DNA of 53,537 bases, from positions 1 to 53,537 of the IMG/VR virus record IMGVR_UViG_3300025459_000008; one strand, 5' to 3'. The notes under the pieces were generated by a model that saw only the letters and a program-made list of their open reading frames with translations, ran no database searches and was not told where the DNA came from. Position numbers and translations under genes: made by a program. Positions 1-53,537 of this stretch are shown piece after piece. The DNA is from a virus. The stretch's first letter is position 1. Every line of letters begins with the position of its first letter.

Positions 1-55
1 CTCCAAATAGACTCAAAGCAAGGACCGGAGAGAGCGGCTTTGAGTCTATTTGGAG
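1..55. repeat. Perfect 19-bp inverted repeat at the window edge
   Basis: Bases 1-19 are the exact reverse complement of bases 37-55, leaving a 17-base loop. The right arm lies inside an open coding frame, so only the right arm has an obvious reason to be there. A perfect fold-back that begins exactly at base 1 is typical of an assembly or amplification chimera at a contig end. A real hairpin cannot be excluded from this sequence alone. Confidence 0.85.
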
Positions 56-708
56 TAAGACCAGTCCCCCGTGAAATCGCCAATACCCCGGCGCAGAATG
101 TCATCGACGAATATAAACAGTTAATGCGGGCCTCCACTACTACTAAGGAATCGGCAGAGACCAAAAAGCTCCGGGGCGATTTGACAAAGATGGCACGGGA
201 TGAAGATAGCGAGGGATTTGAAGAAGCAGCCACACAGGCGGTGAGTGAGGGGAAATTGACGCGCCAGCAGGTCAAGGAGATCGTGGAAGAGAGCCAAGTC
301 CCCGCGGGGCAAGCTCGATTTTATAGGCTTCCGCTTGAATGGATGGCGCGGACTATGGAACAGGCATCAGACTATGAGCGCCAGCAATGGACACCCCTGA
401 TGCAGAGGAAGATCGCCAATGCCAAGCCGGAAATGCTTATCCGTAACCGGGACGCCCTGGTTCCCCTCTTGAGAGAGTTGGATATGGATAAGGTGGCCGA
501 CACCATTCAGGATATGCAGATGCCGGAGGAGCCGCTGGCGGGCCAGGACCTTACCGGCCTGGGGATTCTAAGACCGGCCACGGAAACGCCCGGAATGGAT
601 GAGGTCAACGAGGCGATCAGCGCCGACATTGAGAAGAACTTGGAGAAGGTTGGACAGCCGGGAAAGACTCGAAAGAAAACGGATAGGTATCAGTTCTTGG
701 GTTTATAA
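40..708 (+). CDS. C-terminal part of a large virion/polyvalent-type protein (5' incomplete)
   Basis: The frame is open back to base 1, so TTG at 40 is only the first possible start in the window and the gene is probably truncated by the window edge. The product is charged and helical. Around residues 96-140 it carries a segment (LPLEWMARTMEQAS, then TPLMQRKI) of the kind found near the C-terminus of very large phage internal or polyvalent (LPD-type) proteins. The tail is disordered and Pro/Lys-rich. It sits upstream of fibre-like and lysis genes, which fits the end of a virion module. The family call is a weak inference; that it is coding is well supported by length and composition. Confidence 0.7.
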   Translation: MSLFGVRPVPREIANTPAQNVIDEYKQLMRASTTTKESAETKKLRGDLTKMARDEDSEGFEEAATQAVSEGKLTRQQVKEIVEESQVPAGQARFYRLPLEWMARTMEQASDYERQQWTPLMQRKIANAKPEMLIRNRDALVPLLRELDMDKVADTIQDMQMPEEPLAGQDLTGLGILRPATETPGMDEVNEAISADIEKNLEKVGQPGKTRKKTDRYQFLGL

Positions 709-767
709 GGACAAATGCACTTGATATTTAACCAAAATTCCTTTATGGGGAAATAAGGAGACAGATC

Positions 768-1148
768 ATGCCTGGAGTTGTACGGTTTACCGATCCGAAA
801 GCAAATGTCGAAGGGGACCTTCTGGGTGATCTGGTATTGGATGCCCAGAATAAATTAATTAATGTCATTCCTTTATCAGGCACCACCAATGGTCAATGGA
901 TTCAGACTAAATCTTACGACAAGATGTGTCTGAGCCTCTGGTGCGATACCGCGGCCACTTTCGAGGTCTGCGGTTCTATGCTGGTCGCTCAGCCACTTAA
1001 CAGTTACGATGGATACCAGCTTTTTGTAACCAAAACTTACGCGGCGCCAACTGAGGAAATTTTGGCGATCAAAACTCCTCTGCGCTGGCTTAAAGTCAAG
1101 GTCACGGCCAACACCGGCAATGTACTGTCTCCATTCATCGGGGTTTAA
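768..1148 (+). CDS. Small virion/fibre-associated protein, unknown
   Basis: 126 residues, preceded by AAGGAG seven bases before the ATG. The protein is rich in Val, Thr and Gly with alternating hydrophobic positions, suggesting a beta-sandwich. It has no signal peptide or membrane segment. It is followed closely by another small beta-rich gene in the same direction. Such pairs are common as decoration or fibre-tip proteins in tail modules. No family is recognised; the virion role is inferred from position and composition only. Confidence 0.75.
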   Translation: MPGVVRFTDPKANVEGDLLGDLVLDAQNKLINVIPLSGTTNGQWIQTKSYDKMCLSLWCDTAATFEVCGSMLVAQPLNSYDGYQLFVTKTYAAPTEEILAIKTPLRWLKVKVTANTGNVLSPFIGV

Positions 1149-1159
1149 GGAGAGAGTCA

Positions 1160-1492
1160 ATGGATACCTTTCCTCCAAGCGAAATTAGTGGTTTTGAATG
1201 GGGTGACATTATTGGGGTCATATCGACCCAATCCGACCTTATGGCGCTCTTGAACGCCAAGCAGGCTTCCCTTCATGGCGGACCTGTAACCCTGACGGCT
1301 GGGGCAACCACTACGGTAAACAATGCTGCGGTGACGGCTAATTCACTGATATTCTTATTCCCCACCAACTTGGCGGCTACTGTCGCTACCCTGGTTCCGT
1401 ACATCAGCGGGAAATCGGCTGGAGTCTCGTTCACCATTACCCATATAGGGGCAACGGGGAGTGAAACTTTTAACTATCTCATTGTCAACTAG
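1160..1492 (+). CDS. Small tail-fibre-like protein
   Basis: 110 residues with SD AAGGAGAGAG. The first 40 residues are helical. The rest is Thr/Ala/Gly-rich beta structure (TLTAGATTTVNN, then GKSAGVSFTITHIG), resembling the C-terminal beta domain of phage fibre or receptor-binding proteins. It lies 11 bases after the preceding gene, so the two are cotranscribed. It ends in TAG, showing that UAG acts as a normal stop in this phage. Bases 1493-1607 downstream hold no convincing gene. Confidence 0.7.
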   Translation: MDTFPPSEISGFEWGDIIGVISTQSDLMALLNAKQASLHGGPVTLTAGATTTVNNAAVTANSLIFLFPTNLAATVATLVPYISGKSAGVSFTITHIGATGSETFNYLIVN

Positions 1493-1607
1493 GTAATCTT
1501 GGGAATATCCCAATGATTGAATTCCTAACTTGTCGCTTCCGAAGCATTTTACCAAGACCTCCCAGAGCTGATTGGGAAGCCATGAGGAAAGCTAAAGAGG
1601 AAAGAAA

Positions 1608-2099
1608 ATGTGGGATTTCACGAAAGTCATCTGGCGCACCAGCCCGGCCATGCGTTACGACACGTCCGGGGATTGGCACGGCGATGTCATCGAGGCCTGG
1701 GACGGGATGCCCCCTCTGAGCCAGCAAGCCGTCCTGCTCCACGAGTTCAACGAGTCGGCTATCCTGCGGGCTGCCGGGATCACCGAAGAACAGATCGACA
1801 TCATGGACAATTTCAAAGAGGCAGCTATCGCCTACGCCAGGGCCCCGGAAGGTATATCAAAGGCCCACGCATTTGTAAAAATGTCAAACTCAGCCCAGGC
1901 TTACGAAGCCATCCCTCCCGAACTCCGCAATCTCTACGATGAGGCCCATGTTCTCGCGCTGCTGGTGGAGCGGGCCTTCCTGGAAGCTGCCGGCGGTAAC
2001 TGGCAGGAGCATTGCCGGGGAATTGAGGATACCCGGGGGAGGATTCCGGTTGATAAAGATGGAGAGGTAACTGTAACAATTAAGGCTAAAAATCCGTGA
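1608..2099 (+). CDS. Conserved phage protein with HExxE...ExxH signature
   Basis: 163 residues. Residues 43-50 read VLLHEFNE, an HExxE motif on a predicted helix, and a later DEAH supplies another His. Small phage proteins with the HEL(V/I)E motif followed by a conserved Glu/His helix are a known uncharacterised family, and metal binding is likely. The start is supported by the purine-rich stretch before ATG 1608. The gene shares a GTGA overlap with the following ATP-grasp gene, so the two are translationally coupled and may act together. Function unknown. Confidence 0.8.
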   Translation: MWDFTKVIWRTSPAMRYDTSGDWHGDVIEAWDGMPPLSQQAVLLHEFNESAILRAAGITEEQIDIMDNFKEAAIAYARAPEGISKAHAFVKMSNSAQAYEAIPPELRNLYDEAHVLALLVERAFLEAAGGNWQEHCRGIEDTRGRIPVDKDGEVTVTIKAKNP

Positions 2100-3466
2100 A
2101 AAATAGCCTCTGCATCCTCTCCTGCAAAGGAGAGACTCTGCCAGTCATGCGGGACCTTCTGCGTGAAGGCATCCCCTGCCAAATCTATCTTCACGACCTC
2201 CACTACCAAAACAGCTACAAGAACATCCTCCCCCGAGTCGGGTTGGACGACTTGGTGGCCGCGGTCAAGAAGGCCGAGGTCATCTGCATCGACACCATCG
2301 TAAAGAATAGGAGAACCTATCGTGATCTGGCCCTCCTGGACAAGTTCAACATCAGCCACAATGTCCCCGATCTCTACGGGCGCCTGGGGGACATCCTTAA
2401 ACGCCCGCCCTGGGACAAGCTGGTCATTGGAGGCGGTGAAGAGGTTGCTCAATATGAGCTTGATCGATCCAAAGGCATCGAGTTCGCCCGAAAATGCGGT
2501 TTTAGCATCCCGCCTTACCAGGACTTCAAAACCATTAAGGAAGCTGTTCGGTTCCTACAAAGCTCCGAGGGCCAGAAAAGGGAGAAATGGTACTTCAAAG
2601 CGGACGACAATCTGGCCCTGGACCTCACCTTCGATGGCACGCCGGCTCAGCTCATCGACTACCTCACAAACAAAGTCCCAAAGCGGCTCGGCACCGACAA
2701 GGTGAATTGCGTCCTGCAGCAGGCTGTTGAGGGTGAGGTGGCGGAACTGGACCGGGAGGTCTGGAAGGGGCCGGACGGCAAGCTGGGGCCTTTCAGTAGC
2801 ACCCTGGAGGATAAGAAGCTCCACTCCCGAAAATCAGGTCCCAGGGTGGGCTCGGCGGTCAACACGGTGTGGCTGGACGATGACCCTGGGGGTATCATCT
2901 ATAAGCAGATTACGGTCGCTGCCGGCCTCCTGAGAGGCTACTGCGGCCCGATCTCGGCCAACTGCATCATTACTCCGGATCTTCAAGCCTGGATCCTTGA
3001 GTGGACCCTGAGACTGGGGTGGAGCGCCTTCTACTTGCTGCTGAAGTTCATTATGAAAGGAAAAGTTGGCAATTTTTTCCTTAATCCTTTCCAAACCGTT
3101 TGGAAACCCGGCTTCGTAGCCAGCCAGGTGCTCTCCCTGGCCCCCTTCCCGCCCACGGAAAACAATCGGAAGGACTTTGAGGAGATGATCGTCGGGAACC
3201 TCATCAGCAGCAAATTGGAGGAATCCGACTTTTCCTGGCTTGATGTCTTGGAGGATTCCTTGGGTGTCTTCCGGGTGGCTGGCAACGATGGGCTGATCGG
3301 GGTGGGCGTGGGGCACGATGAAGATATGGAGGCGGCAATCGGGAAAGCCTTCAAGAAGGTGGACGGCATTGAGATCACCGGCAACAAGCAGTTCTGGCCC
3401 CTGCAGGAGCATCTGGACTCGCATCTGAACCGGTACAAAGACTTGGAAAAATGGGGAGCGATATGA
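2096..3466 (+). CDS. PurD-like ATP-grasp ligase
   Basis: 456 residues starting with GTG that overlaps the upstream stop by four bases. The order of elements follows phosphoribosylamine-glycine ligase. There is an N-terminal Rossmann-like half. A SKGIEFARKCGF segment matches the SKxFaK lid region near residue 123. A WYFKADD strand stands where PurD has VVVKADG. A VEGEVAEL segment matches the GEE motif, and LEWTLRLGW stands in place of (I/L)EFNxRxGD. The last motif has Thr where PurD has the Mg-binding Asn, and the Asp after Gly is lost, so the enzyme may use another acceptor or be inactive. It joins a carboxylate to an amine using ATP if active; its substrate is unknown. Phages carrying purD-like genes beside virion or lysis genes are known, but their role is not settled. 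Confidence 0.75.
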   Translation: MKNSLCILSCKGETLPVMRDLLREGIPCQIYLHDLHYQNSYKNILPRVGLDDLVAAVKKAEVICIDTIVKNRRTYRDLALLDKFNISHNVPDLYGRLGDILKRPPWDKLVIGGGEEVAQYELDRSKGIEFARKCGFSIPPYQDFKTIKEAVRFLQSSEGQKREKWYFKADDNLALDLTFDGTPAQLIDYLTNKVPKRLGTDKVNCVLQQAVEGEVAELDREVWKGPDGKLGPFSSTLEDKKLHSRKSGPRVGSAVNTVWLDDDPGGIIYKQITVAAGLLRGYCGPISANCIITPDLQAWILEWTLRLGWSAFYLLLKFIMKGKVGNFFLNPFQTVWKPGFVASQVLSLAPFPPTENNRKDFEEMIVGNLISSKLEESDFSWLDVLEDSLGVFRVAGNDGLIGVGVGHDEDMEAAIGKAFKKVDGIEITGNKQFWPLQEHLDSHLNRYKDLEKWGAI

Positions 3467-3498
3467 TCAAAACCGTCCTAATAACGGGGAATTATTAA

Positions 3499-3960
3499 AT
3501 GCCCCAAACCCTTAAAAATATCTGTGACCCCTATGCCTGGATAATCATCGCCATCCTGGTAGCCATCGTCATTCTTCAGGCTGCGGGGATGGGGTTGAAG
3601 CCGCTGATTAAGGCCGCCTTGAGACGCCTTTCGGGAGAGAGAGCAGAGGTGAATGTCAATATCGGTGAAACAGGAGACGCAATGCCTAAATTTGGCAACC
3701 CAGGGGGCCTCATTGACCCTACACATTGCCCGGCCCACCTTGCTTTGGTTCAACAGGGCGATAGAAACGAAGCTGAAATCAAGGATATTTGGAAAACCTT
3801 TGGGGAACTGAGAAAAGACATGCAGGCGTGGTTTGAGCAAGTAAAGGATAGCCAGTCAACTCTTCTGGAGGCCATAAGAGCAACGACGGCGGCTGCGTCA
3901 TCGGCGGCAACGGCTGCGGCGGCGGCTGCGGCGGCGGTTGTGACAAGAGACAGGAGCTAA
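3499..3960 (+). CDS. Membrane-anchored coiled-coil protein of the lysis region
   Basis: 153 residues. Residues 12-31 (AWIIIAILVAIVILQAAGMG) form one strong membrane helix. A soluble stretch follows, then a helical, probably coiled-coil segment (about 95-130), and a tail of about 15 Ala residues coded by a GCG/GCC-rich microrepeat (3889-3940) before a basic end. It lies three bases upstream of the endolysin gene. Single-TM plus coiled-coil proteins in this place are often inner-membrane spanins or holin partners, but this is inference from position. The Ala repeat may vary in length. Confidence 0.7.
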   Translation: MPQTLKNICDPYAWIIIAILVAIVILQAAGMGLKPLIKAALRRLSGERAEVNVNIGETGDAMPKFGNPGGLIDPTHCPAHLALVQQGDRNEAEIKDIWKTFGELRKDMQAWFEQVKDSQSTLLEAIRATTAAASSAATAAAAAAAAVVTRDRS

Positions 3961-3963
3961 TAA

Positions 3964-4344
3964 ATGAAAACACCCTGGATGGATATAGCTGAAAAGGAAA
4001 TCGGTGTTAAAGAACCCGATGATTTAAAATATTTTTCAGCAACAAATTATCCCAATCCTGACGGCCATACGCCTTATTGCTCTGCTTTCGAGAATTGGTG
4101 CTTGAAGCAGGTGGGAATCAAAGGCACCGGATCGGCGGCGGCCTTCTCTTGGAAGCATTGGGGTAAGGATGTTTCTGATACGAAACCCTTTGGTGCCATC
4201 GTGGTTTTCAGTTTCAGCCATGTAGCGTTCAAACATCATGGGGAGAATTTTATAGGCGGGAACCAGAAGGGCGACCATGAGGTGTGTATCGAGCATATTC
4301 CTATGGAAGATGCTATCGCCTGGCGGATGCCGGAGACGACTTGA
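3964..4344 (+). CDS. Endolysin, TIGR02594/CHAP-like peptidase
   Basis: 126 residues, SD CAGGAGC. The pattern matches the TIGR02594 group: WMDIAEKEIGVKE at the N-terminus, TPYCSAFENWCLKQVGIKG with the probable nucleophile Cys39, and HVAF with His86 as the base. Enzymes of this fold cut peptide bonds in peptidoglycan. No signal peptide is present, so release would need a holin, and the holin-like gene at 4934 is a candidate. Length is complete for a single-domain lysin. Confidence 0.85.
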   Translation: MKTPWMDIAEKEIGVKEPDDLKYFSATNYPNPDGHTPYCSAFENWCLKQVGIKGTGSAAAFSWKHWGKDVSDTKPFGAIVVFSFSHVAFKHHGENFIGGNQKGDHEVCIEHIPMEDAIAWRMPETT

Positions 4345-4361
4345 GTGAAAAATGCCCGGAC

Positions 4362-4538
4362 ATGGTTATGGGAATAGTTTTGACTCTTTATCCATATCCC
4401 ATTAAAGCCTGCATCCACTGGAAGATAGACGGATTTTGTAGGTTGCCGAAGCATATTTGCTGTTGGGCTTCCCTGTGGAATAGACCCGAGTTGCCCTTCG
4501 AGCAAGGACAAATGGAGTTGACAGATTCGCAAAAGTAG
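4362..4538 (+). CDS. Possible small protein, uncertain
   Basis: A 58-codon frame starting at ATG 4362 in the gap after the endolysin. It is Cys- and Trp-rich (CRLPKHICCWASLW) with no clear Shine-Dalgarno site. The next gene begins 14 bases after its stop, which fits the tight spacing here. Composition is odd, and it could be chance. Confidence 0.25.
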   Translation: MVMGIVLTLYPYPIKACIHWKIDGFCRLPKHICCWASLWNRPELPFEQGQMELTDSQK

Positions 4539-4552
4539 GGAAGGATAAATTA

Positions 4553-4729
4553 ATGGGCGACATCTTCGTAGAATATATTAACCAAAGGCGTTATCCTCCA
4601 CACACAGGAGAAATGCCTTGGGACAAGATATGGAATTTTGATGATTACCCATTAAGCGGTGTAAGAAAAAGAACCATTATTTGTTATGAAAAGGAGAAAC
4701 CAACATGGCAATTACAGGAACAGCGGTAG
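4553..4729 (+). CDS. Small hypothetical protein
   Basis: 58 codons, SD GGAAGGATAAATT before ATG 4553. The product is aromatic and charged (EYINQRRYPP, then MPWDKIWNFDDYPL) with no membrane segment. It overlaps the start of the next gene by 25 bases and ends in TAG. No family recognised. Confidence 0.55.
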   Translation: MGDIFVEYINQRRYPPHTGEMPWDKIWNFDDYPLSGVRKRTIICYEKEKPTWQLQEQR

Positions 4730-4923
4730 TACTGATTGGTGCCACGGGTGGAGCGCAGTTGAGCGTAACCTTTGTGGCGGATATGGCGGATGTGATGGCT
4801 TCTGTTGCCAGCAAAACCCCAATGGCGGTGGCTCTGGAAATATCCGACATCGCCGGCTGGCAGGCACAGATGAGTTGCGTACCGGCGGCTGACTCAGCTC
4901 ATGCCGCTGCGCCAACTTCGTAA
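4705..4923 (+). CDS. Small hydrophobic protein, unknown
   Basis: 72 residues with a strong AAAAGGAGAAACC site. It is Ala/Val/Met-rich throughout, with a glycine-rich start (VVLIGATGGAQL), and could be weakly membrane-associated. It sits between the endolysin and the holin-like gene in the lysis block. No family recognised. Confidence 0.6.
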   Translation: MAITGTAVVLIGATGGAQLSVTFVADMADVMASVASKTPMAVALEISDIAGWQAQMSCVPAADSAHAAAPTS

Positions 4924-4933
4924 AGGAGGGTCT

Positions 4934-5170
4934 ATGATAAATTGGAAAACAACCGTATCAGGTATCGTGGCGGCACTGGGAGTAGCCCTAACCCAAATCA
5001 ATGATCCTATCATCCACGCTATCGGGGTCATCTTGTCTGGTGTTGGGGCACTCCTTGTCGGCTTAACAGCCAAGGATTACAACGTTCACGGCGGCACAGT
5101 AGCCCAGGCGACTCCCCCTGCTGTGCAAGCAAGTAGTGAGGCTCAAGGGGTTCAGTCACTGGCGAAATAA
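4934..5170 (+). CDS. Holin-like membrane protein
   Basis: 78 residues. ATG 4934 was chosen because AAAGGAGGGTCT precedes it; the same frame opens further upstream without a site. It starts NWKTTVSGIVAALGVAL, has two hydrophobic helices (about 7-22 and 28-48), then AKDYNVHGGT and a soluble tail. Short phage proteins with this pattern are usually annotated as holins or holin-like. In the cycle it would let the endolysin (3964-4344) reach the cell wall. Confident as a membrane protein, moderate as a holin. Confidence 0.75.
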   Translation: MINWKTTVSGIVAALGVALTQINDPIIHAIGVILSGVGALLVGLTAKDYNVHGGTVAQATPPAVQASSEAQGVQSLAK

Positions 5171-5202
5171 ATCATCACAAATATAGGAGAAAGGATAATT
5201 CA

Positions 5203-5643
5203 ATGAAGAAGATGCTTGTTTCAACAATCTTTGCAGTACTGATTTTCTCACTAGCGGTAATGCCCGCTTGCACCACCGTCAGTAACGCCGTCACCGGGGC
5301 GCAGCAGCTTTTGTGCAATCCCACGGTAGATCAGCAGAACGAGGCTAACGCCGGGATCACCTGCGCTAATGCTATCCTGGCAATTCTTATGGCAATTCCT
5401 AACCCGACGCAGGGGGTAGCCTCGCTGATCGTATCCATTGGGGGAGCGGCTACGGTGTTCAAGACCGTCCAAACCGGCGGTTGTGTACTGATGACGGAGT
5501 TGGCTGCGGCAATGGCTGCCCTGGATACGGCGGAACAGTCGGCTCCTGCCAATGCTGCCTCTATTGCCATGGCTTCAGCTAAAGTGCAGGTAGCATGGCC
5601 GGTAATTCCGCCGCTGCCGAACCTGCATAATTGGGTGAAGTGA
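5203..5643 (+). CDS. Putative secreted lipoprotein (spanin candidate)
   Basis: 146 residues, SD ATAGGAGAAAGG. A lysine start, a hydrophobic core and a Cys at residue 23 (AVMPAC) make a lipoprotein-type signal, though Met and Pro before the Cys make the lipobox weak. The mature part is Ala-rich and contains further Cys residues. It closes the lysis block and could be an outer-membrane spanin subunit. This is positional inference only. Bases 5644-5812 hold no gene, only a 12-codon frame and a weak GC-rich hairpin near 5693-5721. Confidence 0.65.
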   Translation: MKKMLVSTIFAVLIFSLAVMPACTTVSNAVTGAQQLLCNPTVDQQNEANAGITCANAILAILMAIPNPTQGVASLIVSIGGAATVFKTVQTGGCVLMTELAAAMAALDTAEQSAPANAASIAMASAKVQVAWPVIPPLPNLHNWVK

Positions 5644-5812
5644 AGGGAATCATGGACCACACCAAGCCAAGCACAAGTGGACCCAGATAAGGCAGAGGGG
5701 CCGGCCTGGGACTGGCCCCTTGCGCCGCCTACCAGGAGCGGGCAGGATGCCTGGGAAGACCCGTGGATGGACTGTGATTGGAGTTTTGTGATACCTTTGT
5801 GGAGGTGGTAGC

Positions 5813-5986
5813 ATGATTACTCCTGTCTGTGAAATCTGTATTAAGCACACCGTTGAATATTCGGGTAAGTGGGATTCATTCGCCTGCTTAGATTGTAACA
5901 GGTGGGTCGATGACCCATGCCCTGACCCAAACTGTAAATGTTGCAGGAATAGGCCAGATAAGCCAACGGGAGACAGCCATGAATGA
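5813..5986 (+). CDS. Small zinc-ribbon-like protein
   Basis: 57 codons from ATG 5813 with GGAGGTGGTAGC upstream. Cys positions CEIC, CLDC, then CPDPNCKCC suggest one or two zinc sites. The stop overlaps the next ATG. Unknown function. Confidence 0.65.
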   Translation: MITPVCEICIKHTVEYSGKWDSFACLDCNRWVDDPCPDPNCKCCRNRPDKPTGDSHE

Positions 5987-6161
5987 CTGGGTGAATGCCT
6001 TGTTACAAAAACCAGAACCATATAAGAGGGTAATTGTAAAAACACAATTAGGTGAATTTGAGGGGAGCTGGAATCCATATTTTAGTAGGGAAGTCTGGAT
6101 TGCAGGAGATGGGCCGTTTATTGTGCAGTCAGAAGTCACGCATTGGAAGGATATAAAATGA
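5979..6161 (+). CDS. Small hypothetical protein
   Basis: 60 residues. ATG 5979 is preferred over upstream in-frame codons because ACGGGAGACAG precedes it. The product has alternating hydrophobic strands (YKRVIVKTQLGEFEGSW), possibly an SH3-like barrel. It overlaps the following gene by ATGA, showing translational coupling with the papain-fold protein. Confidence 0.65.
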   Translation: MNDWVNALLQKPEPYKRVIVKTQLGEFEGSWNPYFSREVWIAGDGPFIVQSEVTHWKDIK

Positions 6162-6949
6162 TAGATTATCGCTCTGTAAAACTCGGTAAATTACCTTACA
6201 GGCATGACACTCGAAACCTGCAATTCGCAAAGTATCTGCCTCAGAGCTTGCGGTCTATGGCGCAGCTCGGGCCTCCCTCCTGCCCATCTTCCTACGACTG
6301 GTTAAGTAAGGTGAGCAAGTTCGGGCCGATGGGGAACCTGGACGTGGGGGATTGCACGGTAGCTGGGGCGGGGCACATGATCCAGGTATGGACCGCCAAT
6401 GAAGGCAAAGAGGTTATCCTGCCGGATCAGGACATTCTTGCAGTTTACTCGAAATTGAGCGGCTATATCCCTGGCAATGAGTCAACTGACAATGGTCTTG
6501 AACTCTACCAGGTTCTCAAAGAGTGGCAGCAAAACGGGATTGACGGCCATAAGATTGGGGCCTATGTGCAGGTGAAAAATCTATCGCATATGGCCTTGGC
6601 TTGCTATCTTTTCGGTGGCCTTTATTGCGGGGTGATGCTCCCTTTGAGTGCTCAAGACCAGGATCAGTGGGTCGTGGCTGACCAGAGTCTGCAAGGTAAC
6701 GCAGCTTATGGTTCCTGGGGAGGCCATTGTGTGTCGGGAAGTAGATTTGTCCCTCTCAGCTTTACTTTCATTAGCTGGGGGAAATTAATAGTCGCTACAC
6801 ATACCTTCATCCAGGATTACTTCGATGAGGTCTGGGCCATTATCTCCCAGGATTTCCTTGACGGGAAGCAAGAGAACCCGCTGGGGATTAACATTGACCT
6901 GCTGAATCAGGATTTGCAGACGGTGAAGGAGCAACCAGGAGGCCCATAA
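6158..6949 (+). CDS. Papain-fold (C1-like) protein of phage/bacterial type
   Basis: 263 residues from ATG 6158, with SD GGAAGGAT and an ATGA overlap. It carries GDCTVAGAGH (Cys66) and a later WGGHCV (His about 190), the spacing and order of a papain-like Cys/His pair. The whole pattern (mGN..GDCT..gaGHmIq.WT, then STDNGLELYQVLKEW, then GSWGGH) is that of a widespread phage/bacterial family of C1-fold proteins. It may be a peptidase or an inactive binding protein. No signal peptide is seen. Its place after the lysis block suggests an accessory or host-interaction role. Confidence 0.75.
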   Translation: MIDYRSVKLGKLPYRHDTRNLQFAKYLPQSLRSMAQLGPPSCPSSYDWLSKVSKFGPMGNLDVGDCTVAGAGHMIQVWTANEGKEVILPDQDILAVYSKLSGYIPGNESTDNGLELYQVLKEWQQNGIDGHKIGAYVQVKNLSHMALACYLFGGLYCGVMLPLSAQDQDQWVVADQSLQGNAAYGSWGGHCVSGSRFVPLSFTFISWGKLIVATHTFIQDYFDEVWAIISQDFLDGKQENPLGINIDLLNQDLQTVKEQPGGP

Positions 6950-7191
6950 TGGACGATGACAATAAATGCCTTGAATGTACTAAAGCGGGCCATACGCCTT
7001 CCCGGCTGACCCGGCTACCATTGGCTGAGGGTATTGCGATTTTTATTCTATCTTCCAGGGCAGGCGTCTCTACAGAGATTCATTATGCAGTAGCGGAGTT
7101 CCTGGAGAAGATCGGGAAGGAATTGAGCGAGACTCTACTGAACGAGGATGTGGCAAAGAAGGCTCTGGACCTGATGGAGACGGTGCATTGA
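6949..7191 (+). CDS. Small hypothetical protein with Cys pair
   Basis: 80 residues; the ATG overlaps the upstream TAA by one base. The N-terminus has CLECTKAGH, and the rest is amphipathic helix (FLEKIGKELSETLL). No family recognised. Belongs to the small-gene string 5.8-7.5 kb. Confidence 0.65.
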   Translation: MDDDNKCLECTKAGHTPSRLTRLPLAEGIAIFILSSRAGVSTEIHYAVAEFLEKIGKELSETLLNEDVAKKALDLMETVH

Positions 7192-7192
7192 A

Positions 7193-7420
7193 ATGAAGTG
7201 CGCTCGCCATGTTGGAGAAAAAGAACTAACCAACTGTGGCTGTCCGATATGCCAGGGACAGGTAGAAATAAAACTGACTGTGTATCCTGGGTTTATGTGC
7301 CAGTTTTGCGGCAAGGAAGCTGATTGTTATTCTGTCATGGCTGATTGGACATATCAGGCATTTACCCAGAAACTTAATTTATATATTTGTAAGCCTTGTC
7401 TGCGCGCAAAGATAGGATGA
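7193..7420 (+). CDS. Double zinc-finger small protein
   Basis: 75 residues with four Cys pairs or near-pairs (CARH, CGCPIC, CQFC, CKPC), enough for two zinc sites. It follows the previous stop by one base, so it is coupled. Likely a nucleic-acid or protein-binding module; target unknown. Confidence 0.7.
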   Translation: MKCARHVGEKELTNCGCPICQGQVEIKLTVYPGFMCQFCGKEADCYSVMADWTYQAFTQKLNLYICKPCLRAKIG

Positions 7421-7424
7421 AATA

Positions 7425-7553
7425 ATGTCTCTTTCGCCCCAATGGAAAAACTTTTTGGTCCGCATGATGGCTCTGGCTATTGCCTTTATCGCCGGCTACG
7501 GGGCCTGCTTATTGACCCTGCTTATCTCCGGGGTGATTAAAGTGGCTGGCTAA
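7425..7553 (+). CDS. Single-pass membrane mini-protein
   Basis: 42 codons from ATG 7425. After a short polar start, a hydrophobic helix fills most of the protein (MMALAIAFIAGYG, LLTLLISGVI). It is the last gene of the rightward block and overlaps the end of the convergent minus-strand gene by 45 bases. No terminator hairpin was seen between the two convergent units. Confidence 0.5.
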   Translation: MSLSPQWKNFLVRMMALAIAFIAGYGACLLTLLISGVIKVAG

Positions 7554-7739
7554 CCATACTTTAATAACACCAATCCCCACCCCAGTAATAGTAACTAATC
7601 CCCAAATTAACCCACAGACAATGGCTGGGATCTTTAAAATTGGGTAATCTATAGAGGCTGCCAGTCCCACTAAATAAAAAAAGAAACAGAATAAATATAA
7701 TCCAACAAGAATAGATACTATTACTTTTCTGAACATCAT
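7509..7739 (-). CDS. Two-helix membrane protein, last gene of the leftward operon
   Basis: ATG 7739 (or ATG 7736 in the same frame) follows GGAGGGGAA; an upstream in-frame start at 7772 has no site. Residues 6-30 and 40-65 are hydrophobic helices. It is the promoter-distal end of the long leftward operon that begins near 16.1 kb. Function unknown. Confidence 0.6.
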   Translation of the reverse strand: MMFRKVIVSILVGLYLFCFFFYLVGLAASIDYPILKIPAIVCGLIWGLVTITGVGIGVIKVWLASHFNHPGDKQGQ

Positions 7740-8113
7740 TTCCCCTCCTTCTCCGCCCTCGCCGCTAGCCAAGCAGCATGGGCTGCCAAGAGGATAGCAT
7801 TGCGGCGGGGTTCAGTATATTCTCTTAAATTTCTAAATGAACTAAAATCTTTTGAAAAGCTGCAATGAGTTTTTTCACCACGGTAGTGCAAGTTTAGGCC
7901 CCACTCTAACTCCCTCATCTTGTCAATCACCATCTCAATCTGGCCGTTGGGTTCGTCGGGGCGCCAGTCGGCAACTCTGATTACATAAGAAAGAGAAGAG
8001 TTTGAATTGACGTGGTAAGCAGGGCCAGTTGGGTAATTATATTCTCCTTTAGCCCACCCCATCAAATCACAGGCAGACCAGCGGCGGAGTTCGGTCAGTT
8101 CTTCGGGAGTCAT
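7736..8113 (-). CDS. ABA-sandwich-type phage protein
   Basis: 125 residues. The pattern is RRWSACDLMGW, then a WRP(D)xxxGQxxMVIDKMRE core, and a C-terminal AILLAAHAAWL helix. This is the layout of the 'phage ABA sandwich' family (PF18066), a small early protein of unknown function common in phages of many hosts. It overlaps its neighbours by a few bases on each side. Confidence 0.75.
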   Translation of the reverse strand: MTPEELTELRRWSACDLMGWAKGEYNYPTGPAYHVNSNSSLSYVIRVADWRPDEPNGQIEMVIDKMRELEWGLNLHYRGEKTHCSFSKDFSSFRNLREYTEPRRNAILLAAHAAWLAARAEKEGK

Positions 8114-8205
8114 TTCCCTTCTCCTCCTATCGAGTTAGTGGTAAAATAAATAATTGCTAAAATAACGGCAGCAATTATAATACAAAAGGCGTCGGCGTCT
8201 GTCAT
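8110..8205 (-). CDS. 31-residue single-helix membrane peptide
   Basis: ATG 8205 follows AAAAGGAGAAGCC and the stop overlaps the next ATG (ATGA). Residues 7-23 (FCIIIAAVILAIIYFTT) form a membrane helix. A second frame starting at 8248 overlaps the same DNA but lacks a site. Phage mini-membrane proteins of this size are common. Role unknown. Confidence 0.5.
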   Translation of the reverse strand: MTDADAFCIIIAAVILAIIYFTTNSIGGEGK

Positions 8206-8244
8206 GGCTTCTCCTTTTCCAAGCAGCCACGGTTAGGATTTCGG

Positions 8245-8529
8245 TCATTTCCATTCCCCCGTTTTAAGTTTCTCCGCACACCGCTCACATACCTGGCTGC
8301 TGGTTCCAGCGAAGCAGTCAAGTTCAATCGCTTCGTCTGTGGTTTCGTTTCGAGCAAAAGTCCGATGCTTCTCGCAGAAATACCAGCCGCAGGAATAACA
8401 TAAGTAGGAAATTCCTCGGTCTATCATTGCCCGACATCCGCAGTGGTGACATTTGCATCGAACCCCATATCCCCGCTGCATCGGAACTTGGCTATCAAAC
8501 CTGTTTATTTCATAGACGGCGTATCCCAT
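8245..8529 (-). CDS. Multi-Cys zinc protein
   Basis: 94 residues, SD AAGGAGACAGG. Cys/His pairs CKCHHCGC, CYSCGWYFCEKH and CERC resemble a zinc-ribbon or B-box-like double site. Member of the leftward operon. Function unknown. Confidence 0.65.
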   Translation of the reverse strand: MGYAVYEINRFDSQVPMQRGYGVRCKCHHCGCRAMIDRGISYLCYSCGWYFCEKHRTFARNETTDEAIELDCFAGTSSQVCERCAEKLKTGEWK

Positions 8530-8557
8530 TAGCCTGTCTCCTTGACGGTTTTAATGA

Positions 8558-8743
8558 TTATAACCGCTCACCATCTTTAAGTCCCAACACACGGCGAAAT
8601 TCAAGCGTCGCTAGTTCTTCTTCTGGATATTCAGCTTCCAAGGCGATAAGTGCTAATTCCGCACTTTGACGTCTCACCAGTATCATCTCACCTAAATCCA
8701 ATCTGTTCAAGAGACGGCCACAAAGACAACGAAGTTCTTCCAT
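8558..8743 (-). CDS. Small protein with C-x-C and EMILVRR motif
   Basis: 61 residues, SD GGAGGAAAG. It begins MEELRCLCGRLL, then GEMILVRRQSAELALIALE. The motif GEM(I/V)LVRR followed by an Ala-rich helix also appears near the C-terminus of the adjacent upstream protein (8746-9291), so the two may be relatives. Function unknown. Confidence 0.65.
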   Translation of the reverse strand: MEELRCLCGRLLNRLDLGEMILVRRQSAELALIALEAEYPEEELATLEFRRVLGLKDGERL

Positions 8744-8745
8744 AG

Positions 8746-9291
8746 CTATCTTTCCTCCCCCGGCTTCTCCTTTCCCAGGGCGGCTTTGAGATCATCCACA
8801 CTTCTTTCTGGAATCCCTCCATCCCCGAAATAAGAATTTTCTTCAACCCATTCCATAACAGCGGCCAAGGCTATGCGCCGCACTAGTACCATCTCTGTAT
8901 GGTCTATTCCACAGACAAAAGGTTCCTTGCTACAGACTGGACACTTCCCGGCCTCAGCCTTCTCTTGCTGCATTGCTTCAATTACCAAATCGGCTTCAGT
9001 CATAGGATTAGTAAGCACTTGCCCAGCCTCAGCATCGGCGGGAGTAGTCGGGGCGAGGAAGGCTTCAAGAGCAGAGATCAGATTTTGTGTCTGAGTGACC
9101 ATATGGCCTGGATCGGTATTACGTAATCTTATTTTACACATCCATAACAGTCCTCTTGCCGCTTTTTGCCATTCCCCCTGGGTGGCAAGTTGGCTTTGGA
9201 GGCCCTTAATCTCCAATGCCATCCCGGAGTAAAGCGGCGACTTCCTCTCTGCCTTGCAGGGTTCGCAGGGGCAGTCTTTGTCGTGCCTCAT
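8746..9291 (-). CDS. Hypothetical protein with two Cys motifs
   Basis: 181 residues. The N-terminus has CPCEPC, the middle is helical, and near residue 115 it has KCPVCSKEPFVC followed by HTEMVLVRRIALAAV. The second motif resembles the neighbour at 8558-8743. RBS AGGAGGTGTGAGG precedes the ATG. Unknown function; probably metal-binding. Confidence 0.65.
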   Translation of the reverse strand: MRHDKDCPCEPCKAERKSPLYSGMALEIKGLQSQLATQGEWQKAARGLLWMCKIRLRNTDPGHMVTQTQNLISALEAFLAPTTPADAEAGQVLTNPMTEADLVIEAMQQEKAEAGKCPVCSKEPFVCGIDHTEMVLVRRIALAAVMEWVEENSYFGDGGIPERSVDDLKAALGKEKPGEER

Positions 9292-9315
9292 TCCTCACAC
9301 CTCCTATCCTGGGAG

Positions 9316-9474
9316 TTATGGTGTAGATTTATAGACATCTATCTTTTTCTGTAAATCATATAATTCTTTCGTGAGCTTATTATTTCTATCCTGTTGTGGG
9401 GCTAACACAAACCAATGAGATAGTCCCAACAATATAAACAAAATACCAGTAATTCTATACAATATAGATGGCAT
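9316..9474 (-). CDS. Membrane-anchored short coiled-coil protein
   Basis: 52 codons. The ATG at 9474 overlaps the upstream stop (TGATG). Residues 5-25 are a membrane helix (ITGILFILLGLSHWFVL), and the rest is a charged helix (NKLTKELYDLQKKID). Unknown function. Confidence 0.55.
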   Translation of the reverse strand: MPSILYRITGILFILLGLSHWFVLAPQQDRNNKLTKELYDLQKKIDVYKSTP

Positions 9475-9758
9475 CACTCCCTCTCCTTGCGCAACTTGTT
9501 AATCTCGTCCCGGTCCATGAAGGCTTGGACTTCCTTTTTATACCAAACCCCGATATGCTCTAAATCATCCCCTGCCATTTCTTTAAAGATGGCTATCGCC
9601 TCCAGTAGCACCTCAGCTCGGGCGGCAAGTTGGGATTCGGCAGCAGTAGCTCTTGCAATAGCTTCGACAAGTTCAGCTAATACCGCATCGGTCTGGTCTA
9701 AAGATACCCCCAAAGCAGCCATAGCCGCCCGCTCGGTTTCACTAATTTCTTTGCTCAT
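9474..9758 (-). CDS. Alpha-helical coiled-coil protein
   Basis: 94 residues with SD AAGGAGGC. It is nearly all helix with heptad-like Ala/Leu/Glu spacing (AELVEAIARATAAESQLAAR). Residues of this type form dimers. No family recognised; part of the leftward operon. Confidence 0.6.
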   Translation of the reverse strand: MSKEISETERAAMAALGVSLDQTDAVLAELVEAIARATAAESQLAARAEVLLEAIAIFKEMAGDDLEHIGVWYKKEVQAFMDRDEINKLRKERE

Positions 9759-9767
9759 GTTGCCTCC

Positions 9768-10097
9768 TTAAAATATTTCTACTTCCCAGCCGCCCTTTTC
9801 GGCCTTCACCGCTAAGAAGCGAAAAGGATAGATGTCGGCTGCTACCCGGATTCTCACTTTAGCCGCTTCCCGCCAGAATCCTTTGACTTCGTGAATCTCC
9901 AAAGTGCCGTCTTTGACCATTACCGCGAAATCCGGTTTAAAATACGAATCATCTGCCAACCGCAATCGGACCCCCTCAAACTTATACCACAGCACTTCGC
10001 CGGTCCGCAACAGAAGCTCAAGACGGTTGGCATAGGCAGCTTCAGTTTTATTCATGGTACTAGTTTTAAGGTGGCCCTTAGCGGTTACTTTTCGCAT
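9768..10097 (-). CDS. PD-(D/E)XK nuclease, DUF1064-like
   Basis: 109 residues, SD AAAGGAGT. A catalytic set is readable: Glu in NKTEAAYANRL, PDF in YFKPDFAVM, and EVKG in IHEVKGFW, followed by a helix with R/K. This matches the small phage endonucleases of the DUF1064/restriction-like fold. It probably cuts branched or foreign DNA during replication or recombination. The neighbouring annealing-type protein (11571-12536) could be its partner. Confidence 0.8.
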   Translation of the reverse strand: MRKVTAKGHLKTSTMNKTEAAYANRLELLLRTGEVLWYKFEGVRLRLADDSYFKPDFAVMVKDGTLEIHEVKGFWREAAKVRIRVAADIYPFRFLAVKAEKGGWEVEIF

Positions 10098-10114
10098 TTT
10101 ACTCCTTTAAAAAT

Positions 10115-10519
10115 TTATTCCTCCCGGACCCCTCTATGGGCAGCGCCTCGTACGAAAGCAATCTCCCAATAAGGACCGAACCTCTCGCCCTGCCGGGTGT
10201 ACCAGAAGCGGCTTATGTGAAAAACCTGATAACCAGCAGCAGTAGCAATTTCCTCTGCCCGAAAGCCTTCACTTTCATTGCCTTTGAACCAGACTACCGG
10301 TCGTTCACTAGCATGGCTAGGGCCACCCTGGCAGGAATCAAATGTATCAATTCCGGCCTCTCGAAGCACTTTAACAACTCCAATGATTCCATCATCGAGA
10401 GCATCAGGGCCTTCCAACATCCACGATTCCATTGGGAATATCTTTCTGTATTTGAGTCCTGATTTTCCGTACGATTCAGCACCGCAGCGCCGACAATAGA
10501 ATGAAGGTTTCAATTTCAA
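10115..10519 (-). CDS. Conserved phage protein (FDSCQGG type)
   Basis: 134 residues from TTG 10519, four bases after the upstream stop; no strong site, so translation may be coupled. It has a CRRC pair at the N-terminus, then LREAGIDTFDSCQGGPSHA, GFRAEEIATAAGY and a final aromatic strand (GPYWEIAF). Phage proteins with 'F.TF.SC.GG.GH' and 'G.WWE..F' are a frequent unnamed family. Function unknown. Confidence 0.7.
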   Translation of the reverse strand: MKLKPSFYCRRCGAESYGKSGLKYRKIFPMESWMLEGPDALDDGIIGVVKVLREAGIDTFDSCQGGPSHASERPVVWFKGNESEGFRAEEIATAAGYQVFHISRFWYTRQGERFGPYWEIAFVRGAAHRGVREE

Positions 10520-10523
10520 TTCT

Positions 10524-10781
10524 TTAAAACTTATTCCTGCACATCCGCGGGTCCGGCTCGTGCCCCTTAGGAACTTCTGTTTGTGGCGGCTTCGGAAGAG
10601 GTTGCCAATGGGTAGGCTCTGTGGGTGTAATTCTTCTGATTACCGGCCAACCAAACCAATAGTTTCTAATCTTTGTCCCAACGCCTATACGATACTGCGG
10701 CGTTATCACCGTTAAATCCTGGAAATATAGAAGAATTGGTTTGTCGAAAGGTGCAGTAGTAATATCATGCCACTTTTCCAT
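10524..10781 (-). CDS. DUF551-like protein
   Basis: 85 residues. ATG 10781 is chosen because AAGGAGACGCA precedes it. ATG 10817 in the same frame would add a CxxC peptide and overlap the upstream stop by ATGA. The pattern W(H)DITTAPFDKPILLYF ending in PTHWQPLPKPP is that of DUF551, a common small phage protein. Function unknown. Confidence 0.75.
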   Translation of the reverse strand: MEKWHDITTAPFDKPILLYFQDLTVITPQYRIGVGTKIRNYWFGWPVIRRITPTEPTHWQPLPKPPQTEVPKGHEPDPRMCRNKF

Positions 10782-10813
10782 TGCGTCTCCTTGCCCTTCA
10801 CAGATGATGCAGT

Positions 10814-11047
10814 TCATCGGTTTACCCGTCTTGGTGCCAAGTTTGGACTCCAATAACAGGCTGGCCCGTCCGTTGGGATAAAACAGTACCACTTCCAGCC
10901 TCTTATAAGAGCTTCTAATTTAGGATTTATGCTTGACCATACCGGAGCTACCTGGAAAGACTGTTGTCCATCTATCCCTGCCATGGCTTGAGCTTTTTCA
11001 ACTTCCTCAATAGATACCTTATGAGGATAATGATTACATAATAACAT
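10814..11047 (-). CDS. Hypothetical protein downstream of a structured region
   Basis: 77 residues from ATG 11047. No strong Shine-Dalgarno site; the ATG lies 30 bases downstream (on this strand) of the folded element 11077-11253, which may influence its expression. The product is mixed helix and strand with several Trp (WKWYCFIPTDGPACYWSP). No family recognised. Confidence 0.5.
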   Translation of the reverse strand: MLLCNHYPHKVSIEEVEKAQAMAGIDGQQSFQVAPVWSSINPKLEALIRGWKWYCFIPTDGPACYWSPNLAPRRVNR

Positions 11048-11076
11048 TAGACATCACCAGCTTCTTAATTAAGAGT

Positions 11077-11253
11077 TTGTGCCCCAACTCTCCCGGGGGC
11101 ACTTAGGGCCTGGGTGCCAGAGGCTTAGGACCGGCAGAAAGGCACAAGGCCAGCGCAACCGGCCCCTACGATCTCCGGGTGGTGGGGAACACCGAAGACC
11201 AGCCTGGCGTTAACGAGGTCAGGCGCCCTCGAAGGAGGAGTACTGCGCTGGCC
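11077..11253. ncRNA. Candidate structured RNA: two adjoining closed domains
   Basis: Domain A is closed by TTGTGCC (11077-11083) and GGCACAA (11141-11147). Domain B starts at the next base and is closed by GGCCAGCGCA (11148-11157) and TGCGCTGGCC (11244-11253), all perfect. Inside A there is a competing 7-bp hairpin (GTGCCCC 11079-11085 with GGGGCAC 11096-11102) and a CTGG/CCAG hairpin. Inside B there is a CCTC-GAAG-GAGG hairpin. The stretch has no gene and lies between two minus-strand genes of the operon. The transcribed strand would be minus. It matches no RNA family I recognise. Confidence 0.6.
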
Positions 11254-11260
11254 TAACTGT

Positions 11261-11497
11261 TTAATCGGGTTCGCCGTCGTCGTCTGAGTCAGCACGAGGC
11301 TCAATTTTTATCTCCCAGAGGTCACATACCCCTTGCGCCTTCACCGCGAAGCCTCCGATACCGCAGGGTCGGCTCATTTCGTAACTCTTATATATAGGGT
11401 GCATCTTCCTCACCAAATTCCCGCAGGTCCGGCAGCATCGGGCCAGGGGTTTAGGATTGTAACCTTGCTTCGCCTTCGCGTCAGATTGCTTGCTCAT
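11261..11497 (-). CDS. Four-Cys conserved phage protein
   Basis: 78 residues; ATG 11497 has AAGGAGGATTTGAT before it. Pattern CCRTCGNL, then RPCGIGGFAVKAQGVCDLWE: CxxC plus two Cys around 'GGFaVk..GvCd.W'. This is a recurrent small phage family, likely a zinc site. Function unknown. Confidence 0.7.
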   Translation of the reverse strand: MSKQSDAKAKQGYNPKPLARCCRTCGNLVRKMHPIYKSYEMSRPCGIGGFAVKAQGVCDLWEIKIEPRADSDDDGEPD

Positions 11498-11570
11498 ATC
11501 AAATCCTCCTTCCTTGCTGTTTATCTTTCTGGTGAATAAGGTCATGCATGACTTGGCATAACTTGTGTCC

Positions 11571-12536
11571 CTATTCTGTTGCGAGATCAGCCAGCTTTTT
11601 CAGTTCCTCCGATCCCCACTTATCCCGGTTCTTGCCGAACTTCACCACCAATTTTGCCACAGGCCATCCCTTGTTCTTAAGAGTATCCAAAAGTTCTTTG
11701 ATGTCCGGTCTCTGATCTTCTGGACTCGCAGTACCCCCCTTATCATCCTCTGTCTTTTCTTTTTTCGTGCCTCCTGGGGCATCAGGTGAAGCCGAGGCGG
11801 GAGAAGTAGGTGGGGCGTGGTTCATATCGGGCAGGTCTTCGATGTCCTGGTTAAAATATTCGGAGGCGTTGACAGCCACAAGAGTCGTCGCCACTAGCGC
11901 CCGCTTGTAGGCCATCTTCTGAATCGTGTTCACCAAATCGGCGGGGTCCGGGTTCTTCTTTTTCCCGACATCCTGTTTTTCAATCTCAGCAGAGCCTTTT
12001 AGGAATTGTGTGCCGCATCCGCCGAGTTTAGACCAGCAATACCACCCTCCACCTTTTTCCTCTTTGTTCCGGCGAATAGCTTCTTGGTGGCACTTGGGGC
12101 ATTTATACTCACCCTGGCGATAACGGTGTTTGGTTTCCCAGGAGTTTGCACTACCATCGGCTTCGGCCACTAACCGGCCATTGCGGGATAGGCGAATTAA
12201 GTAATGGAAGTAGAAGAAGGCTTCCCCTCCATGGTCTTTGCCAGTCCAGTCCATTTCCCTGGCGAGAATTTGTTCCTCTTTGGTCAAACCAAAAAAGGTG
12301 CAAAGTTTCTCGGCTCCTGGCTTCAAAAGGGTCCACATGGGTACTTCTACTTCGCCACCCGGTAACATGATTTTGCGCTTTCCGGTTCCTGGTATTACTC
12401 CGTAATCAGTCCCAGGCCGCATGATCTCCTTCACGAATTGCCCCAGCATTTTGAACCTCTCCACGGCGGTCGCAATGTCCATTTCCGGGAGGCTCAAGCT
12501 CTTCTCCACAATTTCTAACTCTCGGGGTTCGTTCAT
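11571..12536 (-). CDS. Conserved phage DNA-metabolism protein with zinc ribbon
   Basis: 321 residues, SD GGAGGAGAAG. The pattern is LLKPGAEKLCTFFGL, a core with FFYFHYLIRLSRNGRLVAEA, a zinc ribbon (CPKCHQEA, then YCWSKLGGCG), then DLVNTIQKMAYKRALVATTL and a polar linker with a C-terminal helix. This layout is a widespread phage protein found with recombination and replication genes. The KMAxKRAxV helix recalls single-strand-annealing proteins (Rad52/Erf-like), but that link is my inference. The neighbouring PD-(D/E)XK nuclease fits a recombination pair. Confidence 0.7.
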   Translation of the reverse strand: MNEPRELEIVEKSLSLPEMDIATAVERFKMLGQFVKEIMRPGTDYGVIPGTGKRKIMLPGGEVEVPMWTLLKPGAEKLCTFFGLTKEEQILAREMDWTGKDHGGEAFFYFHYLIRLSRNGRLVAEADGSANSWETKHRYRQGEYKCPKCHQEAIRRNKEEKGGGWYCWSKLGGCGTQFLKGSAEIEKQDVGKKKNPDPADLVNTIQKMAYKRALVATTLVAVNASEYFNQDIEDLPDMNHAPPTSPASASPDAPGGTKKEKTEDDKGGTASPEDQRPDIKELLDTLKNKGWPVAKLVVKFGKNRDKWGSEELKKLADLATE

Positions 12537-12567
12537 CTTCTCCTCCTTGGCTTAATTCAGGGTATTC
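12531..12567. repeat. 37-bp direct repeat, copy 1
   Basis: Identical over 37 bases to 12926-12962. On the minus strand this copy supplies the GGAGGAGAAG ribosome site and ATG of the 321-residue protein (start 12536), and upstream of it a short frame with the same peptide (EYPELSQGGEDE) as copy 2. Confidence 0.95.
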
Positions 12568-12584
12568 ATAGAATAAGTGGGGGT

Positions 12585-12983
12585 TCATCCTAAAGCACCC
12601 CCGTTCTTGCTGATGCACTTATGACTAATAGTATCACTCGGCAAGTTCCAGCCACATGCAGGACAGATTTTGGTCGTTATGTAACCTGGTGATTCTGATA
12701 GTTTTTCGCACCATTTTTTATCAAAGTCCCAATAGGCTAACTCCGGGGACTTCCCAAACCCCGCTACGCCGTCTTGGAGATTTTCGCCATACAAAGCACA
12801 CCACATATCACCATCAATGAAGATGCGGGGTTTAAGCAGGTGGCAAGGACGACGTAATTCACAGGCATAAGCGTAAAGTTCATTTTGAATACGGGCCGCT
12901 TGTTGATCGGATAATCGGATAATATGTTCATCTTCTCCTCCTTGGCTTAATTCAGGGTATTCGTAAAATAGATGATGATCCAT
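12585..12983 (-). CDS. Conserved phage protein with C-terminal CxxC
   Basis: 132 residues from ATG 12983 (SD AAGGGAGAGAAG). Pattern: ELYAYACELRRPCHLLKPR, IDGDMWCALYGENLQDGVAGFGKSP, then CPACGWNL. The 'CaLyGeNLQdGvaGFG' motif marks a common uncharacterised phage family. Its first codons lie in the 37-bp repeat copy 2. Confidence 0.7.
   Translation of the reverse strand: MDHHLFYEYPELSQGGEDEHIIRLSDQQAARIQNELYAYACELRRPCHLLKPRIFIDGDMWCALYGENLQDGVAGFGKSPELAYWDFDKKWCEKLSESPGYITTKICPACGWNLPSDTISHKCISKNGGALG
12926..12962. repeat. 37-bp direct repeat, copy 2
   Basis: Identical to 12531-12567, 395 bases apart. Here the repeat lies inside the coding sequence of the 132-residue protein and encodes EYPELSQGGEDE. 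The two copies bracket most of that gene, so recombination would delete it. Confidence 0.95.
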
Positions 12984-12996
12984 TTGCTTCTCTCCC

Positions 12997-13227
12997 TTAT
13001 TGTTCAACCCATTCAGGCCATTTTCCTTCTTCCCATGCTTTAGCTCTGTCAACATCAGAAGAAGTAGGATCATCAGGTACTAATTTGATCCATTCTGGAC
13101 CGTAGCATTCACGGGCAAGAGCTTGGCCCCAGTCATACGATTTGCCATCCTTGCCGTGAACGGTTCCCCCATGTTTTCGGCCCATACGCATGATCCAGTC
13201 AATAACCCAATTTGTGTAGTTCATCAT
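12997..13227 (-). CDS. Small hypothetical protein
   Basis: 76 residues, SD AGAAGGATACC before ATG 13227. Trp/Asp-rich with YTNWVIDWIMRMGRKHGGT and a C-terminal EGKWPEWVEQ. Overlaps the upstream stop. No family recognised. Confidence 0.6.
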   Translation of the reverse strand: MMNYTNWVIDWIMRMGRKHGGTVHGKDGKSYDWGQALARECYGPEWIKLVPDDPTSSDVDRAKAWEEGKWPEWVEQ

Positions 13228-13472
13228 GGTATCCTTCTCTTGGGCACGATTCGCCGCACAGGGATAATGGGAGACTTGTCTTTCACCAATGCCTCGTGAA
13301 GTTTATCCAGCCAGAGTGTCGGATACTCCACCCGCAGGTGCGCAAAACCGTCTCCATGAAGCTTTACGAATTCTTCCTGGCGTCCGGATTGCTCCATCTG
13401 AAAATCTGCTTTTGTAAAAATATCGGGGTCTGTGCTAAAGCGACTTACCACATTTTCTTCAAGTTCTTTCAT
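13224..13472 (-). CDS. Small hypothetical protein
   Basis: 82 residues, SD AAGGGAGAATAGG. Charged N-terminus, then LHGDGFAHLRVEYPTLWLDKLHEAL and a basic tail (PVRRIVPKRRIP) that could bind nucleic acid. Coupled to the next gene by overlap. Unknown. Confidence 0.6.
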   Translation of the reverse strand: MKELEENVVSRFSTDPDIFTKADFQMEQSGRQEEFVKLHGDGFAHLRVEYPTLWLDKLHEALVKDKSPIIPVRRIVPKRRIP

Positions 13473-13483
13473 CCTATTCTCCC

Positions 13484-13663
13484 TTAATACTTACGGAGTC
13501 GCGCCAAGCAACGAGTCAAATCCATCGAGGCCCTGATGGCAGCGGCGTTGTATTTGCCGGCTTCTTCTTCCTTTTTTTGAGCACTCAGGGCTTTATGTGC
13601 CGCACCGATGAACCTCACAGCTTCGGCTATGCAATCTTCAAGGTCTTTGATAGTTACGGGCAT
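13484..13663 (-). CDS. Small helical protein
   Basis: 59 codons, SD TAAGGAGACTAAG before ATG 13663. Amphipathic helices (IKDLEDCIAEAVRFIGAAHK, then NAAAIRASMDLTRCLARL). No family recognised. Confidence 0.6.
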   Translation of the reverse strand: MPVTIKDLEDCIAEAVRFIGAAHKALSAQKKEEEAGKYNAAAIRASMDLTRCLARLRKY

Positions 13664-13673
13664 CTTAGTCTCC

Positions 13674-13877
13674 TTAATACTGATTTTTCATTACTACCCC
13701 ATCATTTTGAAAATCGCTCAAGGTTTTGGCGATGGATAGAATGGCGCAAGATTCATGCTCCGGTTTCTCACCCCACTTTTCCCACCAGGCACATTTTTCT
13801 TTTTCGCACTGGGGGCTATCAGTTAATGCCGGGCTTCTGCTAGGGGGATATTGAGAAAATTTTAAAGGGCAGAACAT
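13674..13877 (-). CDS. Small Cys-containing protein
   Basis: 67 residues, SD AAAGGAGGATGAA. Motif CEKEKCAWWEKWG followed by CAI resembles small phage proteins with a C(x4)CaWW...CAi zinc site. Unknown. Confidence 0.65.
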   Translation of the reverse strand: MFCPLKFSQYPPSRSPALTDSPQCEKEKCAWWEKWGEKPEHESCAILSIAKTLSDFQNDGVVMKNQY

Positions 13878-14089
13878 TTCATCCTCCTTTGGGGCCAGCT
13901 CTCGCCAGCCCCGGTCATGTGGTTAGCGGTCCTTCTTTATAATGCGCCTTGGGCGAGCCAATGTTGCTTCCCTTCCCACCCCGGCCTCTAAAAGCCGTCG
14001 CCCCTCAGCACAAACTTGAAATCATGCCCGGCTTCACTGAGGTGCCGGGCGACCCCTATTAGGGGGTGCGCTTTCTTGAAGCCTCGTCC
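13878..14089. other. Gene-free stretch with nested stems
   Basis: No reading frame is convincing. Bases 13997-14067 fold strongly: GTCGCCC (13997-14003) pairs with GGGCGAC (14047-14053), CTCAG (14004-14008) pairs with CTGAG (14037-14041) inside it, and ACCCC/GGGGT (14052-14056/14063-14067) makes a second hairpin that competes for three bases. CCCGGC/GCCGGG offers an alternative inner hairpin. It lies within the leftward operon, so it would be transcribed from the minus strand. Confidence 0.55.
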
Positions 14090-14290
14090 CTAATTCGTCA
14101 GCATCCAAATCACAAACCCCACCCCAACGACCACCAACCCCGCCACCACGCCCCTTACGACTTCCTTAGCTCGCCAGTAGGGTTCCGGTGCCATCGGCTC
14201 ACGGACCGCCAGGCGTTGGCAAAGCCGTATAATGTCCTCTGACGTGATTTCCCGGTAGGGGGGCTTGGGGAGGTAGATGAGTTTGCCCAT
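14090..14290 (-). CDS. Membrane-anchored small protein
   Basis: 66 residues from ATG 14290 (SD AAGGGAAATAG, two bases after the stop of the previous gene). Soluble, positively charged first part, then a C-terminal membrane helix (VVAGLVVVGVGFVIWML). The same frame is open far upstream (to 14764), but the middle of that long frame is Arg-rich and overlaps another likely gene, so an internal start here is preferred. Confidence 0.6.
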   Translation of the reverse strand: MGKLIYLPKPPYREITSEDIIRLCQRLAVREPMAPEPYWRAKEVVRGVVAGLVVVGVGFVIWMLTN

Positions 14291-14764
14291 GGCTATTTCC
14301 CTTCTATGCAGTTTATGTGATTCAACTCGCAGTAGAAAAACCTCAGCCGCTCGTACATTGCCTCTTTTCTGATCCAGATAGTGAATCCTTCCCCATCGTT
14401 CAGGGAGCCGGTTAAATATCCGACTCCGTGATTTCCATACCGCCGGTCGCACCCGCAGGGGCAAGGACGAGATAAAACGATATTGTGATCCTTTTCGCCT
14501 TTCCAGAGGATTTCTTTGCCCATAATTACTCCTCCCCTCGGGCCGCGCCAAGGCGACCCTGGCTTGGATTAGTGAGCAATCGGCTTCATGCTCAATCTCG
14601 GTGTGATTGCCGTCTTCATCCTCGCCCATTGTGCCAACGCAGCCCATACAGGTCAGGCCATCGGTGAAATCCTCGGCATCCCCAATGAGGCGGACAAGCG
14701 CCTCCACGAGCTTCGTGATTATGGCTTGTTGGCGAATAATTACTTGTTCATTTGATGCGGACAT
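14090..14764 (-). CDS. Long frame; true gene probably only its first ~80 codons
   Basis: From ATG 14764 the first 75 residues look real (RQQAIITKLVEALVRLIGD, then CMGCVGTMGEDEDGNH, ADCSLIQARVALAR). After that the frame runs on through Arg-rich shadow of the gene at 14293-14523 and ends in the frame of the membrane protein at 14090. A TAA at 14526-14528, one phase away, sits where a natural end (ARGEE-stop) would be expected. Either a one-base change in the CCTCCCC tract near 14531 fused two genes, or the sequence has an indel error. Confidence 0.4.
   Translation of the reverse strand: MSASNEQVIIRQQAIITKLVEALVRLIGDAEDFTDGLTCMGCVGTMGEDEDGNHTEIEHEADCSLIQARVALARPEGRSNYGQRNPLERRKGSQYRFISSLPLRVRPAVWKSRSRIFNRLPERWGRIHYLDQKRGNVRAAEVFLLRVESHKLHRREIAMGKLIYLPKPPYREITSEDIIRLCQRLAVREPMAPEPYWRAKEVVRGVVAGLVVVGVGFVIWMLTN
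14293..14523 (-). CDS. CxCGC small phage protein
   Basis: 76 residues, SD GGAGGAGTAATT. Pattern CPCGCDRRYGNHGVGYLTGSL, then EGFTIWIRKEAMYERL. Proteins with this zinc-type start and 'GEGFTIWI' strand recur in phage early operons. It overlaps a long frame in a different phase (14090-14764), but its codon pattern is the more protein-like one. Confidence 0.65.
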   Translation of the reverse strand: MGKEILWKGEKDHNIVLSRPCPCGCDRRYGNHGVGYLTGSLNDGEGFTIWIRKEAMYERLRFFYCELNHINCIEGK

Positions 14765-15243
14765 TGTTTACCTCCTCTCTTTGCCAAGTTACAATTATAA
14801 CACAAAATAGTGTATTCTTTTGGGAAACTTCTGCGGATTACATTTCTATATACCCCTGAACCACCGCCATATTGTTTCCGATGTTCATCGCCATCATTGT
14901 TTAAATGTTCTAATGTTAAAAAGGTTATTTCAGATTCACCACAACAAGTGCATTTGCCCCCATAACCAGCAACAATTTGAGTCTTTAATTTAGTCCGATA
15001 TTGAAGCATATAATCAAGAGATTTACTGTAATGAGCTTGTCGCCATTTCTTTGTTTTAGCAACTGAAAGTGCACTGATATAATGGGCTTTTCTATATATG
15101 GAAGCACAGAGTTTACAGCGGCCTTTATGGCCATCACTTTTTGCTTTTTCAATATCAAATTCCGATAAGGGTTTCTCTTGTTGGCAATGACAGCAAATTT
15201 TGAAACCTTTTTTACTCGGCAACGTCTTGAAACACTTTGTCAA
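14740..15243 (-). CDS. HNH endonuclease-like protein
   Basis: 167 residues from TTG 15243, which has AAGGAGG upstream and a TTGA overlap with the stop of the previous small frame. N-terminal zinc finger (CCHCQQEKPLSEFDI, then CKLC), then CTCC, TFLTLEHLNNDG and LCYNCNLAKRG, a typical free-standing HNH/zinc nuclease layout. Such genes are mobile in phages. It overlaps the next gene by 25 bases. Confidence 0.75.
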   Translation of the reverse strand: MTKCFKTLPSKKGFKICCHCQQEKPLSEFDIEKAKSDGHKGRCKLCASIYRKAHYISALSVAKTKKWRQAHYSKSLDYMLQYRTKLKTQIVAGYGGKCTCCGESEITFLTLEHLNNDGDEHRKQYGGGSGVYRNVIRRSFPKEYTILCYNCNLAKRGGKQCPHQMNK

Positions 15244-15389
15244 ATCACCATCCTCCTTGTTAGTTCCCGCAGGCTCAACAAGCCACGGCAAGATTTTGGG
15301 GGCCGGATTCGATACCGGCTATTATCCTTGGCATTGACCGCTCGCCATCGGCCATTCACCACAGAATCATTTATGCCTACCTGAGACAT
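15240..15389 (-). CDS. Small basic protein, unknown
   Basis: 49 codons, SD ATCGAGAGGAAC. Sequence VVNGRWRAVNAKDNSRYRI looks like a short beta hairpin; the tail is basic. Its TGA overlaps the TTG start of the HNH gene by four bases, which supports both starts. No family recognised. Confidence 0.45.
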   Translation of the reverse strand: MSQVGINDSVVNGRWRAVNAKDNSRYRIRPPKSCRGLLSLRELTRRMVI

Positions 15390-15501
15390 GTTCCTCTCGA
15401 TTCAGCATCCCGGTTGCGCCGGGCCGCCCCATCGCCTCGCCGTAGCTGTTCAATTTGCCGAAACTTGCCCCGCCTCCGCAGACAATCACGATTGGATACA
15501 C
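15367..15501 (-). CDS. Small frame, possibly remnant of a larger gene
   Basis: 44 codons from GTG 15501, preceded by AGGGATAGGGAC. Reads YPIVIVCGGGASFGKLNSYG, which looks protein-like. The frame remains open upstream to the stop of the HNH gene at 15577, so it may be the tail of a gene cut by insertion of that HNH gene. Low confidence. Confidence 0.35.
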   Translation of the reverse strand: MYPIVIVCGGGASFGKLNSYGEAMGRPGATGMLNREEHVSGRHK

Positions 15502-15576
15502 GTCCCTATCCCTGCGGTTCTTCAGCCCGCCCTCGTCGCCTGATGGTGCTTGCTCGTGGGGGCAGCGCCTATGGGC

Positions 15577-15981
15577 TTATTTAAATCTCCCGTCAAGGCC
15601 ATACCGATGAAGCCGCCGATGACAGGACTTACAAAGCCAAATTACTATTAAAGGTTCGTTATAATTGGGATGGTGTGATTCATATTGCTGTCCTATTTTG
15701 AAAACATCCCAGCATCCGTTACATAAAAGAGGCGGACCTTTAACCAGACCGGTCCTAAGAGCGTTTTTAAATTCAAGCCATGCTTTATCTTGTAATTTCT
15801 TTAATAAGTGATTAGCTTCCCGTTTCTTCCGTCTTTCAATCTGAATCTCTGTATTGCGGGTTTGATAATAATTATTAAAATAGGTTCTTTGCTTTTTCTG
15901 TAGATCGGGGTTTTTAGATTTATGTTCTACTTGATATCGACGGCCACAAGATTTACAATATGCTCCTTTACCACCGGCCAT
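15577..15981 (-). CDS. HNH endonuclease, N-terminal finger split by UGA
   Basis: 134 residues from ATG 15981, without a Shine-Dalgarno site. C-terminal half has CNGCWDVF, ESHHPNYNEPLIVIWLCKSCHRRLH: a zinc-HNH nuclease. The frame continues upstream as KGIKPTTEFYDNPL and, beyond one TGA (16024-16026), as YRRCSR. Read through, the protein has the usual CxxC...EFY...CKSC finger, with the TGA exactly at the second Cys. The real gene is therefore probably 16095-15577 (172 codons) and broken or recoded. Confidence 0.7.
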   Translation of the reverse strand: MAGGKGAYCKSCGRRYQVEHKSKNPDLQKKQRTYFNNYYQTRNTEIQIERRKKREANHLLKKLQDKAWLEFKNALRTGLVKGPPLLCNGCWDVFKIGQQYESHHPNYNEPLIVIWLCKSCHRRLHRYGLDGRFK

Positions 15982-16023
15982 TAACGGATTGTCATAAAAC
16001 TCAGTTGTCGGCTTGATCCCTTT

Positions 16024-16095
16024 TCACCGGGAACACCGACGATAAATTTGGTCGGCTTCCTGGAAAAACACCCGAGAACCCTCAATCGCTTCCAT
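16024..16095 (-). CDS. 23-codon leaderless frame, 5' part of the split HNH gene
   Basis: ATG 16095 lies six bases after the -10 box of the leftward promoter, with no ribosome site, so it should be translated leaderless. It encodes MEAIEGSRVFFQEADQIYRR and ends at TGA in the middle of a zinc-finger Cys pair. As first frame of the leftward operon it could act as a leader peptide if the stop is genuine. Confidence 0.5.
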   Translation of the reverse strand: MEAIEGSRVFFQEADQIYRRCSR

Positions 16096-16101
16096 GATTA
16101 T

Positions 16102-16152
16102 CTATTAGCACAGGCGAATTTCATTTGCAAGGTTTTTTTTCGCATGAACGAA
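16102..16152 (-). promoter_or_regulatory. Leftward promoter with two operators
   Basis: On the minus strand: -35 TTGCAA (16130-16125), 17-base spacer, -10 TAATAG (16107-16102) with an extended TG, and ATG six bases later. Operator 1 (16105-16118, TTCGCCTGTGCTAA on the minus strand) overlaps the -10. Operator 2 (16139-16152, TTCGCATGAACGAA) lies upstream of the -35. Operator centres are 34 bp apart. The arrangement repeats at the rightward promoter. Confidence 0.8.
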
Positions 16153-16205
16153 TTTTTTTTAGGGAGAAACTCGGGAGCGGGGATTAGTGCAGTTTAGGTC
16201 TGAAT

Positions 16206-16625
16206 TTAAGGATTTTCGCTAGTAGCTTCGAGGGGGGAAAAGAGCCTTTGGTGATAAACCTGGAGGCTTGCGGCGAGAGGTTCGATATCGCTATCGGCCA
16301 GAATGAGGGAAATTAATTTATCTATGAGGTTGTGGCGATCTTTCTTGATAGCTTCCTGCCAGCGAGAGAAGCCTAAATTTTCGGTATCCAGGCTGCAAGG
16401 CTTCTCGCCCCTGATGACATGGGCGAGTTTATAGATGGTGATGAAACTCGGCTGCTTATGGCCTTTTGCCCCTGATTTATATTCGTTGAAGGTTGTCTCA
16501 AGAACCCCTGCCGCCGCAGCCATATCTTTGTCGCTCTTGAATTTGGCGGGCCGCTTCTCCATTCCGGAAATCACTTCCTTAAAAAATTTCCAAGCGGCCG
16601 CCTCAATTTCCCTTGGAGTGTTCAT
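16206..16625 (-). CDS. CI-like repressor (XRE-type HTH)
   Basis: 139 residues; ATG 16625 is chosen for ATAGGAGATAGC and because further upstream the frame enters the operator region. Residues 32-75 (SDKDMAAAAGVLETTFNEYK, then SFITIYKLAHVI) form a lambda-repressor-like helix-turn-helix. The C-terminal part is helical and lacks a recognisable S24 autocleavage domain, so induction may differ from lambda CI. It is divergent from the Cro-like gene and is flanked on both sides by the same operators. Confidence 0.8.
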   Translation of the reverse strand: MNTPREIEAAAWKFFKEVISGMEKRPAKFKSDKDMAAAAGVLETTFNEYKSGAKGHKQPSFITIYKLAHVIRGEKPCSLDTENLGFSRWQEAIKKDRHNLIDKLISLILADSDIEPLAASLQVYHQRLFSPLEATSENP

Positions 16626-16648
16626 GCTATCTCCTATCATGGGATTTA

Positions 16649-16699
16649 TTCGCATGGGCGAAAATATGTCTTGCAAATCCGATTCGCTTGTGCTAATCA
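16649..16699 (+). promoter_or_regulatory. Rightward promoter with two operators
   Basis: -35 TTGCAA (16671-16676), 17-base spacer, -10 TAATCA (16694-16699) with extended TG, ATG seven bases later at 16707. Operators: TTCGCATGGGCGAA (16649-16662) upstream of the -35 and TTCGCTTGTGCTAA (16683-16696) over the -10, centres 34 bp apart. A repressor-maintenance promoter for the minus-strand gene probably lies in the same interval; TTGCAA is its own complement and could serve both. Confidence 0.8.
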
Positions 16700-16706
16700 T
16701 CGTTTT

Positions 16707-16922
16707 ATGACCCTCAGAGAATTTTTCACCGAGCAAGGCATCCACTACACCCCGTGGGCGAAAATGAATGGTGTCCCGGCCTCCTGTATCCATCGCCACC
16801 TTAGGGGGAAGGGCTATTTTAAGCCGGCAACCGCCCGGATAATTCATAAAGCTACTGGCTGCTTGGTTCCTTTGGTCAACTTATGCCCTGACCTGGAAGA
16901 AAGTTCGCCTGACTGTGCCTAA
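16707..16922 (+). CDS. Cro-like regulator
   Basis: 71 residues from ATG 16707. It reads LREFFTEQGIHYTPWAKMNG, then VPASCIHRHLRGKGYFKPATARIIHKATGCLV, a compact HTH like phage Cro proteins. No Shine-Dalgarno site; the ATG is seven bases from the -10, so the message is leaderless. Earlier in-frame codons fall inside the promoter and are rejected. It is the first gene of the rightward unit. Confidence 0.75.
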   Translation: MTLREFFTEQGIHYTPWAKMNGVPASCIHRHLRGKGYFKPATARIIHKATGCLVPLVNLCPDLEESSPDCA

Positions 16923-16950
16923 CATTTTCACAAACTATTTTTCATCCGTC

Positions 16951-17022
16951 TGCCAAAATATTTCAGCGGTTGCCAAAAATGCAGAAGCAGCAATATCAAG
17001 GGTTTCCCGGCCTATTTTGGCA
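16951..17022. repeat. TGCCAAAATA inverted pair with a third copy
   Basis: TGCCAAAATA at 16951-16960 and its exact reverse complement at 17013-17022, plus a near copy (TGCCAAAAAT) at 16971-16980. They lie in a 135-base gene-free stretch between the Cro-like gene and the next regulator. They may be activator sites or integrase arm sites. Confidence 0.7.
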
Positions 17023-17057
17023 AAACCCCCTTCCCCTTGCCACGGAGAAAAAGGCTG

Positions 17058-17216
17058 ATGGCTGAATTTGATTGGGATGATTTTATCTCCGATTTATGCC
17101 GGGACCTCCTGCATGGCGTGGATCTCACCCGCATTCTTGAGCGCACCAAGCTATCCGCCAACACTATCGGCTGTCACATCCTTCGCACCAAGCCCCAGAT
17201 ACCCAACTCGAAATAG
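17058..17216 (+). CDS. Stop-interrupted small regulator (in-frame UAG)
   Basis: From ATG 17058 (SD CGGAGAAAAAGG) 52 codons encode LCRDLLHGVDLTRILERTKL, LSANTIGCHIL, then UAG at 17214-17216. The same frame continues without break for 47 codons (GIYLDEAMKQRPENVRQALK, ICARFGMTAESLDIL) to TAA at 17358-17360 and looks equally protein-like. The full 99-codon reading would be a helical HTH-type protein in a CII-like position. UAG ends other genes here, so this is a nonsense mutation, a programmed readthrough, or two separate peptides. Confidence 0.6.
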   Translation: MAEFDWDDFISDLCRDLLHGVDLTRILERTKLSANTIGCHILRTKPQIPNSK

Positions 17217-17349
17217 TTGGGGATTTACCTGGATGAAGCGATGAAGCAGCGACCCGAGAATGTGCGCCAGGCCCTAAAACGGATTTGCGCTCGGTTTGGG
17301 ATGACGGCTGAGTCTCTGGATATTCTACGGAAAGAAGTTGAGAGAAATA

Positions 17350-17604
17350 ATGGGGGATAACCCCACCCCACCGCTGCTAACCGTCAAGGAGGCGGCTTTG
17401 CTCTTGAAATTATCTCCACGTTCTATATACCGAAAGGCGCGGGTACTCGGGGGCTTCTACCCTCTTGGCCTGCGCTGTTTACGATTTCGGGCGGAGGTAA
17501 TTTTCAATGCCATGCTGGCGCGAGAAGAAGGGCTGGCGGTATCGATTCCAGTACCAGGGCAAAAAATTCAACAAAGCCTGGTTTCGTACCAAGGCCCAGG
17601 CTAG
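17350..17604 (+). CDS. Excisionase/AlpA-like HTH protein
   Basis: 84 residues from ATG 17350. LLTVKEAALLLKLSPRSIYR is the classic HTH_17/excisionase start (helix, turn, 'SxRTIYR' recognition helix). It overlaps the end of the preceding frame by 11 bases and the integrase start by 98 bases, so its C-terminal 30 residues are coded out of phase with the integrase. It probably controls the direction of integrase action. Confidence 0.7.
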   Translation: MGDNPTPPLLTVKEAALLLKLSPRSIYRKARVLGGFYPLGLRCLRFRAEVIFNAMLAREEGLAVSIPVPGQKIQQSLVSYQGPG

Positions 17605-18508
17605 AGCTGCCGAAGCGGTGCACAAGGCCGAGTTAAAAAAAGCGGTGACGGCCAAGACCCGAACCGGCATGGGCTTCGAGGACCTCGCAAATGAATACCT
17701 CGACTACGGAATTAGAAGATTTGCTCCAAAGACTTACAAGTATAAATCCTATGTCTTTAAAGAATTCATTAGGGTCATGGGAGATTTACCCCTCTCCCGG
17801 ATCTCGGTGTCTGTGCTGGAGATTTATCTACGATCTCGGCGAACTAATGTCAATTATAACCGGCATAGAAAAGATCTCTGTGCGCTGCTGGTTTGGGCAT
17901 GGAAAAGGCAAAAGATTGAGCAAAATCCGTGTTTCTTCCTGGAGAAGATGCCGGAGCCTCAGTTCATCCGGCAAATACCCACGCCTGATGAGATGCGCCG
18001 CCTCCTGCTGGCGGCAGGGGAGGACCGGCCATTAATCCTCGTCCTCTATCACACCCTGGCCCGAATAGACGAGGCGCTGAGGCTCCGCTGGGAGGATGTG
18101 AATTTCCAGGAGCGCACGGTGCGACTATGGACCAGGAAGCGCAGGGATGGGGCCTGGGCTGCCGATACGCTACCCATGAATCAGGTGCTATACGACACCC
18201 TCTGGGGCCTGTGGCGGGCACGAGAGCAAGCGGAGTGGGTATTCTACAACGAGAAGACACGGACTCGGTATATGAGACGCCCCAAGTTGATGCGCACCCT
18301 TTGCCGGAGGGCGGGGATAAGATATTTCAATTTTCATTCCATTCGCGCATATGTAGCTTCTTTACTCCACGATTCAAAGAAGGTAAGCACAATAGTAATA
18401 TCCAAATTATTGCGTCACAAGAGTCTTCAAACCACCGAAATATATATAAAAAGTATGGACAAAGGGATGCAAGATGCGATAGAATTACTAGAGAAAATTC
18501 AGTATTAA
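17507..18508 (+). CDS. int: Tyrosine integrase
   Basis: 333 residues, SD GGAGGTAATTTTC. N-terminal arm-binding region (YRFQYQGKKFNKAWFRTKAQ), a SAM-like core-binding domain (about 55-150), and a catalytic domain with Arg in LARIDEALRLRW (about residue 186), HSIRAY (His277, Arg280), a further His in LLRHKSLQTT and Tyr in EIYIKS (about 312). All catalytic positions are present. It follows the excisionase-like gene. No attP was defined; a complete tRNA-Pro 0.6 kb downstream is a candidate. Confidence 0.9.
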   Translation: MPCWREKKGWRYRFQYQGKKFNKAWFRTKAQARAAEAVHKAELKKAVTAKTRTGMGFEDLANEYLDYGIRRFAPKTYKYKSYVFKEFIRVMGDLPLSRISVSVLEIYLRSRRTNVNYNRHRKDLCALLVWAWKRQKIEQNPCFFLEKMPEPQFIRQIPTPDEMRRLLLAAGEDRPLILVLYHTLARIDEALRLRWEDVNFQERTVRLWTRKRRDGAWAADTLPMNQVLYDTLWGLWRAREQAEWVFYNEKTRTRYMRRPKLMRTLCRRAGIRYFNFHSIRAYVASLLHDSKKVSTIVISKLLRHKSLQTTEIYIKSMDKGMQDAIELLEKIQY

Positions 18509-18515
18509 GATTGAC

Positions 18516-18550
18516 GAGCCGAGGGGGTGCGCTAACACCGCCCCCGGCTC
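18516..18550. terminator. GC-rich hairpin after the integrase
   Basis: GAGCCG-A-GGGGG pairs with CCCCC-GGCTC around a short loop, eight bases after the integrase stop. There is no T-tract, so it is not a standard intrinsic terminator. It may attenuate transcription or mark an attachment region. Confidence 0.5.
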
Positions 18551-18582
18551 TCCCCACAACCAACCTGCAAGGAGGTTCGGCC

Positions 18583-19137
18583 ATGAGTGATTCTCAATTT
18601 AGCAGACTTGGCGAAAATTGGAAAGCAATTTCTGGATTTCCTGGATATGAGGTTTCGGACCAGGGACGGGTTAGGTCTTACTTAAAATCCAGGGGAAGAA
18701 ACTTAGGAACCTATATTAGCACGACCGCGCAGAAAATCTTAAAACCTCATCCTGATCGTTTTAACCGATTAGCTTTGTATTTACGAAAAGATGGAAAAAC
18801 CTATCGAATTTTTATTCATAGGTTAGTACTGATCGCCTTTGTTAGTCCTTGTCCTTTGGGCATGGAAACCTGTCACAATGACGGCAATCCTGCCAACAAT
18901 AATTTAACAAACCTACGATGGGATACAAGGCGTAATAATGCCCAAGATACGATAATTCATGGAACTGTTTTGGCCGGAAGTAAAAACCCTCGGGCCAAAC
19001 TTAACGAATCTCAAGTTATCCAAATCAGAGAAATGGCGGCTAATGGAATTGCCAACAAAAGACTTGCGGAAATGTTTTCTGTTTATCCAGAACATATTAG
19101 CGGGATTATTCATCGCAAATATTGGACGCATATATAG
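18583..19137 (+). CDS. NUMOD4-HNH homing endonuclease
   Basis: 184 residues from ATG 18583, SD AAGGAGGTTCGG. Starts WKAISGFPGYEVSDQGRVRS (NUMOD4), then HRLVLIAF, ETCHNDGNPANNNLTNLRW with HNH residues, and a C-terminal helix-turn-helix (VIQIREMAANGIANKRLAEM). Free-standing HNH genes of this kind spread between phages. It ends two bases before the tRNA-Pro gene. Confidence 0.85.
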   Translation: MSDSQFSRLGENWKAISGFPGYEVSDQGRVRSYLKSRGRNLGTYISTTAQKILKPHPDRFNRLALYLRKDGKTYRIFIHRLVLIAFVSPCPLGMETCHNDGNPANNNLTNLRWDTRRNNAQDTIIHGTVLAGSKNPRAKLNESQVIQIREMAANGIANKRLAEMFSVYPEHISGIIHRKYWTHI

Positions 19138-19138
19138 A

Positions 19139-19215
19139 TGGTCGGGGCGGGCGGATTCGGACCGCCGACTTCCTGGTCCCAGGCCAGGCGCGCTTCCAGA
19201 CTGCGCTACGCCCCG
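19139..19215 (-). tRNA. tRNA-Pro (UGG), C33 variant
   Basis: Perfect cloverleaf: acceptor CGGGGCG/CGCCCCG, D stem GCGC/GCGC, anticodon stem CCTGG/CCAGG, T stem GGCGG/CCGCC, encoded CCA. Loop CCTGGGA gives anticodon UGG with C at position 33 instead of U. T loop is TCCGAAT (55 is C). It lies between an HNH gene and small ORFs, near the integrase, and could double as an attachment site. Confidence 0.85.
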
Positions 19216-19281
19216 ACATTTAAATTTACCAAAAAACGGAGCAGGCTCCCATGAAAATTCCCTTGAAGTCAGGAAAAGTCG

Positions 19282-19446
19282 ATGAATAGTGCAAGAGGTC
19301 CGTCTCCCAAGGCAGTCCCTCCATCCCTAAACCCCTTTAACGACGCATGGTTGACGTGCCCTTGCTGTCTGCAAACGACAGAAAGTGGCGCGGTTTTCGG
19401 TTTAGGCTCCCACAACGGTTCCCATGGAAAAAAGGGGTTGACCTGA
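19282..19446 (+). CDS. Small zinc-type protein
   Basis: 54 codons from ATG 19282. Polar Pro/Ser start, then AWLTCPCCLQTTESGAVFGLG. The stop overlaps the ATG of the next gene (TGATG), so the two are coupled. Ribosome site is weak (AGGAAAAGTCG). Unknown. Confidence 0.5.
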   Translation: MNSARGPSPKAVPPSLNPFNDAWLTCPCCLQTTESGAVFGLGSHNGSHGKKGLT

Positions 19447-20105
19447 TGCAGATTTTAATTGGGGATACCTCTGAAAAAAGAATTAAACGCATCTGCCAAG
19501 AAACAGGCATGGGTCGTATGGTGGCGCAGAACTGGCCTGACCTTTATGAGGGGGAACCGTGGGGTTTTGACAACGGGGCTTGGGGTTTCAAAGACCTGCC
19601 AGGGGGTTTTGACGAGAAAACCTTTGTCAACCGTTTACAAAAGGCAGTTGGAAAATATAAGCGGCCTTATCTTGCTGTTTGCCCTGACATTGTGGCGGGG
19701 GGCATGAAGTCGCTTGAGTTCTCGATGAAATGGTTTTATCAACTCCCGGAATGGCCTTGGTATCTAGCAGTGCAGGACGGAATGGAAGTCGTGGCGGTTA
19801 TGGAGGTGATTGACCAGTTTGCAGGTATCTTTTTGGGCGGGACCGACGAATACAAGAGATATGCTGGGTATTGGTGTCAACTGGCCCATCACTGCGGGAA
19901 GAAGTTTCACTATGGCCGAGCTGGCACTCTGAACAAGTTGGCTCATGCTATCATGGTAAAGGCGGATTCTCTTGATTCTGCTTTTCCGTTGTGGACTAAG
20001 AATAGGCTTTTTAGTTTTATTCAGGCTATTTCGCAACAGCACTTTGACTTGACCATATTTGCCCCGCATCCTGAAAGAGGTCAAGGGTCTCTAGTTCAAA
20101 TTTAG
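19446..20105 (+). CDS. TGT/DpdA-like enzyme (putative deazaguanine transglycosylase)
   Basis: 219 residues from ATG 19446. The segments resemble the TIM-barrel of tRNA-guanine transglycosylase relatives found in phages: YLAVCPDIV with Asp, WYLAVQDGM, GIFLGGTDEYKRYA, KKFHYGRAGTLNKL and KADSLDSAF, in the order seen in DpdA-type proteins ('FlGGs.eWK...H.GRvns.rRl..a...G.DS.D'). The expected role is exchange of guanine for a 7-deazaguanine in DNA or RNA. No deazaguanine synthesis genes (QueC/D/E) are visible in the window, so the base would come from the host. Family call is moderate. Confidence 0.55.
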   Translation: MQILIGDTSEKRIKRICQETGMGRMVAQNWPDLYEGEPWGFDNGAWGFKDLPGGFDEKTFVNRLQKAVGKYKRPYLAVCPDIVAGGMKSLEFSMKWFYQLPEWPWYLAVQDGMEVVAVMEVIDQFAGIFLGGTDEYKRYAGYWCQLAHHCGKKFHYGRAGTLNKLAHAIMVKADSLDSAFPLWTKNRLFSFIQAISQQHFDLTIFAPHPERGQGSLVQI

Positions 20106-20129
20106 TGTCTCTCGCCGGCCTATGTGGCC

Positions 20130-20192
20130 ATGAGCGAGAAGCAATTCGGGAAGGTTCTGGCCCATTACGGCGCGATGATGAGGGAGAACTGA
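20130..20192 (+). pseudogene. 20-codon C-terminal remnant
   Basis: The frame SPAYVAMSEKQFGKVLAHYG, then MMREN-stop, reads like the end of a larger protein. It opens only after the stop of the previous gene, with ATG 20130 as sole start and no clear site. It probably remains after a gene replacement. Confidence 0.3.
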
Positions 20193-20193
20193 G

Positions 20194-20502
20194 ATGACAC
20201 AAAAAGAGTTAATTGAATTGGCCATTGCTTATAGATGGGAAAAACTTACGGCTGTGAATACGGGAGGACAATTCACAATACTAAGAAAAGGGAAATACGA
20301 GTTATGGCTTAAAGGCGATGTCTGTAATATTTTGGAAAACGATAGTTATTCACATGGTATGGGCAGGGGTATGATGTATTTATCAAAAGCAAAAGTCCAT
20401 CCAAACCCTTGGGTGATTGGACTTTTCGGCCCCATTGTTGGGCGCTGGTTTTCTTTGAAAGCTAATAAATTTCTTAGCTATGACCCAAGATTTAGCCTAT
20501 AA
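20194..20502 (+). CDS. Hypothetical protein
   Basis: 102 residues, SD GAGGGAGAACTGAG. Mixed strand and helix (ELIELAIAYRWEKL, GQFTILRKGKYELWLKGDV) with an aromatic C-terminus. No family recognised. Confidence 0.65.
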   Translation: MTQKELIELAIAYRWEKLTAVNTGGQFTILRKGKYELWLKGDVCNILENDSYSHGMGRGMMYLSKAKVHPNPWVIGLFGPIVGRWFSLKANKFLSYDPRFSL

Positions 20503-20683
20503 ATGGTTTTGCCCGATCCTCCAGGTCCGCACCCTGCGCCATCCCTGCAAGGCGCGGCTGGCGGCGCTTAGGTTTAAAAGGTCGGTGGCCTCGAATGCGG
20601 CGCTTTATTTCAACAACTACCAATGTCTGGAATGCAAAGGGAAGAAGCTGGTGAGGCTTAAAGGAGATACCAATGGTCATTGA
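20480..20683 (+). CDS. Small basic Cys protein
   Basis: 67 residues from ATG 20480, overlapping the previous gene by 23 bases. Cys at WFCPIL and HPCKARLAALRF, then YQCLECKGKK: a probable zinc site with a basic helix. Unknown. Confidence 0.55.
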   Translation: MTQDLAYKWFCPILQVRTLRHPCKARLAALRFKRSVASNAALYFNNYQCLECKGKKLVRLKGDTNGH

Positions 20684-20873
20684 AATTCTTGGCGAGGCAG
20701 GGCGGAAGGTTAAATTCTGCAAGGCCGGTACTTGTCTTGGATATGAACAAACTATGCTGGCAATTTTTAAGGGCGATGAAATGCTGGCTTCGGTTATCCT
20801 GCCCATTTCTGAAATGATTGAAGGATTCCAGAAAATCCAATTCAATGAAAATCCTGAGCATGAAAAAACTTAA
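20673..20873 (+). CDS. Small hypothetical protein
   Basis: 66 residues, SD AAAGGAGATACC. Beta-rich start (VIEILGEAGRKVKFC), then a helix with acidic tail. Unknown. Confidence 0.6.
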   Translation: MVIEILGEAGRKVKFCKAGTCLGYEQTMLAIFKGDEMLASVILPISEMIEGFQKIQFNENPEHEKT

Positions 20874-21096
20874 CGGCCCGGGTGATCTGCGCGCCGACTT
20901 TTCAGCGGAGTTTGGCGAACCGCCTTGGCTGGTTATCCGGGGTATGAAACTATTCAAGAGAAACACTGGCCTCTGGCCCACCATGCCCGGCGTCAAATAT
21001 CAAGGCTGCTGGGAATATCATGTCAACATCATTAACCCGGAAACCTTCAACGAACTAGCCCGGCTGGCTCAAGAGTTCTATGATAATTTACCATAA
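20860..21096 (+). CDS. SpoVG-like small protein (tentative)
   Basis: 78 residues from ATG 20860 (ATG 20845 also possible). Pattern PPWLVIRGMKLFKRNTGLWP, TMPGVKYQGCWEYHVNIINP, then a C-terminal helix. 'I.g.r.......g.w..MP..k..g.w...v...n' recalls SpoVG-like nucleic-acid-binding proteins of phages. Tentative. Confidence 0.5.
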   Translation: MKKLNGPGDLRADFSAEFGEPPWLVIRGMKLFKRNTGLWPTMPGVKYQGCWEYHVNIINPETFNELARLAQEFYDNLP

Positions 21097-21300
21097 TTTA
21101 CCAATGTTATCAAAATTAGTTAAGATTACCCATTTTTACTAAATGACAAATTTGTTACCGAGATTACCGGGTTTTGACCATTTGTTACCATGTCGCGGAT
21201 AACTTGTTACCATCTAGGTTTGGCATACTCGGTGCAATTATATAACCGGGCGCGCGCACGCGGTTAACCGCACGGTTAATCCACGCAGTTAATATATTTT
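21081..21300. other. Putative replication origin: TTACC iterons and palindromes
   Basis: About 240 bases without a gene before the helicase-type gene. TTGTTACC occurs at 21152, 21182 and 21204, AGATTACC at 21123 and 21161, and AATTTACC at about 21085 and 21095. These are followed by a GCGC-rich block and the 12-bp palindrome GCGGTTAACCGC (21260-21271) with two further GTTAA copies, then AT-rich DNA. Repeated short sites next to a replication gene are typical of phage origins. The assignment is inferred. Confidence 0.6.
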
Positions 21301-21339
21301 AAATGCAAAAGCGATAAAGGCAAAACCAAGGACTTTATA

Positions 21340-22689
21340 ATGGTAAAAACCCAGCAAAAGCCCATAGAATCTAAAGAAGCTGAACAAACCGTGTTGGGTA
21401 GTCTGCTTATAGACCCCCAAAAAATTGCAGAGGTACTAGAAAAAATCAGAGCAGAGGATTTTTATTATTCCAATCATCAACTGATATTCAAAGCCATGAC
21501 CGATTTAGAAGAATCCGGGGCACCCATTGATTACCGATCTGTATGCGTGGCCTTAACCGAATCAGGGAAATTAGTCGAAGCTGGAGGCATGGATTTTTTG
21601 GTGAAGCTCTCAGAAGAGGTTGGTCATGCCGCTAATCTTTCCCACTTTGTCAATATAGTACATGAAAAATCTACATTAAGGCGATTAGCCGAGATTAGCA
21701 GCAAAATATATCACGCCTGCCATGAAGGGCGGAAACCCGATGAATTAATTATAAAGGCTCAGGAAAAATTAGCGGAGTTGTCAGCCGGAGCAGGCTGTAA
21801 AAGCGGCAATCTAACCGCGAAGGTTAGAGACTGGATTAAAATATCGCCTGGACAATTTGAAGTGCGGCAGATTTATAACGATTTGGCGATTATTGCGCCT
21901 GGGGATAAAAAGACGGTTCTTATGGCTCTTGGCCGCGCTGAAAAAGAAGATTTAATTGACAAAATTCCTGGCAAACGTGGTCATTACCGGATTAAGGAAA
22001 CTAATGTAAATAAAATAGATTTTCTTCATGCCGATCCTTCCAACTGGCTGGACCTCAAATTGCCGTTGGAGATTGATAAATATGTAAGACTGTTTCCCTC
22101 TAATATTGTAATAATTGCAGGGGAGAAAGGGATAGGCAAAACCTCATTTTGTTTAGATATGACACGGATGAATAAAACAAGATTCCCTGTAAATTATTTA
22201 TCAAGCGAAATGGGACCAGAAGAATTACGTAACCGTTTAGAGAGATTTGAATTGCCGATAGAAGAATGGACGGTAGTCAATTTTAGGGCAAGAAGAGATA
22301 ATTTTGCTGACCTGATAGAGCCTGATTCTATAAACGTAATTGATTATTTGGAAAAATACGATCAATTTTGGACTATCGCTTCGGATATTTGTGGGGTATT
22401 CGATAAATTAAATAAAGGGATATGTTTTATAGCTATCCAGAAAGATACGGGAGCGGAATCAGGCCGAGGAGGTATGTTTACTAGGGAAAAATGTAGGCTG
22501 CATTTGGCGCTATCTAGGAAAAAGGACCCGATTAAAGGAGTAGTCAATGAGGCCAAGATAGATGATGTGAAGGTCTTCGCCATGCCCGGGTATAACCCGA
22601 ATGGCCTTGTTTTAAAATATAAGTTAATCCAAGGCGCAAGATTTTCACTGGCAGAAACAGGTATTAGCAATGGAAAGGAAGGGTGGTAA
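21340..22689 (+). CDS. Replication protein: DnaB N-domain + winged helix + ATPase
   Basis: 449 residues. Residues 8-150 match the DnaB N-terminal domain (EAEQTVLGSLLIDPQKIAEV, EDFYYSNHQLIFKAM). Residues about 158-224 are a winged helix (VRDWIKISPGQFEVRQIYND, GKRGHYRI). Residues about 245-430 are a RecA-like ATPase with Walker A GEKGIGKTSF (261-270) and NYLSSEMG. The winged-helix/ATPase half resembles a phage replication family seen alone elsewhere. No full DnaB motor motifs are visible, so it may be an initiator or loader. It follows the iteron region, its likely binding site. Confidence 0.8.
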   Translation: MVKTQQKPIESKEAEQTVLGSLLIDPQKIAEVLEKIRAEDFYYSNHQLIFKAMTDLEESGAPIDYRSVCVALTESGKLVEAGGMDFLVKLSEEVGHAANLSHFVNIVHEKSTLRRLAEISSKIYHACHEGRKPDELIIKAQEKLAELSAGAGCKSGNLTAKVRDWIKISPGQFEVRQIYNDLAIIAPGDKKTVLMALGRAEKEDLIDKIPGKRGHYRIKETNVNKIDFLHADPSNWLDLKLPLEIDKYVRLFPSNIVIIAGEKGIGKTSFCLDMTRMNKTRFPVNYLSSEMGPEELRNRLERFELPIEEWTVVNFRARRDNFADLIEPDSINVIDYLEKYDQFWTIASDICGVFDKLNKGICFIAIQKDTGAESGRGGMFTREKCRLHLALSRKKDPIKGVVNEAKIDDVKVFAMPGYNPNGLVLKYKLIQGARFSLAETGISNGKEGW

Positions 22690-22893
22690 ATGAAACCCTG
22701 TCCCCATCTGATTAACGGCAAGTGCGGCCATTTCTCATCGCTGCTTCAAGGCCGGCCATACCTTCAATGCGAATCTGTGCGCCTCATCAGGAATGGCTGC
22801 CAACTCAAGGTAGTTAGTCCCGGCGCGGCACCGGACGAGGGCCTGGCGGGGGAGATTAAACAGGGTTTAGAGAACACAGCAAAGGGAGCTTAA
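22690..22893 (+). CDS. Small Cys protein
   Basis: 67 residues; ATG follows the upstream stop directly, with GGAAGGGTGG before it. CPHLINGKCGHF, then QCESVRLIRNGC suggest a zinc or disulfide fold. Unknown. Confidence 0.6.
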   Translation: MKPCPHLINGKCGHFSSLLQGRPYLQCESVRLIRNGCQLKVVSPGAAPDEGLAGEIKQGLENTAKGA

Positions 22894-22895
22894 TT

Positions 22896-23120
22896 ATGGC
22901 TATTCGCATTGAGACCAAAGAGGGCAAGCTGGTGGTGGAATATGGAGTTACAGAAATTTCTACTCGCAAGCAGAAATTTCTTTACAGGCTAAAGGGCACT
23001 GAACTACACCCCATGGCTTATTTCAAGGCTGATGCTGATGCCGAAGAATTTAAAGACTTTTTGAATAAGATAGGGAGCCTTATCAAGGGTATGCGGGTGG
23101 AGCGGGAAGGGGAGATGTGA
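22896..23120 (+). CDS. Small hypothetical protein
   Basis: 74 residues, SD AAAGGGAGC. Beta strands (IRIETKEGKLVVEYGVTEI) then a helix with acidic residues. Coupled to the next gene (TGATG). Unknown. Confidence 0.6.
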   Translation: MAIRIETKEGKLVVEYGVTEISTRKQKFLYRLKGTELHPMAYFKADADAEEFKDFLNKIGSLIKGMRVEREGEM

Positions 23121-23308
23121 TGGCTAAATCCTGCTGGACTTGTGATAACTGGTTGCCCGAACCCTGGGATTTAATGCCGGAGCAGCGGGACGCTTGGTGC
23201 ATTATCAAATCTAAGCGTACCCTTTCTGATGATTTGTGCGGTGAACACAATAAAACCGGACCATTTGACGTCCTAACTGGGAGACCCTGGGTGCCTAAAA
23301 AGGATTAA
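23120..23308 (+). CDS. Small zinc-type protein
   Basis: 62 residues from ATG 23120, which overlaps the previous TGA. CWTCDNWLPEPW, AWCI and LCGEH: Cys/His spacing of a single zinc site, a pattern frequent in phage operons. Unknown. Confidence 0.6.
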   Translation: MAKSCWTCDNWLPEPWDLMPEQRDAWCIIKSKRTLSDDLCGEHNKTGPFDVLTGRPWVPKKD

Positions 23309-23320
23309 GCGAGGAAAGTA

Positions 23321-23521
23321 ATGTTTGATAATCTGCGCTTTAGTTATGATAAGGCTTTCAGTTATCACAAAATGGTAGGGACCATTGATGGTCACTTTTT
23401 CAGTCGGCGCATTTATGATATAGGAACGGGCAAACCCTATATTCTTATCAGCAATGAGAAATATTATTTAATGCTTGTTAGAAAAGAATCATTAGAAATG
23501 CTTATTGAGGATTTAAGATGA
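23321..23521 (+). CDS. Small hypothetical protein
   Basis: 66 residues, SD CGAGGAAAG. Aromatic, beta-rich (FSRRIYDIG, PYILISNEKYYLMLV). Overlaps the methyltransferase start by ATGA. Unknown. Confidence 0.6.
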   Translation: MFDNLRFSYDKAFSYHKMVGTIDGHFFSRRIYDIGTGKPYILISNEKYYLMLVRKESLEMLIEDLR

Positions 23522-24306
23522 GTTGGCCTGATGATTATATCCCTAACGGCTTCACGCCATTTCACATTGAGGATGCTGGCATAATCTTCAACTGTGATTG
23601 CCAAGAGATTCTGCCCAAGTTCCCTGATAACTGCATTGATTTAAGCATAACCAGCCCGCCCTATAATGTTGGCTTAGATTACGGAAACGGCTGGGCAAAA
23701 GATAGATTGAATGTTAGTGAATATAAAAATCATGCAGATTCTATAATGGTTTATTTAAATAGAATAACCAAAACAGGGGGTAGGTTCTGTATTGAAATTG
23801 GTGGAAGTGGTAGAAACCTGCCATTATCCTGGATTTGGCAGGATGCAGCATATAAAGCTCAATGGGGATTATTTAGTGAGATAACTATTCCTCATCGCAA
23901 AACTAATCCAACGGCGTGGGGGAGTTATCTAAAAGCAGACAATGTTTATACAATTCCTAATTTCCACATGGCATATATCTTTTATAAAGATTTAGAACGG
24001 AAAGAGGGCGATGTTACTGAAATCACGAAAGAGGAATTTGTTGAATGGACACGCGGCTATTGGAAAATAAATTATTCAGGCCGAGAAACTAATCATCCCG
24101 CGGAATTTCCCAAAGAATTACCAGCAAGGTTTATGAAATTGGTGGGTCATAGCTCCGATGTTATATTGGATTTTTATCTTGGTTCAGGGACAACTGCAGT
24201 AGCCGCCAAGGAATTAGGCCGCAAGTTTATCGGAGTGGAGATTAGTGAGGAGTATTGCGCCCTTTCGGTTAAGAGGTTGAGGCAAGGAGTAATGAACTTC
24301 GGATGA
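23518..24306 (+). CDS. DNA methyltransferase, beta class (N6-A or N4-C)
   Basis: 262 residues. Motif IV SPPY (46-49) comes before motif I DFYLGSGTT (about 218-226), the beta-group order. FIGVEISEEYC follows motif I. The gap between them carries a target-recognition region. With SPPY, either N4-cytosine or N6-adenine can be the product. It is coupled to the previous small gene. As no restriction partner is near, it probably protects phage DNA or regulates it. Confidence 0.85.
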   Translation: MSWPDDYIPNGFTPFHIEDAGIIFNCDCQEILPKFPDNCIDLSITSPPYNVGLDYGNGWAKDRLNVSEYKNHADSIMVYLNRITKTGGRFCIEIGGSGRNLPLSWIWQDAAYKAQWGLFSEITIPHRKTNPTAWGSYLKADNVYTIPNFHMAYIFYKDLERKEGDVTEITKEEFVEWTRGYWKINYSGRETNHPAEFPKELPARFMKLVGHSSDVILDFYLGSGTTAVAAKELGRKFIGVEISEEYCALSVKRLRQGVMNFG

Positions 24307-24321
24307 GAAGGAAAAGAAGAT

Positions 24322-24501
24322 ATGATGCTTTATATAGCTTTACTAATTAGCGCAGCGGGATTCTTTATGTGGGGGTTTTATTACTGTCGCTATAAGACTT
24401 TTATGCGACTTAAAAACTTTATTGGTAAAGGCAAGCTGGATTACTTCATAGTTTTGCAGATTCTTGCAAATGATCTGCCTAAAAAGGAAAAGGAGAAATG
24501 A
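24322..24501 (+). CDS. Small membrane protein
   Basis: 59 codons from ATG 24322, SD AAGGAAAAGAAG. Residues 3-22 are a membrane helix (LYIALLISAAGFFMWGFYY), followed by a basic tail. Overlaps the next start. Unknown. Confidence 0.6.
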   Translation: MMLYIALLISAAGFFMWGFYYCRYKTFMRLKNFIGKGKLDYFIVLQILANDLPKKEKEK

Positions 24502-24704
24502 TGAGCTGTATTCCATTGGATAAAAAGCCTCAATGCAAGTGGTTAACCTGTATTGCAGGAATGGGCGTAGCAGGCATGGGCGTCTGTTTTTTGCACGGGG
24601 ACACGGATAACCCCAAGTGCTCCAAATATGAAAATGAAACGGAATTTTTAGAGAGGTGGAAGAATGCTGACGAAAACCTGTCCAGTCTGCAAGGAAGTAT
24701 TTGA
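24501..24704 (+). CDS. Small Cys protein
   Basis: 67 residues from ATG 24501 (AAGGAGAAATG before it). CKWLTCIAGMGVAGMGVCFLHG, then KCSKYENE: four Cys, probably a metal site. Overlaps the next gene by 41 bases. Unknown. Confidence 0.55.
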   Translation: MSCIPLDKKPQCKWLTCIAGMGVAGMGVCFLHGDTDNPKCSKYENETEFLERWKNADENLSSLQGSI

Positions 24705-25020
24705 GACAATTTATGCCCATCAAATTTACAACAAAAAACGGTGTGCCAACCTGGCTAACCGGCAGCGCCAGAAATTAAACGGGAAACATTACGAGTCGTC
24801 TATACATGACGGTAACTGGGGGTTTGAGCGGGAAGCTGATTATATTTTGCACCTTGGCACAAACCATTGGAGCGGGGCTGCTATGTCTCGGCGAGAACTT
24901 CTGCTGAGTTATATTAATACCATCCATCTCCGGACCGCTCCGTGGTGGCACAAGGTTTATAATTATGCCTGCAAGCTCTATCAAGAAGAGTTTGGGGAGA
25001 GGGGGATGCAGCGGGGATAA
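24664..25020 (+). CDS. Zinc-finger protein of unknown role
   Basis: 118 residues, SD GAGGTGGAAG. The first 30 residues form a finger (CPVCKEVFETIYAHQIYNKK, RC). The middle reads YESSIHDGNWGFEREADYIL, and the end has aromatic helices. Last gene of the rightward replication unit. Confidence 0.65.
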   Translation: MLTKTCPVCKEVFETIYAHQIYNKKRCANLANRQRQKLNGKHYESSIHDGNWGFEREADYILHLGTNHWSGAAMSRRELLLSYINTIHLRTAPWWHKVYNYACKLYQEEFGERGMQRG

Positions 25021-25053
25021 AAAAAGAGAGCCAGGGCTTGCGGTCCCCGGCTC
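25019..25053 (-). terminator. Intrinsic terminator of the leftward cluster
   Basis: GAGCC-GGG pairs with CCC-GGCTC (25028-25053). On the minus strand it is followed by TCTCTTTTTTT, a good rho-independent terminator for the genes at 25067-26523. On the plus strand there is no T-tract. Confidence 0.8.
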
Positions 25054-25066
25054 CCGGGGTAGTGGG

Positions 25067-25273
25067 TTAAACCAGATTTTTAAAAGATGCTTTAAATTGG
25101 CTGTCTGCGGCTTTCCTCGCATGAGCTTCTGCCATCGCTGCTTTTTTAGTGCGAAACCAGTCACCCGCCCAACAACCGGGGCCGTCTGAAGCAGGTTCAC
25201 CAGAGCGGTAAACTTCTCCGCCAAACCAAGGGTGGGAACCTGTGCCTTTGTAAACTCCGAAATATTTATCCAT
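25067..25273 (-). CDS. Small hypothetical protein
   Basis: 68 residues, SD AAGGAGGCAGGAAG. Gly/Trp-rich start (YFGVYKGTGSHPWFGGEVY), then a helix AAMAEAHARKAA. Last gene before the terminator. Unknown. Confidence 0.6.
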   Translation of the reverse strand: MDKYFGVYKGTGSHPWFGGEVYRSGEPASDGPGCWAGDWFRTKKAAMAEAHARKAADSQFKASFKNLV

Positions 25274-25285
25274 CTTCCTGCCTCC

Positions 25286-25504
25286 TTACTCGATTGATAC
25301 CGGAAAGGTTATCGTCTCTCCCGCCGCAATCCGTCTCTTGATCCGGCGGACCTCGGGGTGGGTGCCTCGTGCTCTCTCTCGGTGCATGTCACAACGCACC
25401 CAATGATTTCGTTCTTCTCGGGTACGGAAGCGATTGATAAATTCCAAAGTACCCGCTCCTTCTTGGGGTTGGAAATGCTTAGCCCAAAACCATTGTTTCC
25501 TCAT
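25286..25504 (-). CDS. Small basic protein
   Basis: 72 residues, SD AGGAGGGTTTTAAAG. Arg-rich (FRTREERNHWVRCDMHRERA), ending ETITFPVSIE. Possibly nucleic-acid-binding. Unknown. Confidence 0.6.
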   Translation of the reverse strand: MRKQWFWAKHFQPQEGAGTLEFINRFRTREERNHWVRCDMHRERARGTHPEVRRIKRRIAAGETITFPVSIE

Positions 25505-25562
25505 CTTTAAAACCCTCCTGTGGCTTCACCTAAGCTCCGTGGTGAGGCGATTGGGGTGGGGG

Positions 25563-25769
25563 TTAGCTCTCATGGTCATCCACAGTAATTTGGGCATCTA
25601 TAGCTTCCCGGTAATATTGGCGGAAGGGAATGCCGATCTCCCGCGCTTCCCTTGCTATTTCGCGTCGGTTTAAATAACTGGCGGCGCAACGCCTCGCAGT
25701 TGCAATGCTCCGGTGCCTGTGACCGCATGATTCCCGGTTCCCGACTCTATAATTTATCATCGTCTCCAT
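25563..25769 (-). CDS. Small basic helical protein
   Basis: 68 residues, AAGAAAGAGG before ATG 25769. Has CGHRHRSIATARRCAASYL and many Arg. Shows the 'CGH.H.s..tA..C' pattern of small phage proteins. Unknown. Confidence 0.6.
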   Translation of the reverse strand: METMINYRVGNRESCGHRHRSIATARRCAASYLNRREIAREAREIGIPFRQYYREAIDAQITVDDHES

Positions 25770-25810
25770 CCTCTTTCTTGGAGGCCGGCCACCCGGCCTC
25801 CTGGTGGGGG

Positions 25811-26161
25811 TTAATTGCTGGCAGCCTTGAGATACTTTTCCGGGAAGCTGATGTTATAGCTGATGCGGCCACCATATTCCCCGGTTCTGCCAGTGATTTC
25901 TCGGAGTCTTTTGTCGAGGTCAACAGAAACGCGGCGCCATTCAATCTGACATTCTTCGCAGGTTTCAGGAAACTTTCGTCCCTCATTTTCTTGCTGGCAT
26001 CGGCAGGTTCCGGGTCTAGGTATATTGCAATAAATTTCTAACCAACCCCAGGCAGTCCCGGTCCCGTGTCCAACCCGTATATTAGGATAATCCCTCACTA
26101 GGGCTTTCTTGACGGCCTTGGTTTCCTCTTTGTGGTTTTCAAACTTTCTCCATCCGCTCAT
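25811..26161 (-). CDS. Hypothetical protein with Cys cluster
   Basis: 116 residues, SD AAGGAGGGC. Resembles small phage proteins with 'VRVGHGTGTAWGWLEI', then CRCQQENEGR and CEECQIEWRRV (zinc pair), and a final RTGEYGGRISY. The 'VKKALVRDYPNIRVGHGTGT' start fits a conserved unnamed family. Function unknown. Confidence 0.65.
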   Translation of the reverse strand: MSGWRKFENHKEETKAVKKALVRDYPNIRVGHGTGTAWGWLEIYCNIPRPGTCRCQQENEGRKFPETCEECQIEWRRVSVDLDKRLREITGRTGEYGGRISYNISFPEKYLKAASN

Positions 26162-26193
26162 CGCCTTGCCCTCCTTGATTTTGCTTGCTTAAA

Positions 26194-26334
26194 TTATTTT
26201 CCCTTCTTTTCCTGCCGTGAAGTATCCCAATAAGGCGATTTGCACTTAGGACAGACCTTGGGGTGGTCCTGCTTTGTGGGCCAGGAGTGGCCGCAGCGAA
26301 AACACTCTTTGACTCGGATTTTAAACCAAGGCAT
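26194..26334 (-). CDS. 46-residue zinc ribbon
   Basis: From ATG 26334 (SD GAGGAAGAAG) it reads KECFRCGHSWPTKQDHPKVC, PKCKSPYWD: two CxxC pairs of a rubredoxin-type ribbon. A longer frame in another phase covers the same DNA but is Ser/Arg-rich and not protein-like. Small ribbons like this are common in phage and archaeal genomes. Confidence 0.65.
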   Translation of the reverse strand: MPWFKIRVKECFRCGHSWPTKQDHPKVCPKCKSPYWDTSRQEKKGK

Positions 26335-26391
26335 TTTCTTCTTCCTCGCAAAAAAGCCCATTCCAACCCCGAAGGGTCAAGGTGGGATATG

Positions 26392-26523
26392 TTAGGTTTC
26401 TTTTTCCTTGGCAGCGTTTTTGCGTTTTTTATTAGCTTCTTTGGTAGCCTTCACCACTTTGCGTTGAGTTGCCGCCATGCGGACCGCCGCTTCCCAAACT
26501 TTTTCCCTAATCTTCGCATCCAT
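26392..26523 (-). CDS. 43-residue basic helix protein
   Basis: ATG 26523 has AAGGAGGATAAAGGG before it. Reads MDAKIREKVWEAAVRMAATQ, then Lys-rich (VVKATKEANKKRKNAAKEK). It is the first gene after a long leader (26524-26767). May bind nucleic acid. Confidence 0.55.
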   Translation of the reverse strand: MDAKIREKVWEAAVRMAATQRKVVKATKEANKKRKNAAKEKET

Positions 26524-26564
26524 CCCTTTATCCTCCTTTTGAATTAAGTCGTTTATCATGGCTC

Positions 26565-26718
26565 TTGGTGGTGGACCAGCTTCCAACTGGGACTCGCACC
26601 CTTTTAACCGCCCAGTTTGTATCAAAGGTGGCCTTGGATCTTGCAATGTTGCGCCCCTTACCCCTGGGTGTGTCGCTTGTCTTGCCTGGACCAGCACCAG
26701 TTTACGGACTTGCACCGA
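26565..26718 (-). promoter_or_regulatory. Leader with two related folded units
   Basis: On the minus strand, unit 1 (about 26718-26686) reads CGGTGCAAGTCCG, then CTGGTGCTGGTCCAG. Unit 2 (about 26604-26570) reads GGGTGCGAGTCCC, then a TTGG..GCTGGTCCA element. In each, a 3-bp stem closes a T-loop-like heptamer (TGCRAGT), followed by a hairpin ending GCTGGTCCA. They lie in a ~240-base untranslated leader behind a strong promoter. Could be a tandem regulatory RNA or degenerate tRNA pieces. Confidence 0.45.
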
Positions 26719-26773
26719 CATCAAGAACCATGACAAAGAATTTAATTCGGTTTATCTATTTTTCTTGATTATT

Positions 26774-26803
26774 AGTATATGCACGACAGGGTATGCTTGT
26801 CAA
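26774..26803 (-). promoter_or_regulatory. Strong sigma-70 promoter for the 25-26.5 kb cluster
   Basis: Minus strand: -35 TTGACA (26803-26798), 18-base spacer, -10 TATACT (26779-26774). A second TTGACA lies nine bases upstream (26812-26807), so an operator or alternative promoter may overlap. Bases 26804-26936 further upstream hold no gene. Confidence 0.75.
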
Positions 26804-26936
26804 GTATGTCAATATCGTCCAAAGGTTGATTTTTGTGAAACTTTATGTTTTTTTCTGAGATGGATTTGATAGTTCGGAAATATAAAAATAGTTCAGGAGG
26901 GGGTGCAAATCAGGACAAATTTTATGTCAGGTAGGA

Positions 26937-27506
26937 TTAAATGAGGCAAACTAATTTTTGTTCTCTATGCCACTTTATAATAATTTTGCGATTAACATTG
27001 AGAAGTTTCGCTAATTCAGTTGATGTATAACCATATAATTTTCGATATTTAGACATCATTGGTTTATTATACTTTCTATGACATTTCCGGCATAAAGGGA
27101 TTAAATTACTTGGCTTATGATTAGTTTTTGAGCCATCTTTATGGTGAACATCATTGGTAAATTCAGCGCATTCAATACATTTATAATTAAAGTCCTTCAA
27201 TACTTTCAAACGATTTCTTTTAAGTTCGGAGTAGTTTTTATATTCAAAAATGCCACCTTTCCAATGAGGATTCCTGTCTCCCATTAAATACCATCCCCGA
27301 GGTTCGCCAGCGGGTCTTTTGACAAGTCGGTGTTGAGCGCATAAAGGAGGATTCTTGGGTTTTGTGGTGCACTCTGGCCATTCACAATTCGGTTTGTGGG
27401 GTTTTGGTTTTAAGCTGCGCATATATTTGTAATAATGATTGATGCAAAACGATCTGCAACGAGCTGGTTTTTGACAATCAAAGATAGAACATAATTGTTT
27501 AGCCAT
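26937..27506 (-). CDS. HNH homing endonuclease with C-terminal HTH
   Basis: 189 residues, SD AAAGGAGAGAA. N-terminal Cys clusters, then DRNPHWKGGI, KCIECAEFTNDVHHKDGSKT, NLIPLCRKCHRK (HNH with zinc), and a final HTH (YTSTELAKLLNVNRKIIIKW). Gene ends are flanked by GGACAAAT (26913) and ATTTGTCC (27563, 27577), perhaps insertion marks. AT-rich compared with neighbours, consistent with recent arrival. Confidence 0.85.
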   Translation of the reverse strand: MAKQLCSIFDCQKPARCRSFCINHYYKYMRSLKPKPHKPNCEWPECTTKPKNPPLCAQHRLVKRPAGEPRGWYLMGDRNPHWKGGIFEYKNYSELKRNRLKVLKDFNYKCIECAEFTNDVHHKDGSKTNHKPSNLIPLCRKCHRKYNKPMMSKYRKLYGYTSTELAKLLNVNRKIIIKWHREQKLVCLI

Positions 27507-27613
27507 ATATTCTCTCCTTTAAAATGCGATGTAAACAAATTTAATTTAAAATGATAACGATGATTTGTCCACTACATTTGTCCTTTTTGGGGGTGTTTAG
27601 TGACAAGAGGGGG

Positions 27614-27643
27614 TTGACATTCTCTGAGAACCACATTTAAACT
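27614..27643 (+). promoter_or_regulatory. Promoter of the tRNA cluster
   Basis: -35 TTGACA (27614-27619), 18-base spacer, -10 TAAACT (27638-27643), about 40 bases before the first tRNA-like gene. It faces right and would serve both tRNA-like genes and the ORF between them. Confidence 0.7.
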
Positions 27644-27684
27644 ATGGCTATGGATGGAAGGGTCATCTGACGGATGGGATTCGA

Positions 27685-27757
27685 TGCGGGAAGCCAAGGT
27701 GTGCCGTCAGGTCTCATAAGCCAGATTGTGGGGGTTCGATTCCCTCTCCCGCTACCA
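27685..27757 (+). tRNA. tRNA-Met (CAU)-like, shortened D arm
   Basis: Acceptor GCGGGA/TCCCGC, T stem GGGGG/CCCTC with canonical loop TTCGATT, anticodon loop CTCATAA and encoded CCA are clear. Abnormal points: positions 1 and 72 are both T (mismatch), the anticodon stem has an A-A pair, and only 16 bases lie between acceptor and anticodon stems, with no good D stem. The 1-72 mismatch is an initiator-type trait. Either a phage-adapted initiator-like tRNA or a decaying gene. Confidence 0.65.
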
Positions 27758-27805
27758 AACTATTTGCTACCCCGCCTCGAAAGGGGCGGGGATGGATTTA
27801 AGACT

Positions 27806-28045
27806 ATGAATGATCGAACGACAACAGGCGAAACCAGACGAGCCTCTGTAGCTCAAAAATCATTGACTTTTAAGGAAGTATTGTCGTGTTTTAAACAAGC
27901 AAATAAAGTAATTAATAAAAATGGCGATGTTGACATTGAGGTTTGGATAGGAACCAAAATGTATAGAATTGTGAGTGTAGGCCAATTTAATTTCGTACCT
28001 ACGGTTACTTTAACATTGGCCGATGAACCAGAGCTTGCATTATAA
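27806..28045 (+). CDS. Small hypothetical protein between tRNAs
   Basis: 79 residues from ATG 27806; upstream frame overlaps the tRNA and is rejected. Reads LTFKEVLSCFKQANKVINKN, DVDIEVWIGTKMYRIVSVGQ: helix then strands, like a small sandwich. Ends two bases before tRNA-Pro. Unknown. Confidence 0.6.
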   Translation: MNDRTTTGETRRASVAQKSLTFKEVLSCFKQANKVINKNGDVDIEVWIGTKMYRIVSVGQFNFVPTVTLTLADEPELAL

Positions 28046-28047
28046 AC

Positions 28048-28123
28048 CGGGGTGTAGCTCAGTCAGCGGAGCGCCGGGCCTGGGACCCGGAGGTCGCAGG
28101 AGCGAAGCCTGCCGCCCCGACCA
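28048..28123 (+). tRNA. tRNA-Pro (UGG), abnormal elbow
   Basis: Acceptor CGGGGTG/CGCCCCG (one G-U), D stem GCTC/GAGC, anticodon stem CCGGG/CCCGG, T stem GCAGG/CCTGC, encoded CCA. Anticodon loop CCTGGGA is identical to that of the tRNA-Pro at 19139-19215, again with C33. The D loop (AGTCAGCG) lacks the GG pair and the T loop is AGCGAAG, so the bases that normally form the elbow contacts are changed together. Confidence 0.75.
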
Positions 28124-28164
28124 TATTGCCAAAATTATTGCCAATTTAACAAAAAGTTGAGTTT

Positions 28165-28425
28165 ATGCATTTAGTTAGCTTGCCAAAATGTGTGTCAAAA
28201 ATTGCAACTCGCTCCCATTGGCGAGATGGAGGGCAATGGGTGGTGGGACGGAGCGGTGAACTACCGCGCCCCCGTGTTCTCATTGGCACGTTAAACAACA
28301 ATGACCGGTACTTGGCCCGGGTAAGGCCCGGCTGTGATCCCGAGGTCGATAGGCATTCTGTGGCTGCAGCTCCAGTTTGCTTCGGGACGTTTTTTAAAGA
28401 GTCCGCGGAGGATGAAAAACAATGA
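28165..28425 (+). CDS. Possible small protein
   Basis: 86-codon frame from ATG 28165 without a strong site. Its TGA overlaps the ATG of the HNH gene (ATGA), a point in favour. Composition (Arg/Pro/Val) is not very protein-like, and the DNA has several inverted segments (GGCCCGGGTAAGGCC near 28315). Uncertain. Confidence 0.35.
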   Translation: MHLVSLPKCVSKIATRSHWRDGGQWVVGRSGELPRPRVLIGTLNNNDRYLARVRPGCDPEVDRHSVAAAPVCFGTFFKESAEDEKQ

Positions 28426-28958
28426 TACCTTTATGCGCTTGCGGTTGTGGAGAGCAAACAAATATAATCTCCAAAACTGACAATAGCAGAGGGAGAATAA
28501 AAGGACAATATTATAAATATGTTTGGGGTCATAATGTAGGGAAAGGAGAAAATGCCCCAACCTGGCGCGGTGGAATTGCTATAAAAAATGGATATTTATC
28601 TGTATTTATTCCAGATCATGCACGGGCGGATAAGGACGGATACATAGCGAAACATATTATACTTGCCGAGAAAGCCCTTGGCAAACCTCTTCCCTTAAAA
28701 GCCGAAGTTCATCATTATAACGGAACTAAAAATAGTGGGCCGCTTGTGCTTTGCCAGGATAGAAAGTATCATATGCTACTGCATCAACGTATGCGAGCTT
28801 TGAAAGCCTGTGGAAACGCTTCTTGGCTAAAGTGCTGGATTTGTAAAGAGTATGATGATCCGGGAAAATTATATTTACCAGAAAAAGCAAGTCCTCGACA
28901 TCCTGATTGCATGAAAGAATATTGCAATGGCCGATCGGGTCCCAGCGGGAGGGACTAA
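28422..28958 (+). CDS. HNH endonuclease
   Basis: 178 residues, SD GCGGAGGATG. CACGCGEQT start, GENAPTWRGGI, DKDGYIAKHIILAEKALG, KAEVHHYNGTKN (HNH core), LVLCQDRKYHMLLHQR, and a late zinc pair (CWIC, then HPDC). Layout of intron- or free-standing HNH homing endonucleases. Fifth HNH gene of the window. Confidence 0.85.
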   Translation: MIPLCACGCGEQTNIISKTDNSRGRIKGQYYKYVWGHNVGKGENAPTWRGGIAIKNGYLSVFIPDHARADKDGYIAKHIILAEKALGKPLPLKAEVHHYNGTKNSGPLVLCQDRKYHMLLHQRMRALKACGNASWLKCWICKEYDDPGKLYLPEKASPRHPDCMKEYCNGRSGPSGRD

Positions 28959-29062
28959 GGGAATGTCAAGGCGGTTGGCTTATGGCCCCCGATACCTTGG
29001 CGGAGCCCAGACCTGCGCTGCCCGCGATGCGGCCGCATCTGGCGTAGGGATTTTTGATGCCC

Positions 29063-29124
29063 CGGGAAGCTGTCGGGCCACATTTCAGGCCCTCAAGTAC
29101 TGGGCAGCTTCCCGTATTTTAAAA
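29063..29124 (+). terminator. Closed stem module 1 with TATTTTAAAA tail
   Basis: CGGGAAGCTG (29063-29072) pairs perfectly with CAGCTTCCCG (29105-29114), and GGGCC/GGCCC makes an inner hairpin. TATTTTAAAA follows at once. It may end rightward transcription from the tRNA/HNH unit. Confidence 0.6.
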
Positions 29125-29286
29125 CAGTCTCTTAGAGCGGCCCCGGTACGCTGATTGGCGGATGAATCGTAGCCGAAGCAGTTCAAGGCTTGATTCAGAT
29201 AGTATCTGGCTTTCATAGCAGCCGGAAGTGATCGGGAGATTCATCTGAGTATATCGGCGGGGAGTTTCCGCTTGTCAGCTTTTCTG

Positions 29287-29365
29287 AGGGACTTGGTGCT
29301 GGCAAGATGCCTCACTGATAATTTGCTGGGTTTTTTAAAAGCCTAGCAAGTCCCTTATTTTAAAA
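29287..29365 (+). terminator. Closed stem module 2 with TATTTTAAAA tail
   Basis: AGGGACTTG (29287-29295) pairs perfectly with CAAGTCCCT (29347-29355), followed at 29356 by the same TATTTTAAAA decamer as module 1. The stems differ but the architecture and tail are the same. Confidence 0.55.
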
Positions 29366-29445
29366 ACTATGATTGATATTATAGCAGACACCTTCCTGCT
29401 CGCTGCCTTCCTGGTAGCACTCCTAAAACTCCATTTGCAGATAGG

Positions 29446-29475
29446 TTGACTTTTGCCAGCCTTTCGAGTTAATCT
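29446..29475 (+). promoter_or_regulatory. Promoter of terminase small subunit, leaderless
   Basis: -35 TTGACT (29446-29451), 18-base spacer, -10 TAATCT (29470-29475), ATG at 29482 six bases on. No GGAG-type site precedes the ATG. Confidence 0.6.
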
Positions 29476-29481
29476 CAAACC

Positions 29482-30015
29482 ATGACCCCTGAAGAGAAAA
29501 GCGCCCAATGCCGTCAAGCCGTTCTTAGTGCCATTAACAAGTTGACCCCAGAGGAACGTAAAAAGAGGATGGAAAGAGCACTCGCCGCTCGTTGGGGACC
29601 AAAGGACGAGACAGAGAAGGAAGAAGATAAAGAGCTAAAACAGTTAGAAAAACTGCAAAGGGCGGCTAGCTCGATAAAAGATAAAAAGCATGAAGGAAGT
29701 GGGCCAGATCCGGCGAAAGTGTGTCGTGCCGTCGGCTTGGGAGAGATTGACGTTCTTAAGGGTGTTAAGACTCTAGCCGAAAAGTCTAAGTCAGATGTAG
29801 TGCGCCTGCGAGCCTATGAGCTGGCCTGCAAGGTTTTACGCATGATCAGGGAGGATACCCAGCAGAATGAGGGGGTTAGGATCATCATTCAGGCCCTTGA
29901 GGGCTCCCAGCAAGTCAACATCACCCCACCGGGCCAGACCCTACTCCAGGAGCCAGCCTCTTACAATCACCCTCAGCCCTCATCGCCTGGCAAGCCGATC
30001 CAGATAGTCAAGTGA
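29482..30015 (+). CDS. terS: Terminase small subunit (probable)
   Basis: 177 residues. Helical N-terminal region with PEERKKRMERALAARWGPKD, then a C-terminal region KTLAEKSKSDVVRLRAYELA, CKVLRM, the 'SDsVRlrAaelL.k' helix pair typical of small terminase subunits that bind packaging sites. Pro/Gln-rich tail. It stands 2.3 kb upstream of the large subunit, separated by regulators. Start is leaderless. Confidence 0.65.
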   Translation: MTPEEKSAQCRQAVLSAINKLTPEERKKRMERALAARWGPKDETEKEEDKELKQLEKLQRAASSIKDKKHEGSGPDPAKVCRAVGLGEIDVLKGVKTLAEKSKSDVVRLRAYELACKVLRMIREDTQQNEGVRIIIQALEGSQQVNITPPGQTLLQEPASYNHPQPSSPGKPIQIVK

Positions 30016-30347
30016 CGTTGTAATGCAGGCCAGCCGCAGTCTTGCTATACCATATCTTGATAGCACCGCACTTGATAATATTTCTGATTATATCTATCTC
30101 AATCATATCAACTACTTAGCATATTTGCTAACGTCTAATATCATTCATTATGTAAACTAACACTTGTGAAAAGGACATACAACCCCGGCCTGCCTTACTG
30201 ACCTGGCATCGCGGCCCTGATGCTGCCTCTACTCGCCTCAAATTTCCTTCCTGGAAACGCGAACCCCGGGAGCGGCAGGTACCCCCCCCTGGGTAGCAAT
30301 GTTTCCCCCGAGAAATATTCACATTTTCCATCCCGGTATTATTATGC
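30016..30347. other. AT-rich gene-free stretch with small palindromes
   Basis: Contains TTAGCA-TATT-TGCTAA (palindrome near 30114-30133), a TGCTAT/ATAGCA pair near 30043-30066, and repeated ATATC/GATAT words. Then a GC-rich part (30180-30310) with no good frame. Position just after terS fits a packaging (pac/cos) or operator region; no direct proof. Confidence 0.5.
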
Positions 30348-30377
30348 TTGACAACCTTTTCTGAAATCCTATATATT
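30348..30377 (+). promoter_or_regulatory. Consensus promoter, leaderless
   Basis: TTGACA (30348-30353), 18-base spacer, TATATT (30372-30377), ATG seven bases later at 30385, without a ribosome site. Confidence 0.75.
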
Positions 30378-30384
30378 CCAAATC

Positions 30385-30780
30385 ATGACAGCTTGGGGTT
30401 TTAAAATTAAAAGGCAACAAAGTAATGATAAATCTTCTTCTATTTTAGAAGCGCCTTCTATAGACATAGAGAAAGAGAAGTTTAAAAGAACAATTGTCCA
30501 TCTTGAGGATTTAAACAGCGACCTTCATAAAGACAATTTTGATTTACGGAACCAGGTTATTGCTCAAAAGAAGCAATTAATTCAATTACAGCATCAACTC
30601 AGCATGGCGCAGCGGTATCCGGGATATTTAGGGAAGATTCCACCAGAAGCAGACCTCTTGGAATTTATTGAAAGGCACCTGAAGTTTCTGATTTTTGCTT
30701 CACATCCAGACCGGAATCCTGGGAACGATGAAGCAGCCGAGGTCACCAGAAAGTTGATAAAATTTAAAGAGGGGGAATAA
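30385..30780 (+). CDS. Coiled-coil protein with J-domain-like C-terminus
   Basis: 131 residues. Residues 30-75 form a coiled coil (FKRTIVHLEDLNSDLHKDNF, LIQLQHQLSM). Residues about 88-131 read LLEFIERHLKFLIFASHPDR, NPGNDEAAEVTRKLIKF: HPD motif (107-109) with the 'NPGN.eAae.t.kl' helix of a J domain. It would contact a host DnaK. Expressed from its own leaderless promoter. Confidence 0.7.
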   Translation: MTAWGFKIKRQQSNDKSSSILEAPSIDIEKEKFKRTIVHLEDLNSDLHKDNFDLRNQVIAQKKQLIQLQHQLSMAQRYPGYLGKIPPEADLLEFIERHLKFLIFASHPDRNPGNDEAAEVTRKLIKFKEGE

Positions 30781-30838
30781 TTCCATCCCGGCACAAAACT
30801 GCTTGATCTTTAATAAAAGGTGTTATAATGTAGTAGTC

Positions 30839-30904
30839 ATGGAGGATAAAGAGCAAGGAAGACATCACCCGTATAGCTCAGTCGGGATAGAGGATATGAC
30901 ATGA
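30839..30904 (+). CDS. 21-codon leaderless frame upstream of XRE gene
   Basis: TATAAT at 30824-30829 lies nine bases before ATG 30839. The frame (MEDKEQGRHHPYSSVGIEDM) ends in ATGA overlap with the XRE gene. The same DNA (30866-30900) reads as the 5' half of a tRNA: ACCCGTATAGCTCAGTCGGG, ATAGAGGATATGAC, very like tRNA-Arg up to the anticodon stem, with no 3' half. Confidence 0.4.
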   Translation: MEDKEQGRHHPYSSVGIEDMT

Positions 30905-31098
30905 CCACCCTTGGCGCCCGCATCCGTTCCCTTCGGGAATCCCGGGGCTTCTCCCGACCAGCGCTGGCGCAGATGTCCGGGGTATCGGAGCGGGCGATCC
31001 AGAACCTTGAATTGGGTCAGGCTGATCCTCGGGTGGGGACTTTGGAGAAGATAGCCGTGGCGTTGGGGGTGAAGGTGGAGGAGTTGGTGAAGAAGTAA
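30901..31098 (+). CDS. XRE-family regulator
   Basis: 65 residues. LGARIRSLRESRGFSRPALA, SGVSERAIQNLELGQADPRV, TLEKIAVALGV: complete HTH_3 domain and nothing more. GAGG of the tRNA-like piece may be its ribosome site. Probably controls the late or packaging promoters around it. Confidence 0.8.
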   Translation: MTTLGARIRSLRESRGFSRPALAQMSGVSERAIQNLELGQADPRVGTLEKIAVALGVKVEELVKK

Positions 31099-31216
31099 TG
31101 ATGCGGGTCATAAGGGAATTGAAGTAACTCCTACTGATTCCATTTTCGATGTAAAGCACAAGATTATGAAAGCCAAACTGATTCCTTTGGAGGAATTATC
31201 GCATGAGAACCCCTGA
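31091..31216 (+). pseudogene. Start-less coding remnant
   Basis: The frame SNDAGHKGIEVTPTDSIFDV, KHKIMKAKLIPLEELSHENP reads like a real protein end but has no usable start, being open only after a TGA inside the XRE gene, one phase away. Either a frameshifted C-terminal extension of the XRE protein or the tail of a lost gene. Confidence 0.4.
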
Positions 31217-31243
31217 TGGGTTGGCACCCCTTAAAATGCCTGA

Positions 31244-31627
31244 ATGAAGTTATGGATAATCGTGCTTCTAACAATAATCTTCTACCCAGCGACCGGACAA
31301 TGCCAACCCGCACCGACAGTAATATGCACGGCCTACTGCCTCAAGGGCCACACAACATCGGGGCCAGCGACAGCCGAGATTCACAGGAAAGGCGGCTGCA
31401 TAGCCCTGAGCCGGAAGCTGGCGCAGGACCTGGGCCTGAAATGCGGTTCAGGGAAATACGACTACAGGTTTGGGGTTCGTGTAGAGGTCCTAACGGTAGG
31501 CACCTTCATCTTTGCCGACTTAATGCCGCCGAAGTGGAAGCACTATCGGGTGGATATTTACTTCCCCACTCTGCACGAATGCCATGTTTTCGGGGTTAAG
31601 CGATGCCAGGTGACGGTGGTTAAATGA
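31244..31627 (+). CDS. Secreted 3D-domain protein
   Basis: 127 residues. N-terminal signal peptide (LWIIVLLTIIFYPATGQCQ), then TAYCLKGHTTSGPATA and the 3D signature (VGTFIFADL, VDIYFPTLHECHVFG). 3D/double-psi barrel proteins bind or cut glycan strands. It may be an exported cell-wall enzyme expressed by the prophage or in lysis. Coupled by ATGA to the next gene. Confidence 0.75.
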   Translation: MKLWIIVLLTIIFYPATGQCQPAPTVICTAYCLKGHTTSGPATAEIHRKGGCIALSRKLAQDLGLKCGSGKYDYRFGVRVEVLTVGTFIFADLMPPKWKHYRVDIYFPTLHECHVFGVKRCQVTVVK

Positions 31628-31872
31628 ACGAAGTCTGGCTAATTGAGCAACGCATTTGCCGGCCTGGGGAAGAACCCACCGATTGGGTTGCTATTCTGGA
31701 TCAGGTTTTCTTTGAGCCAAGCATGGCCAGAGTCGAGGAAATATACCAGCCATTTACTGCTGAGAGCGGCATTGTTTGTGAATACCGGGTTATTCCCTAC
31801 CGCCGTGTCGAACCAAAATCCCTGACGCTCAGGGAACAGTCGAGGAAGGAGGGGTGGAATCCTAACCCCTGA
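31624..31872 (+). CDS. Small hypothetical protein
   Basis: 82 residues, ATGA overlap with the 3D-domain gene. Reads VWLIEQRICRPGEEPTDWVA, a pattern of small phage proteins ('W.iE.r....g....Wva'). Converges with the next minus gene. Unknown. Confidence 0.6.
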   Translation: MNEVWLIEQRICRPGEEPTDWVAILDQVFFEPSMARVEEIYQPFTAESGIVCEYRVIPYRRVEPKSLTLREQSRKEGWNPNP

Positions 31873-32053
31873 TTTCTTCTTCGGGTAGCAGGCTCCTGAT
31901 CTTCTCAAAATTTAACTCAAATCCATGTGCTATATCTAAATCAGGAATCGAAACAAAAATAAATAACCTGCTGTAATCTGGCCCCAAGGATTTTCCGGTT
32001 CCCATATCCAGCCACGATCCTCCGCCGGGACCACGCTTAATTAAGATATCCAT
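31862..32053 (-). CDS. Small hypothetical protein, partner of AbrB-like gene
   Basis: 63 residues from ATG 32053 (SD AGGAGGAATGAG inside the end of the upstream gene). MDILIKRGPGGGSWLDMGTG, then strands. It directly follows the AbrB-like gene like a toxin-antitoxin partner, but has no known toxin motif. Confidence 0.5.
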   Translation of the reverse strand: MDILIKRGPGGGSWLDMGTGKSLGPDYSRLFIFVSIPDLDIAHGFELNFEKIRSLLPEEEIRG

Positions 32054-32054
32054 C

Positions 32055-32261
32055 TCATTCCTCCTCCACCGGCCTGATAAAAATCTCATTCCGGTCTAAA
32101 TACAAAGCCATCTTTAATCCTTGTATAAATCCCCGTTTTTCGCACCAGGGTTTAGGTAAGCGGATAAAATACCCCCCTCCTCTTTTTTGCACCCGCCTGA
32201 ACATTACCGGCCTACATTTGCCAGACCCTCTTACATTTTTATTCCAAGTCCCTTTAGTCAT
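32055..32261 (-). CDS. AbrB/MazE-like DNA-binding protein
   Basis: 68 residues from ATG 32261 (SD AACAGGAGCC). MFRRVQKRGGGYFIRLPKPW, CEKRGFIQGLKMALYLDRNE, IFIRP: a swapped-hairpin AbrB domain with 'lPK.W....g...G'. Divergent from terL; its promoter lies next to that of terL, so it may regulate packaging genes. Confidence 0.7.
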   Translation of the reverse strand: MTKGTWNKNVRGSGKCRPVMFRRVQKRGGGYFIRLPKPWCEKRGFIQGLKMALYLDRNEIFIRPVEEE

Positions 32262-32283
32262 ATTGCGGCTCCTGTTTTTCTCA

Positions 32284-32348
32284 TTATTAACCCCTATTTT
32301 GCTAAGTGTCAAGCCCTCTTGATTTTTATTCAGTTATCATCTTACTAA
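32284..32348. promoter_or_regulatory. Back-to-back promoters for AbrB-like gene and terL
   Basis: Minus: TTGACA (32312-32307), 17 bases, TAATAA (32289-32284). Plus: TTGATT (32319-32324), 18 bases, TACTAA (32343-32348), ATG of terL six bases later, without a ribosome site. The two -35 boxes are only six bases apart, so firing would be mutually exclusive. Confidence 0.65.
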
Positions 32349-32354
32349 TGAGAT

Positions 32355-33818
32355 ATGATAGATGTCCAGTGGTTATTTGGGCCAACCTCTCTGGCCTACA
32401 TTCATTCCACCGCCCAAATCAATGCCCTGTTTGGACCACCGGGGTCGCATAAGACTTTTGCCTCTATCCAGGCAATCCTTGCTCACCAGCAACAATGCGG
32501 TACCAGTATCCGCATTGCCATCATCCGGGACACCTTAGAGAACATCCGTATTTCTGTAGTGCCTTCTTTTTTCGAGTATTTTGAAGTCGCCCCCGGCCAG
32601 GTCCATTTTAAGAATGAGAACAAGGAATTGCGGATTGATGTCGCTGGGGGGCTGAAGATTGAGGCTGACCTGTTTGGGTGCAACGACCCCGCCGACCTTC
32701 AGCGTCTTCAGGGTGCTTCTTCCTGGTCCTTGATCTGGATTAACGATCCAGCCCCCATGACTGAGCGGCAAAACGCCGGGGTGCCGGAAGTGGTTTATGA
32801 CCATGCCGCTTATCGTTCTACTCGCAGGAGCGGCGGGCCAAGTCGGCTCCAGATTGACATGAATTATGCCGAGGAGACCCACTGGACTTATCGCCGGCTA
32901 ATCCTGGAACCTGATATCGACCCCGAGACTCCCCTGATCGTCAAACGGGTATTTCATGTGCCCTATGCTGAGATTCAAGTTCTTAATGAAGAAGCCATGC
33001 AGATGGCCAGGAGAGTCTTTAGCCATGATGAGACGGCCAGGGCCAGGTATGTGGAGGGCCGCTTTGCCGAATTTAAGCCAGGCAAGAACGTGGCCCCGGG
33101 CTACCGGCGGGCTATTCATCTTTGCCCCAGCGTTATTGAGCCAGCCGCTGGTTTAGAATGTTTTGCTTTCTGCGATGGCTGGCACAATCCCACCTGCGTC
33201 TTGGGACAGATAACCAAATCCAACCGCTTGGTCTATATCGACACCGTGCGGGTGGAGGGTTCGGACATCTCTACTCTCCTGGAAACTCAAGTTGGTCCTC
33301 TTCTTGGGAACCCCAAATGGAAAGACAAGTGGCGGTCCTGGCGGATCGGCGGGGACCGAACCATGGCGACCCCCGACCAGGGAAACATCAACCACAAATC
33401 CTCTGAGGATGTGGAGAAGTTCTTCTCTCAGTTCGGTCATGGAGTCTATAAACCTCGTTTTGAGGGTGGACCTGTCACCTGGCGGGAGATTGAGCGCAGC
33501 TTCAATTATTGGCTGGTACATTCCAACCAGAACAATGACCCGATGATTTATTTGTCGGCCAGCAACCATCTGCTGGATAAAGGCTTAAACGGAGCTTGGC
33601 ATTTTAAGATCGACAACTCGGGCAATATTGTGGGAACAGAACCCGTGAAGGACGAGATCAGCCATGTCATGGACGCTTGGGCTAATTCCGTGTGTGTGCT
33701 GCTGGGAAGCCAAATTGTACGGGTGAGCAAGGGAGCAATGAAGCAGGTGACCACCAAGATGCGGAACCGGGCTAAAAGTTACGGGTCAACTGGACTGGCT
33801 GCCAGGGGAGGCGTGTAG
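32355..33818 (+). CDS. terL: Terminase large subunit
   Basis: 487 residues. Walker A GPPGSHKT (27-34), Walker B-like LIWIND (about 127-132), and a C-terminal RNase H-like nuclease half beginning FCDGWHNPTC (about 270) with later GGDRTMATPD and KDEISHVMDAWAN. It powers DNA packaging at the portal and cuts the concatemer. Start lies close to its promoter (leaderless). Confidence 0.85.
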   Translation: MIDVQWLFGPTSLAYIHSTAQINALFGPPGSHKTFASIQAILAHQQQCGTSIRIAIIRDTLENIRISVVPSFFEYFEVAPGQVHFKNENKELRIDVAGGLKIEADLFGCNDPADLQRLQGASSWSLIWINDPAPMTERQNAGVPEVVYDHAAYRSTRRSGGPSRLQIDMNYAEETHWTYRRLILEPDIDPETPLIVKRVFHVPYAEIQVLNEEAMQMARRVFSHDETARARYVEGRFAEFKPGKNVAPGYRRAIHLCPSVIEPAAGLECFAFCDGWHNPTCVLGQITKSNRLVYIDTVRVEGSDISTLLETQVGPLLGNPKWKDKWRSWRIGGDRTMATPDQGNINHKSSEDVEKFFSQFGHGVYKPRFEGGPVTWREIERSFNYWLVHSNQNNDPMIYLSASNHLLDKGLNGAWHFKIDNSGNIVGTEPVKDEISHVMDAWANSVCVLLGSQIVRVSKGAMKQVTTKMRNRAKSYGSTGLAARGGV

Positions 33819-33822
33819 GCCG

Positions 33823-34128
33823 ATGGCGATCAAGGTGGAGACCCCCGGATGGAAACGCTGGGTTGAAGTCCAGTCTTTTGAAGGCAAGGACCGGGAAGGC
33901 AACAAGATTGGGCGCCAGGCGTTTCGCAACACGCTCACTGGTCAGATGGTGTTTCCGGAGAAGGGCTGGGATGGTGACCTTGCTAAATTGGACCACGGCG
34001 AGACAGCCTGCGTGACCCATTCGCTGGTGGGTGACGATGAGTTCTGGACGGCAATGGCTGCCGCCAAGAATAATCCTTTAGGAGAGGTAATAAAACAAGA
34101 AAATGGGCGCACAATTATTCGCTACTGA
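33823..34128 (+). CDS. Hypothetical protein of the packaging module
   Basis: 101 residues, ATG four bases after terL. Beta-rich start (IKVETPGWKRWVEVQSFEGK), then mixed. Overlaps the next gene by 26 bases. Unknown. Confidence 0.7.
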   Translation: MAIKVETPGWKRWVEVQSFEGKDREGNKIGRQAFRNTLTGQMVFPEKGWDGDLAKLDHGETACVTHSLVGDDEFWTAMAAAKNNPLGEVIKQENGRTIIRY

Positions 34129-34336
34129 CCGGCAACTTTATCCCAATGGCCGCTGCGTAATTTGCGGTGGGCATGAACATCGCAGTCCGAGCATACTTCC
34201 CCGAGACTTTCTTCAAGGGCATCGTCTGACGGAACGCCGGGATTGTCCTCATTATGAGGACTGCTTAACCCAGGCAGCCATCATAGATGCTGTGTGTGTT
34301 CCATGTGTGGTCTGTAATCAAATGACCCAGCATTAA
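34103..34336 (+). CDS. Zinc protein of the packaging module
   Basis: 77 residues, SD AGGAGAGG upstream. CVICGGHEHRSP, then CPHYEDCL and CVPCVVC: pairs for two zinc sites. Unknown role. Confidence 0.65.
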   Translation: MGAQLFATDRQLYPNGRCVICGGHEHRSPSILPRDFLQGHRLTERRDCPHYEDCLTQAAIIDAVCVPCVVCNQMTQH

Positions 34337-34345
34337 GGAGGCGGT

Positions 34346-34555
34346 ATGCCAGCAGAAAGCAAGAAGCAAAGGCAGGCGGCTGGTATTGCTGAAGCGGTGA
34401 AGGAAGGCAAGATCAAGGCAAAGCCGGGTTCCGCTTCCGCAGAAATGGCCAAAAGCATGACCCATGAGCAGCTCCACGACTTTGCGGCAACCAAGGAAAA
34501 AGGTCTGCCGGTGAAGAAGACCAACACGGGGCATCTGACCAAAAAGAAATTTTAA
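34346..34555 (+). CDS. Small basic protein conserved beside portal genes
   Basis: 69 residues, SD AAGGAGGCGGT. KQRQAAGIAEAVKEGKIKAK, ASAEMAKSMTHEQLHDFAAT, KGLPVKK: matches the family with 'aksMt..ql.dfA.t...gLP' found next to phage portal genes (DUF3008-like). Unknown function. Confidence 0.7.
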   Translation: MPAESKKQRQAAGIAEAVKEGKIKAKPGSASAEMAKSMTHEQLHDFAATKEKGLPVKKTNTGHLTKKKF

Positions 34556-34563
34556 GGACCTCC

Positions 34564-36561
34564 ATGGCAATTACCGTTCCTGAAGATCCAACCGCCGAGG
34601 TGCAACGCTCTCGCAACAAGCTGGAGATGGAGAGCGCCAAGCCAGAGATGGATGACAAGGAATTGGCGGAAAGAGAGGAAGCCACCCAGGCTTACGCCGG
34701 GGAGGATGAGGCCCATTTTGTCGCCTATCTAAATGCTTGTGTGAAGGAGTCCCGGGATTCCATGAAAGATATTCGGGATGAACAGGCGGAGTGCTGGGAT
34801 GTTTTTAACGAGAAAGAGCCGTTGAATTACAACTTCAAGGAGGAGTGGCAGAGCCGGGCGATCCTACCCAAGCCGAATATTTACGTCATGGCTTTCCTGG
34901 CGGTTATCAGCAAGGCTTTTGACCCGCAGTTTTTAAGTATCGAGAACGAGCAAAACAAAGTCGATGCGGAATTTATTCGCAAACTGATGTCTCTGATGAT
35001 GTCCAAATCCTTCTCCAACTTCCCGATTAATTTTCTGGACGCCACCCAGATGGGGGCGGCGGAAAATCAGAGCATGGAGATGATTCCCATGTGGCGCTCT
35101 GGTCAAGGACCTTATTGGGACTTGATCGAACCCTGGAAGATACACCGCGACCCCGATTCTCTCAGCCGTCAGCCCCAGTCGGGTATGTATTGGATTCACC
35201 AAGAATGGCTGGACTACTCCGATTTGAAGAAGATGGAGGGAGCCGGGATACTTCAGAACCTCCAGGATTGTGGGCCTGGCGGGCAATGGGGCAACCCCTC
35301 AGCCGATGCCAATATCGATCCCAGCGAACTGAAACGGCGCCGGGATATGCTCTACCAGCAATCATCCTTTCGCACCAAGGTTCTGACCTCCGAGTTCTAC
35401 GGCACCATCCTTAGCCGACGGGGCGAAGAGCTTCTACCCAATTCTACTTATTGGGTAGTGGCTGACCGGGTGGTTAAACTCCCCAAGATTAGCCCTTACC
35501 CAACTCTGCGCTGGCCTGGAACCAGCTTTAGCCCCCTGCCGCACCTGCTCCGTCACGATGGCCGTTCCCTGCTCACCGGCCTCAAGAGCCTGTGGTACGC
35601 CATGTGCAACCTGTTTGCCCTGTATATCGACAACCTCAACTGGACGGTCAATCCTCAGAAAGAGATTGACACTTCCAGTATGGTGGACCCCGAGGACTTG
35701 ACCGACTACCCTGGTAAGCTCTACCTCGTTCGGGGAACTCAACAGGGAAATATGGCGATTCGGGTGGTGGACCGCAAGAGCATCACAGGTGATATCCTGG
35801 CGAATCTCAAATTCGGCGATCAGACTTTTCAAACCGGCGGACCAGTGACCTACGCCCAGCAGGGCCTCCCGGATTATCGGGCCGAAGTAACCGCTCGGGA
35901 GTCGGCACAGAACCTACAGCAATCCAATACCGTGATGAGCTTGGTGGGTGGCAACTTGGATGACGGGGCCTTGAGTGCCATCGAAGCTCTGTACGAGACG
36001 GTCAGGATCAATCTCACCTATGATGAATTAGCGAAATGGATGGGGTCGGAGGTGGCTGACAAGTATCGAGATAGCTCCGCTACCGGCCTTCGTCTTCCCA
36101 GTTTGACTAGTGGGAGTTTCAGGATCAGTGGAGCCTCTACGGTTCTTCAAAACCAGGAAGTGATCAATACTATCGGTAAATTAGTCTTGCCGCTCTGTGA
36201 TCCTAACGGTTTAGGTAAGGTCTTTGGAGTCTATATGAAGCCCTATGGAATTATCAAAGCCATAGAAAAGCGGGCCAACCTGGAGGATGAGGGCATTGTA
36301 GTAACCGAAGAAGAGGCCAAACAGATTGATGCCAAGCAGCAGGCCCAACAGGAAGCTCAGATTGAGGCGCAGAAGCAGAAAGAAGCTGGTGAAGCTGCCA
36401 AGGCTGGAGCTGAGGCCCACGAGGTCGGCGCAGAAGGCGACCGGCATGTGGCACAAGCTGGTATGTTCGATGCTCAAGCCGGGGCGGTAGCGGCGCAACC
36501 ACCGGGTGAAGGTGGCGGAGCACCCGCGCAACCGACGGAAATGCCGGGAGGGATGCAATAA
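34564..36561 (+). CDS. Portal protein
   Basis: 665 residues, SD AAGGACC. Long protein with a portal-like core (GPYWDLIEPWKIHRDPDSLS, YWIHQEWLDYSDLKKM, FRTKVLTSEFYG). It ends in a Gln/Ala-rich coiled coil (about 575-620) and a Gly/Pro/Ala tail, as in podovirus portals. It forms the dodecameric ring for DNA entry and binds the connector. Placement after terL and before scaffold agrees. Confidence 0.8.
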   Translation: MAITVPEDPTAEVQRSRNKLEMESAKPEMDDKELAEREEATQAYAGEDEAHFVAYLNACVKESRDSMKDIRDEQAECWDVFNEKEPLNYNFKEEWQSRAILPKPNIYVMAFLAVISKAFDPQFLSIENEQNKVDAEFIRKLMSLMMSKSFSNFPINFLDATQMGAAENQSMEMIPMWRSGQGPYWDLIEPWKIHRDPDSLSRQPQSGMYWIHQEWLDYSDLKKMEGAGILQNLQDCGPGGQWGNPSADANIDPSELKRRRDMLYQQSSFRTKVLTSEFYGTILSRRGEELLPNSTYWVVADRVVKLPKISPYPTLRWPGTSFSPLPHLLRHDGRSLLTGLKSLWYAMCNLFALYIDNLNWTVNPQKEIDTSSMVDPEDLTDYPGKLYLVRGTQQGNMAIRVVDRKSITGDILANLKFGDQTFQTGGPVTYAQQGLPDYRAEVTARESAQNLQQSNTVMSLVGGNLDDGALSAIEALYETVRINLTYDELAKWMGSEVADKYRDSSATGLRLPSLTSGSFRISGASTVLQNQEVINTIGKLVLPLCDPNGLGKVFGVYMKPYGIIKAIEKRANLEDEGIVVTEEEAKQIDAKQQAQQEAQIEAQKQKEAGEAAKAGAEAHEVGAEGDRHVAQAGMFDAQAGAVAAQPPGEGGGAPAQPTEMPGGMQ

Positions 36562-36912
36562 ATGTTGCGAGGTGGCGTGCAGACTGACATCAGGACGGGG
36601 CGACCCGTAGAATTTAAGCCGGATCAGCGCAAGGGTCAGGTTCAGGAGCGGTTTACCCGGAGTCTATTGGATGCCTCGGACATGGCGGTGGCTCTCCACC
36701 AGAATAATGCTGTCTTGAAAGTTTTTTTAAAGCAATATACCGCTCGGTTGGAGGAATTGGCTGCAACCGACCCGAAAGGGATTTGCCAGACCCTGGAGGC
36801 TTCTATCGGCGAAATTCGTAATATTTTGGAAATATTACCCCTTTTGAGGGAACGGCAGGCCATGAGGGTCTTAGGACCGCAACTGGCCAGCCTTATTGAA
36901 AAGGAGACTTAG
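36562..36912 (+). CDS. Small helical protein after portal
   Basis: 116 residues, ATG adjacent to the portal stop. Helical (SLLDASDMAVALHQNNAVLK, LEASIGEIRNILEILP). Possible head assembly factor. Unknown. Confidence 0.65.
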   Translation: MLRGGVQTDIRTGRPVEFKPDQRKGQVQERFTRSLLDASDMAVALHQNNAVLKVFLKQYTARLEELAATDPKGICQTLEASIGEIRNILEILPLLRERQAMRVLGPQLASLIEKET

Positions 36913-36996
36913 GGTGCCCCATACGGGATAACACCCTCGGCATAGAAACAACCTGCCGGCCCGCAAGGATAACCGGCGTGGAGCGGAGCAAGAACC

Positions 36997-38031
36997 ATGC
37001 CAACAGGCGCAACGCTACAGGAAGAGATCATCACCGGCCCGAAGCCTGGGGAAGAGACTCTGGCGGACGAGTTGGATAATCGCCGTGAGGTCACCGGCGA
37101 TATGCTGATGGGTGGACACCCGAACGAGGAACCTGAAAAAGAAGAAACTCCGGTTGCCGGGGAAGAAGAGAAGCCTCCCGAAAAGGGCGAGGGCGAGGAA
37201 GAAAAACCTCCTGAGAAGAAGGAGCCGACTTTTCGGTTCAAAGATCAGGAGACTGCGGAGAAATCTCACGCCGAGGCCGAGAAGGAGATGACCAAGGCCA
37301 AGATGGAGGCCGCAGCCCTTCAGCGGGAACTGGATGAACTCAAGATCAAGCCCCCGGAGAAAAAAGAGGAAATTGTCAAGCCGCCCGAACCCAGCGTGGA
37401 AGAGCGAGAGGCGGATTTACTGAAACAGGCAACGGCAATCAGGGCTAAAGCTGCTGCGGATATTAACGAACTCGACCGCACGGCGGAGGACTATCTTGAG
37501 CAATGGGCGGCAATTACAGAAAAAGCCAATCTTGCGATTCGCCGGGCCGAGAGAAGGCTGTTTCCTCTACCCGCAGCGCCTGAAGACATTGACAGCCGGA
37601 TTGATGCCAAAATCAAGGCTGATAGAGAAGCCGACAGGTTGGCCAGAGCAGAAGAGGACAGAAAGACCGCTGGCGAGCGTGCTTGGGAAGATGCCCTGAA
37701 CTATGGCAAAAAAGCTGGCCTCAAACTGGAAGACCAGGAATCAGCCGACTATGATCTTTTCGACGTGGCTGGCCAGAAGTTGCCTCAAGAAATGAGGGGC
37801 AAGGGTGCTACTCCGGAAGCTGTGGAGTGGATGGTCAATTACGTTCGCACCCGCACCGGCAAAGTAGTCCTCTCGGAAGCAGAGAAACATGCTTTAGCCC
37901 GCAAGACCCAACAGGAGAATCAGCCTTTGGGGAAAGGCGGGATTAAACCGAAACCGAAACAACCTCAACAAGAGACGGAGGGCTCGCTGAAGGATGATTT
38001 TGAAGAAGCCAGAGGGCGACGAATCCTCTAG
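36997..38031 (+). CDS. Head scaffolding protein
   Basis: 344 residues, SD TGGAGCGGAGC. Highly charged: Glu/Pro/Lys-rich start with two EEKPPEK repeats, a long coiled coil (about 85-225), a small folded part, and a basic C-terminal tail (KGGIKPKPKQP, then ARGRRIL). This is the usual composition of scaffolds that bind the coat protein by a basic tail. Directly upstream of the major capsid gene. Confidence 0.8.
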   Translation: MPTGATLQEEIITGPKPGEETLADELDNRREVTGDMLMGGHPNEEPEKEETPVAGEEEKPPEKGEGEEEKPPEKKEPTFRFKDQETAEKSHAEAEKEMTKAKMEAAALQRELDELKIKPPEKKEEIVKPPEPSVEEREADLLKQATAIRAKAAADINELDRTAEDYLEQWAAITEKANLAIRRAERRLFPLPAAPEDIDSRIDAKIKADREADRLARAEEDRKTAGERAWEDALNYGKKAGLKLEDQESADYDLFDVAGQKLPQEMRGKGATPEAVEWMVNYVRTRTGKVVLSEAEKHALARKTQQENQPLGKGGIKPKPKQPQQETEGSLKDDFEEARGRRIL

Positions 38032-38065
38032 CAAGCCCGCCTTTGCATGATAAAGGAGGCGCATC

Positions 38066-39031
38066 ATGCCTTTTAACTGGGAATGGGATGCCGCAGTAGG
38101 CATCTACAAAAATATGCAGTTGAGCAAAAAGCTGCGCAAGGTCGCCGCGGGCGCCTGTATCGTGGCCCCGTTTGGCCGGGACTATGGCATCGGATTTAAG
38201 GCCAATGCCGGCCAGTATATCAACATTATGCACATCGAACGGCTGCCCAACAGCCCGTCTTCGGTTTTGCAGGAGAACAACCGTATTCCGATCCGCAAAC
38301 CCGCCTACGGCAATCGCCAGATTCCCGTGGTGGAATACGGCGAAGGGACGGAGTTCACCAACCTGGCCGAGCAGCTTTCCGTCTTCAAACCTTCTGACCA
38401 GCTTCAGCAGTTGCTCAAGGTTCAGATGGAGGAAGCCCTGGACAGCGCCACCGCCACCGCCTTCAAAGACGGCACCGCGGTCAAGATTATCTTCACCCCC
38501 TCGGGCCTGACTACTGGCACCTTTGCCACCAGCGGGGTCGCCGCGGCCAAAGCTGGCGTGGGCCTGACTTTCGATCATTGCACCCAGATCTCGGACTATC
38601 TGGTGGACACCCTTTACGTCCCGCCTTTCGAGGGTGAGTCGTTTGTCGGCATCACCGCCAACAAAAACTACCGCTCCCTGAAGAATGACCGCTACTGGCA
38701 GGAATGGCACAAGTACCTGGCCAAAGGCGATTTCGTTTTCAAGCGGGAAATGGGCGCCACCGAATTGATTCGCTGGGTGGTCTGCAACCGGCCTCTGGCC
38801 TTCTCCAATACCGCTGGAACCTCGGCCTACTTGGGCGAGGGAGTGGTGTTCGGCGATGAGGCAGTGGCCCGCCTGGAAGCGCAAGCCCCTCATCTGCGTC
38901 TGGACAACAACTACCAAAGCGATTTTGGCCGTGCCAAAGCCGTAGCCTGGTATGGAATCCTCGGGTTCGGGAGCGTTTGGGACAGCCCGGATGCGGGCAA
39001 GGCCAAAATCATCCAGATCAACTCCCTGTAA
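38066..39031 (+). CDS. Major capsid protein
   Basis: 321 residues, SD AAAGGAGGCGC. NWEWDAAVGIYKNMQLSKKL start, VVEYGEGTEFTNLAEQLSVF loop, ITANKNYRSLKNDRYWQEW in the A-domain, and a C-terminal WYGILGFGSVWDSP strand. Order and size suit an HK97-fold coat protein of the P22/N4gp56-like type. Flanked by scaffold and structural genes. Confidence 0.85.
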   Translation: MPFNWEWDAAVGIYKNMQLSKKLRKVAAGACIVAPFGRDYGIGFKANAGQYINIMHIERLPNSPSSVLQENNRIPIRKPAYGNRQIPVVEYGEGTEFTNLAEQLSVFKPSDQLQQLLKVQMEEALDSATATAFKDGTAVKIIFTPSGLTTGTFATSGVAAAKAGVGLTFDHCTQISDYLVDTLYVPPFEGESFVGITANKNYRSLKNDRYWQEWHKYLAKGDFVFKREMGATELIRWVVCNRPLAFSNTAGTSAYLGEGVVFGDEAVARLEAQAPHLRLDNNYQSDFGRAKAVAWYGILGFGSVWDSPDAGKAKIIQINSL

Positions 39032-39060
39032 AGGGACGAGGTAATAGGAGGTAATTTAAC

Positions 39061-40017
39061 ATGGTATATGGAACTTACGACCGTCATGTGGTGGACGGGT
39101 CCAACTCCGACATCGGGCAGGGCGGGGCTGCGGCTATCAACCTGAGCAGCCAGGCGCTGGGGGTTTTTACCCTCTCCACCAAAACTGCCCGAGAGCCGAT
39201 GACCGTAGATCGGCTGGGATTTATGCCCGTCACCGTGTTCGCTTTGACCGTCCCGGGCGCCCTGGGACTCTATCGCTATCCGCACGGTTTGACCTGCGTG
39301 GACCTGCCGACCGCTCTCAAGTTGTGCAACGACTTGTCAGCCAACATGATCGCTCACGCGGCTGACGCTGTGATTCACCTTTTACCTGACACCACGTACT
39401 TTTCTGCAACCTTAACTCCATCAACGCCGGTCGTCGGTCTGACTGACATGATGGTCCAGATCAACCTGCTTATCACTGCCTTCACGGCACATGCAGCAAC
39501 CGATGAAGCCAAGGGAACTCCGGTTTTTCACCTTGTTACCGATAGCGCCGGGGCTTCAGCTCAAGCCTTGACCAGCACCACTCCGGTCACCACCCTGGCA
39601 ACCTCCATCACCATGCTGAACGATATGTTGACCAGGTACAACCTTCACGACATGGATGTGGTTGCCCATCATGTCGGGCATCTCCACCAGTCCTACAAAG
39701 TTCTGCTGGCCAGCATTGCTCTGGTAACCCTCGATGCGGTAGGCTTCGACTACGTTTCCGATGTGGATAACCTGCCAGTCGAGGCCGTGTACCCCTACCA
39801 GGGGTTGGCTATCCGGGGTGTGGCTGACATGGTGCCGGGTGACCAAGTGGCTATCGAATTGATAACCAAACCCACTGGCACCGGCACCCTGCAACCGTTC
39901 TTTGGCTGGCACTGCCGGGCGGAATCCGAAGCGGACATGCCCTTCGTGGTCAATCGGACTCCGGTGAAGACCGCCGTGACCGGAACCAACCGCCTTGCGG
40001 TTGTTGGCGGCGATTAA
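39061..40017 (+). CDS. Virion protein with three His-rich helical repeats
   Basis: 318 residues, SD TAGGAGGTAA. Beta-rich start and end. The middle (about 84-230) holds three related segments: LCNDLSANMIAHAADAVIHL, then LLITAFTAHAATDEA, then MLNDMLTRYNLHDMDVVAHH. 'ND....y..H..d...H' repeats occur in phage head decoration or fibre proteins. Likely a capsid decoration protein. Confidence 0.7.
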   Translation: MVYGTYDRHVVDGSNSDIGQGGAAAINLSSQALGVFTLSTKTAREPMTVDRLGFMPVTVFALTVPGALGLYRYPHGLTCVDLPTALKLCNDLSANMIAHAADAVIHLLPDTTYFSATLTPSTPVVGLTDMMVQINLLITAFTAHAATDEAKGTPVFHLVTDSAGASAQALTSTTPVTTLATSITMLNDMLTRYNLHDMDVVAHHVGHLHQSYKVLLASIALVTLDAVGFDYVSDVDNLPVEAVYPYQGLAIRGVADMVPGDQVAIELITKPTGTGTLQPFFGWHCRAESEADMPFVVNRTPVKTAVTGTNRLAVVGGD

Positions 40018-40072
40018 TCGATCAAGGCTCCGGGGGTTATCCCGGAGCCTCGGTCTTTAAAGGAGTTGACTT

Positions 40073-40777
40073 ATGGGCTATCTTGCCGCAACCGATGTTA
40101 TTGTTACGGTGATTCCTCAGTTGTGCTTCAATCCTCCTGGACAGCCGAAGGTAAGTTTCCCCACCATTGCTTTTGGCGATGGGGCTTCGTACTACCCGGC
40201 CCACGGCGTCCCTCTGCCTGCTATGGGGGCCTTGGGCGACTTTCTCAAAAAAATTCTGAGAATCATCATCACTCCGCCCCCTGGGGACGGCTACGTTTAC
40301 AAATACGACAAGAACTACGGCACCATCCGCATCTATGAGGCGCCCACGGCTGGGTCCCTTGCGGTAGTTGCGGTTTCTGCCGGGACACCCGCGGGCAATG
40401 TGGCGGTCCCTACGGGTAATTTGGCGGCAGCGGGTTTAACCATTGATGCCCATGCCCACACCCTCAAAATTCAGGGTTCAGGCAGCATTGCCGCCAACGA
40501 TACGGTTGGCGTCAACGGTACAGCGTTGGTCAAAGTCAACGCCAGCGATGCTACCATCGCTGCTGCTGGGGCCGACTCCGGTGTCCAGAACACCAGCGCC
40601 ACCGGCAATTTGGCCAACACGGTTCTGACCATCGCAGCTCCCGCCTTTACTGGCAGTGCTATGGGGACCCATACCCACTCTCTGAGCGGTGAAGCTGCGG
40701 TGGGTGCTTTGGTGGAATTTACTACCGGCGCAGTAGCTCCTACCGCTTCTCTGGACCTTATGGTAATTGGGGAGTAA
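40073..40777 (+). CDS. Structural protein, paralogue of 42903-43277
   Basis: 234 residues, SD AAAGGAGTTGAC. First 95 residues (VIVTVIPQLCFNPPGQPKVS, TIAFGDGASYY) match the protein at 42903. The rest is Ala/Gly/Thr-rich beta repeats with AHAHTLK and MGTHTHSLSG, typical of exposed fibre or decoration domains. The two glycosyltransferase genes lie between the paralogues. Confidence 0.75.
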   Translation: MGYLAATDVIVTVIPQLCFNPPGQPKVSFPTIAFGDGASYYPAHGVPLPAMGALGDFLKKILRIIITPPPGDGYVYKYDKNYGTIRIYEAPTAGSLAVVAVSAGTPAGNVAVPTGNLAAAGLTIDAHAHTLKIQGSGSIAANDTVGVNGTALVKVNASDATIAAAGADSGVQNTSATGNLANTVLTIAAPAFTGSAMGTHTHSLSGEAAVGALVEFTTGAVAPTASLDLMVIGE

Positions 40778-40784
40778 TCGGTTT

Positions 40785-42083
40785 ATGTGGCAGAAACGGG
40801 TCAAGAAGACGATCTTCACGCTCAACGTGAACGACTACTCGCCAGAGATGACAGCGCTCACCTATCCCCTGATCCAGGCTTACGCTCGGAAGATAGGGGC
40901 GGATTTTCACATCATCCGGGAGCGGAGGTTTCCCGACTGGCCCATCACCTACGAGAAACTGCAAGTCTACGAACTGGCGCAGCAGATGGAGAACGATTGG
41001 AACATCTATATCGACTCCGATGTTCTGGTCCACCCGGACACCCCGGATCTGACTTTACTGCTTTCCCGGGATACTGTGGCCCATTTTGGTTCTGACTTTG
41101 CCCCCACCCGATGGAAGACTGACAGGTTCTTCCATCGGGATGGACGGCATATCAGTTCGGGGAATTGGCTGGCCCTCGCCAGCGACCTGTGCATCGAACT
41201 CTGGAAACCGGTGGACGACCTTACGCTGGCGGAGGCTATCGACAACATCCAACCGAGCGTTATTGAACGGACGAGTGGTATCATTGAACCTCAACACCTC
41301 ATTGACGATTATATCCTCAGCCGCAATATCGCCAAGTATGGTCTGAAGTTCGTCAATATCAAGGATGTGCTGGCGAAGAATTACACGGATGGTGGTGGAT
41401 TCTTCTGGCACCACTACCTTATCCCGGTTGACCAGAAGATTGACGAGATGCACAAAGTCATTGACCAATGGAAAGTAGCTGGTCTTATGAAGGAAATTTA
41501 TGGGGCTATTTATCCGCGAAATCCTGTTGCTCAGGCCGTTGCAATCCCGGGCCGCATGACCCGAGCGGAACTTTACTGGCTCCATGAAACCGCCAAGAAA
41601 ATGGAGTCTGTAGTGGAAATCGGTAGTCTGCAGGGTCGTAGCACCTTTGCCTTGTGTTCGGGGTGCAACGGCGGCAACGGGAAAGTCTATGCTGTTGATC
41701 CTTTTATCTTTCAAGGGGAATGGATGTTTGCTGCAGATCTCCAGTTCACCGGCTACAAGACAGGCGATAGTTTCTTTAAGGAATTTCTTAAAAATTGTGG
41801 TCATTTCCCTCACCTCACGGTCATCAAGAAGACGAGCGTGGAGGCTGCGGCTACCGACATTGTGCCGCCTGTGGTGGACATGGTTTTTATCGACGGCCCC
41901 CATGATCCTCAGAGCGTCTTGACCGATCTGGAGACTTGGGTACCCCGAACCCGTAAACTGGTCTGCGGCCACGACTTGGATCACCCGGAGTGTCCTGGGG
42001 TTCGCCAGGCTCTGACCGAGTTCTTCGGAATGGACAGGGTTGTTGCCGGACCCGATACTCTTTGGGCAGTTAAGATGGATTAA
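40785..42083 (+). CDS. Glycosyltransferase-methyltransferase fusion
   Basis: 432 residues from ATG 40785. Residues 1-240: GT-A-type fold with TIFTLNVNDYSPEM and the DxD site YIDSDVLVH (about 75-83). Residues about 262-432: class I SAM methyltransferase (VVEIGSLQGRSTFALC, GKVYAVDPF, VVDMVFIDGPHDPQSV, KLVCGHD), like Methyltransf_24. It could add and then methylate a sugar. Placed inside the structural operon, so a virion protein is a likely acceptor. Confidence 0.8.
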   Translation: MWQKRVKKTIFTLNVNDYSPEMTALTYPLIQAYARKIGADFHIIRERRFPDWPITYEKLQVYELAQQMENDWNIYIDSDVLVHPDTPDLTLLLSRDTVAHFGSDFAPTRWKTDRFFHRDGRHISSGNWLALASDLCIELWKPVDDLTLAEAIDNIQPSVIERTSGIIEPQHLIDDYILSRNIAKYGLKFVNIKDVLAKNYTDGGGFFWHHYLIPVDQKIDEMHKVIDQWKVAGLMKEIYGAIYPRNPVAQAVAIPGRMTRAELYWLHETAKKMESVVEIGSLQGRSTFALCSGCNGGNGKVYAVDPFIFQGEWMFAADLQFTGYKTGDSFFKEFLKNCGHFPHLTVIKKTSVEAAATDIVPPVVDMVFIDGPHDPQSVLTDLETWVPRTRKLVCGHDLDHPECPGVRQALTEFFGMDRVVAGPDTLWAVKMD

Positions 42084-42086
42084 GGA

Positions 42087-42887
42087 ATGGAAATCCCCGT
42101 AGTTTTGATAACCGATGAAGTCTTTGCTCCGTATTGTGCAACAGCTATGGCATCGGTCTTGAGAAACGCCGGGGATGATACGGAGATCAGTTTCCATATT
42201 CTAACAGAAGGATTATCGCAAATAGTTAAGGATAAGTTTAGTGGATTGAAATACATAAAGGATTGCGATATTAATTATAATATTATTAATAAAGAGGAAT
42301 TTAGTGATTTACCAGTTTATTACCATATTCCATTAAGTTCATATTATAGGCTTAAATTGTTTTCTATGTTTCCTAATTATGATAAATTAATTTATTTGGA
42401 TAGCGATTCGGTAGTTCTTGAAAATATTAAGGAACTGTTTGATATAGATATAGATAACTATTACGCTGGAATGGTTTTAGATATTGTACGAAAAGACGGA
42501 ATGCGTGTTGATGAATTGATTAAAAAACTACAATTACCCTCGGATAGTAAATATTTTAACGCAGGTCTAATACTTGTAAATCTTAAAAAATGCCGGGAAC
42601 ATAGTATTGGAGACAAAATTATTAAGTGGGCCAAGCATAATAAAGAAAAACTAACTTGGGCAGACCAGGATACCATCAATGTTGTTATGAATGGGCTTAT
42701 TAAGGAATTACCGGACAAATATAATATTCAACTATGGTTTTATAACACTAACGCAAGGCGATCTGAAATAGATGGAAAAGCGATTATTCATTACTGTGGG
42801 CCAGAGAAACCCTGGAATAATAAAAGAATGTTCCTGTCTGAACACTTCTGGGAAAACTATTATCCATTTATGGAGATTTATCAATAA
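42087..42887 (+). CDS. GT8-family glycosyltransferase
   Basis: 266 residues. VVLITDEVFAPYCATAMASV, DxD in LIYLDSDSVV (about 102-111), YFNAGLILVNL, WADQDTINVV, HYCGPEKPW: the full GT8 set (LPS glucosyl/galactosyl-transferase or glycogenin type). The gene is much more AT-rich than its neighbours, suggesting recent transfer. Begins four bases after the fusion gene. Confidence 0.9.
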   Translation: MEIPVVLITDEVFAPYCATAMASVLRNAGDDTEISFHILTEGLSQIVKDKFSGLKYIKDCDINYNIINKEEFSDLPVYYHIPLSSYYRLKLFSMFPNYDKLIYLDSDSVVLENIKELFDIDIDNYYAGMVLDIVRKDGMRVDELIKKLQLPSDSKYFNAGLILVNLKKCREHSIGDKIIKWAKHNKEKLTWADQDTINVVMNGLIKELPDKYNIQLWFYNTNARRSEIDGKAIIHYCGPEKPWNNKRMFLSEHFWENYYPFMEIYQ

Positions 42888-42902
42888 AGGAGATTAACTA
42901 TT

Positions 42903-43277
42903 ATGCCTGCTGCTGCCATTGCTCTTGCGGATGTGAGTGTCATCCTGATCCCGCAACTGGTCTTTAATCCATCGTCGATGCTCAACGAGTCTTACCCAAG
43001 CATTGTTTTTGGCGACGCGACATTGACGTATGACACCTATGGTATCCCGATGCCGCCTCCTGGTGACTTCGGGATGCTTAATGCGATCATCCGAGTTTTT
43101 TTCCAGGACCCGCCGGACGGCTACAAGTATGTCTATGACCCGACACCGCGGACGGCAACCCCGGTAGCTCCAAATGGCACGATCCGGATATTTAAAGTTG
43201 GGTCTGCCGGTGCTCTGACAGAATTTAGCGGAGCGGTTTCAGCCACAACCTTGCTGGCCATGATTATCGGCCAGTAG
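42903..43277 (+). CDS. Structural protein, short paralogue of 40073-40777
   Basis: 124 residues, SD AAAGGAGATTAAC. VSVILIPQLVFNPSSMLNES, SIVFGDATLTYDTYGIPMPP, DPPDGYKYVYDP, GTIRIFKV match the first 95 residues of the protein at 40073, without its C-terminal repeats. Arose by duplication; may be alternative decoration subunits. Confidence 0.75.
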   Translation: MPAAAIALADVSVILIPQLVFNPSSMLNESYPSIVFGDATLTYDTYGIPMPPPGDFGMLNAIIRVFFQDPPDGYKYVYDPTPRTATPVAPNGTIRIFKVGSAGALTEFSGAVSATTLLAMIIGQ

Positions 43278-43307
43278 GATATTCCAACTAAAAAGGAAGG
43301 GGATTTT

Positions 43308-43991
43308 ATGGGTCAAATGCTGTACACGCAAGATGGCAGCAGCGTCGAAGTGGAGAACGTCTGGGTGGTCTCAGCAAAGCAGGATGCCGAGGGCCAGTGG
43401 ATTCAAATGGGCGGCAAGGTCGCTCTCATGCCCAATGGGGCCTACTGCCACGGCGACGGCAATCTTCTTCCCTTTGAATCTGAGGAAGAAATCAGGGAAA
43501 TTTTCAATACCCGGGCTCACGATGGCGGCTCCATGGTTATCCCGGAGATGCAGTGGCTCCTGGACGCCATGTTGGAGTGGTTCGCCCACCGTGCTGACTT
43601 CGAGGGTCTGGTTATTCAAAAGGTCGTTCTCAACCGGAAGGGATACCCGGAATTGGAAGATGGAAGCCCGGCGGAAGAGTCGGACATCTACGCCTATTTT
43701 GAACCGGGTCCGGCTCTATCGGCAGCCATCGTCGGTTTGTATAAGCGGCGCGAAGTTGAGGCAGCAGAGGCTAAGGCTGCTAAACCGGAAATCTACCGGC
43801 AAGGACCCACACCGCCACCGGGAAAACCGAGGGTAGCGGGTGATTTGGTGGCTACTCCCCCAAAGGTTTCTCCTAAGAGAGGGAAAGGTTTTACTACGGA
43901 ATCACTGATAAAAGCGCGAGCCACGAGGGCTGCCAATAAGGCAGCTAAAGCCATGGCAACTCCGAACCCGACACCGGCCACTACGGGGTAA
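43308..43991 (+). CDS. Hypothetical virion-module protein
   Basis: 227 residues, SD AAAGGAAGGGG. Folded first 150 residues (VWVVSAKQDAEGQWIQMGGK, ALMPNGAYCHGDGNLLPF), then a Pro/Ala/Lys-rich disordered tail. Unknown; in the head-tail gene string. Confidence 0.65.
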   Translation: MGQMLYTQDGSSVEVENVWVVSAKQDAEGQWIQMGGKVALMPNGAYCHGDGNLLPFESEEEIREIFNTRAHDGGSMVIPEMQWLLDAMLEWFAHRADFEGLVIQKVVLNRKGYPELEDGSPAEESDIYAYFEPGPALSAAIVGLYKRREVEAAEAKAAKPEIYRQGPTPPPGKPRVAGDLVATPPKVSPKRGKGFTTESLIKARATRAANKAAKAMATPNPTPATTG

Positions 43992-43994
43992 TCA

Positions 43995-44174
43995 ATGCCG
44001 GATGATTGCGATGAGACGGTTGTTCATTGCCCCAACCCGAGGTGCGGGATCATATTCCGGCCTGATCCCGAGGTTTACATAGAGGGCGACACTCGTTGCC
44101 CTAAATGCGGGGCTAACTTCAATACGCAAATCCCGCCCTCGGTAATGAGGCTGGGAGATTATGGCGAAGAATAG
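43995..44174 (+). CDS. Small zinc-ribbon protein
   Basis: 59 codons from ATG 43995, three bases after the previous gene. HCPNPRCGIIFRPDP, then TRCPKCGANF: two Cys pairs of a ribbon. Unknown. Confidence 0.65.
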   Translation: MPDDCDETVVHCPNPRCGIIFRPDPEVYIEGDTRCPKCGANFNTQIPPSVMRLGDYGEE

Positions 44175-44188
44175 GGAAGCCTAGCCTG

Positions 44189-44368
44189 ATGGTCAAGTGT
44201 CCTAAATGCGGGAAAGAGAACACGGGCTACTTTCGGGTAAGACCTGGATTATGGCGTTTTTCTGACTGCGGGTGCCCAATACCAACAGAAGATAATGTAG
44301 CGCAATCAGGGAATCCGAGTCTTGATGTTTCCCTTGATGCACGCTTATCTCAAAGAGAGCAGCTATGA
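44189..44368 (+). CDS. Small zinc-ribbon protein
   Basis: 59 codons from ATG 44189. VKCPKCGKENTGYFRVRPG, then DCGCPIP: second ribbon gene in tandem. Coupled by ATGA to the connector gene. Unknown. Confidence 0.65.
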   Translation: MVKCPKCGKENTGYFRVRPGLWRFSDCGCPIPTEDNVAQSGNPSLDVSLDARLSQREQL

Positions 44369-45093
44369 ACCTTGGAGAGATGGAAGAAGAGCTTGCTACC
44401 ATCATCAGGAGTAGAAGCGACCGAAAGTTTATGAACCGATGGATCAACAACGCCATCCTGGAGGTGGCGACCGATTACAATTTGCCTCCTCTGGCTTTGG
44501 TTGATCCTGTCTCCCTTGGCGTAGATACTTCTAAATGGCTCTGGGGACTACCGGATAGTTTTCATAAGAGACTGTTTAAGTGCAGGCACATTAATCCAAC
44601 TAGTGGTGAATCGCACCATGTTCATGTTTGTAACCATATTAATGAATTAAATAGCAAGAATCATGCCACGATTGGTGAGCATGTTCGGGAAGTGGCAGTG
44701 GCGATGCAGGGAGGGAGTGCTCAAGGGGATAATTATTACTTGGGGATTCATCCTCTGGCGACTGAAACCTTGAGTCTCTGGTACTACCAGAAGCCCGCTG
44801 TCCTGATAAAACCAGCCGATGTGTCCGACTGCATCCCTCCGGGCTATGAGCGGCGGGTGATTTACCCTAAAGTCATTATTCTAAATTACAACTTCATCGT
44901 AGATCAGATCACCGATTTTGACTTTAAACCTATGCAATATTGGGTAAACGAATTAAAAAAGGGACTCAATGGTGCTCCCGGCGAAGGAATCGGGCTGTTG
45001 AATTTCTATGCGCTAAATTACAACAAGCCCCGGCGCCATGGTGGCCGGGACCCTATAGGCCCGAGCAGAAGGTACTTCCGTGGCTACTTCTAG
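44365..45093 (+). CDS. Head-tail connector/adaptor (probable)
   Basis: 242 residues. Helical start (GEMEEELATIIRSRSDRKFM, RWINNAILEVATDYNLP) and a beta middle (NYYLGIHPLATETLSLWYYQ KP), typical of podovirus P22 gp4-like adaptors. Overlaps the next gene by 14 bases. Confidence 0.7.
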   Translation: MNLGEMEEELATIIRSRSDRKFMNRWINNAILEVATDYNLPPLALVDPVSLGVDTSKWLWGLPDSFHKRLFKCRHINPTSGESHHVHVCNHINELNSKNHATIGEHVREVAVAMQGGSAQGDNYYLGIHPLATETLSLWYYQKPAVLIKPADVSDCIPPGYERRVIYPKVIILNYNFIVDQITDFDFKPMQYWVNELKKGLNGAPGEGIGLLNFYALNYNKPRRHGGRDPIGPSRRYFRGYF

Positions 45094-46411
45094 ACCAGGA
45101 AAACCTATCGAGATATGGGGTTCCAAAGGGATGGATAACCTACCCCGGTCCCCGGCTAATTTACTGGACCAGAACCGGCAGATGACTCCCCACATCCTGC
45201 TCAACGCCGATGTGACCGACGGCGGGGTGCTGGTGCGCCGTGGTGGTTTTAGGACTCCCAAATCTCTGACTGGCTGCCATTCTCTGGCGGGGCAGGAATC
45301 AGGCCTGAGCGTCATGCTCTGTGTGGCCCAAGGGGTAGCTTTCCCTCAATCGCTTTTTCAAATTGAAGAAGATGGTGCACAGGAGCTGGGCCCTGTTTCT
45401 GGCCCGCCGGCCCAAGTTTCCTATGCGGAGATCAACAACCGGATTTACATGGCAAATACCTACTGGACCGGAGTTCTCAATTTGATAACCGGGGAATTGG
45501 AGTCCTGGGGGGTGCCGCTGCCGCCGGTGCCGCGGATCAGCCTGGTGGATGGCGACCTGCCGCCAGGGGAATACAAGCTCTGTTACACAAACCGGATCGG
45601 TGACCGCTTGGGGGGCAACGGTCCCTTGACGGCAATCCGCTGGGAAGGTGGGACTTACGGGATTCAGCTTAACAACCTGCCGGCAGGAGCATTGGCATGG
45701 ATGACACAGGCGAATGGAAAAGACCTATTCCGGGCACGGGTTACGAGTGGATTGATTTCCTCAATAGCACCGGATTTCCACCCGTTCCCATCCTTCATGG
45801 TACAGCCGCCCCCGGGGTTCAGCCACCTAGTATATGCCCTGGGCCGAATTTGGGGACTGCGCGGGAAGAGAATGTATTACTCAGACCCGGGACTCTTCGA
45901 GTGGTTCCGGCCTAAAAACTATCTTCCTTTCCTGGAAGACCTCACTCTCATCGGGCCGGGAATGGATGGGCTTTTCGTGAACTCTTGGTTCTCCACTTGG
46001 TACTTAGAAGGACGGGACCCCAAGACCATGAAAGCGAACCTGGTGGGCCAGGACGCAATCCCGGGAACCCTGGCCATGACAGAACAGGATTCCGGCCACT
46101 ACACCATCTCTCGGCCCGACAGCTTTCCTCCCACCCCCACCTGGATGTCTCCCACGGGTTTCGTGGTGGGGAGCCACAGCGGGCATTGTGTGACCAAGAC
46201 GGAGCATCGCCTGAGGATTAACACCCGGGGTCAGGGCGCCAGCCTTTATCGGATGCGCAAAGGCATTCCGCAGATTTTAACCACGCTTTTTGGCCCGCCA
46301 GAGGGAGAAGGATCGGCGGACCTCGACGCCATATTCGCCAGAGGTCGGATTTATATTCCAGCTCCACTAGACATTATTGGCTGTGGTGGGGCCATCGCTG
46401 GTGGCCTTTAA
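45080..46411 (+). CDS. Tail stabilisation/hub protein (P22 gp10-like)
   Basis: 443 residues. LPRSPANLLDQNRQMTPHIL start, then repeated beta modules with RIWGLRGKRMYYSDPGLFEW, GPGMDGLFVNSWFSTWYLEG. 'YySdP..fe.f....ylpf' is the signature of podovirus tail stabilisation beta-propellers. Its last residues (PLDIIGCGGAIAGGL) copy the repeat motif of the protein at 48586. Confidence 0.7.
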   Translation: MATSRPGKPIEIWGSKGMDNLPRSPANLLDQNRQMTPHILLNADVTDGGVLVRRGGFRTPKSLTGCHSLAGQESGLSVMLCVAQGVAFPQSLFQIEEDGAQELGPVSGPPAQVSYAEINNRIYMANTYWTGVLNLITGELESWGVPLPPVPRISLVDGDLPPGEYKLCYTNRIGDRLGGNGPLTAIRWEGGTYGIQLNNLPAGALAWMTQANGKDLFRARVTSGLISSIAPDFHPFPSFMVQPPPGFSHLVYALGRIWGLRGKRMYYSDPGLFEWFRPKNYLPFLEDLTLIGPGMDGLFVNSWFSTWYLEGRDPKTMKANLVGQDAIPGTLAMTEQDSGHYTISRPDSFPPTPTWMSPTGFVVGSHSGHCVTKTEHRLRINTRGQGASLYRMRKGIPQILTTLFGPPEGEGSADLDAIFARGRIYIPAPLDIIGCGGAIAGGL

Positions 46412-46435
46412 CATCAAAATTTAAGGAGAACGACC

Positions 46436-47404
46436 ATGAGTATCATGCTACCTGGTGAAGCCCTGATTGAATGGATGAAGGATGTCATCCGGTGCGAGGC
46501 CCCCGTTTTGAGACTTTACAAAAACATCGTGGTTCCTGGCAGCAGCACCTCTTTTGCTGCTCTAACGGAACTCAGCAAAGGCGGGGGTGAGGCATATGCG
46601 GAGATTCCGCTTTCCAACATCATCAACGAAACTGCCCCGACCGCGGGCCAATGGTTTGTCAGCCTGAACGCCCAGGGCCAGGCGGTGGCGCAGTATGGTT
46701 TGGCCGCAGCGCCGCCGGGCTGGACCTTCAATGCCACGGATGTCGCTGATGTCGAGACGGTCTATGGCTGCGCCTTGATTTCCTATCAGATACCTTTCAC
46801 CGGCGGCGCCAAGCAGATCAGGGTGGGGGATACCATTCAGGGCGTCACCTCCGGGGCCACCGGCATCGTGACCGCGGTGGATGTCGAGTCGGGAAGCTGG
46901 GGGGCTGCGGCAGCCGGCAAGATCAAGATCATGTCTAAATCGGCCACCGCCTTTCAGACCGGAGAGAACATCACCCTCAAGGGGATCATCACCACGGTAG
47001 CCATAGATGCCCATGGCACCAGCGGCTACAATGTGGGCGATATTGTGGGCATCAATCAGACCGGCGCCTTCGGGGCCAAGATTGTGGTCCTGGGTGTTAG
47101 CGCTCCCGGAGGTTATCCTACCAGCATCGCGCTAGTGCCGGGAGATAGCGGCTTTTTGTATGCCGCGGCCGCGGGTTTGACCACGACTCATCTCTCCGGC
47201 TCCGGGGATGACACCTTAACCATCACCATCACAGTCACCCCGGCAAGCAACCCGGTCTACGCGGTGACCAACACCGGGACCAGTTATGGCGGCGACGCCT
47301 TGGTCAAGCTGTTCGGTATCGACAACCAAGCCACCGGAACACTGATCTCGGCCACCGGGCAAATTATTAGCTACTTGCCGGAACCCTCGCTGGCGACGCA
47401 GTAA
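46436..47404 (+). CDS. Tail-associated beta protein
   Basis: 322 residues, SD TAAGGAGAACGACC (the same 14 bases precede ATG 53224). N-terminal helical anchor (EALIEWMKDVIRCEAPVLRL), then Gly/Ala/Thr-rich strands (VGDTIQGVTSGATGIVTAVD). Likely part of the tail appendage. Unknown. Confidence 0.65.
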   Translation: MSIMLPGEALIEWMKDVIRCEAPVLRLYKNIVVPGSSTSFAALTELSKGGGEAYAEIPLSNIINETAPTAGQWFVSLNAQGQAVAQYGLAAAPPGWTFNATDVADVETVYGCALISYQIPFTGGAKQIRVGDTIQGVTSGATGIVTAVDVESGSWGAAAAGKIKIMSKSATAFQTGENITLKGIITTVAIDAHGTSGYNVGDIVGINQTGAFGAKIVVLGVSAPGGYPTSIALVPGDSGFLYAAAAGLTTTHLSGSGDDTLTITITVTPASNPVYAVTNTGTSYGGDALVKLFGIDNQATGTLISATGQIISYLPEPSLATQ

Positions 47405-47415
47405 TCGAGGTGACC

Positions 47416-48585
47416 ATGGCCATCGGCCTGACCACCTTCGAGAAATATCCGAATAGCTGGAGGTTTGACCTCCCGGACTTCCCCTTTGTCCAAAAGGGGA
47501 CGGTCGTTAAGGGAGTCATAACCGATTTTCAGAAGATTCAAGATGATCCAATCCAGGTAGCCCCGCTGGTGAAGGTGGACATCGGCGGGGACTACCTGCC
47601 TCTTTCTTACCATCCCAAGGCGCAGTATTGGGACACCCCTGCCCACAAAGCCCAGGACTTTAATCAAGATGGGGGGTACTTTGAAAACGCTTGGCAGAGT
47701 TTTCGCGGCGGCGATGAAGTGGCAGTCATGGTCCAGGAAGGCACCCCCGCCAGAGTCATCGCCTTTGCCGACGGGGTGCCGCGTCTGGGAGAGGCCCTTT
47801 TTCATGTAGATTGGGAAGGCCAAACTTGTGAGGTGCAAATGGCCTCCCTCGTTAATGGCGGTCAGGTTGGGGATATTTATGGTGGAGATTATATTGATAA
47901 CGGCGATTTGAATAACTGGAACCTTAATATGAAAGGTCCAGACGGGGCTGACTTGAAGTTACTGCGGCCCTGTATTATCCATAAACTTCAAGATTTACCT
48001 TCCGTGCTTAATATAGGCTGGATTATCGACAACAATCCGCCGACCCAAGATCCAGCGCCTGATGCGTGGGCAGTATTTTATAAAGAAACCAAAGATATAG
48101 GAGATTATAAACTTTTTGGTATAACAGTACCAATCGGGGCCATCTTATATTTGATCCCATTTATCGTAGTTCATGGTGTTAGTACACTTAAAGAATGGCG
48201 GATTGGGGGACCAGCTCCTGACCCTCCCCCCAAGTATCCACCATCAGGCTGGGATCAGGATTACCCATTTCCCTATCCGTATGGATCATGGTCTCTCTAT
48301 TCTTCAACCGTAACAGACGATTATTATACCGTTACAGAATACTATCAGGATAATCTCATCGTGCAGGCCGCAGTTTATCAGCCGGAATTAGAGAATAGCC
48401 CTTCTCTATCTTCATTTACTCCTCAATCCTGGGGGGCAAACGCTCTAAGATCAAAGATATTAAGTCTATTGTTTGCTCAAACTTATGATAATTCCTGGGG
48501 ATTTAACCCGGGTTTTAAGATTTTTGTTCGTCCCCACACCAAGGTCGAACTCCAAGCCGCAGGTATGTGGCCCAAGGCAGCTTAA
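47416..48585 (+). CDS. Tail protein, unknown
   Basis: 389 residues from ATG 47416 (GAGGTGACC; GTG 47410 also possible). Folded first third (WRFDLPDFPFVQKGTVVKGV), then an AT-richer middle and end from about 47880 with many aromatic residues (DYYTVTEYYQDNLIVQAAVY). The composition change suggests a swapped receptor-type domain. Ends directly at the next gene. Confidence 0.65.
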   Translation: MAIGLTTFEKYPNSWRFDLPDFPFVQKGTVVKGVITDFQKIQDDPIQVAPLVKVDIGGDYLPLSYHPKAQYWDTPAHKAQDFNQDGGYFENAWQSFRGGDEVAVMVQEGTPARVIAFADGVPRLGEALFHVDWEGQTCEVQMASLVNGGQVGDIYGGDYIDNGDLNNWNLNMKGPDGADLKLLRPCIIHKLQDLPSVLNIGWIIDNNPPTQDPAPDAWAVFYKETKDIGDYKLFGITVPIGAILYLIPFIVVHGVSTLKEWRIGGPAPDPPPKYPPSGWDQDYPFPYPYGSWSLYSSTVTDDYYTVTEYYQDNLIVQAAVYQPELENSPSLSSFTPQSWGANALRSKILSLLFAQTYDNSWGFNPGFKIFVRPHTKVELQAAGMWPKAA

Positions 48586-49923
48586 ATGCCTCCAATTCTA
48601 AACATCATCGGCACCGGCGGAGCAGTAGCGGACGGGTTCAGTATTTGGGCCCGCTGGGGGCTGAGTGTCGCCCTTATCGGCAAGGGTGGTGGTAAGGGAG
48701 GCGGGCCTAAAAGCATCTTCTCCACCAAAATGCCAGCGGTGGTTATAGGTGCCGGCGGCGCCAAGGCTGGCGGAAGCAGCGTTTTTATCTCCACCTTGCC
48801 GTCAGTGCTTCATATTATCGGCGCCGGCGGGGCCACGGCTGATGGACAGGGAATTTTTGTCAGTAAACGCCCGGGTGTTCTGGTAGGCGCTGGCGGGGCC
48901 AAGGCCGGGGGCGTCGGAGTCTTCGTTTCCACTCTGCCGGCAAAACCGTCCGCGGCCCAGAGAATCGGTACGGGCGGGGCCAAGGCCGGCGGCGCCAGCA
49001 TCTTCATCAGCGTCATTCCAACAATCCTAAGAATTATAGGCTTGGGCGGGGCAAAAGTCGGACTGCAAACCGCACTTCCCACGCTGAAGTCGGTGCTCCC
49101 ATCCCAGCTAGCTGCGCCTGGACCCACCCTTATTGTTGGCGGAGGCGGCGCCAAAGGAGGCGGGACCGGAGTTTTTAGCGGTATTATTCCCTCAACTCTG
49201 AATCTTATCGGGGTGGGGGGAGCCAAGGCCGGTGTCTTGATTTCTCTCCCTGCCTTGAAATCCGTGATTCCCGCTCAAGCGCAGGTTGGACCCATTGTCG
49301 GTACAGGCGGGGGCCAAGGCGGTGGAGCAGGGGTTTGGAGCAGCACTACACCGCCAGCTTCTGCCTTTATCCGTCCCGGAGCGGACGAAGAAGCGACAGC
49401 CAAAGCAGGGGGCCGGGGGGCTTGGGTTTTCATCGACCCGCAGATTTTGGAGATCATCGGAGAGGGTGGCGCCCTGGGCGGCGGGGCCGGCCCTCCGGAG
49501 GTTGGGGTCTATGACACTTACGCCCTCACAGGGGGCCGCGATGAACCTTCGATTTACAGCGGTTTCAACTTCAATAGCTACGCCCGACTGCATGGCCGTT
49601 ACTACGGCGCTGGCCCGGCGGGAATCTCGCTGCTGGAAGGGGATGATGACGCAGGGGCCAAGATTCATGCCGGGGTGCGGTTGAATCCTTTTAACATGGG
49701 CAGCGAGAGGGAAAAGCGGTTAAGGATCGTGCGGTGCGGCGGCGAGACCAGGGGCGCCCAGGTAAAGGTCTCCTCAAACGGCTGCGCCAATTATGCCGAT
49801 GTGCATGACAGCGTGGCACAGGTGGACCGGAGTGTTCAGGGGCGGGAACTGGTCTTGGAAATTACAGGATTCAAAACACTCGACCATTTAGAGATTGTGC
49901 CGGTGGTGCTGGCGAAACGATAA
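48586..49923 (+). CDS. Gly-rich repeat protein of the tail
   Basis: 445 residues. About eleven repeats of ~23 residues, consensus (I)IGxGGAKAGGxxVFxSTLP, fill residues 1-310. The C-terminal domain (GVYDTYALTGGRDEPSIYSG, HGRYYGAGPAGISLLEGDDD, LRIVRCGGETRGAQVKVS) is beta-sandwich-like. Probably a fibre or adhesin with a solenoid stalk. ATG adjoins the previous stop. Confidence 0.75.
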   Translation: MPPILNIIGTGGAVADGFSIWARWGLSVALIGKGGGKGGGPKSIFSTKMPAVVIGAGGAKAGGSSVFISTLPSVLHIIGAGGATADGQGIFVSKRPGVLVGAGGAKAGGVGVFVSTLPAKPSAAQRIGTGGAKAGGASIFISVIPTILRIIGLGGAKVGLQTALPTLKSVLPSQLAAPGPTLIVGGGGAKGGGTGVFSGIIPSTLNLIGVGGAKAGVLISLPALKSVIPAQAQVGPIVGTGGGQGGGAGVWSSTTPPASAFIRPGADEEATAKAGGRGAWVFIDPQILEIIGEGGALGGGAGPPEVGVYDTYALTGGRDEPSIYSGFNFNSYARLHGRYYGAGPAGISLLEGDDDAGAKIHAGVRLNPFNMGSEREKRLRIVRCGGETRGAQVKVSSNGCANYADVHDSVAQVDRSVQGRELVLEITGFKTLDHLEIVPVVLAKR

Positions 49924-49967
49924 TAAGAAATTTCTTATTATCGAAATAAGGGCAAAACGATAATAAG
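49915..49967. repeat. 26-bp perfect palindrome plus third half-site
   Basis: CGATAATAAG and its reverse complement CTTATTATCG, joined by AAATTT, make a palindrome (49918-49943). AAACGATAATAAG recurs at 49955-49967. It starts in the last codon of the preceding gene and ends at the next ribosome site. Confidence 0.95.
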
Positions 49968-49976
49968 GAGACCATC

Positions 49977-50768
49977 ATGGGTCAGCTAACCAACTACACC
50001 GAAAAGAAAATCCTGGATCATGTGCTCAAAACGGCATCCTACTCGCCGCCCGCCACCGTTTACCTGGGTCTGAGCACTACGACTCCGAGCCCGGACGGAA
50101 CCGGCTGGACCGAAGCTGCTTACACGGGGTATGGCAACAGGCCAGCCATTGCCTTTGGAGCGGCTGCGGCCAAAGCCATCGCTCAGAACGCCGTAGCCAA
50201 CTTCCCTGCCTGCACTGGCGGGTCTTCCACGGTGACTTATTGGGGGATTTTTGATGCGATCACCGGAGGGAACCTGCTGGCCTACGGCGCCCTGTCGCCT
50301 TCTAAAGTCATCGCCTCCGGGAACACGCCCTCGGTGGCGAGCGGCCAAGTCACAGTGACCATCAACGCCGGGGGAATGTTCCAAAAATTTGCCAACTCGG
50401 TCCTGGCCTGGCTGTTCGCAGCGGGCAGCTTATCCGTGCCGACCGATGTGAAGATCGGCCTGTCCACCACTACGCCGGTTGATGGGGCGGACAATGGCAG
50501 CGGCACCAACATCACTGAGCCTTCCGGCAACGGCTACGCTCAGGTGGCTCAAGATTCCTGGCACGCGGCTTCCGGCAGCCCCGAGGCGGCAGCCAATAAT
50601 GGCACCATTACCCTGGGGCCGCCCACGGGGTCCTGGGGGGCTTGTACTTACGGGATTGCCTATCTGGATACCCTCCCGGCTTTCTACGGGACGATAATCA
50701 GTCAGACTCCTAATAACGGCGACACGGTGGAATACCTGGACAGCCAGTTTAGCGTCAGCGTGCAGTAA
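49977..50768 (+). CDS. Tail-fibre-family protein, two tandem domains
   Basis: 263 residues, SD TAAGGAGACC. LTNYTEKKILDHVLKTASYS, PPATVYLGLSTTTP start a phage fibre domain, and VLAWLFAAGSLSVP, TDVKIGLSTTTPVDG, EPSGNGYAQVA starts a second copy near residue 142. Both share 'v.iGLST..P...g' and an 'N.gti..gp....w......gI.d' end. Function: surface fibre. Confidence 0.8.
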   Translation: MGQLTNYTEKKILDHVLKTASYSPPATVYLGLSTTTPSPDGTGWTEAAYTGYGNRPAIAFGAAAAKAIAQNAVANFPACTGGSSTVTYWGIFDAITGGNLLAYGALSPSKVIASGNTPSVASGQVTVTINAGGMFQKFANSVLAWLFAAGSLSVPTDVKIGLSTTTPVDGADNGSGTNITEPSGNGYAQVAQDSWHAASGSPEAAANNGTITLGPPTGSWGACTYGIAYLDTLPAFYGTIISQTPNNGDTVEYLDSQFSVSVQ

Positions 50769-50776
50769 GGGATTAA

Positions 50777-53200
50777 ATGGCCAACAACTTCTCAGGCGAT
50801 GCCTCCTGCAAGGCCCTCTGGCGGTTTGAGTCAGGGGCCTTGGCTACGGATACGATTGGGGTTAACACTCTCAATCTTATCAATAGCCCGGCTGCCGATA
50901 CTTCAAAGTATAAAGAAGGTGCGGCTTCGCTTGCTCTGGTGGCCGCCAGCGATCAATATGGCTATATCCACGATGCCGCGCTTGTAACCTCCGGTTTCCC
51001 ATTAAATAGCACCGATTCCGTTAAGAAAATAACCGTCTGCTGCTGGTTATATGCTGCCAGCAATGGGTCCTACCGCAGGGTTTGGGCCAAAAACGATTAT
51101 GTGGGTAATAAAAAATGCCTTGATGTCGAGATTAATTCGGGAGCATTGCTAATAACCTGGGGAAATGGTGGCAGTACTGCTACAACAATAAACCCCCTCC
51201 TCACAATATCAACTGGGGTCTGGTATCATCTTACCATTATGCTGGATGGAGTTAATAAAGTATTCCGTCTTTACTTATATAATGCGTCAACAGGTGCTAC
51301 TTCATATTATATTACTACGCCAGGTTCAGCCCTTGGGGTTTGCACCGCCGATTGGCAGGTAGGAAATTCAGGTATCTATGGAACAGACAACGATGGTAAC
51401 TATTGGGACGGCGATATTGATGAACTGGTAGTATTTAATCGACTTTTAATTATGGAAGAAGTTGGAGCCATTATTAATGGAGCTTATACAGGAGCATATA
51501 GCATCCCGTCCCCCGGCAATGTATTTACTTACAATGCCAATATTCAGGGGAGATGGCGGTTTGAAACCGGGGCCTTGACCACGGATTCCAGCCCCGCCGC
51601 TGGTGGGAATGGTGCGAATACTCTCAGTTTGGCTGGAACTGCCAATCCGGTTTCTGATCCTTTTGGCGTCTTAGAAGGAGCAGACGCGGCATATCTGGCT
51701 ACCGCTGGAAGTTATTTCCAAATAACCGATGCAAACCTTTCAACCAACTTTCCTTTTAAAAGCACCGATTCGGTTAAAGAAATTACCATTTGCGGCTGGA
51801 TCATCCCTATCGCTTGGGCGCCTGATTCATCACACCCTCGATGGATATGGGGCAAGGTTTCTACTTTAACTAATGGGATTGGTGCCTATCTGGATAATAA
51901 TGGGCATTTGATAGTTTCTATTAGCGGAAGCACTAACTATGATACGGGCTTTATTCTTTCGTTGCTTAACACTTATCATGTGGCTTTTGTTATTGATGCG
52001 AATGCTCAAACGCTTGTTGTGCGGGTTTTTAATAAAGCAACTGGCAGCGTTAGCGATTATAGCACCAGTATAGCGTCCGTTCCATTAGGAGCGGGTATTT
52101 TTTATTTAGGTTTTGGGGATATAGGCTCTAATTATTATACTACTGTGGGTTTTTTGGATGAATGGGTAGCGGCCAATGCCCTGCTTTCTGATAGTGATAT
52201 AGACCTGATTCGGGGACAAACTTATGGACCTGTCACTCGAAATCTTCACACTACACCGGCCGTGGTCTCCACCACTTCGTCGCCCATGCTGGCGGTCCTC
52301 CGCAAACTGGCTACCTCCCCTGCAGTGGTCAGCACGGTGAGCAGCCCTATGTTGGCTATCCTCCGCAAACTGGCTTCATCGCCCGCGGTGACCACCTCCA
52401 CAAGCTCGCCTTTGCTGAATATTTTGCGGAAACTGGCTTGTTCTCCTGCGGTGCAATCTTCCACGCCTGATAGCGTAATGCTGGCGGTACTGCGTAAACT
52501 GGTGACATCGCCCGCGGTGGTTTCCTCGGTGAGCACCCCTAACCTGGCCGTCCAAAGAGCCCTGGCGGAGATTGCCGCGGTCATCAGCGAAACCTCGGAT
52601 ACCGTTTACCTGGATCTTCAGGCTACCCGCAACTTGGCTACGGATGTCGCGGTGCTGTCCTCGACTTCAGCCATTAACTTGGCGGTATTGCGAAAGCTGG
52701 CTACTGCGTGTGGCGTCACGACCTCGACTCCAAATATCATGCTGGCAGTTCTCCGGGAGCTTGTCTCCACGGTGGATTGCCAGACCGAGACTCCGGCCAT
52801 CAATCTGGCCGTCCTGCGAAAACTAATAACCACTGTCGCCGCGCAGAGCCAGACCTCTGCCGTCGGTCTCCAAATTCTGCGAGCTTTACAGACGGCTGTG
52901 TCTGTGGGGACGGTGAGTCCTGGAGTGATGCTTGCAATCCTGCGGAAGCTGGTGACCGACATCCCGGTCCTGAGCACCACTTCTTCAGCAGAAATAGGAT
53001 TCCTGCTCCGCCTGGCTACCGCGGTGGCTGTGTTCACGACTACGCCGGATGATGTGATTTTAACCATTATCACGGGGGCGGGCCCCACGGCGCCTCCCTC
53101 GCTGATCTCTCTGGCCGGGGCCTGGGTGGGAGGGGAAGCGAACGCGTTGTTGTCGGCGGCTGAAGCGTGGCTGAAATCAGAGGAAACAAAGGCAGATTAA
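50777..53200 (+). CDS. LamG-LamG-repeat tail fibre
   Basis: 807 residues. Two concanavalin-like (LamG) domains, about 10-240 and 250-480, each beginning alWRFEsGAL.tD and containing FPL/FKSTDSVKxIT. Then 13 repeats of about 21 residues, consensus TxPAVxSxTSSPMLAVLRKLA (490-765), and a short end. LamG domains bind glycans. The repeats may form a stalk. Receptor-binding protein is likely. Confidence 0.8.
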   Translation: MANNFSGDASCKALWRFESGALATDTIGVNTLNLINSPAADTSKYKEGAASLALVAASDQYGYIHDAALVTSGFPLNSTDSVKKITVCCWLYAASNGSYRRVWAKNDYVGNKKCLDVEINSGALLITWGNGGSTATTINPLLTISTGVWYHLTIMLDGVNKVFRLYLYNASTGATSYYITTPGSALGVCTADWQVGNSGIYGTDNDGNYWDGDIDELVVFNRLLIMEEVGAIINGAYTGAYSIPSPGNVFTYNANIQGRWRFETGALTTDSSPAAGGNGANTLSLAGTANPVSDPFGVLEGADAAYLATAGSYFQITDANLSTNFPFKSTDSVKEITICGWIIPIAWAPDSSHPRWIWGKVSTLTNGIGAYLDNNGHLIVSISGSTNYDTGFILSLLNTYHVAFVIDANAQTLVVRVFNKATGSVSDYSTSIASVPLGAGIFYLGFGDIGSNYYTTVGFLDEWVAANALLSDSDIDLIRGQTYGPVTRNLHTTPAVVSTTSSPMLAVLRKLATSPAVVSTVSSPMLAILRKLASSPAVTTSTSSPLLNILRKLACSPAVQSSTPDSVMLAVLRKLVTSPAVVSSVSTPNLAVQRALAEIAAVISETSDTVYLDLQATRNLATDVAVLSSTSAINLAVLRKLATACGVTTSTPNIMLAVLRELVSTVDCQTETPAINLAVLRKLITTVAAQSQTSAVGLQILRALQTAVSVGTVSPGVMLAILRKLVTDIPVLSTTSSAEIGFLLRLATAVAVFTTTPDDVILTIITGAGPTAPPSLISLAGAWVGGEANALLSAAEAWLKSEETKAD

Positions 53201-53223
53201 TTTAACCTGTAAGGAGAACGACC

Positions 53224-53537
53224 ATGCCATCATTCATTCTCGACACCGTTGAACGGACCTCGCTGGGTACCACCCTGGCGACGGATTTGAGCGGCGGAAC
53301 CCTCAAGATTTACTCCGGCGCTTACGCTACCGGCACTCTGTTGGCCACTTTCACTCTGCCCTCCCTGAGCGGCTCGAATGTCTCTGGTGGAGTTTTGACA
53401 TTGCCTGCCATCGCCCAGGTGAATGCGGTAGCCCCGGGCACGGCGGCTGCAACTTATTCGGCTGGGGCAACCATCGTGGTCCGGTCCATCGGCACATCCT
53501 ATTATCTGTTTTACAACAACGCCTATGTCGGAAGCGG
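53224..53537 (+). CDS. Beta-rich structural protein (3' incomplete)
   Basis: The frame runs off the window after 104 codons. SD TAAGGAGAACGACC. FILDTVERTSLGTTLATDLS, GGTLKIYSG, LLATFTLP: a small phage protein type with alternating strands, common among tail fibre genes. Confidence 0.65.
   Translation, partial: MPSFILDTVERTSLGTTLATDLSGGTLKIYSGAYATGTLLATFTLPSLSGSNVSGGVLTLPAIAQVNAVAPGTAAATYSAGATIVVRSIGTSYYLFYNNAYVGS

Follow-up and report, generated by a model that had tools for sequence, protein, structure and literature searches.

The window analysed here is a whole stretch of 53,537 nucleotides of viral DNA, which is that of a tailed, probably temperate phage; its host is perhaps a member of the Desulfobacterota. 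A DNA search against phage sequences gave no match. At six places a promoter-like pair of hexamers ends shortly before an ATG. With promoter scores in bits (sigma-70 weights) and the gap counted from the end of the -10 box to the ATG, the best scores are 5.5 bits at 16095 (minus strand), 7.3 at 16707, 10.0 at 29482 and 5.0 at 32355, all with a gap of 6, 14.3 at 30385 (gap 7) and 10.8 at 30839 (gap 9). The -10 boxes at 16707, 16095 and 32355 are poor.

The sequence-only reading had taken these sites as leaderless starts of first genes that lack Shine-Dalgarno (SD) sites. The geometry is present at all six, but the ATGs at 16095 and 30839 open ORFs of only 23 and 21 codons. Judged by SD energies (kcal/mol), no SD site precedes 16707 (-1.4), 29482 (-2.5), 30385 (+3.5) or 32355 (+0.8), while the gene behind 30839, which starts at 30901, has one (GAGG, -5.8). 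In the same four the -10 box lies about 5-10 nt before the start, being weak at 16707 and 32355, and 29482, 30385 and 32355 are the earliest start codons of their ORFs. A leaderless mRNA, or one with a leader of 2-5 nt, is likely for 16707, 29482 and 30385, judging from the window alone, and is the best reading for 32355, where comparison with relatives supports it.

The immunity region and the genes near 30 kb

A repressor-like gene (16206..16625, minus strand), so named by its position and flanking operators, is bordered by the arms of a 40-nt inverted repeat (80%). The left arm (16104..16143) goes with a PL-like promoter and putative operators at 16105-16118 and 16139-16152, the right arm (16658..16697) with a PR-like promoter and putative operators at 16683-16696 and 16649-16662. 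The operator pattern has four matches in the 53.5 kb, all inside 600 bp around this gene. Profile searches with the repressor-like gene gave no family match, or only ones far short of the cut-off.

The rightward promoter (TTGCAA-18-AATCAT, 16671..16700, plus strand, or alternatively an extended -10, TGTGCTAAT) ends 6 nt before the ATG of a Cro-like gene of 71 aa (16707..16922, plus strand), a leaderless candidate. This ORF also has an in-frame TTG upstream at 16671, within the -35 box, and its protein shows a weak match to the BcepMu gp16 family (E 5e-4) that misses the cut-off. The leftward promoter (TTGCAA-17-TAATAG, 16102..16130, minus strand) ends 6 nt before the ATG at 16095, whose short ORF is followed, after one in-frame TGA, by an HNH endonuclease ORF (15981-15577, phrog_2340; 15577..16095 as a whole, minus strand). 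Selenocysteine at this TGA was considered and rejected, since the 60-nt stretch beginning there is no more stably folded than shuffled versions of it (z +0.82; 158 of the 200 fold as well).

As in lambda, the putative operators overlap two outward early promoters around the inferred repressor. In lambda cI and prophage PaaR2 the leaderless gene at the immunity switch is the repressor (PMC8630535), whereas in the window the repressor-like gene is led by an SD (AGGAG, -7.3) and the Cro-like gene facing it is the leaderless candidate. The starts at 16095 and 16707 each lie 8-9 nt behind a copy of one promoter-operator. That the two sites have this duplicated element around the repressor-like gene in common points to transcriptional control. 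Searches for relatives of the repressor-like gene and of 16707 returned nothing beyond a copy of this phage itself.

The gene at 29482 (29482..30015, plus strand) is a leaderless candidate behind the promoter TTGACT-18-TAATCT (29446..29475, plus strand), 6 nt from the ATG; another ATG in the same frame, at 29569, is preceded by a weak SD (-5.6). From its position one might guess that it encodes the small terminase. A firmer TerS-like label was dropped, as the gene has no PHROG or Pfam match and its three relatives no PHROG terminase match. C-terminal relatives were found in 3 of 15 records, and candidate starts with an SD exist in its relatives. The match in L011 covers 38 N-terminal residues only, and the gap-6 promoter of L011 was left out of the counts.

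The gene at 30385 (30385..30780, plus strand), with a C-terminal HPD motif resembling that of J-domains, has the promoter TTGACA-18-TATATT (30348..30377, plus strand) 7 nt before its ATG and is also a leaderless candidate. Its relatives are three copies of this phage and a partial match in which 42 C-terminal residues align with a DnaJ-like ORF, the starts of the two not being comparable; none of the 15 records matched. For both 16707 and 30385 the relatives are uninformative.

Further downstream, the promoter TTGATC-15-TATAAT (30803..30829, plus strand) precedes a putative 21-codon ORF (30839..30904, plus strand) whose end overlaps, as ATGA, the start of an HTH_3 regulator gene (30901..31098, plus strand). 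This gene has its own SD. The promoter before 30839 more probably starts a leadered transcript, whose leader of about 60 nt would serve 30901.

The terL start in the window and in its relatives

The large terminase-like gene terL (32355..33818, plus strand) encodes 487 aa and is a leaderless candidate. Profile searches (Pfam, PHROG) with the window protein gave no direct family match; the assignment rests on alignments and on the homologue L030 (43% identity), which matches Pfam Terminase_3 (PF04466, E 3.7e-10) and the PHROG terminase large subunit (phrog_2, E 1.3e-12). Its promoter (32319..32348, plus strand) consists of TTGATT (32319-32324), an 18-nt spacer and TACTAA (32343-32348), 6 nt before the ATG. 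Its score of 5.0 bits is reached by 4% of the ATGs in shuffled sequence, and there are sites with higher scores 90-109 nt upstream.

Divergent from terL is a small AbrB/MazE-like regulator gene (32055..32261, minus strand). Pfam and PHROG profile searches gave no direct family match for this gene either, while hhalign gave a probability of 98.9% to the divergent genes of terL relatives, one of which passes PF04014. Its promoter (TTGACA-18-AATAAT, 32283..32312, minus strand) agrees with the consensus at 11 of 12 positions, and this strong promoter coexists with a leader carrying an SD (AGGAG, -6.6). The region between the two genes is a candidate late switch.

The terL comparison comprised 44 rows, of which 38 were given a start, 37 by rule and L012 by hand, while six had none within the rule (L066, L069, L093, L097, L106, L107). 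Removal of the near-copies L071, L085 and L109 left 35 distinct starts. The rule was fixed after a first look at the upstream regions; that first comparison left out L057-L060 (copies either of this phage or of L005), exact duplicates among the upstream stretches, and L096, which had no N-terminal match. For the labels given below, a downstream ATG was taken in L067, L064, L105 and L078 that was picked after the promoter had been seen.

Within 120 nt upstream of the 35 starts there are 16 TTGAC boxes, 11 of which have their first base 35-40 nt ahead of the start. If the hand-set L012 is left out, the count is 10 of 15 (binomial 3.5e-10 on the assumption of independent rows, which does not hold). 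The window and L005, too, have their best -35 match 36 nt ahead of the terL start. Fourteen rows were labelled leaderless-like, nine SD and twelve neither; two of the fourteen labels (L067, L078) depend on the late choice of ATG. Read by eye, an AbrB-like gene is divergent from terL in 10 of the 14 leaderless-like rows, and a same-strand ORF ends at most 8 nt before the start in seven of the nine SD rows. Relatives with the -35 box so positioned mostly lack an SD, and an SD is present in a deep group that has terL inside an operon, behind another gene.

Several observations speak against a leaderless terL start. In L068, L072, L073, L076, L079 and L080 the gap of 9-11 predicts a leader of 2-5 nt and not of zero, and SD energies of -5.8 to -6.6 are found in L062, L065 and L079. 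L061 (63% identical) has no promoter at its own start; its promoter-like stretch aims at another ATG, 27 nt further up, which an in-frame TGA follows. In the window and L005, a same-strand ORF of 54-55 codons runs antisense to the regulator gene and stops 3-6 nt short of terL, so translational coupling is conceivable there.

Similar starts are seen in other phages. The record G415 (examined minus its last 1,696 bases) has leaderless-like starts at several genes; its terL promoter has a gap of 11, and a gene with a weak match to a terminase small subunit (phrog_51, E 5e-4) lies behind TTGACA-17-TATAAT at a gap of 5. G409 has an HTH gene with a promoter gap of 6. The predicted terL arrangement is old, being common in relatives at roughly 37-69% protein identity. 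The comparison suggests that, within one protein family, a key late gene is leaderless when it is promoter-proximal and led by an SD when it stands behind another gene. Zheng et al. (2011; PMC3160421) describe a like division for an archaeon, in which leaderless starts belong to the proximal genes and SD sites to the distal ones. The signal in that study, a -10 box some 10 bp ahead of the start in leaderless bacterial genes, is the same as here, while the contrast seen here falls within a single phage protein family, TerL.

First genes, host and chance

Leaderless initiation might be a habit of the host that the phage mirrors, a possible but rather doubtful explanation. Leaderless genes were reported for 8 of 33 delta-proteobacterial genomes, with a mean of 15.8% of the genes there (Zheng et al., 2011; PMC3160421). 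Against this, four bacterial genomes carrying TerL relatives (1.14 Mb, 976 called genes; a sample that may not include the host of the window) had a 6-bit promoter at gap 5-9 in 19 of 207 SD-less first genes, compared to 17-30 at other gaps and thus without excess, as counted with a crude gene caller. In an earlier count on one of these genomes, likewise with a crude gene caller, a promoter at gap 4-7 stood before 3 of the 46 SD-less first genes and 0 of the 96 SD-led ones.

It is unlikely that the six ATGs lie near promoter-like hexamers by chance, the true transcripts starting elsewhere and having longer leaders and SD-less translation. Consistent with chance are the low scores at 32355 and 16095, the lack of any peak at gap 5-9 over all ORF ATGs, and the number of promoter-like sites in 19 kb, which is 35 where shuffled sequence has 28.3 (sd 6.5). 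Across six dinucleotide shuffles, 236 of the 5877 ATGs (4.0%) score at least 5 bits at gap 5-9, while 63 reach 7 bits and 23 reach 9. Four such starts of at least 5 bits among about eight SD-less first starts, counted by hand, give a binomial P of about 1.6e-4. What speaks against chance is the recurrence of the -35 distance among the terL relatives, and that two unrelated ORFs, at 16095 and 16707, lie almost equally far from the duplicated promoters.

The sequence-only reading went further and proposed a genome-wide class of leaderless operon-first genes under one shared translational control. The four likely genes with their SD-less starts and gaps of 6-7, and the several starts in G415, would fit such a class, but an SD is present in 26 of 31 machine-called first genes of the window, only two of the six behind promoters of at least 9 bits are leaderless (three have an SD: 8113, 9291 and 30901), and the terL-facing regulator, the repressor-like gene and the HTH gene are all SD-led, which makes this explanation highly improbable. 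The automatic counts, made with a crude purpose-made gene caller and the same sigma-70 weights, found one of five SD-less first genes of the window (29482) to reach 6 bits, with 32355 scoring lower and 30385 and 16707 not among the matches listed. They gave ten phage matches at gap 5-9, five of them terL starts, and no excess without those. Furthermore, the 375 leaderless mRNAs of Caulobacter (9.6% of its coding sequences) are reported to have a translation efficiency similar to leadered ones, which speaks against a general tie of leaderless starts to stress (PMC4117421); leaderless mRNAs are numerous in Bradyrhizobium too (PMC4842269).

Nor are most first genes of the window leaderless. According to a review, most middle and late transcripts of the Thermus phage phiYS40 are leaderless, and a change in IF2/IF3 is reported (PMC3594737). 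The likeness lies in several leaderless phage genes, late ones included, and the difference in that a minority of promoters is concerned here, as predicted from sequence. For the cluster O mycobacteriophages (Corndog and its kin) promoters have been predicted whose +1 coincides with the first base of a gene, two of them divergent (PMC4351075); there, as here, this is prediction, the host being mycobacterial and the genes other ones. With PaaR2, phiYS40 and cluster O already published, lambda cI is not the single case it had been taken for. A limited literature search of titles and abstract openings found no leaderless terminase gene, which does not imply that none is described.

Proposed arrangement and its meaning

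We consider it likely that the phage carries a patchwork of leaderless or near-leaderless promoters, of which that of terL would be an old one that usually faces an AbrB/MazE-like gene. A minority of the phage promoters would lie so near the gene that the mRNA begins at the start codon or at most about five bases off. At terL this would often go with a -35 box placed 35-40 nt ahead of the start codon, with no SD and usually the AbrB/MazE-like gene on the other strand. The immunity region would have PR and PL promoters like those of lambda, with leaderless transcripts predicted from both and an SD-led repressor, and 29482 and 30385 have a layout like that of the other leaderless candidates. Control would then be transcriptional: the repressor would act at PR/PL, and the late promoter would perhaps be under the AbrB-like protein. 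Translation would follow the ordinary leaderless route.

It is conceivable, if very unlikely, that selection in a Desulfobacterota phage lineage keeps leaderless starts at decision points (the Cro-like gene, terL) while the facing regulators remain SD-led. If so, each divergent promoter would be a point at which the phage passes from the regulator side to the lytic side when the cell changes between SD-led and leaderless translation. The bacteria in which relatives of these phages reside rely mostly on SD sites. Gene-start calls that rely on the SD can fail in this phage, and if 5' ends confirm the predicted starts, it would offer a simple natural system for studying why leaderless starts are kept.

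Promoter-ATG sites in the phage genome

The sequence-only reading described -35/-10 pairs placed just before an ATG at 16095(-), 16707, 29482, 30385, 30839 and 32355, and this arrangement is present in the sequence at all six. The accompanying claim that the genes lack a Shine-Dalgarno (SD) site holds for the likely genes at 16707 (Cro-like), 29482, 30385 and 32355 (the large terminase-like gene terL), while 16095(-) and 30839 open only short ORFs. The former has 23 codons, then one in-frame TGA and then an HNH ORF; the latter has 21 codons and runs into the beginning of the HTH gene 30901, itself led by a GAGG SD. Neither site is supported as a leaderless gene; a leaderless leader peptide is possible. 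Three of the four SD-less genes (29482, 30385 and 32355) use the first start of their own ORF, and an in-frame TTG at 16671, within the -35 box of 16707, precedes the 16707 start. A later in-frame ATG inside the 29482 gene, at 29569, has a weak SD (-5.6 kcal/mol).

The promoters score 7.3 (16707), 10.0 (29482), 14.3 (30385) and 5.0 bits (32355). Among 5877 ATGs from six shuffles, 236 have a promoter that scores at least 5 and whose -10 ends 5-9 nt before the ATG (the gap), 63 reach 7 and 23 reach 9, and four such starts over about eight SD-less first starts, counted by hand, give P ~1.6e-4. No peak at gap 5-9 is seen across all ORF starts of the window, and by automatic count just 29482 of the five SD-less first genes reaches 6 bits at this gap. 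The four genes probably have leaderless or nearly leaderless starts, and that of terL is the best supported.

The single TGA in 16095-15577(-) separates two ORFs in one frame, and occupies the place at which a CxxC pair should have its second cysteine (the HNH protein from the terL-bearing locus L012 reads RRCTKC). The TGA may reflect a nonsense mutation or recoding; the sequence there shows no fold like a SECIS element (z +0.82). Just upstream of 30901, the stretch CCCGTATAGCTCAGTCGGGATAGAG (30868-30892) resembles the D-arm-containing 5' half of a tRNA; ARAGORN called no tRNA there.

A 40-nt inverted repeat flanks the repressor-like gene 16206-16625(-). The promoter half is common to 16095 and 16707, whose ATGs lie 8 and 9 nt after GCTAAT. 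The window contains four matches to the pattern TTCGCNTGNGCNAA with at most one mismatch, a pair on either side of the repressor-like gene (shuffles: mean 1.09, four or more in 3 of 100), a count that is descriptive because the pattern was derived from these same sites; what counts is the clustering around the gene rather than the number of matches. The layout is like that of lambda PL/PR, but the leaderless and SD-led roles are swapped.

The terminase-like gene and its relatives

A family search with the 32355 protein itself gave no match; its homologue in another genome, G002, matches Terminase_3 and the PHROG large terminase. Relatives were found in 45 viral loci, including copies of the window phage, and in MAGs. 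Starts were given to 38 of 44 rows, 37 by a rule fixed after upstream stretches had been viewed and L012 by hand, and removal of near-copies left 35 rows, each scanned over 120 nt upstream. These hold 16 TTGAC boxes, 11 of which lie 35-40 nt before the start (10 of 15 without L012). Both the window and L005, which is 68% identical, have their best -35 match 36 nt before the start.

Fourteen rows were labelled leaderless-like, nine SD and twelve neither. The labels are clustered on the terL tree (10 changes vs a shuffled mean of 16.7), and since the leaderless label requires 7 changes, these rows do not form one clean clade. A deep group of seven rows has five SD and two neither; here a same-strand ORF ends close to the assigned start, between 1 nt ahead of it and 20 nt past it. 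Exceptions to the leaderless pattern are L061, L062, L065, L079 and rows with gaps of 9-11. The promoter-like stretch of L061 (2974-3003) aims at an in-frame ATG that precedes the called start by 27 nt, but a TGA cuts this frame after five codons. L032 (1108-3543, G074 contig 77) encodes an 811-aa TerL with a long insert that, judged from the translation, is intein-like.

By eye, an AbrB/MazE-like gene stands opposite terL in 10 of the 14 leaderless-like rows. These facing genes have an SD as a rule; the window copy (32055-32261(-), SD -6.6 kcal/mol) joins the relatives' set with 98.9% profile probability. Upstream of terL in L012, L064, L067, L068, L072, L073 and L105 the -10 place reads TATCG[TCG], not TATAAT, and in several of these two -35 boxes that face each other make up an inverted repeat, TGTCAA...TTGACA, which may be an operator of the AbrB-like protein. 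A limited search of open-licence papers did not turn up the recurrent terL arrangement with an AbrB-like gene opposite.

Other first genes in phages and bacteria

Relatives of the 29482 product, which no family names, match its C-terminal part in 3 of 15 records and have candidate starts with an SD. A G415 gene weakly matching the terminase small subunit (phrog_51, E 5e-4, with no individual stretch passing by itself) has TTGACA-17-TATAAT at gap 5 and an SD of -3.2 kcal/mol, and an HTH_3 gene in G409 has a promoter at gap 6. Close to terL in L030 (G002 contig 121), TTGACA-17-TAATAT ends 6 nt before the SD-less ATG of an ArsR/MarR-like regulator gene (4860-5234), for which our gene caller favours a later start at 4932 (SD -4.2 kcal/mol).

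First genes were counted with our own crude gene caller and sigma-70 promoter weights. An SD is lacking in 46 of the 215 first genes from 13 phage records or phage-bearing contigs, and a 6-bit promoter stands at gap 5-9 before 10 of the 46, vs 3-8 at other gaps; five of the ten are terL starts, so there is no excess outside terL. Over 1.14 Mb from four bacterial genomes, an SD leads 391 of 598 first genes, and gap 5-9 is not enriched among the 207 SD-less ones (19, vs 17-30 at other gaps). Zheng et al. (PMC3160421) report that 8 of 33 delta-proteobacterial genomes contain leaderless genes.

The phage and its putative host

Family searches on the 53,537-base viral record identify an integrase at 17507, a DnaB-like helicase at 21340 and a portal-like protein at 34564, and it is therefore a tailed phage, probably with a temperate lifestyle. 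MAGs titled Thermodesulfobacteriota and Deltaproteobacteria carry TerL relatives at two loci. Across the Thermodesulfobacteriota phylum, 4 of 395 genomes (centre G001 included) have such relatives, as do 5 of the 29 genomes from one class, three of the five already found before. The host is likely a member of the Desulfobacterota. ARAGORN called two tRNA-Pro (tgg) genes, 19139-19215(-) and 28048-28123(+), about 78% identical to each other. A 45-nt direct repeat noticed via L007 (12531-12575 and 12926-12970, 395 nt apart) is about 96% identical.

The genome-wide leaderless class proposed from the sequence, with its shared translational control, is not supported; leaderless phage genes are of an already known kind.
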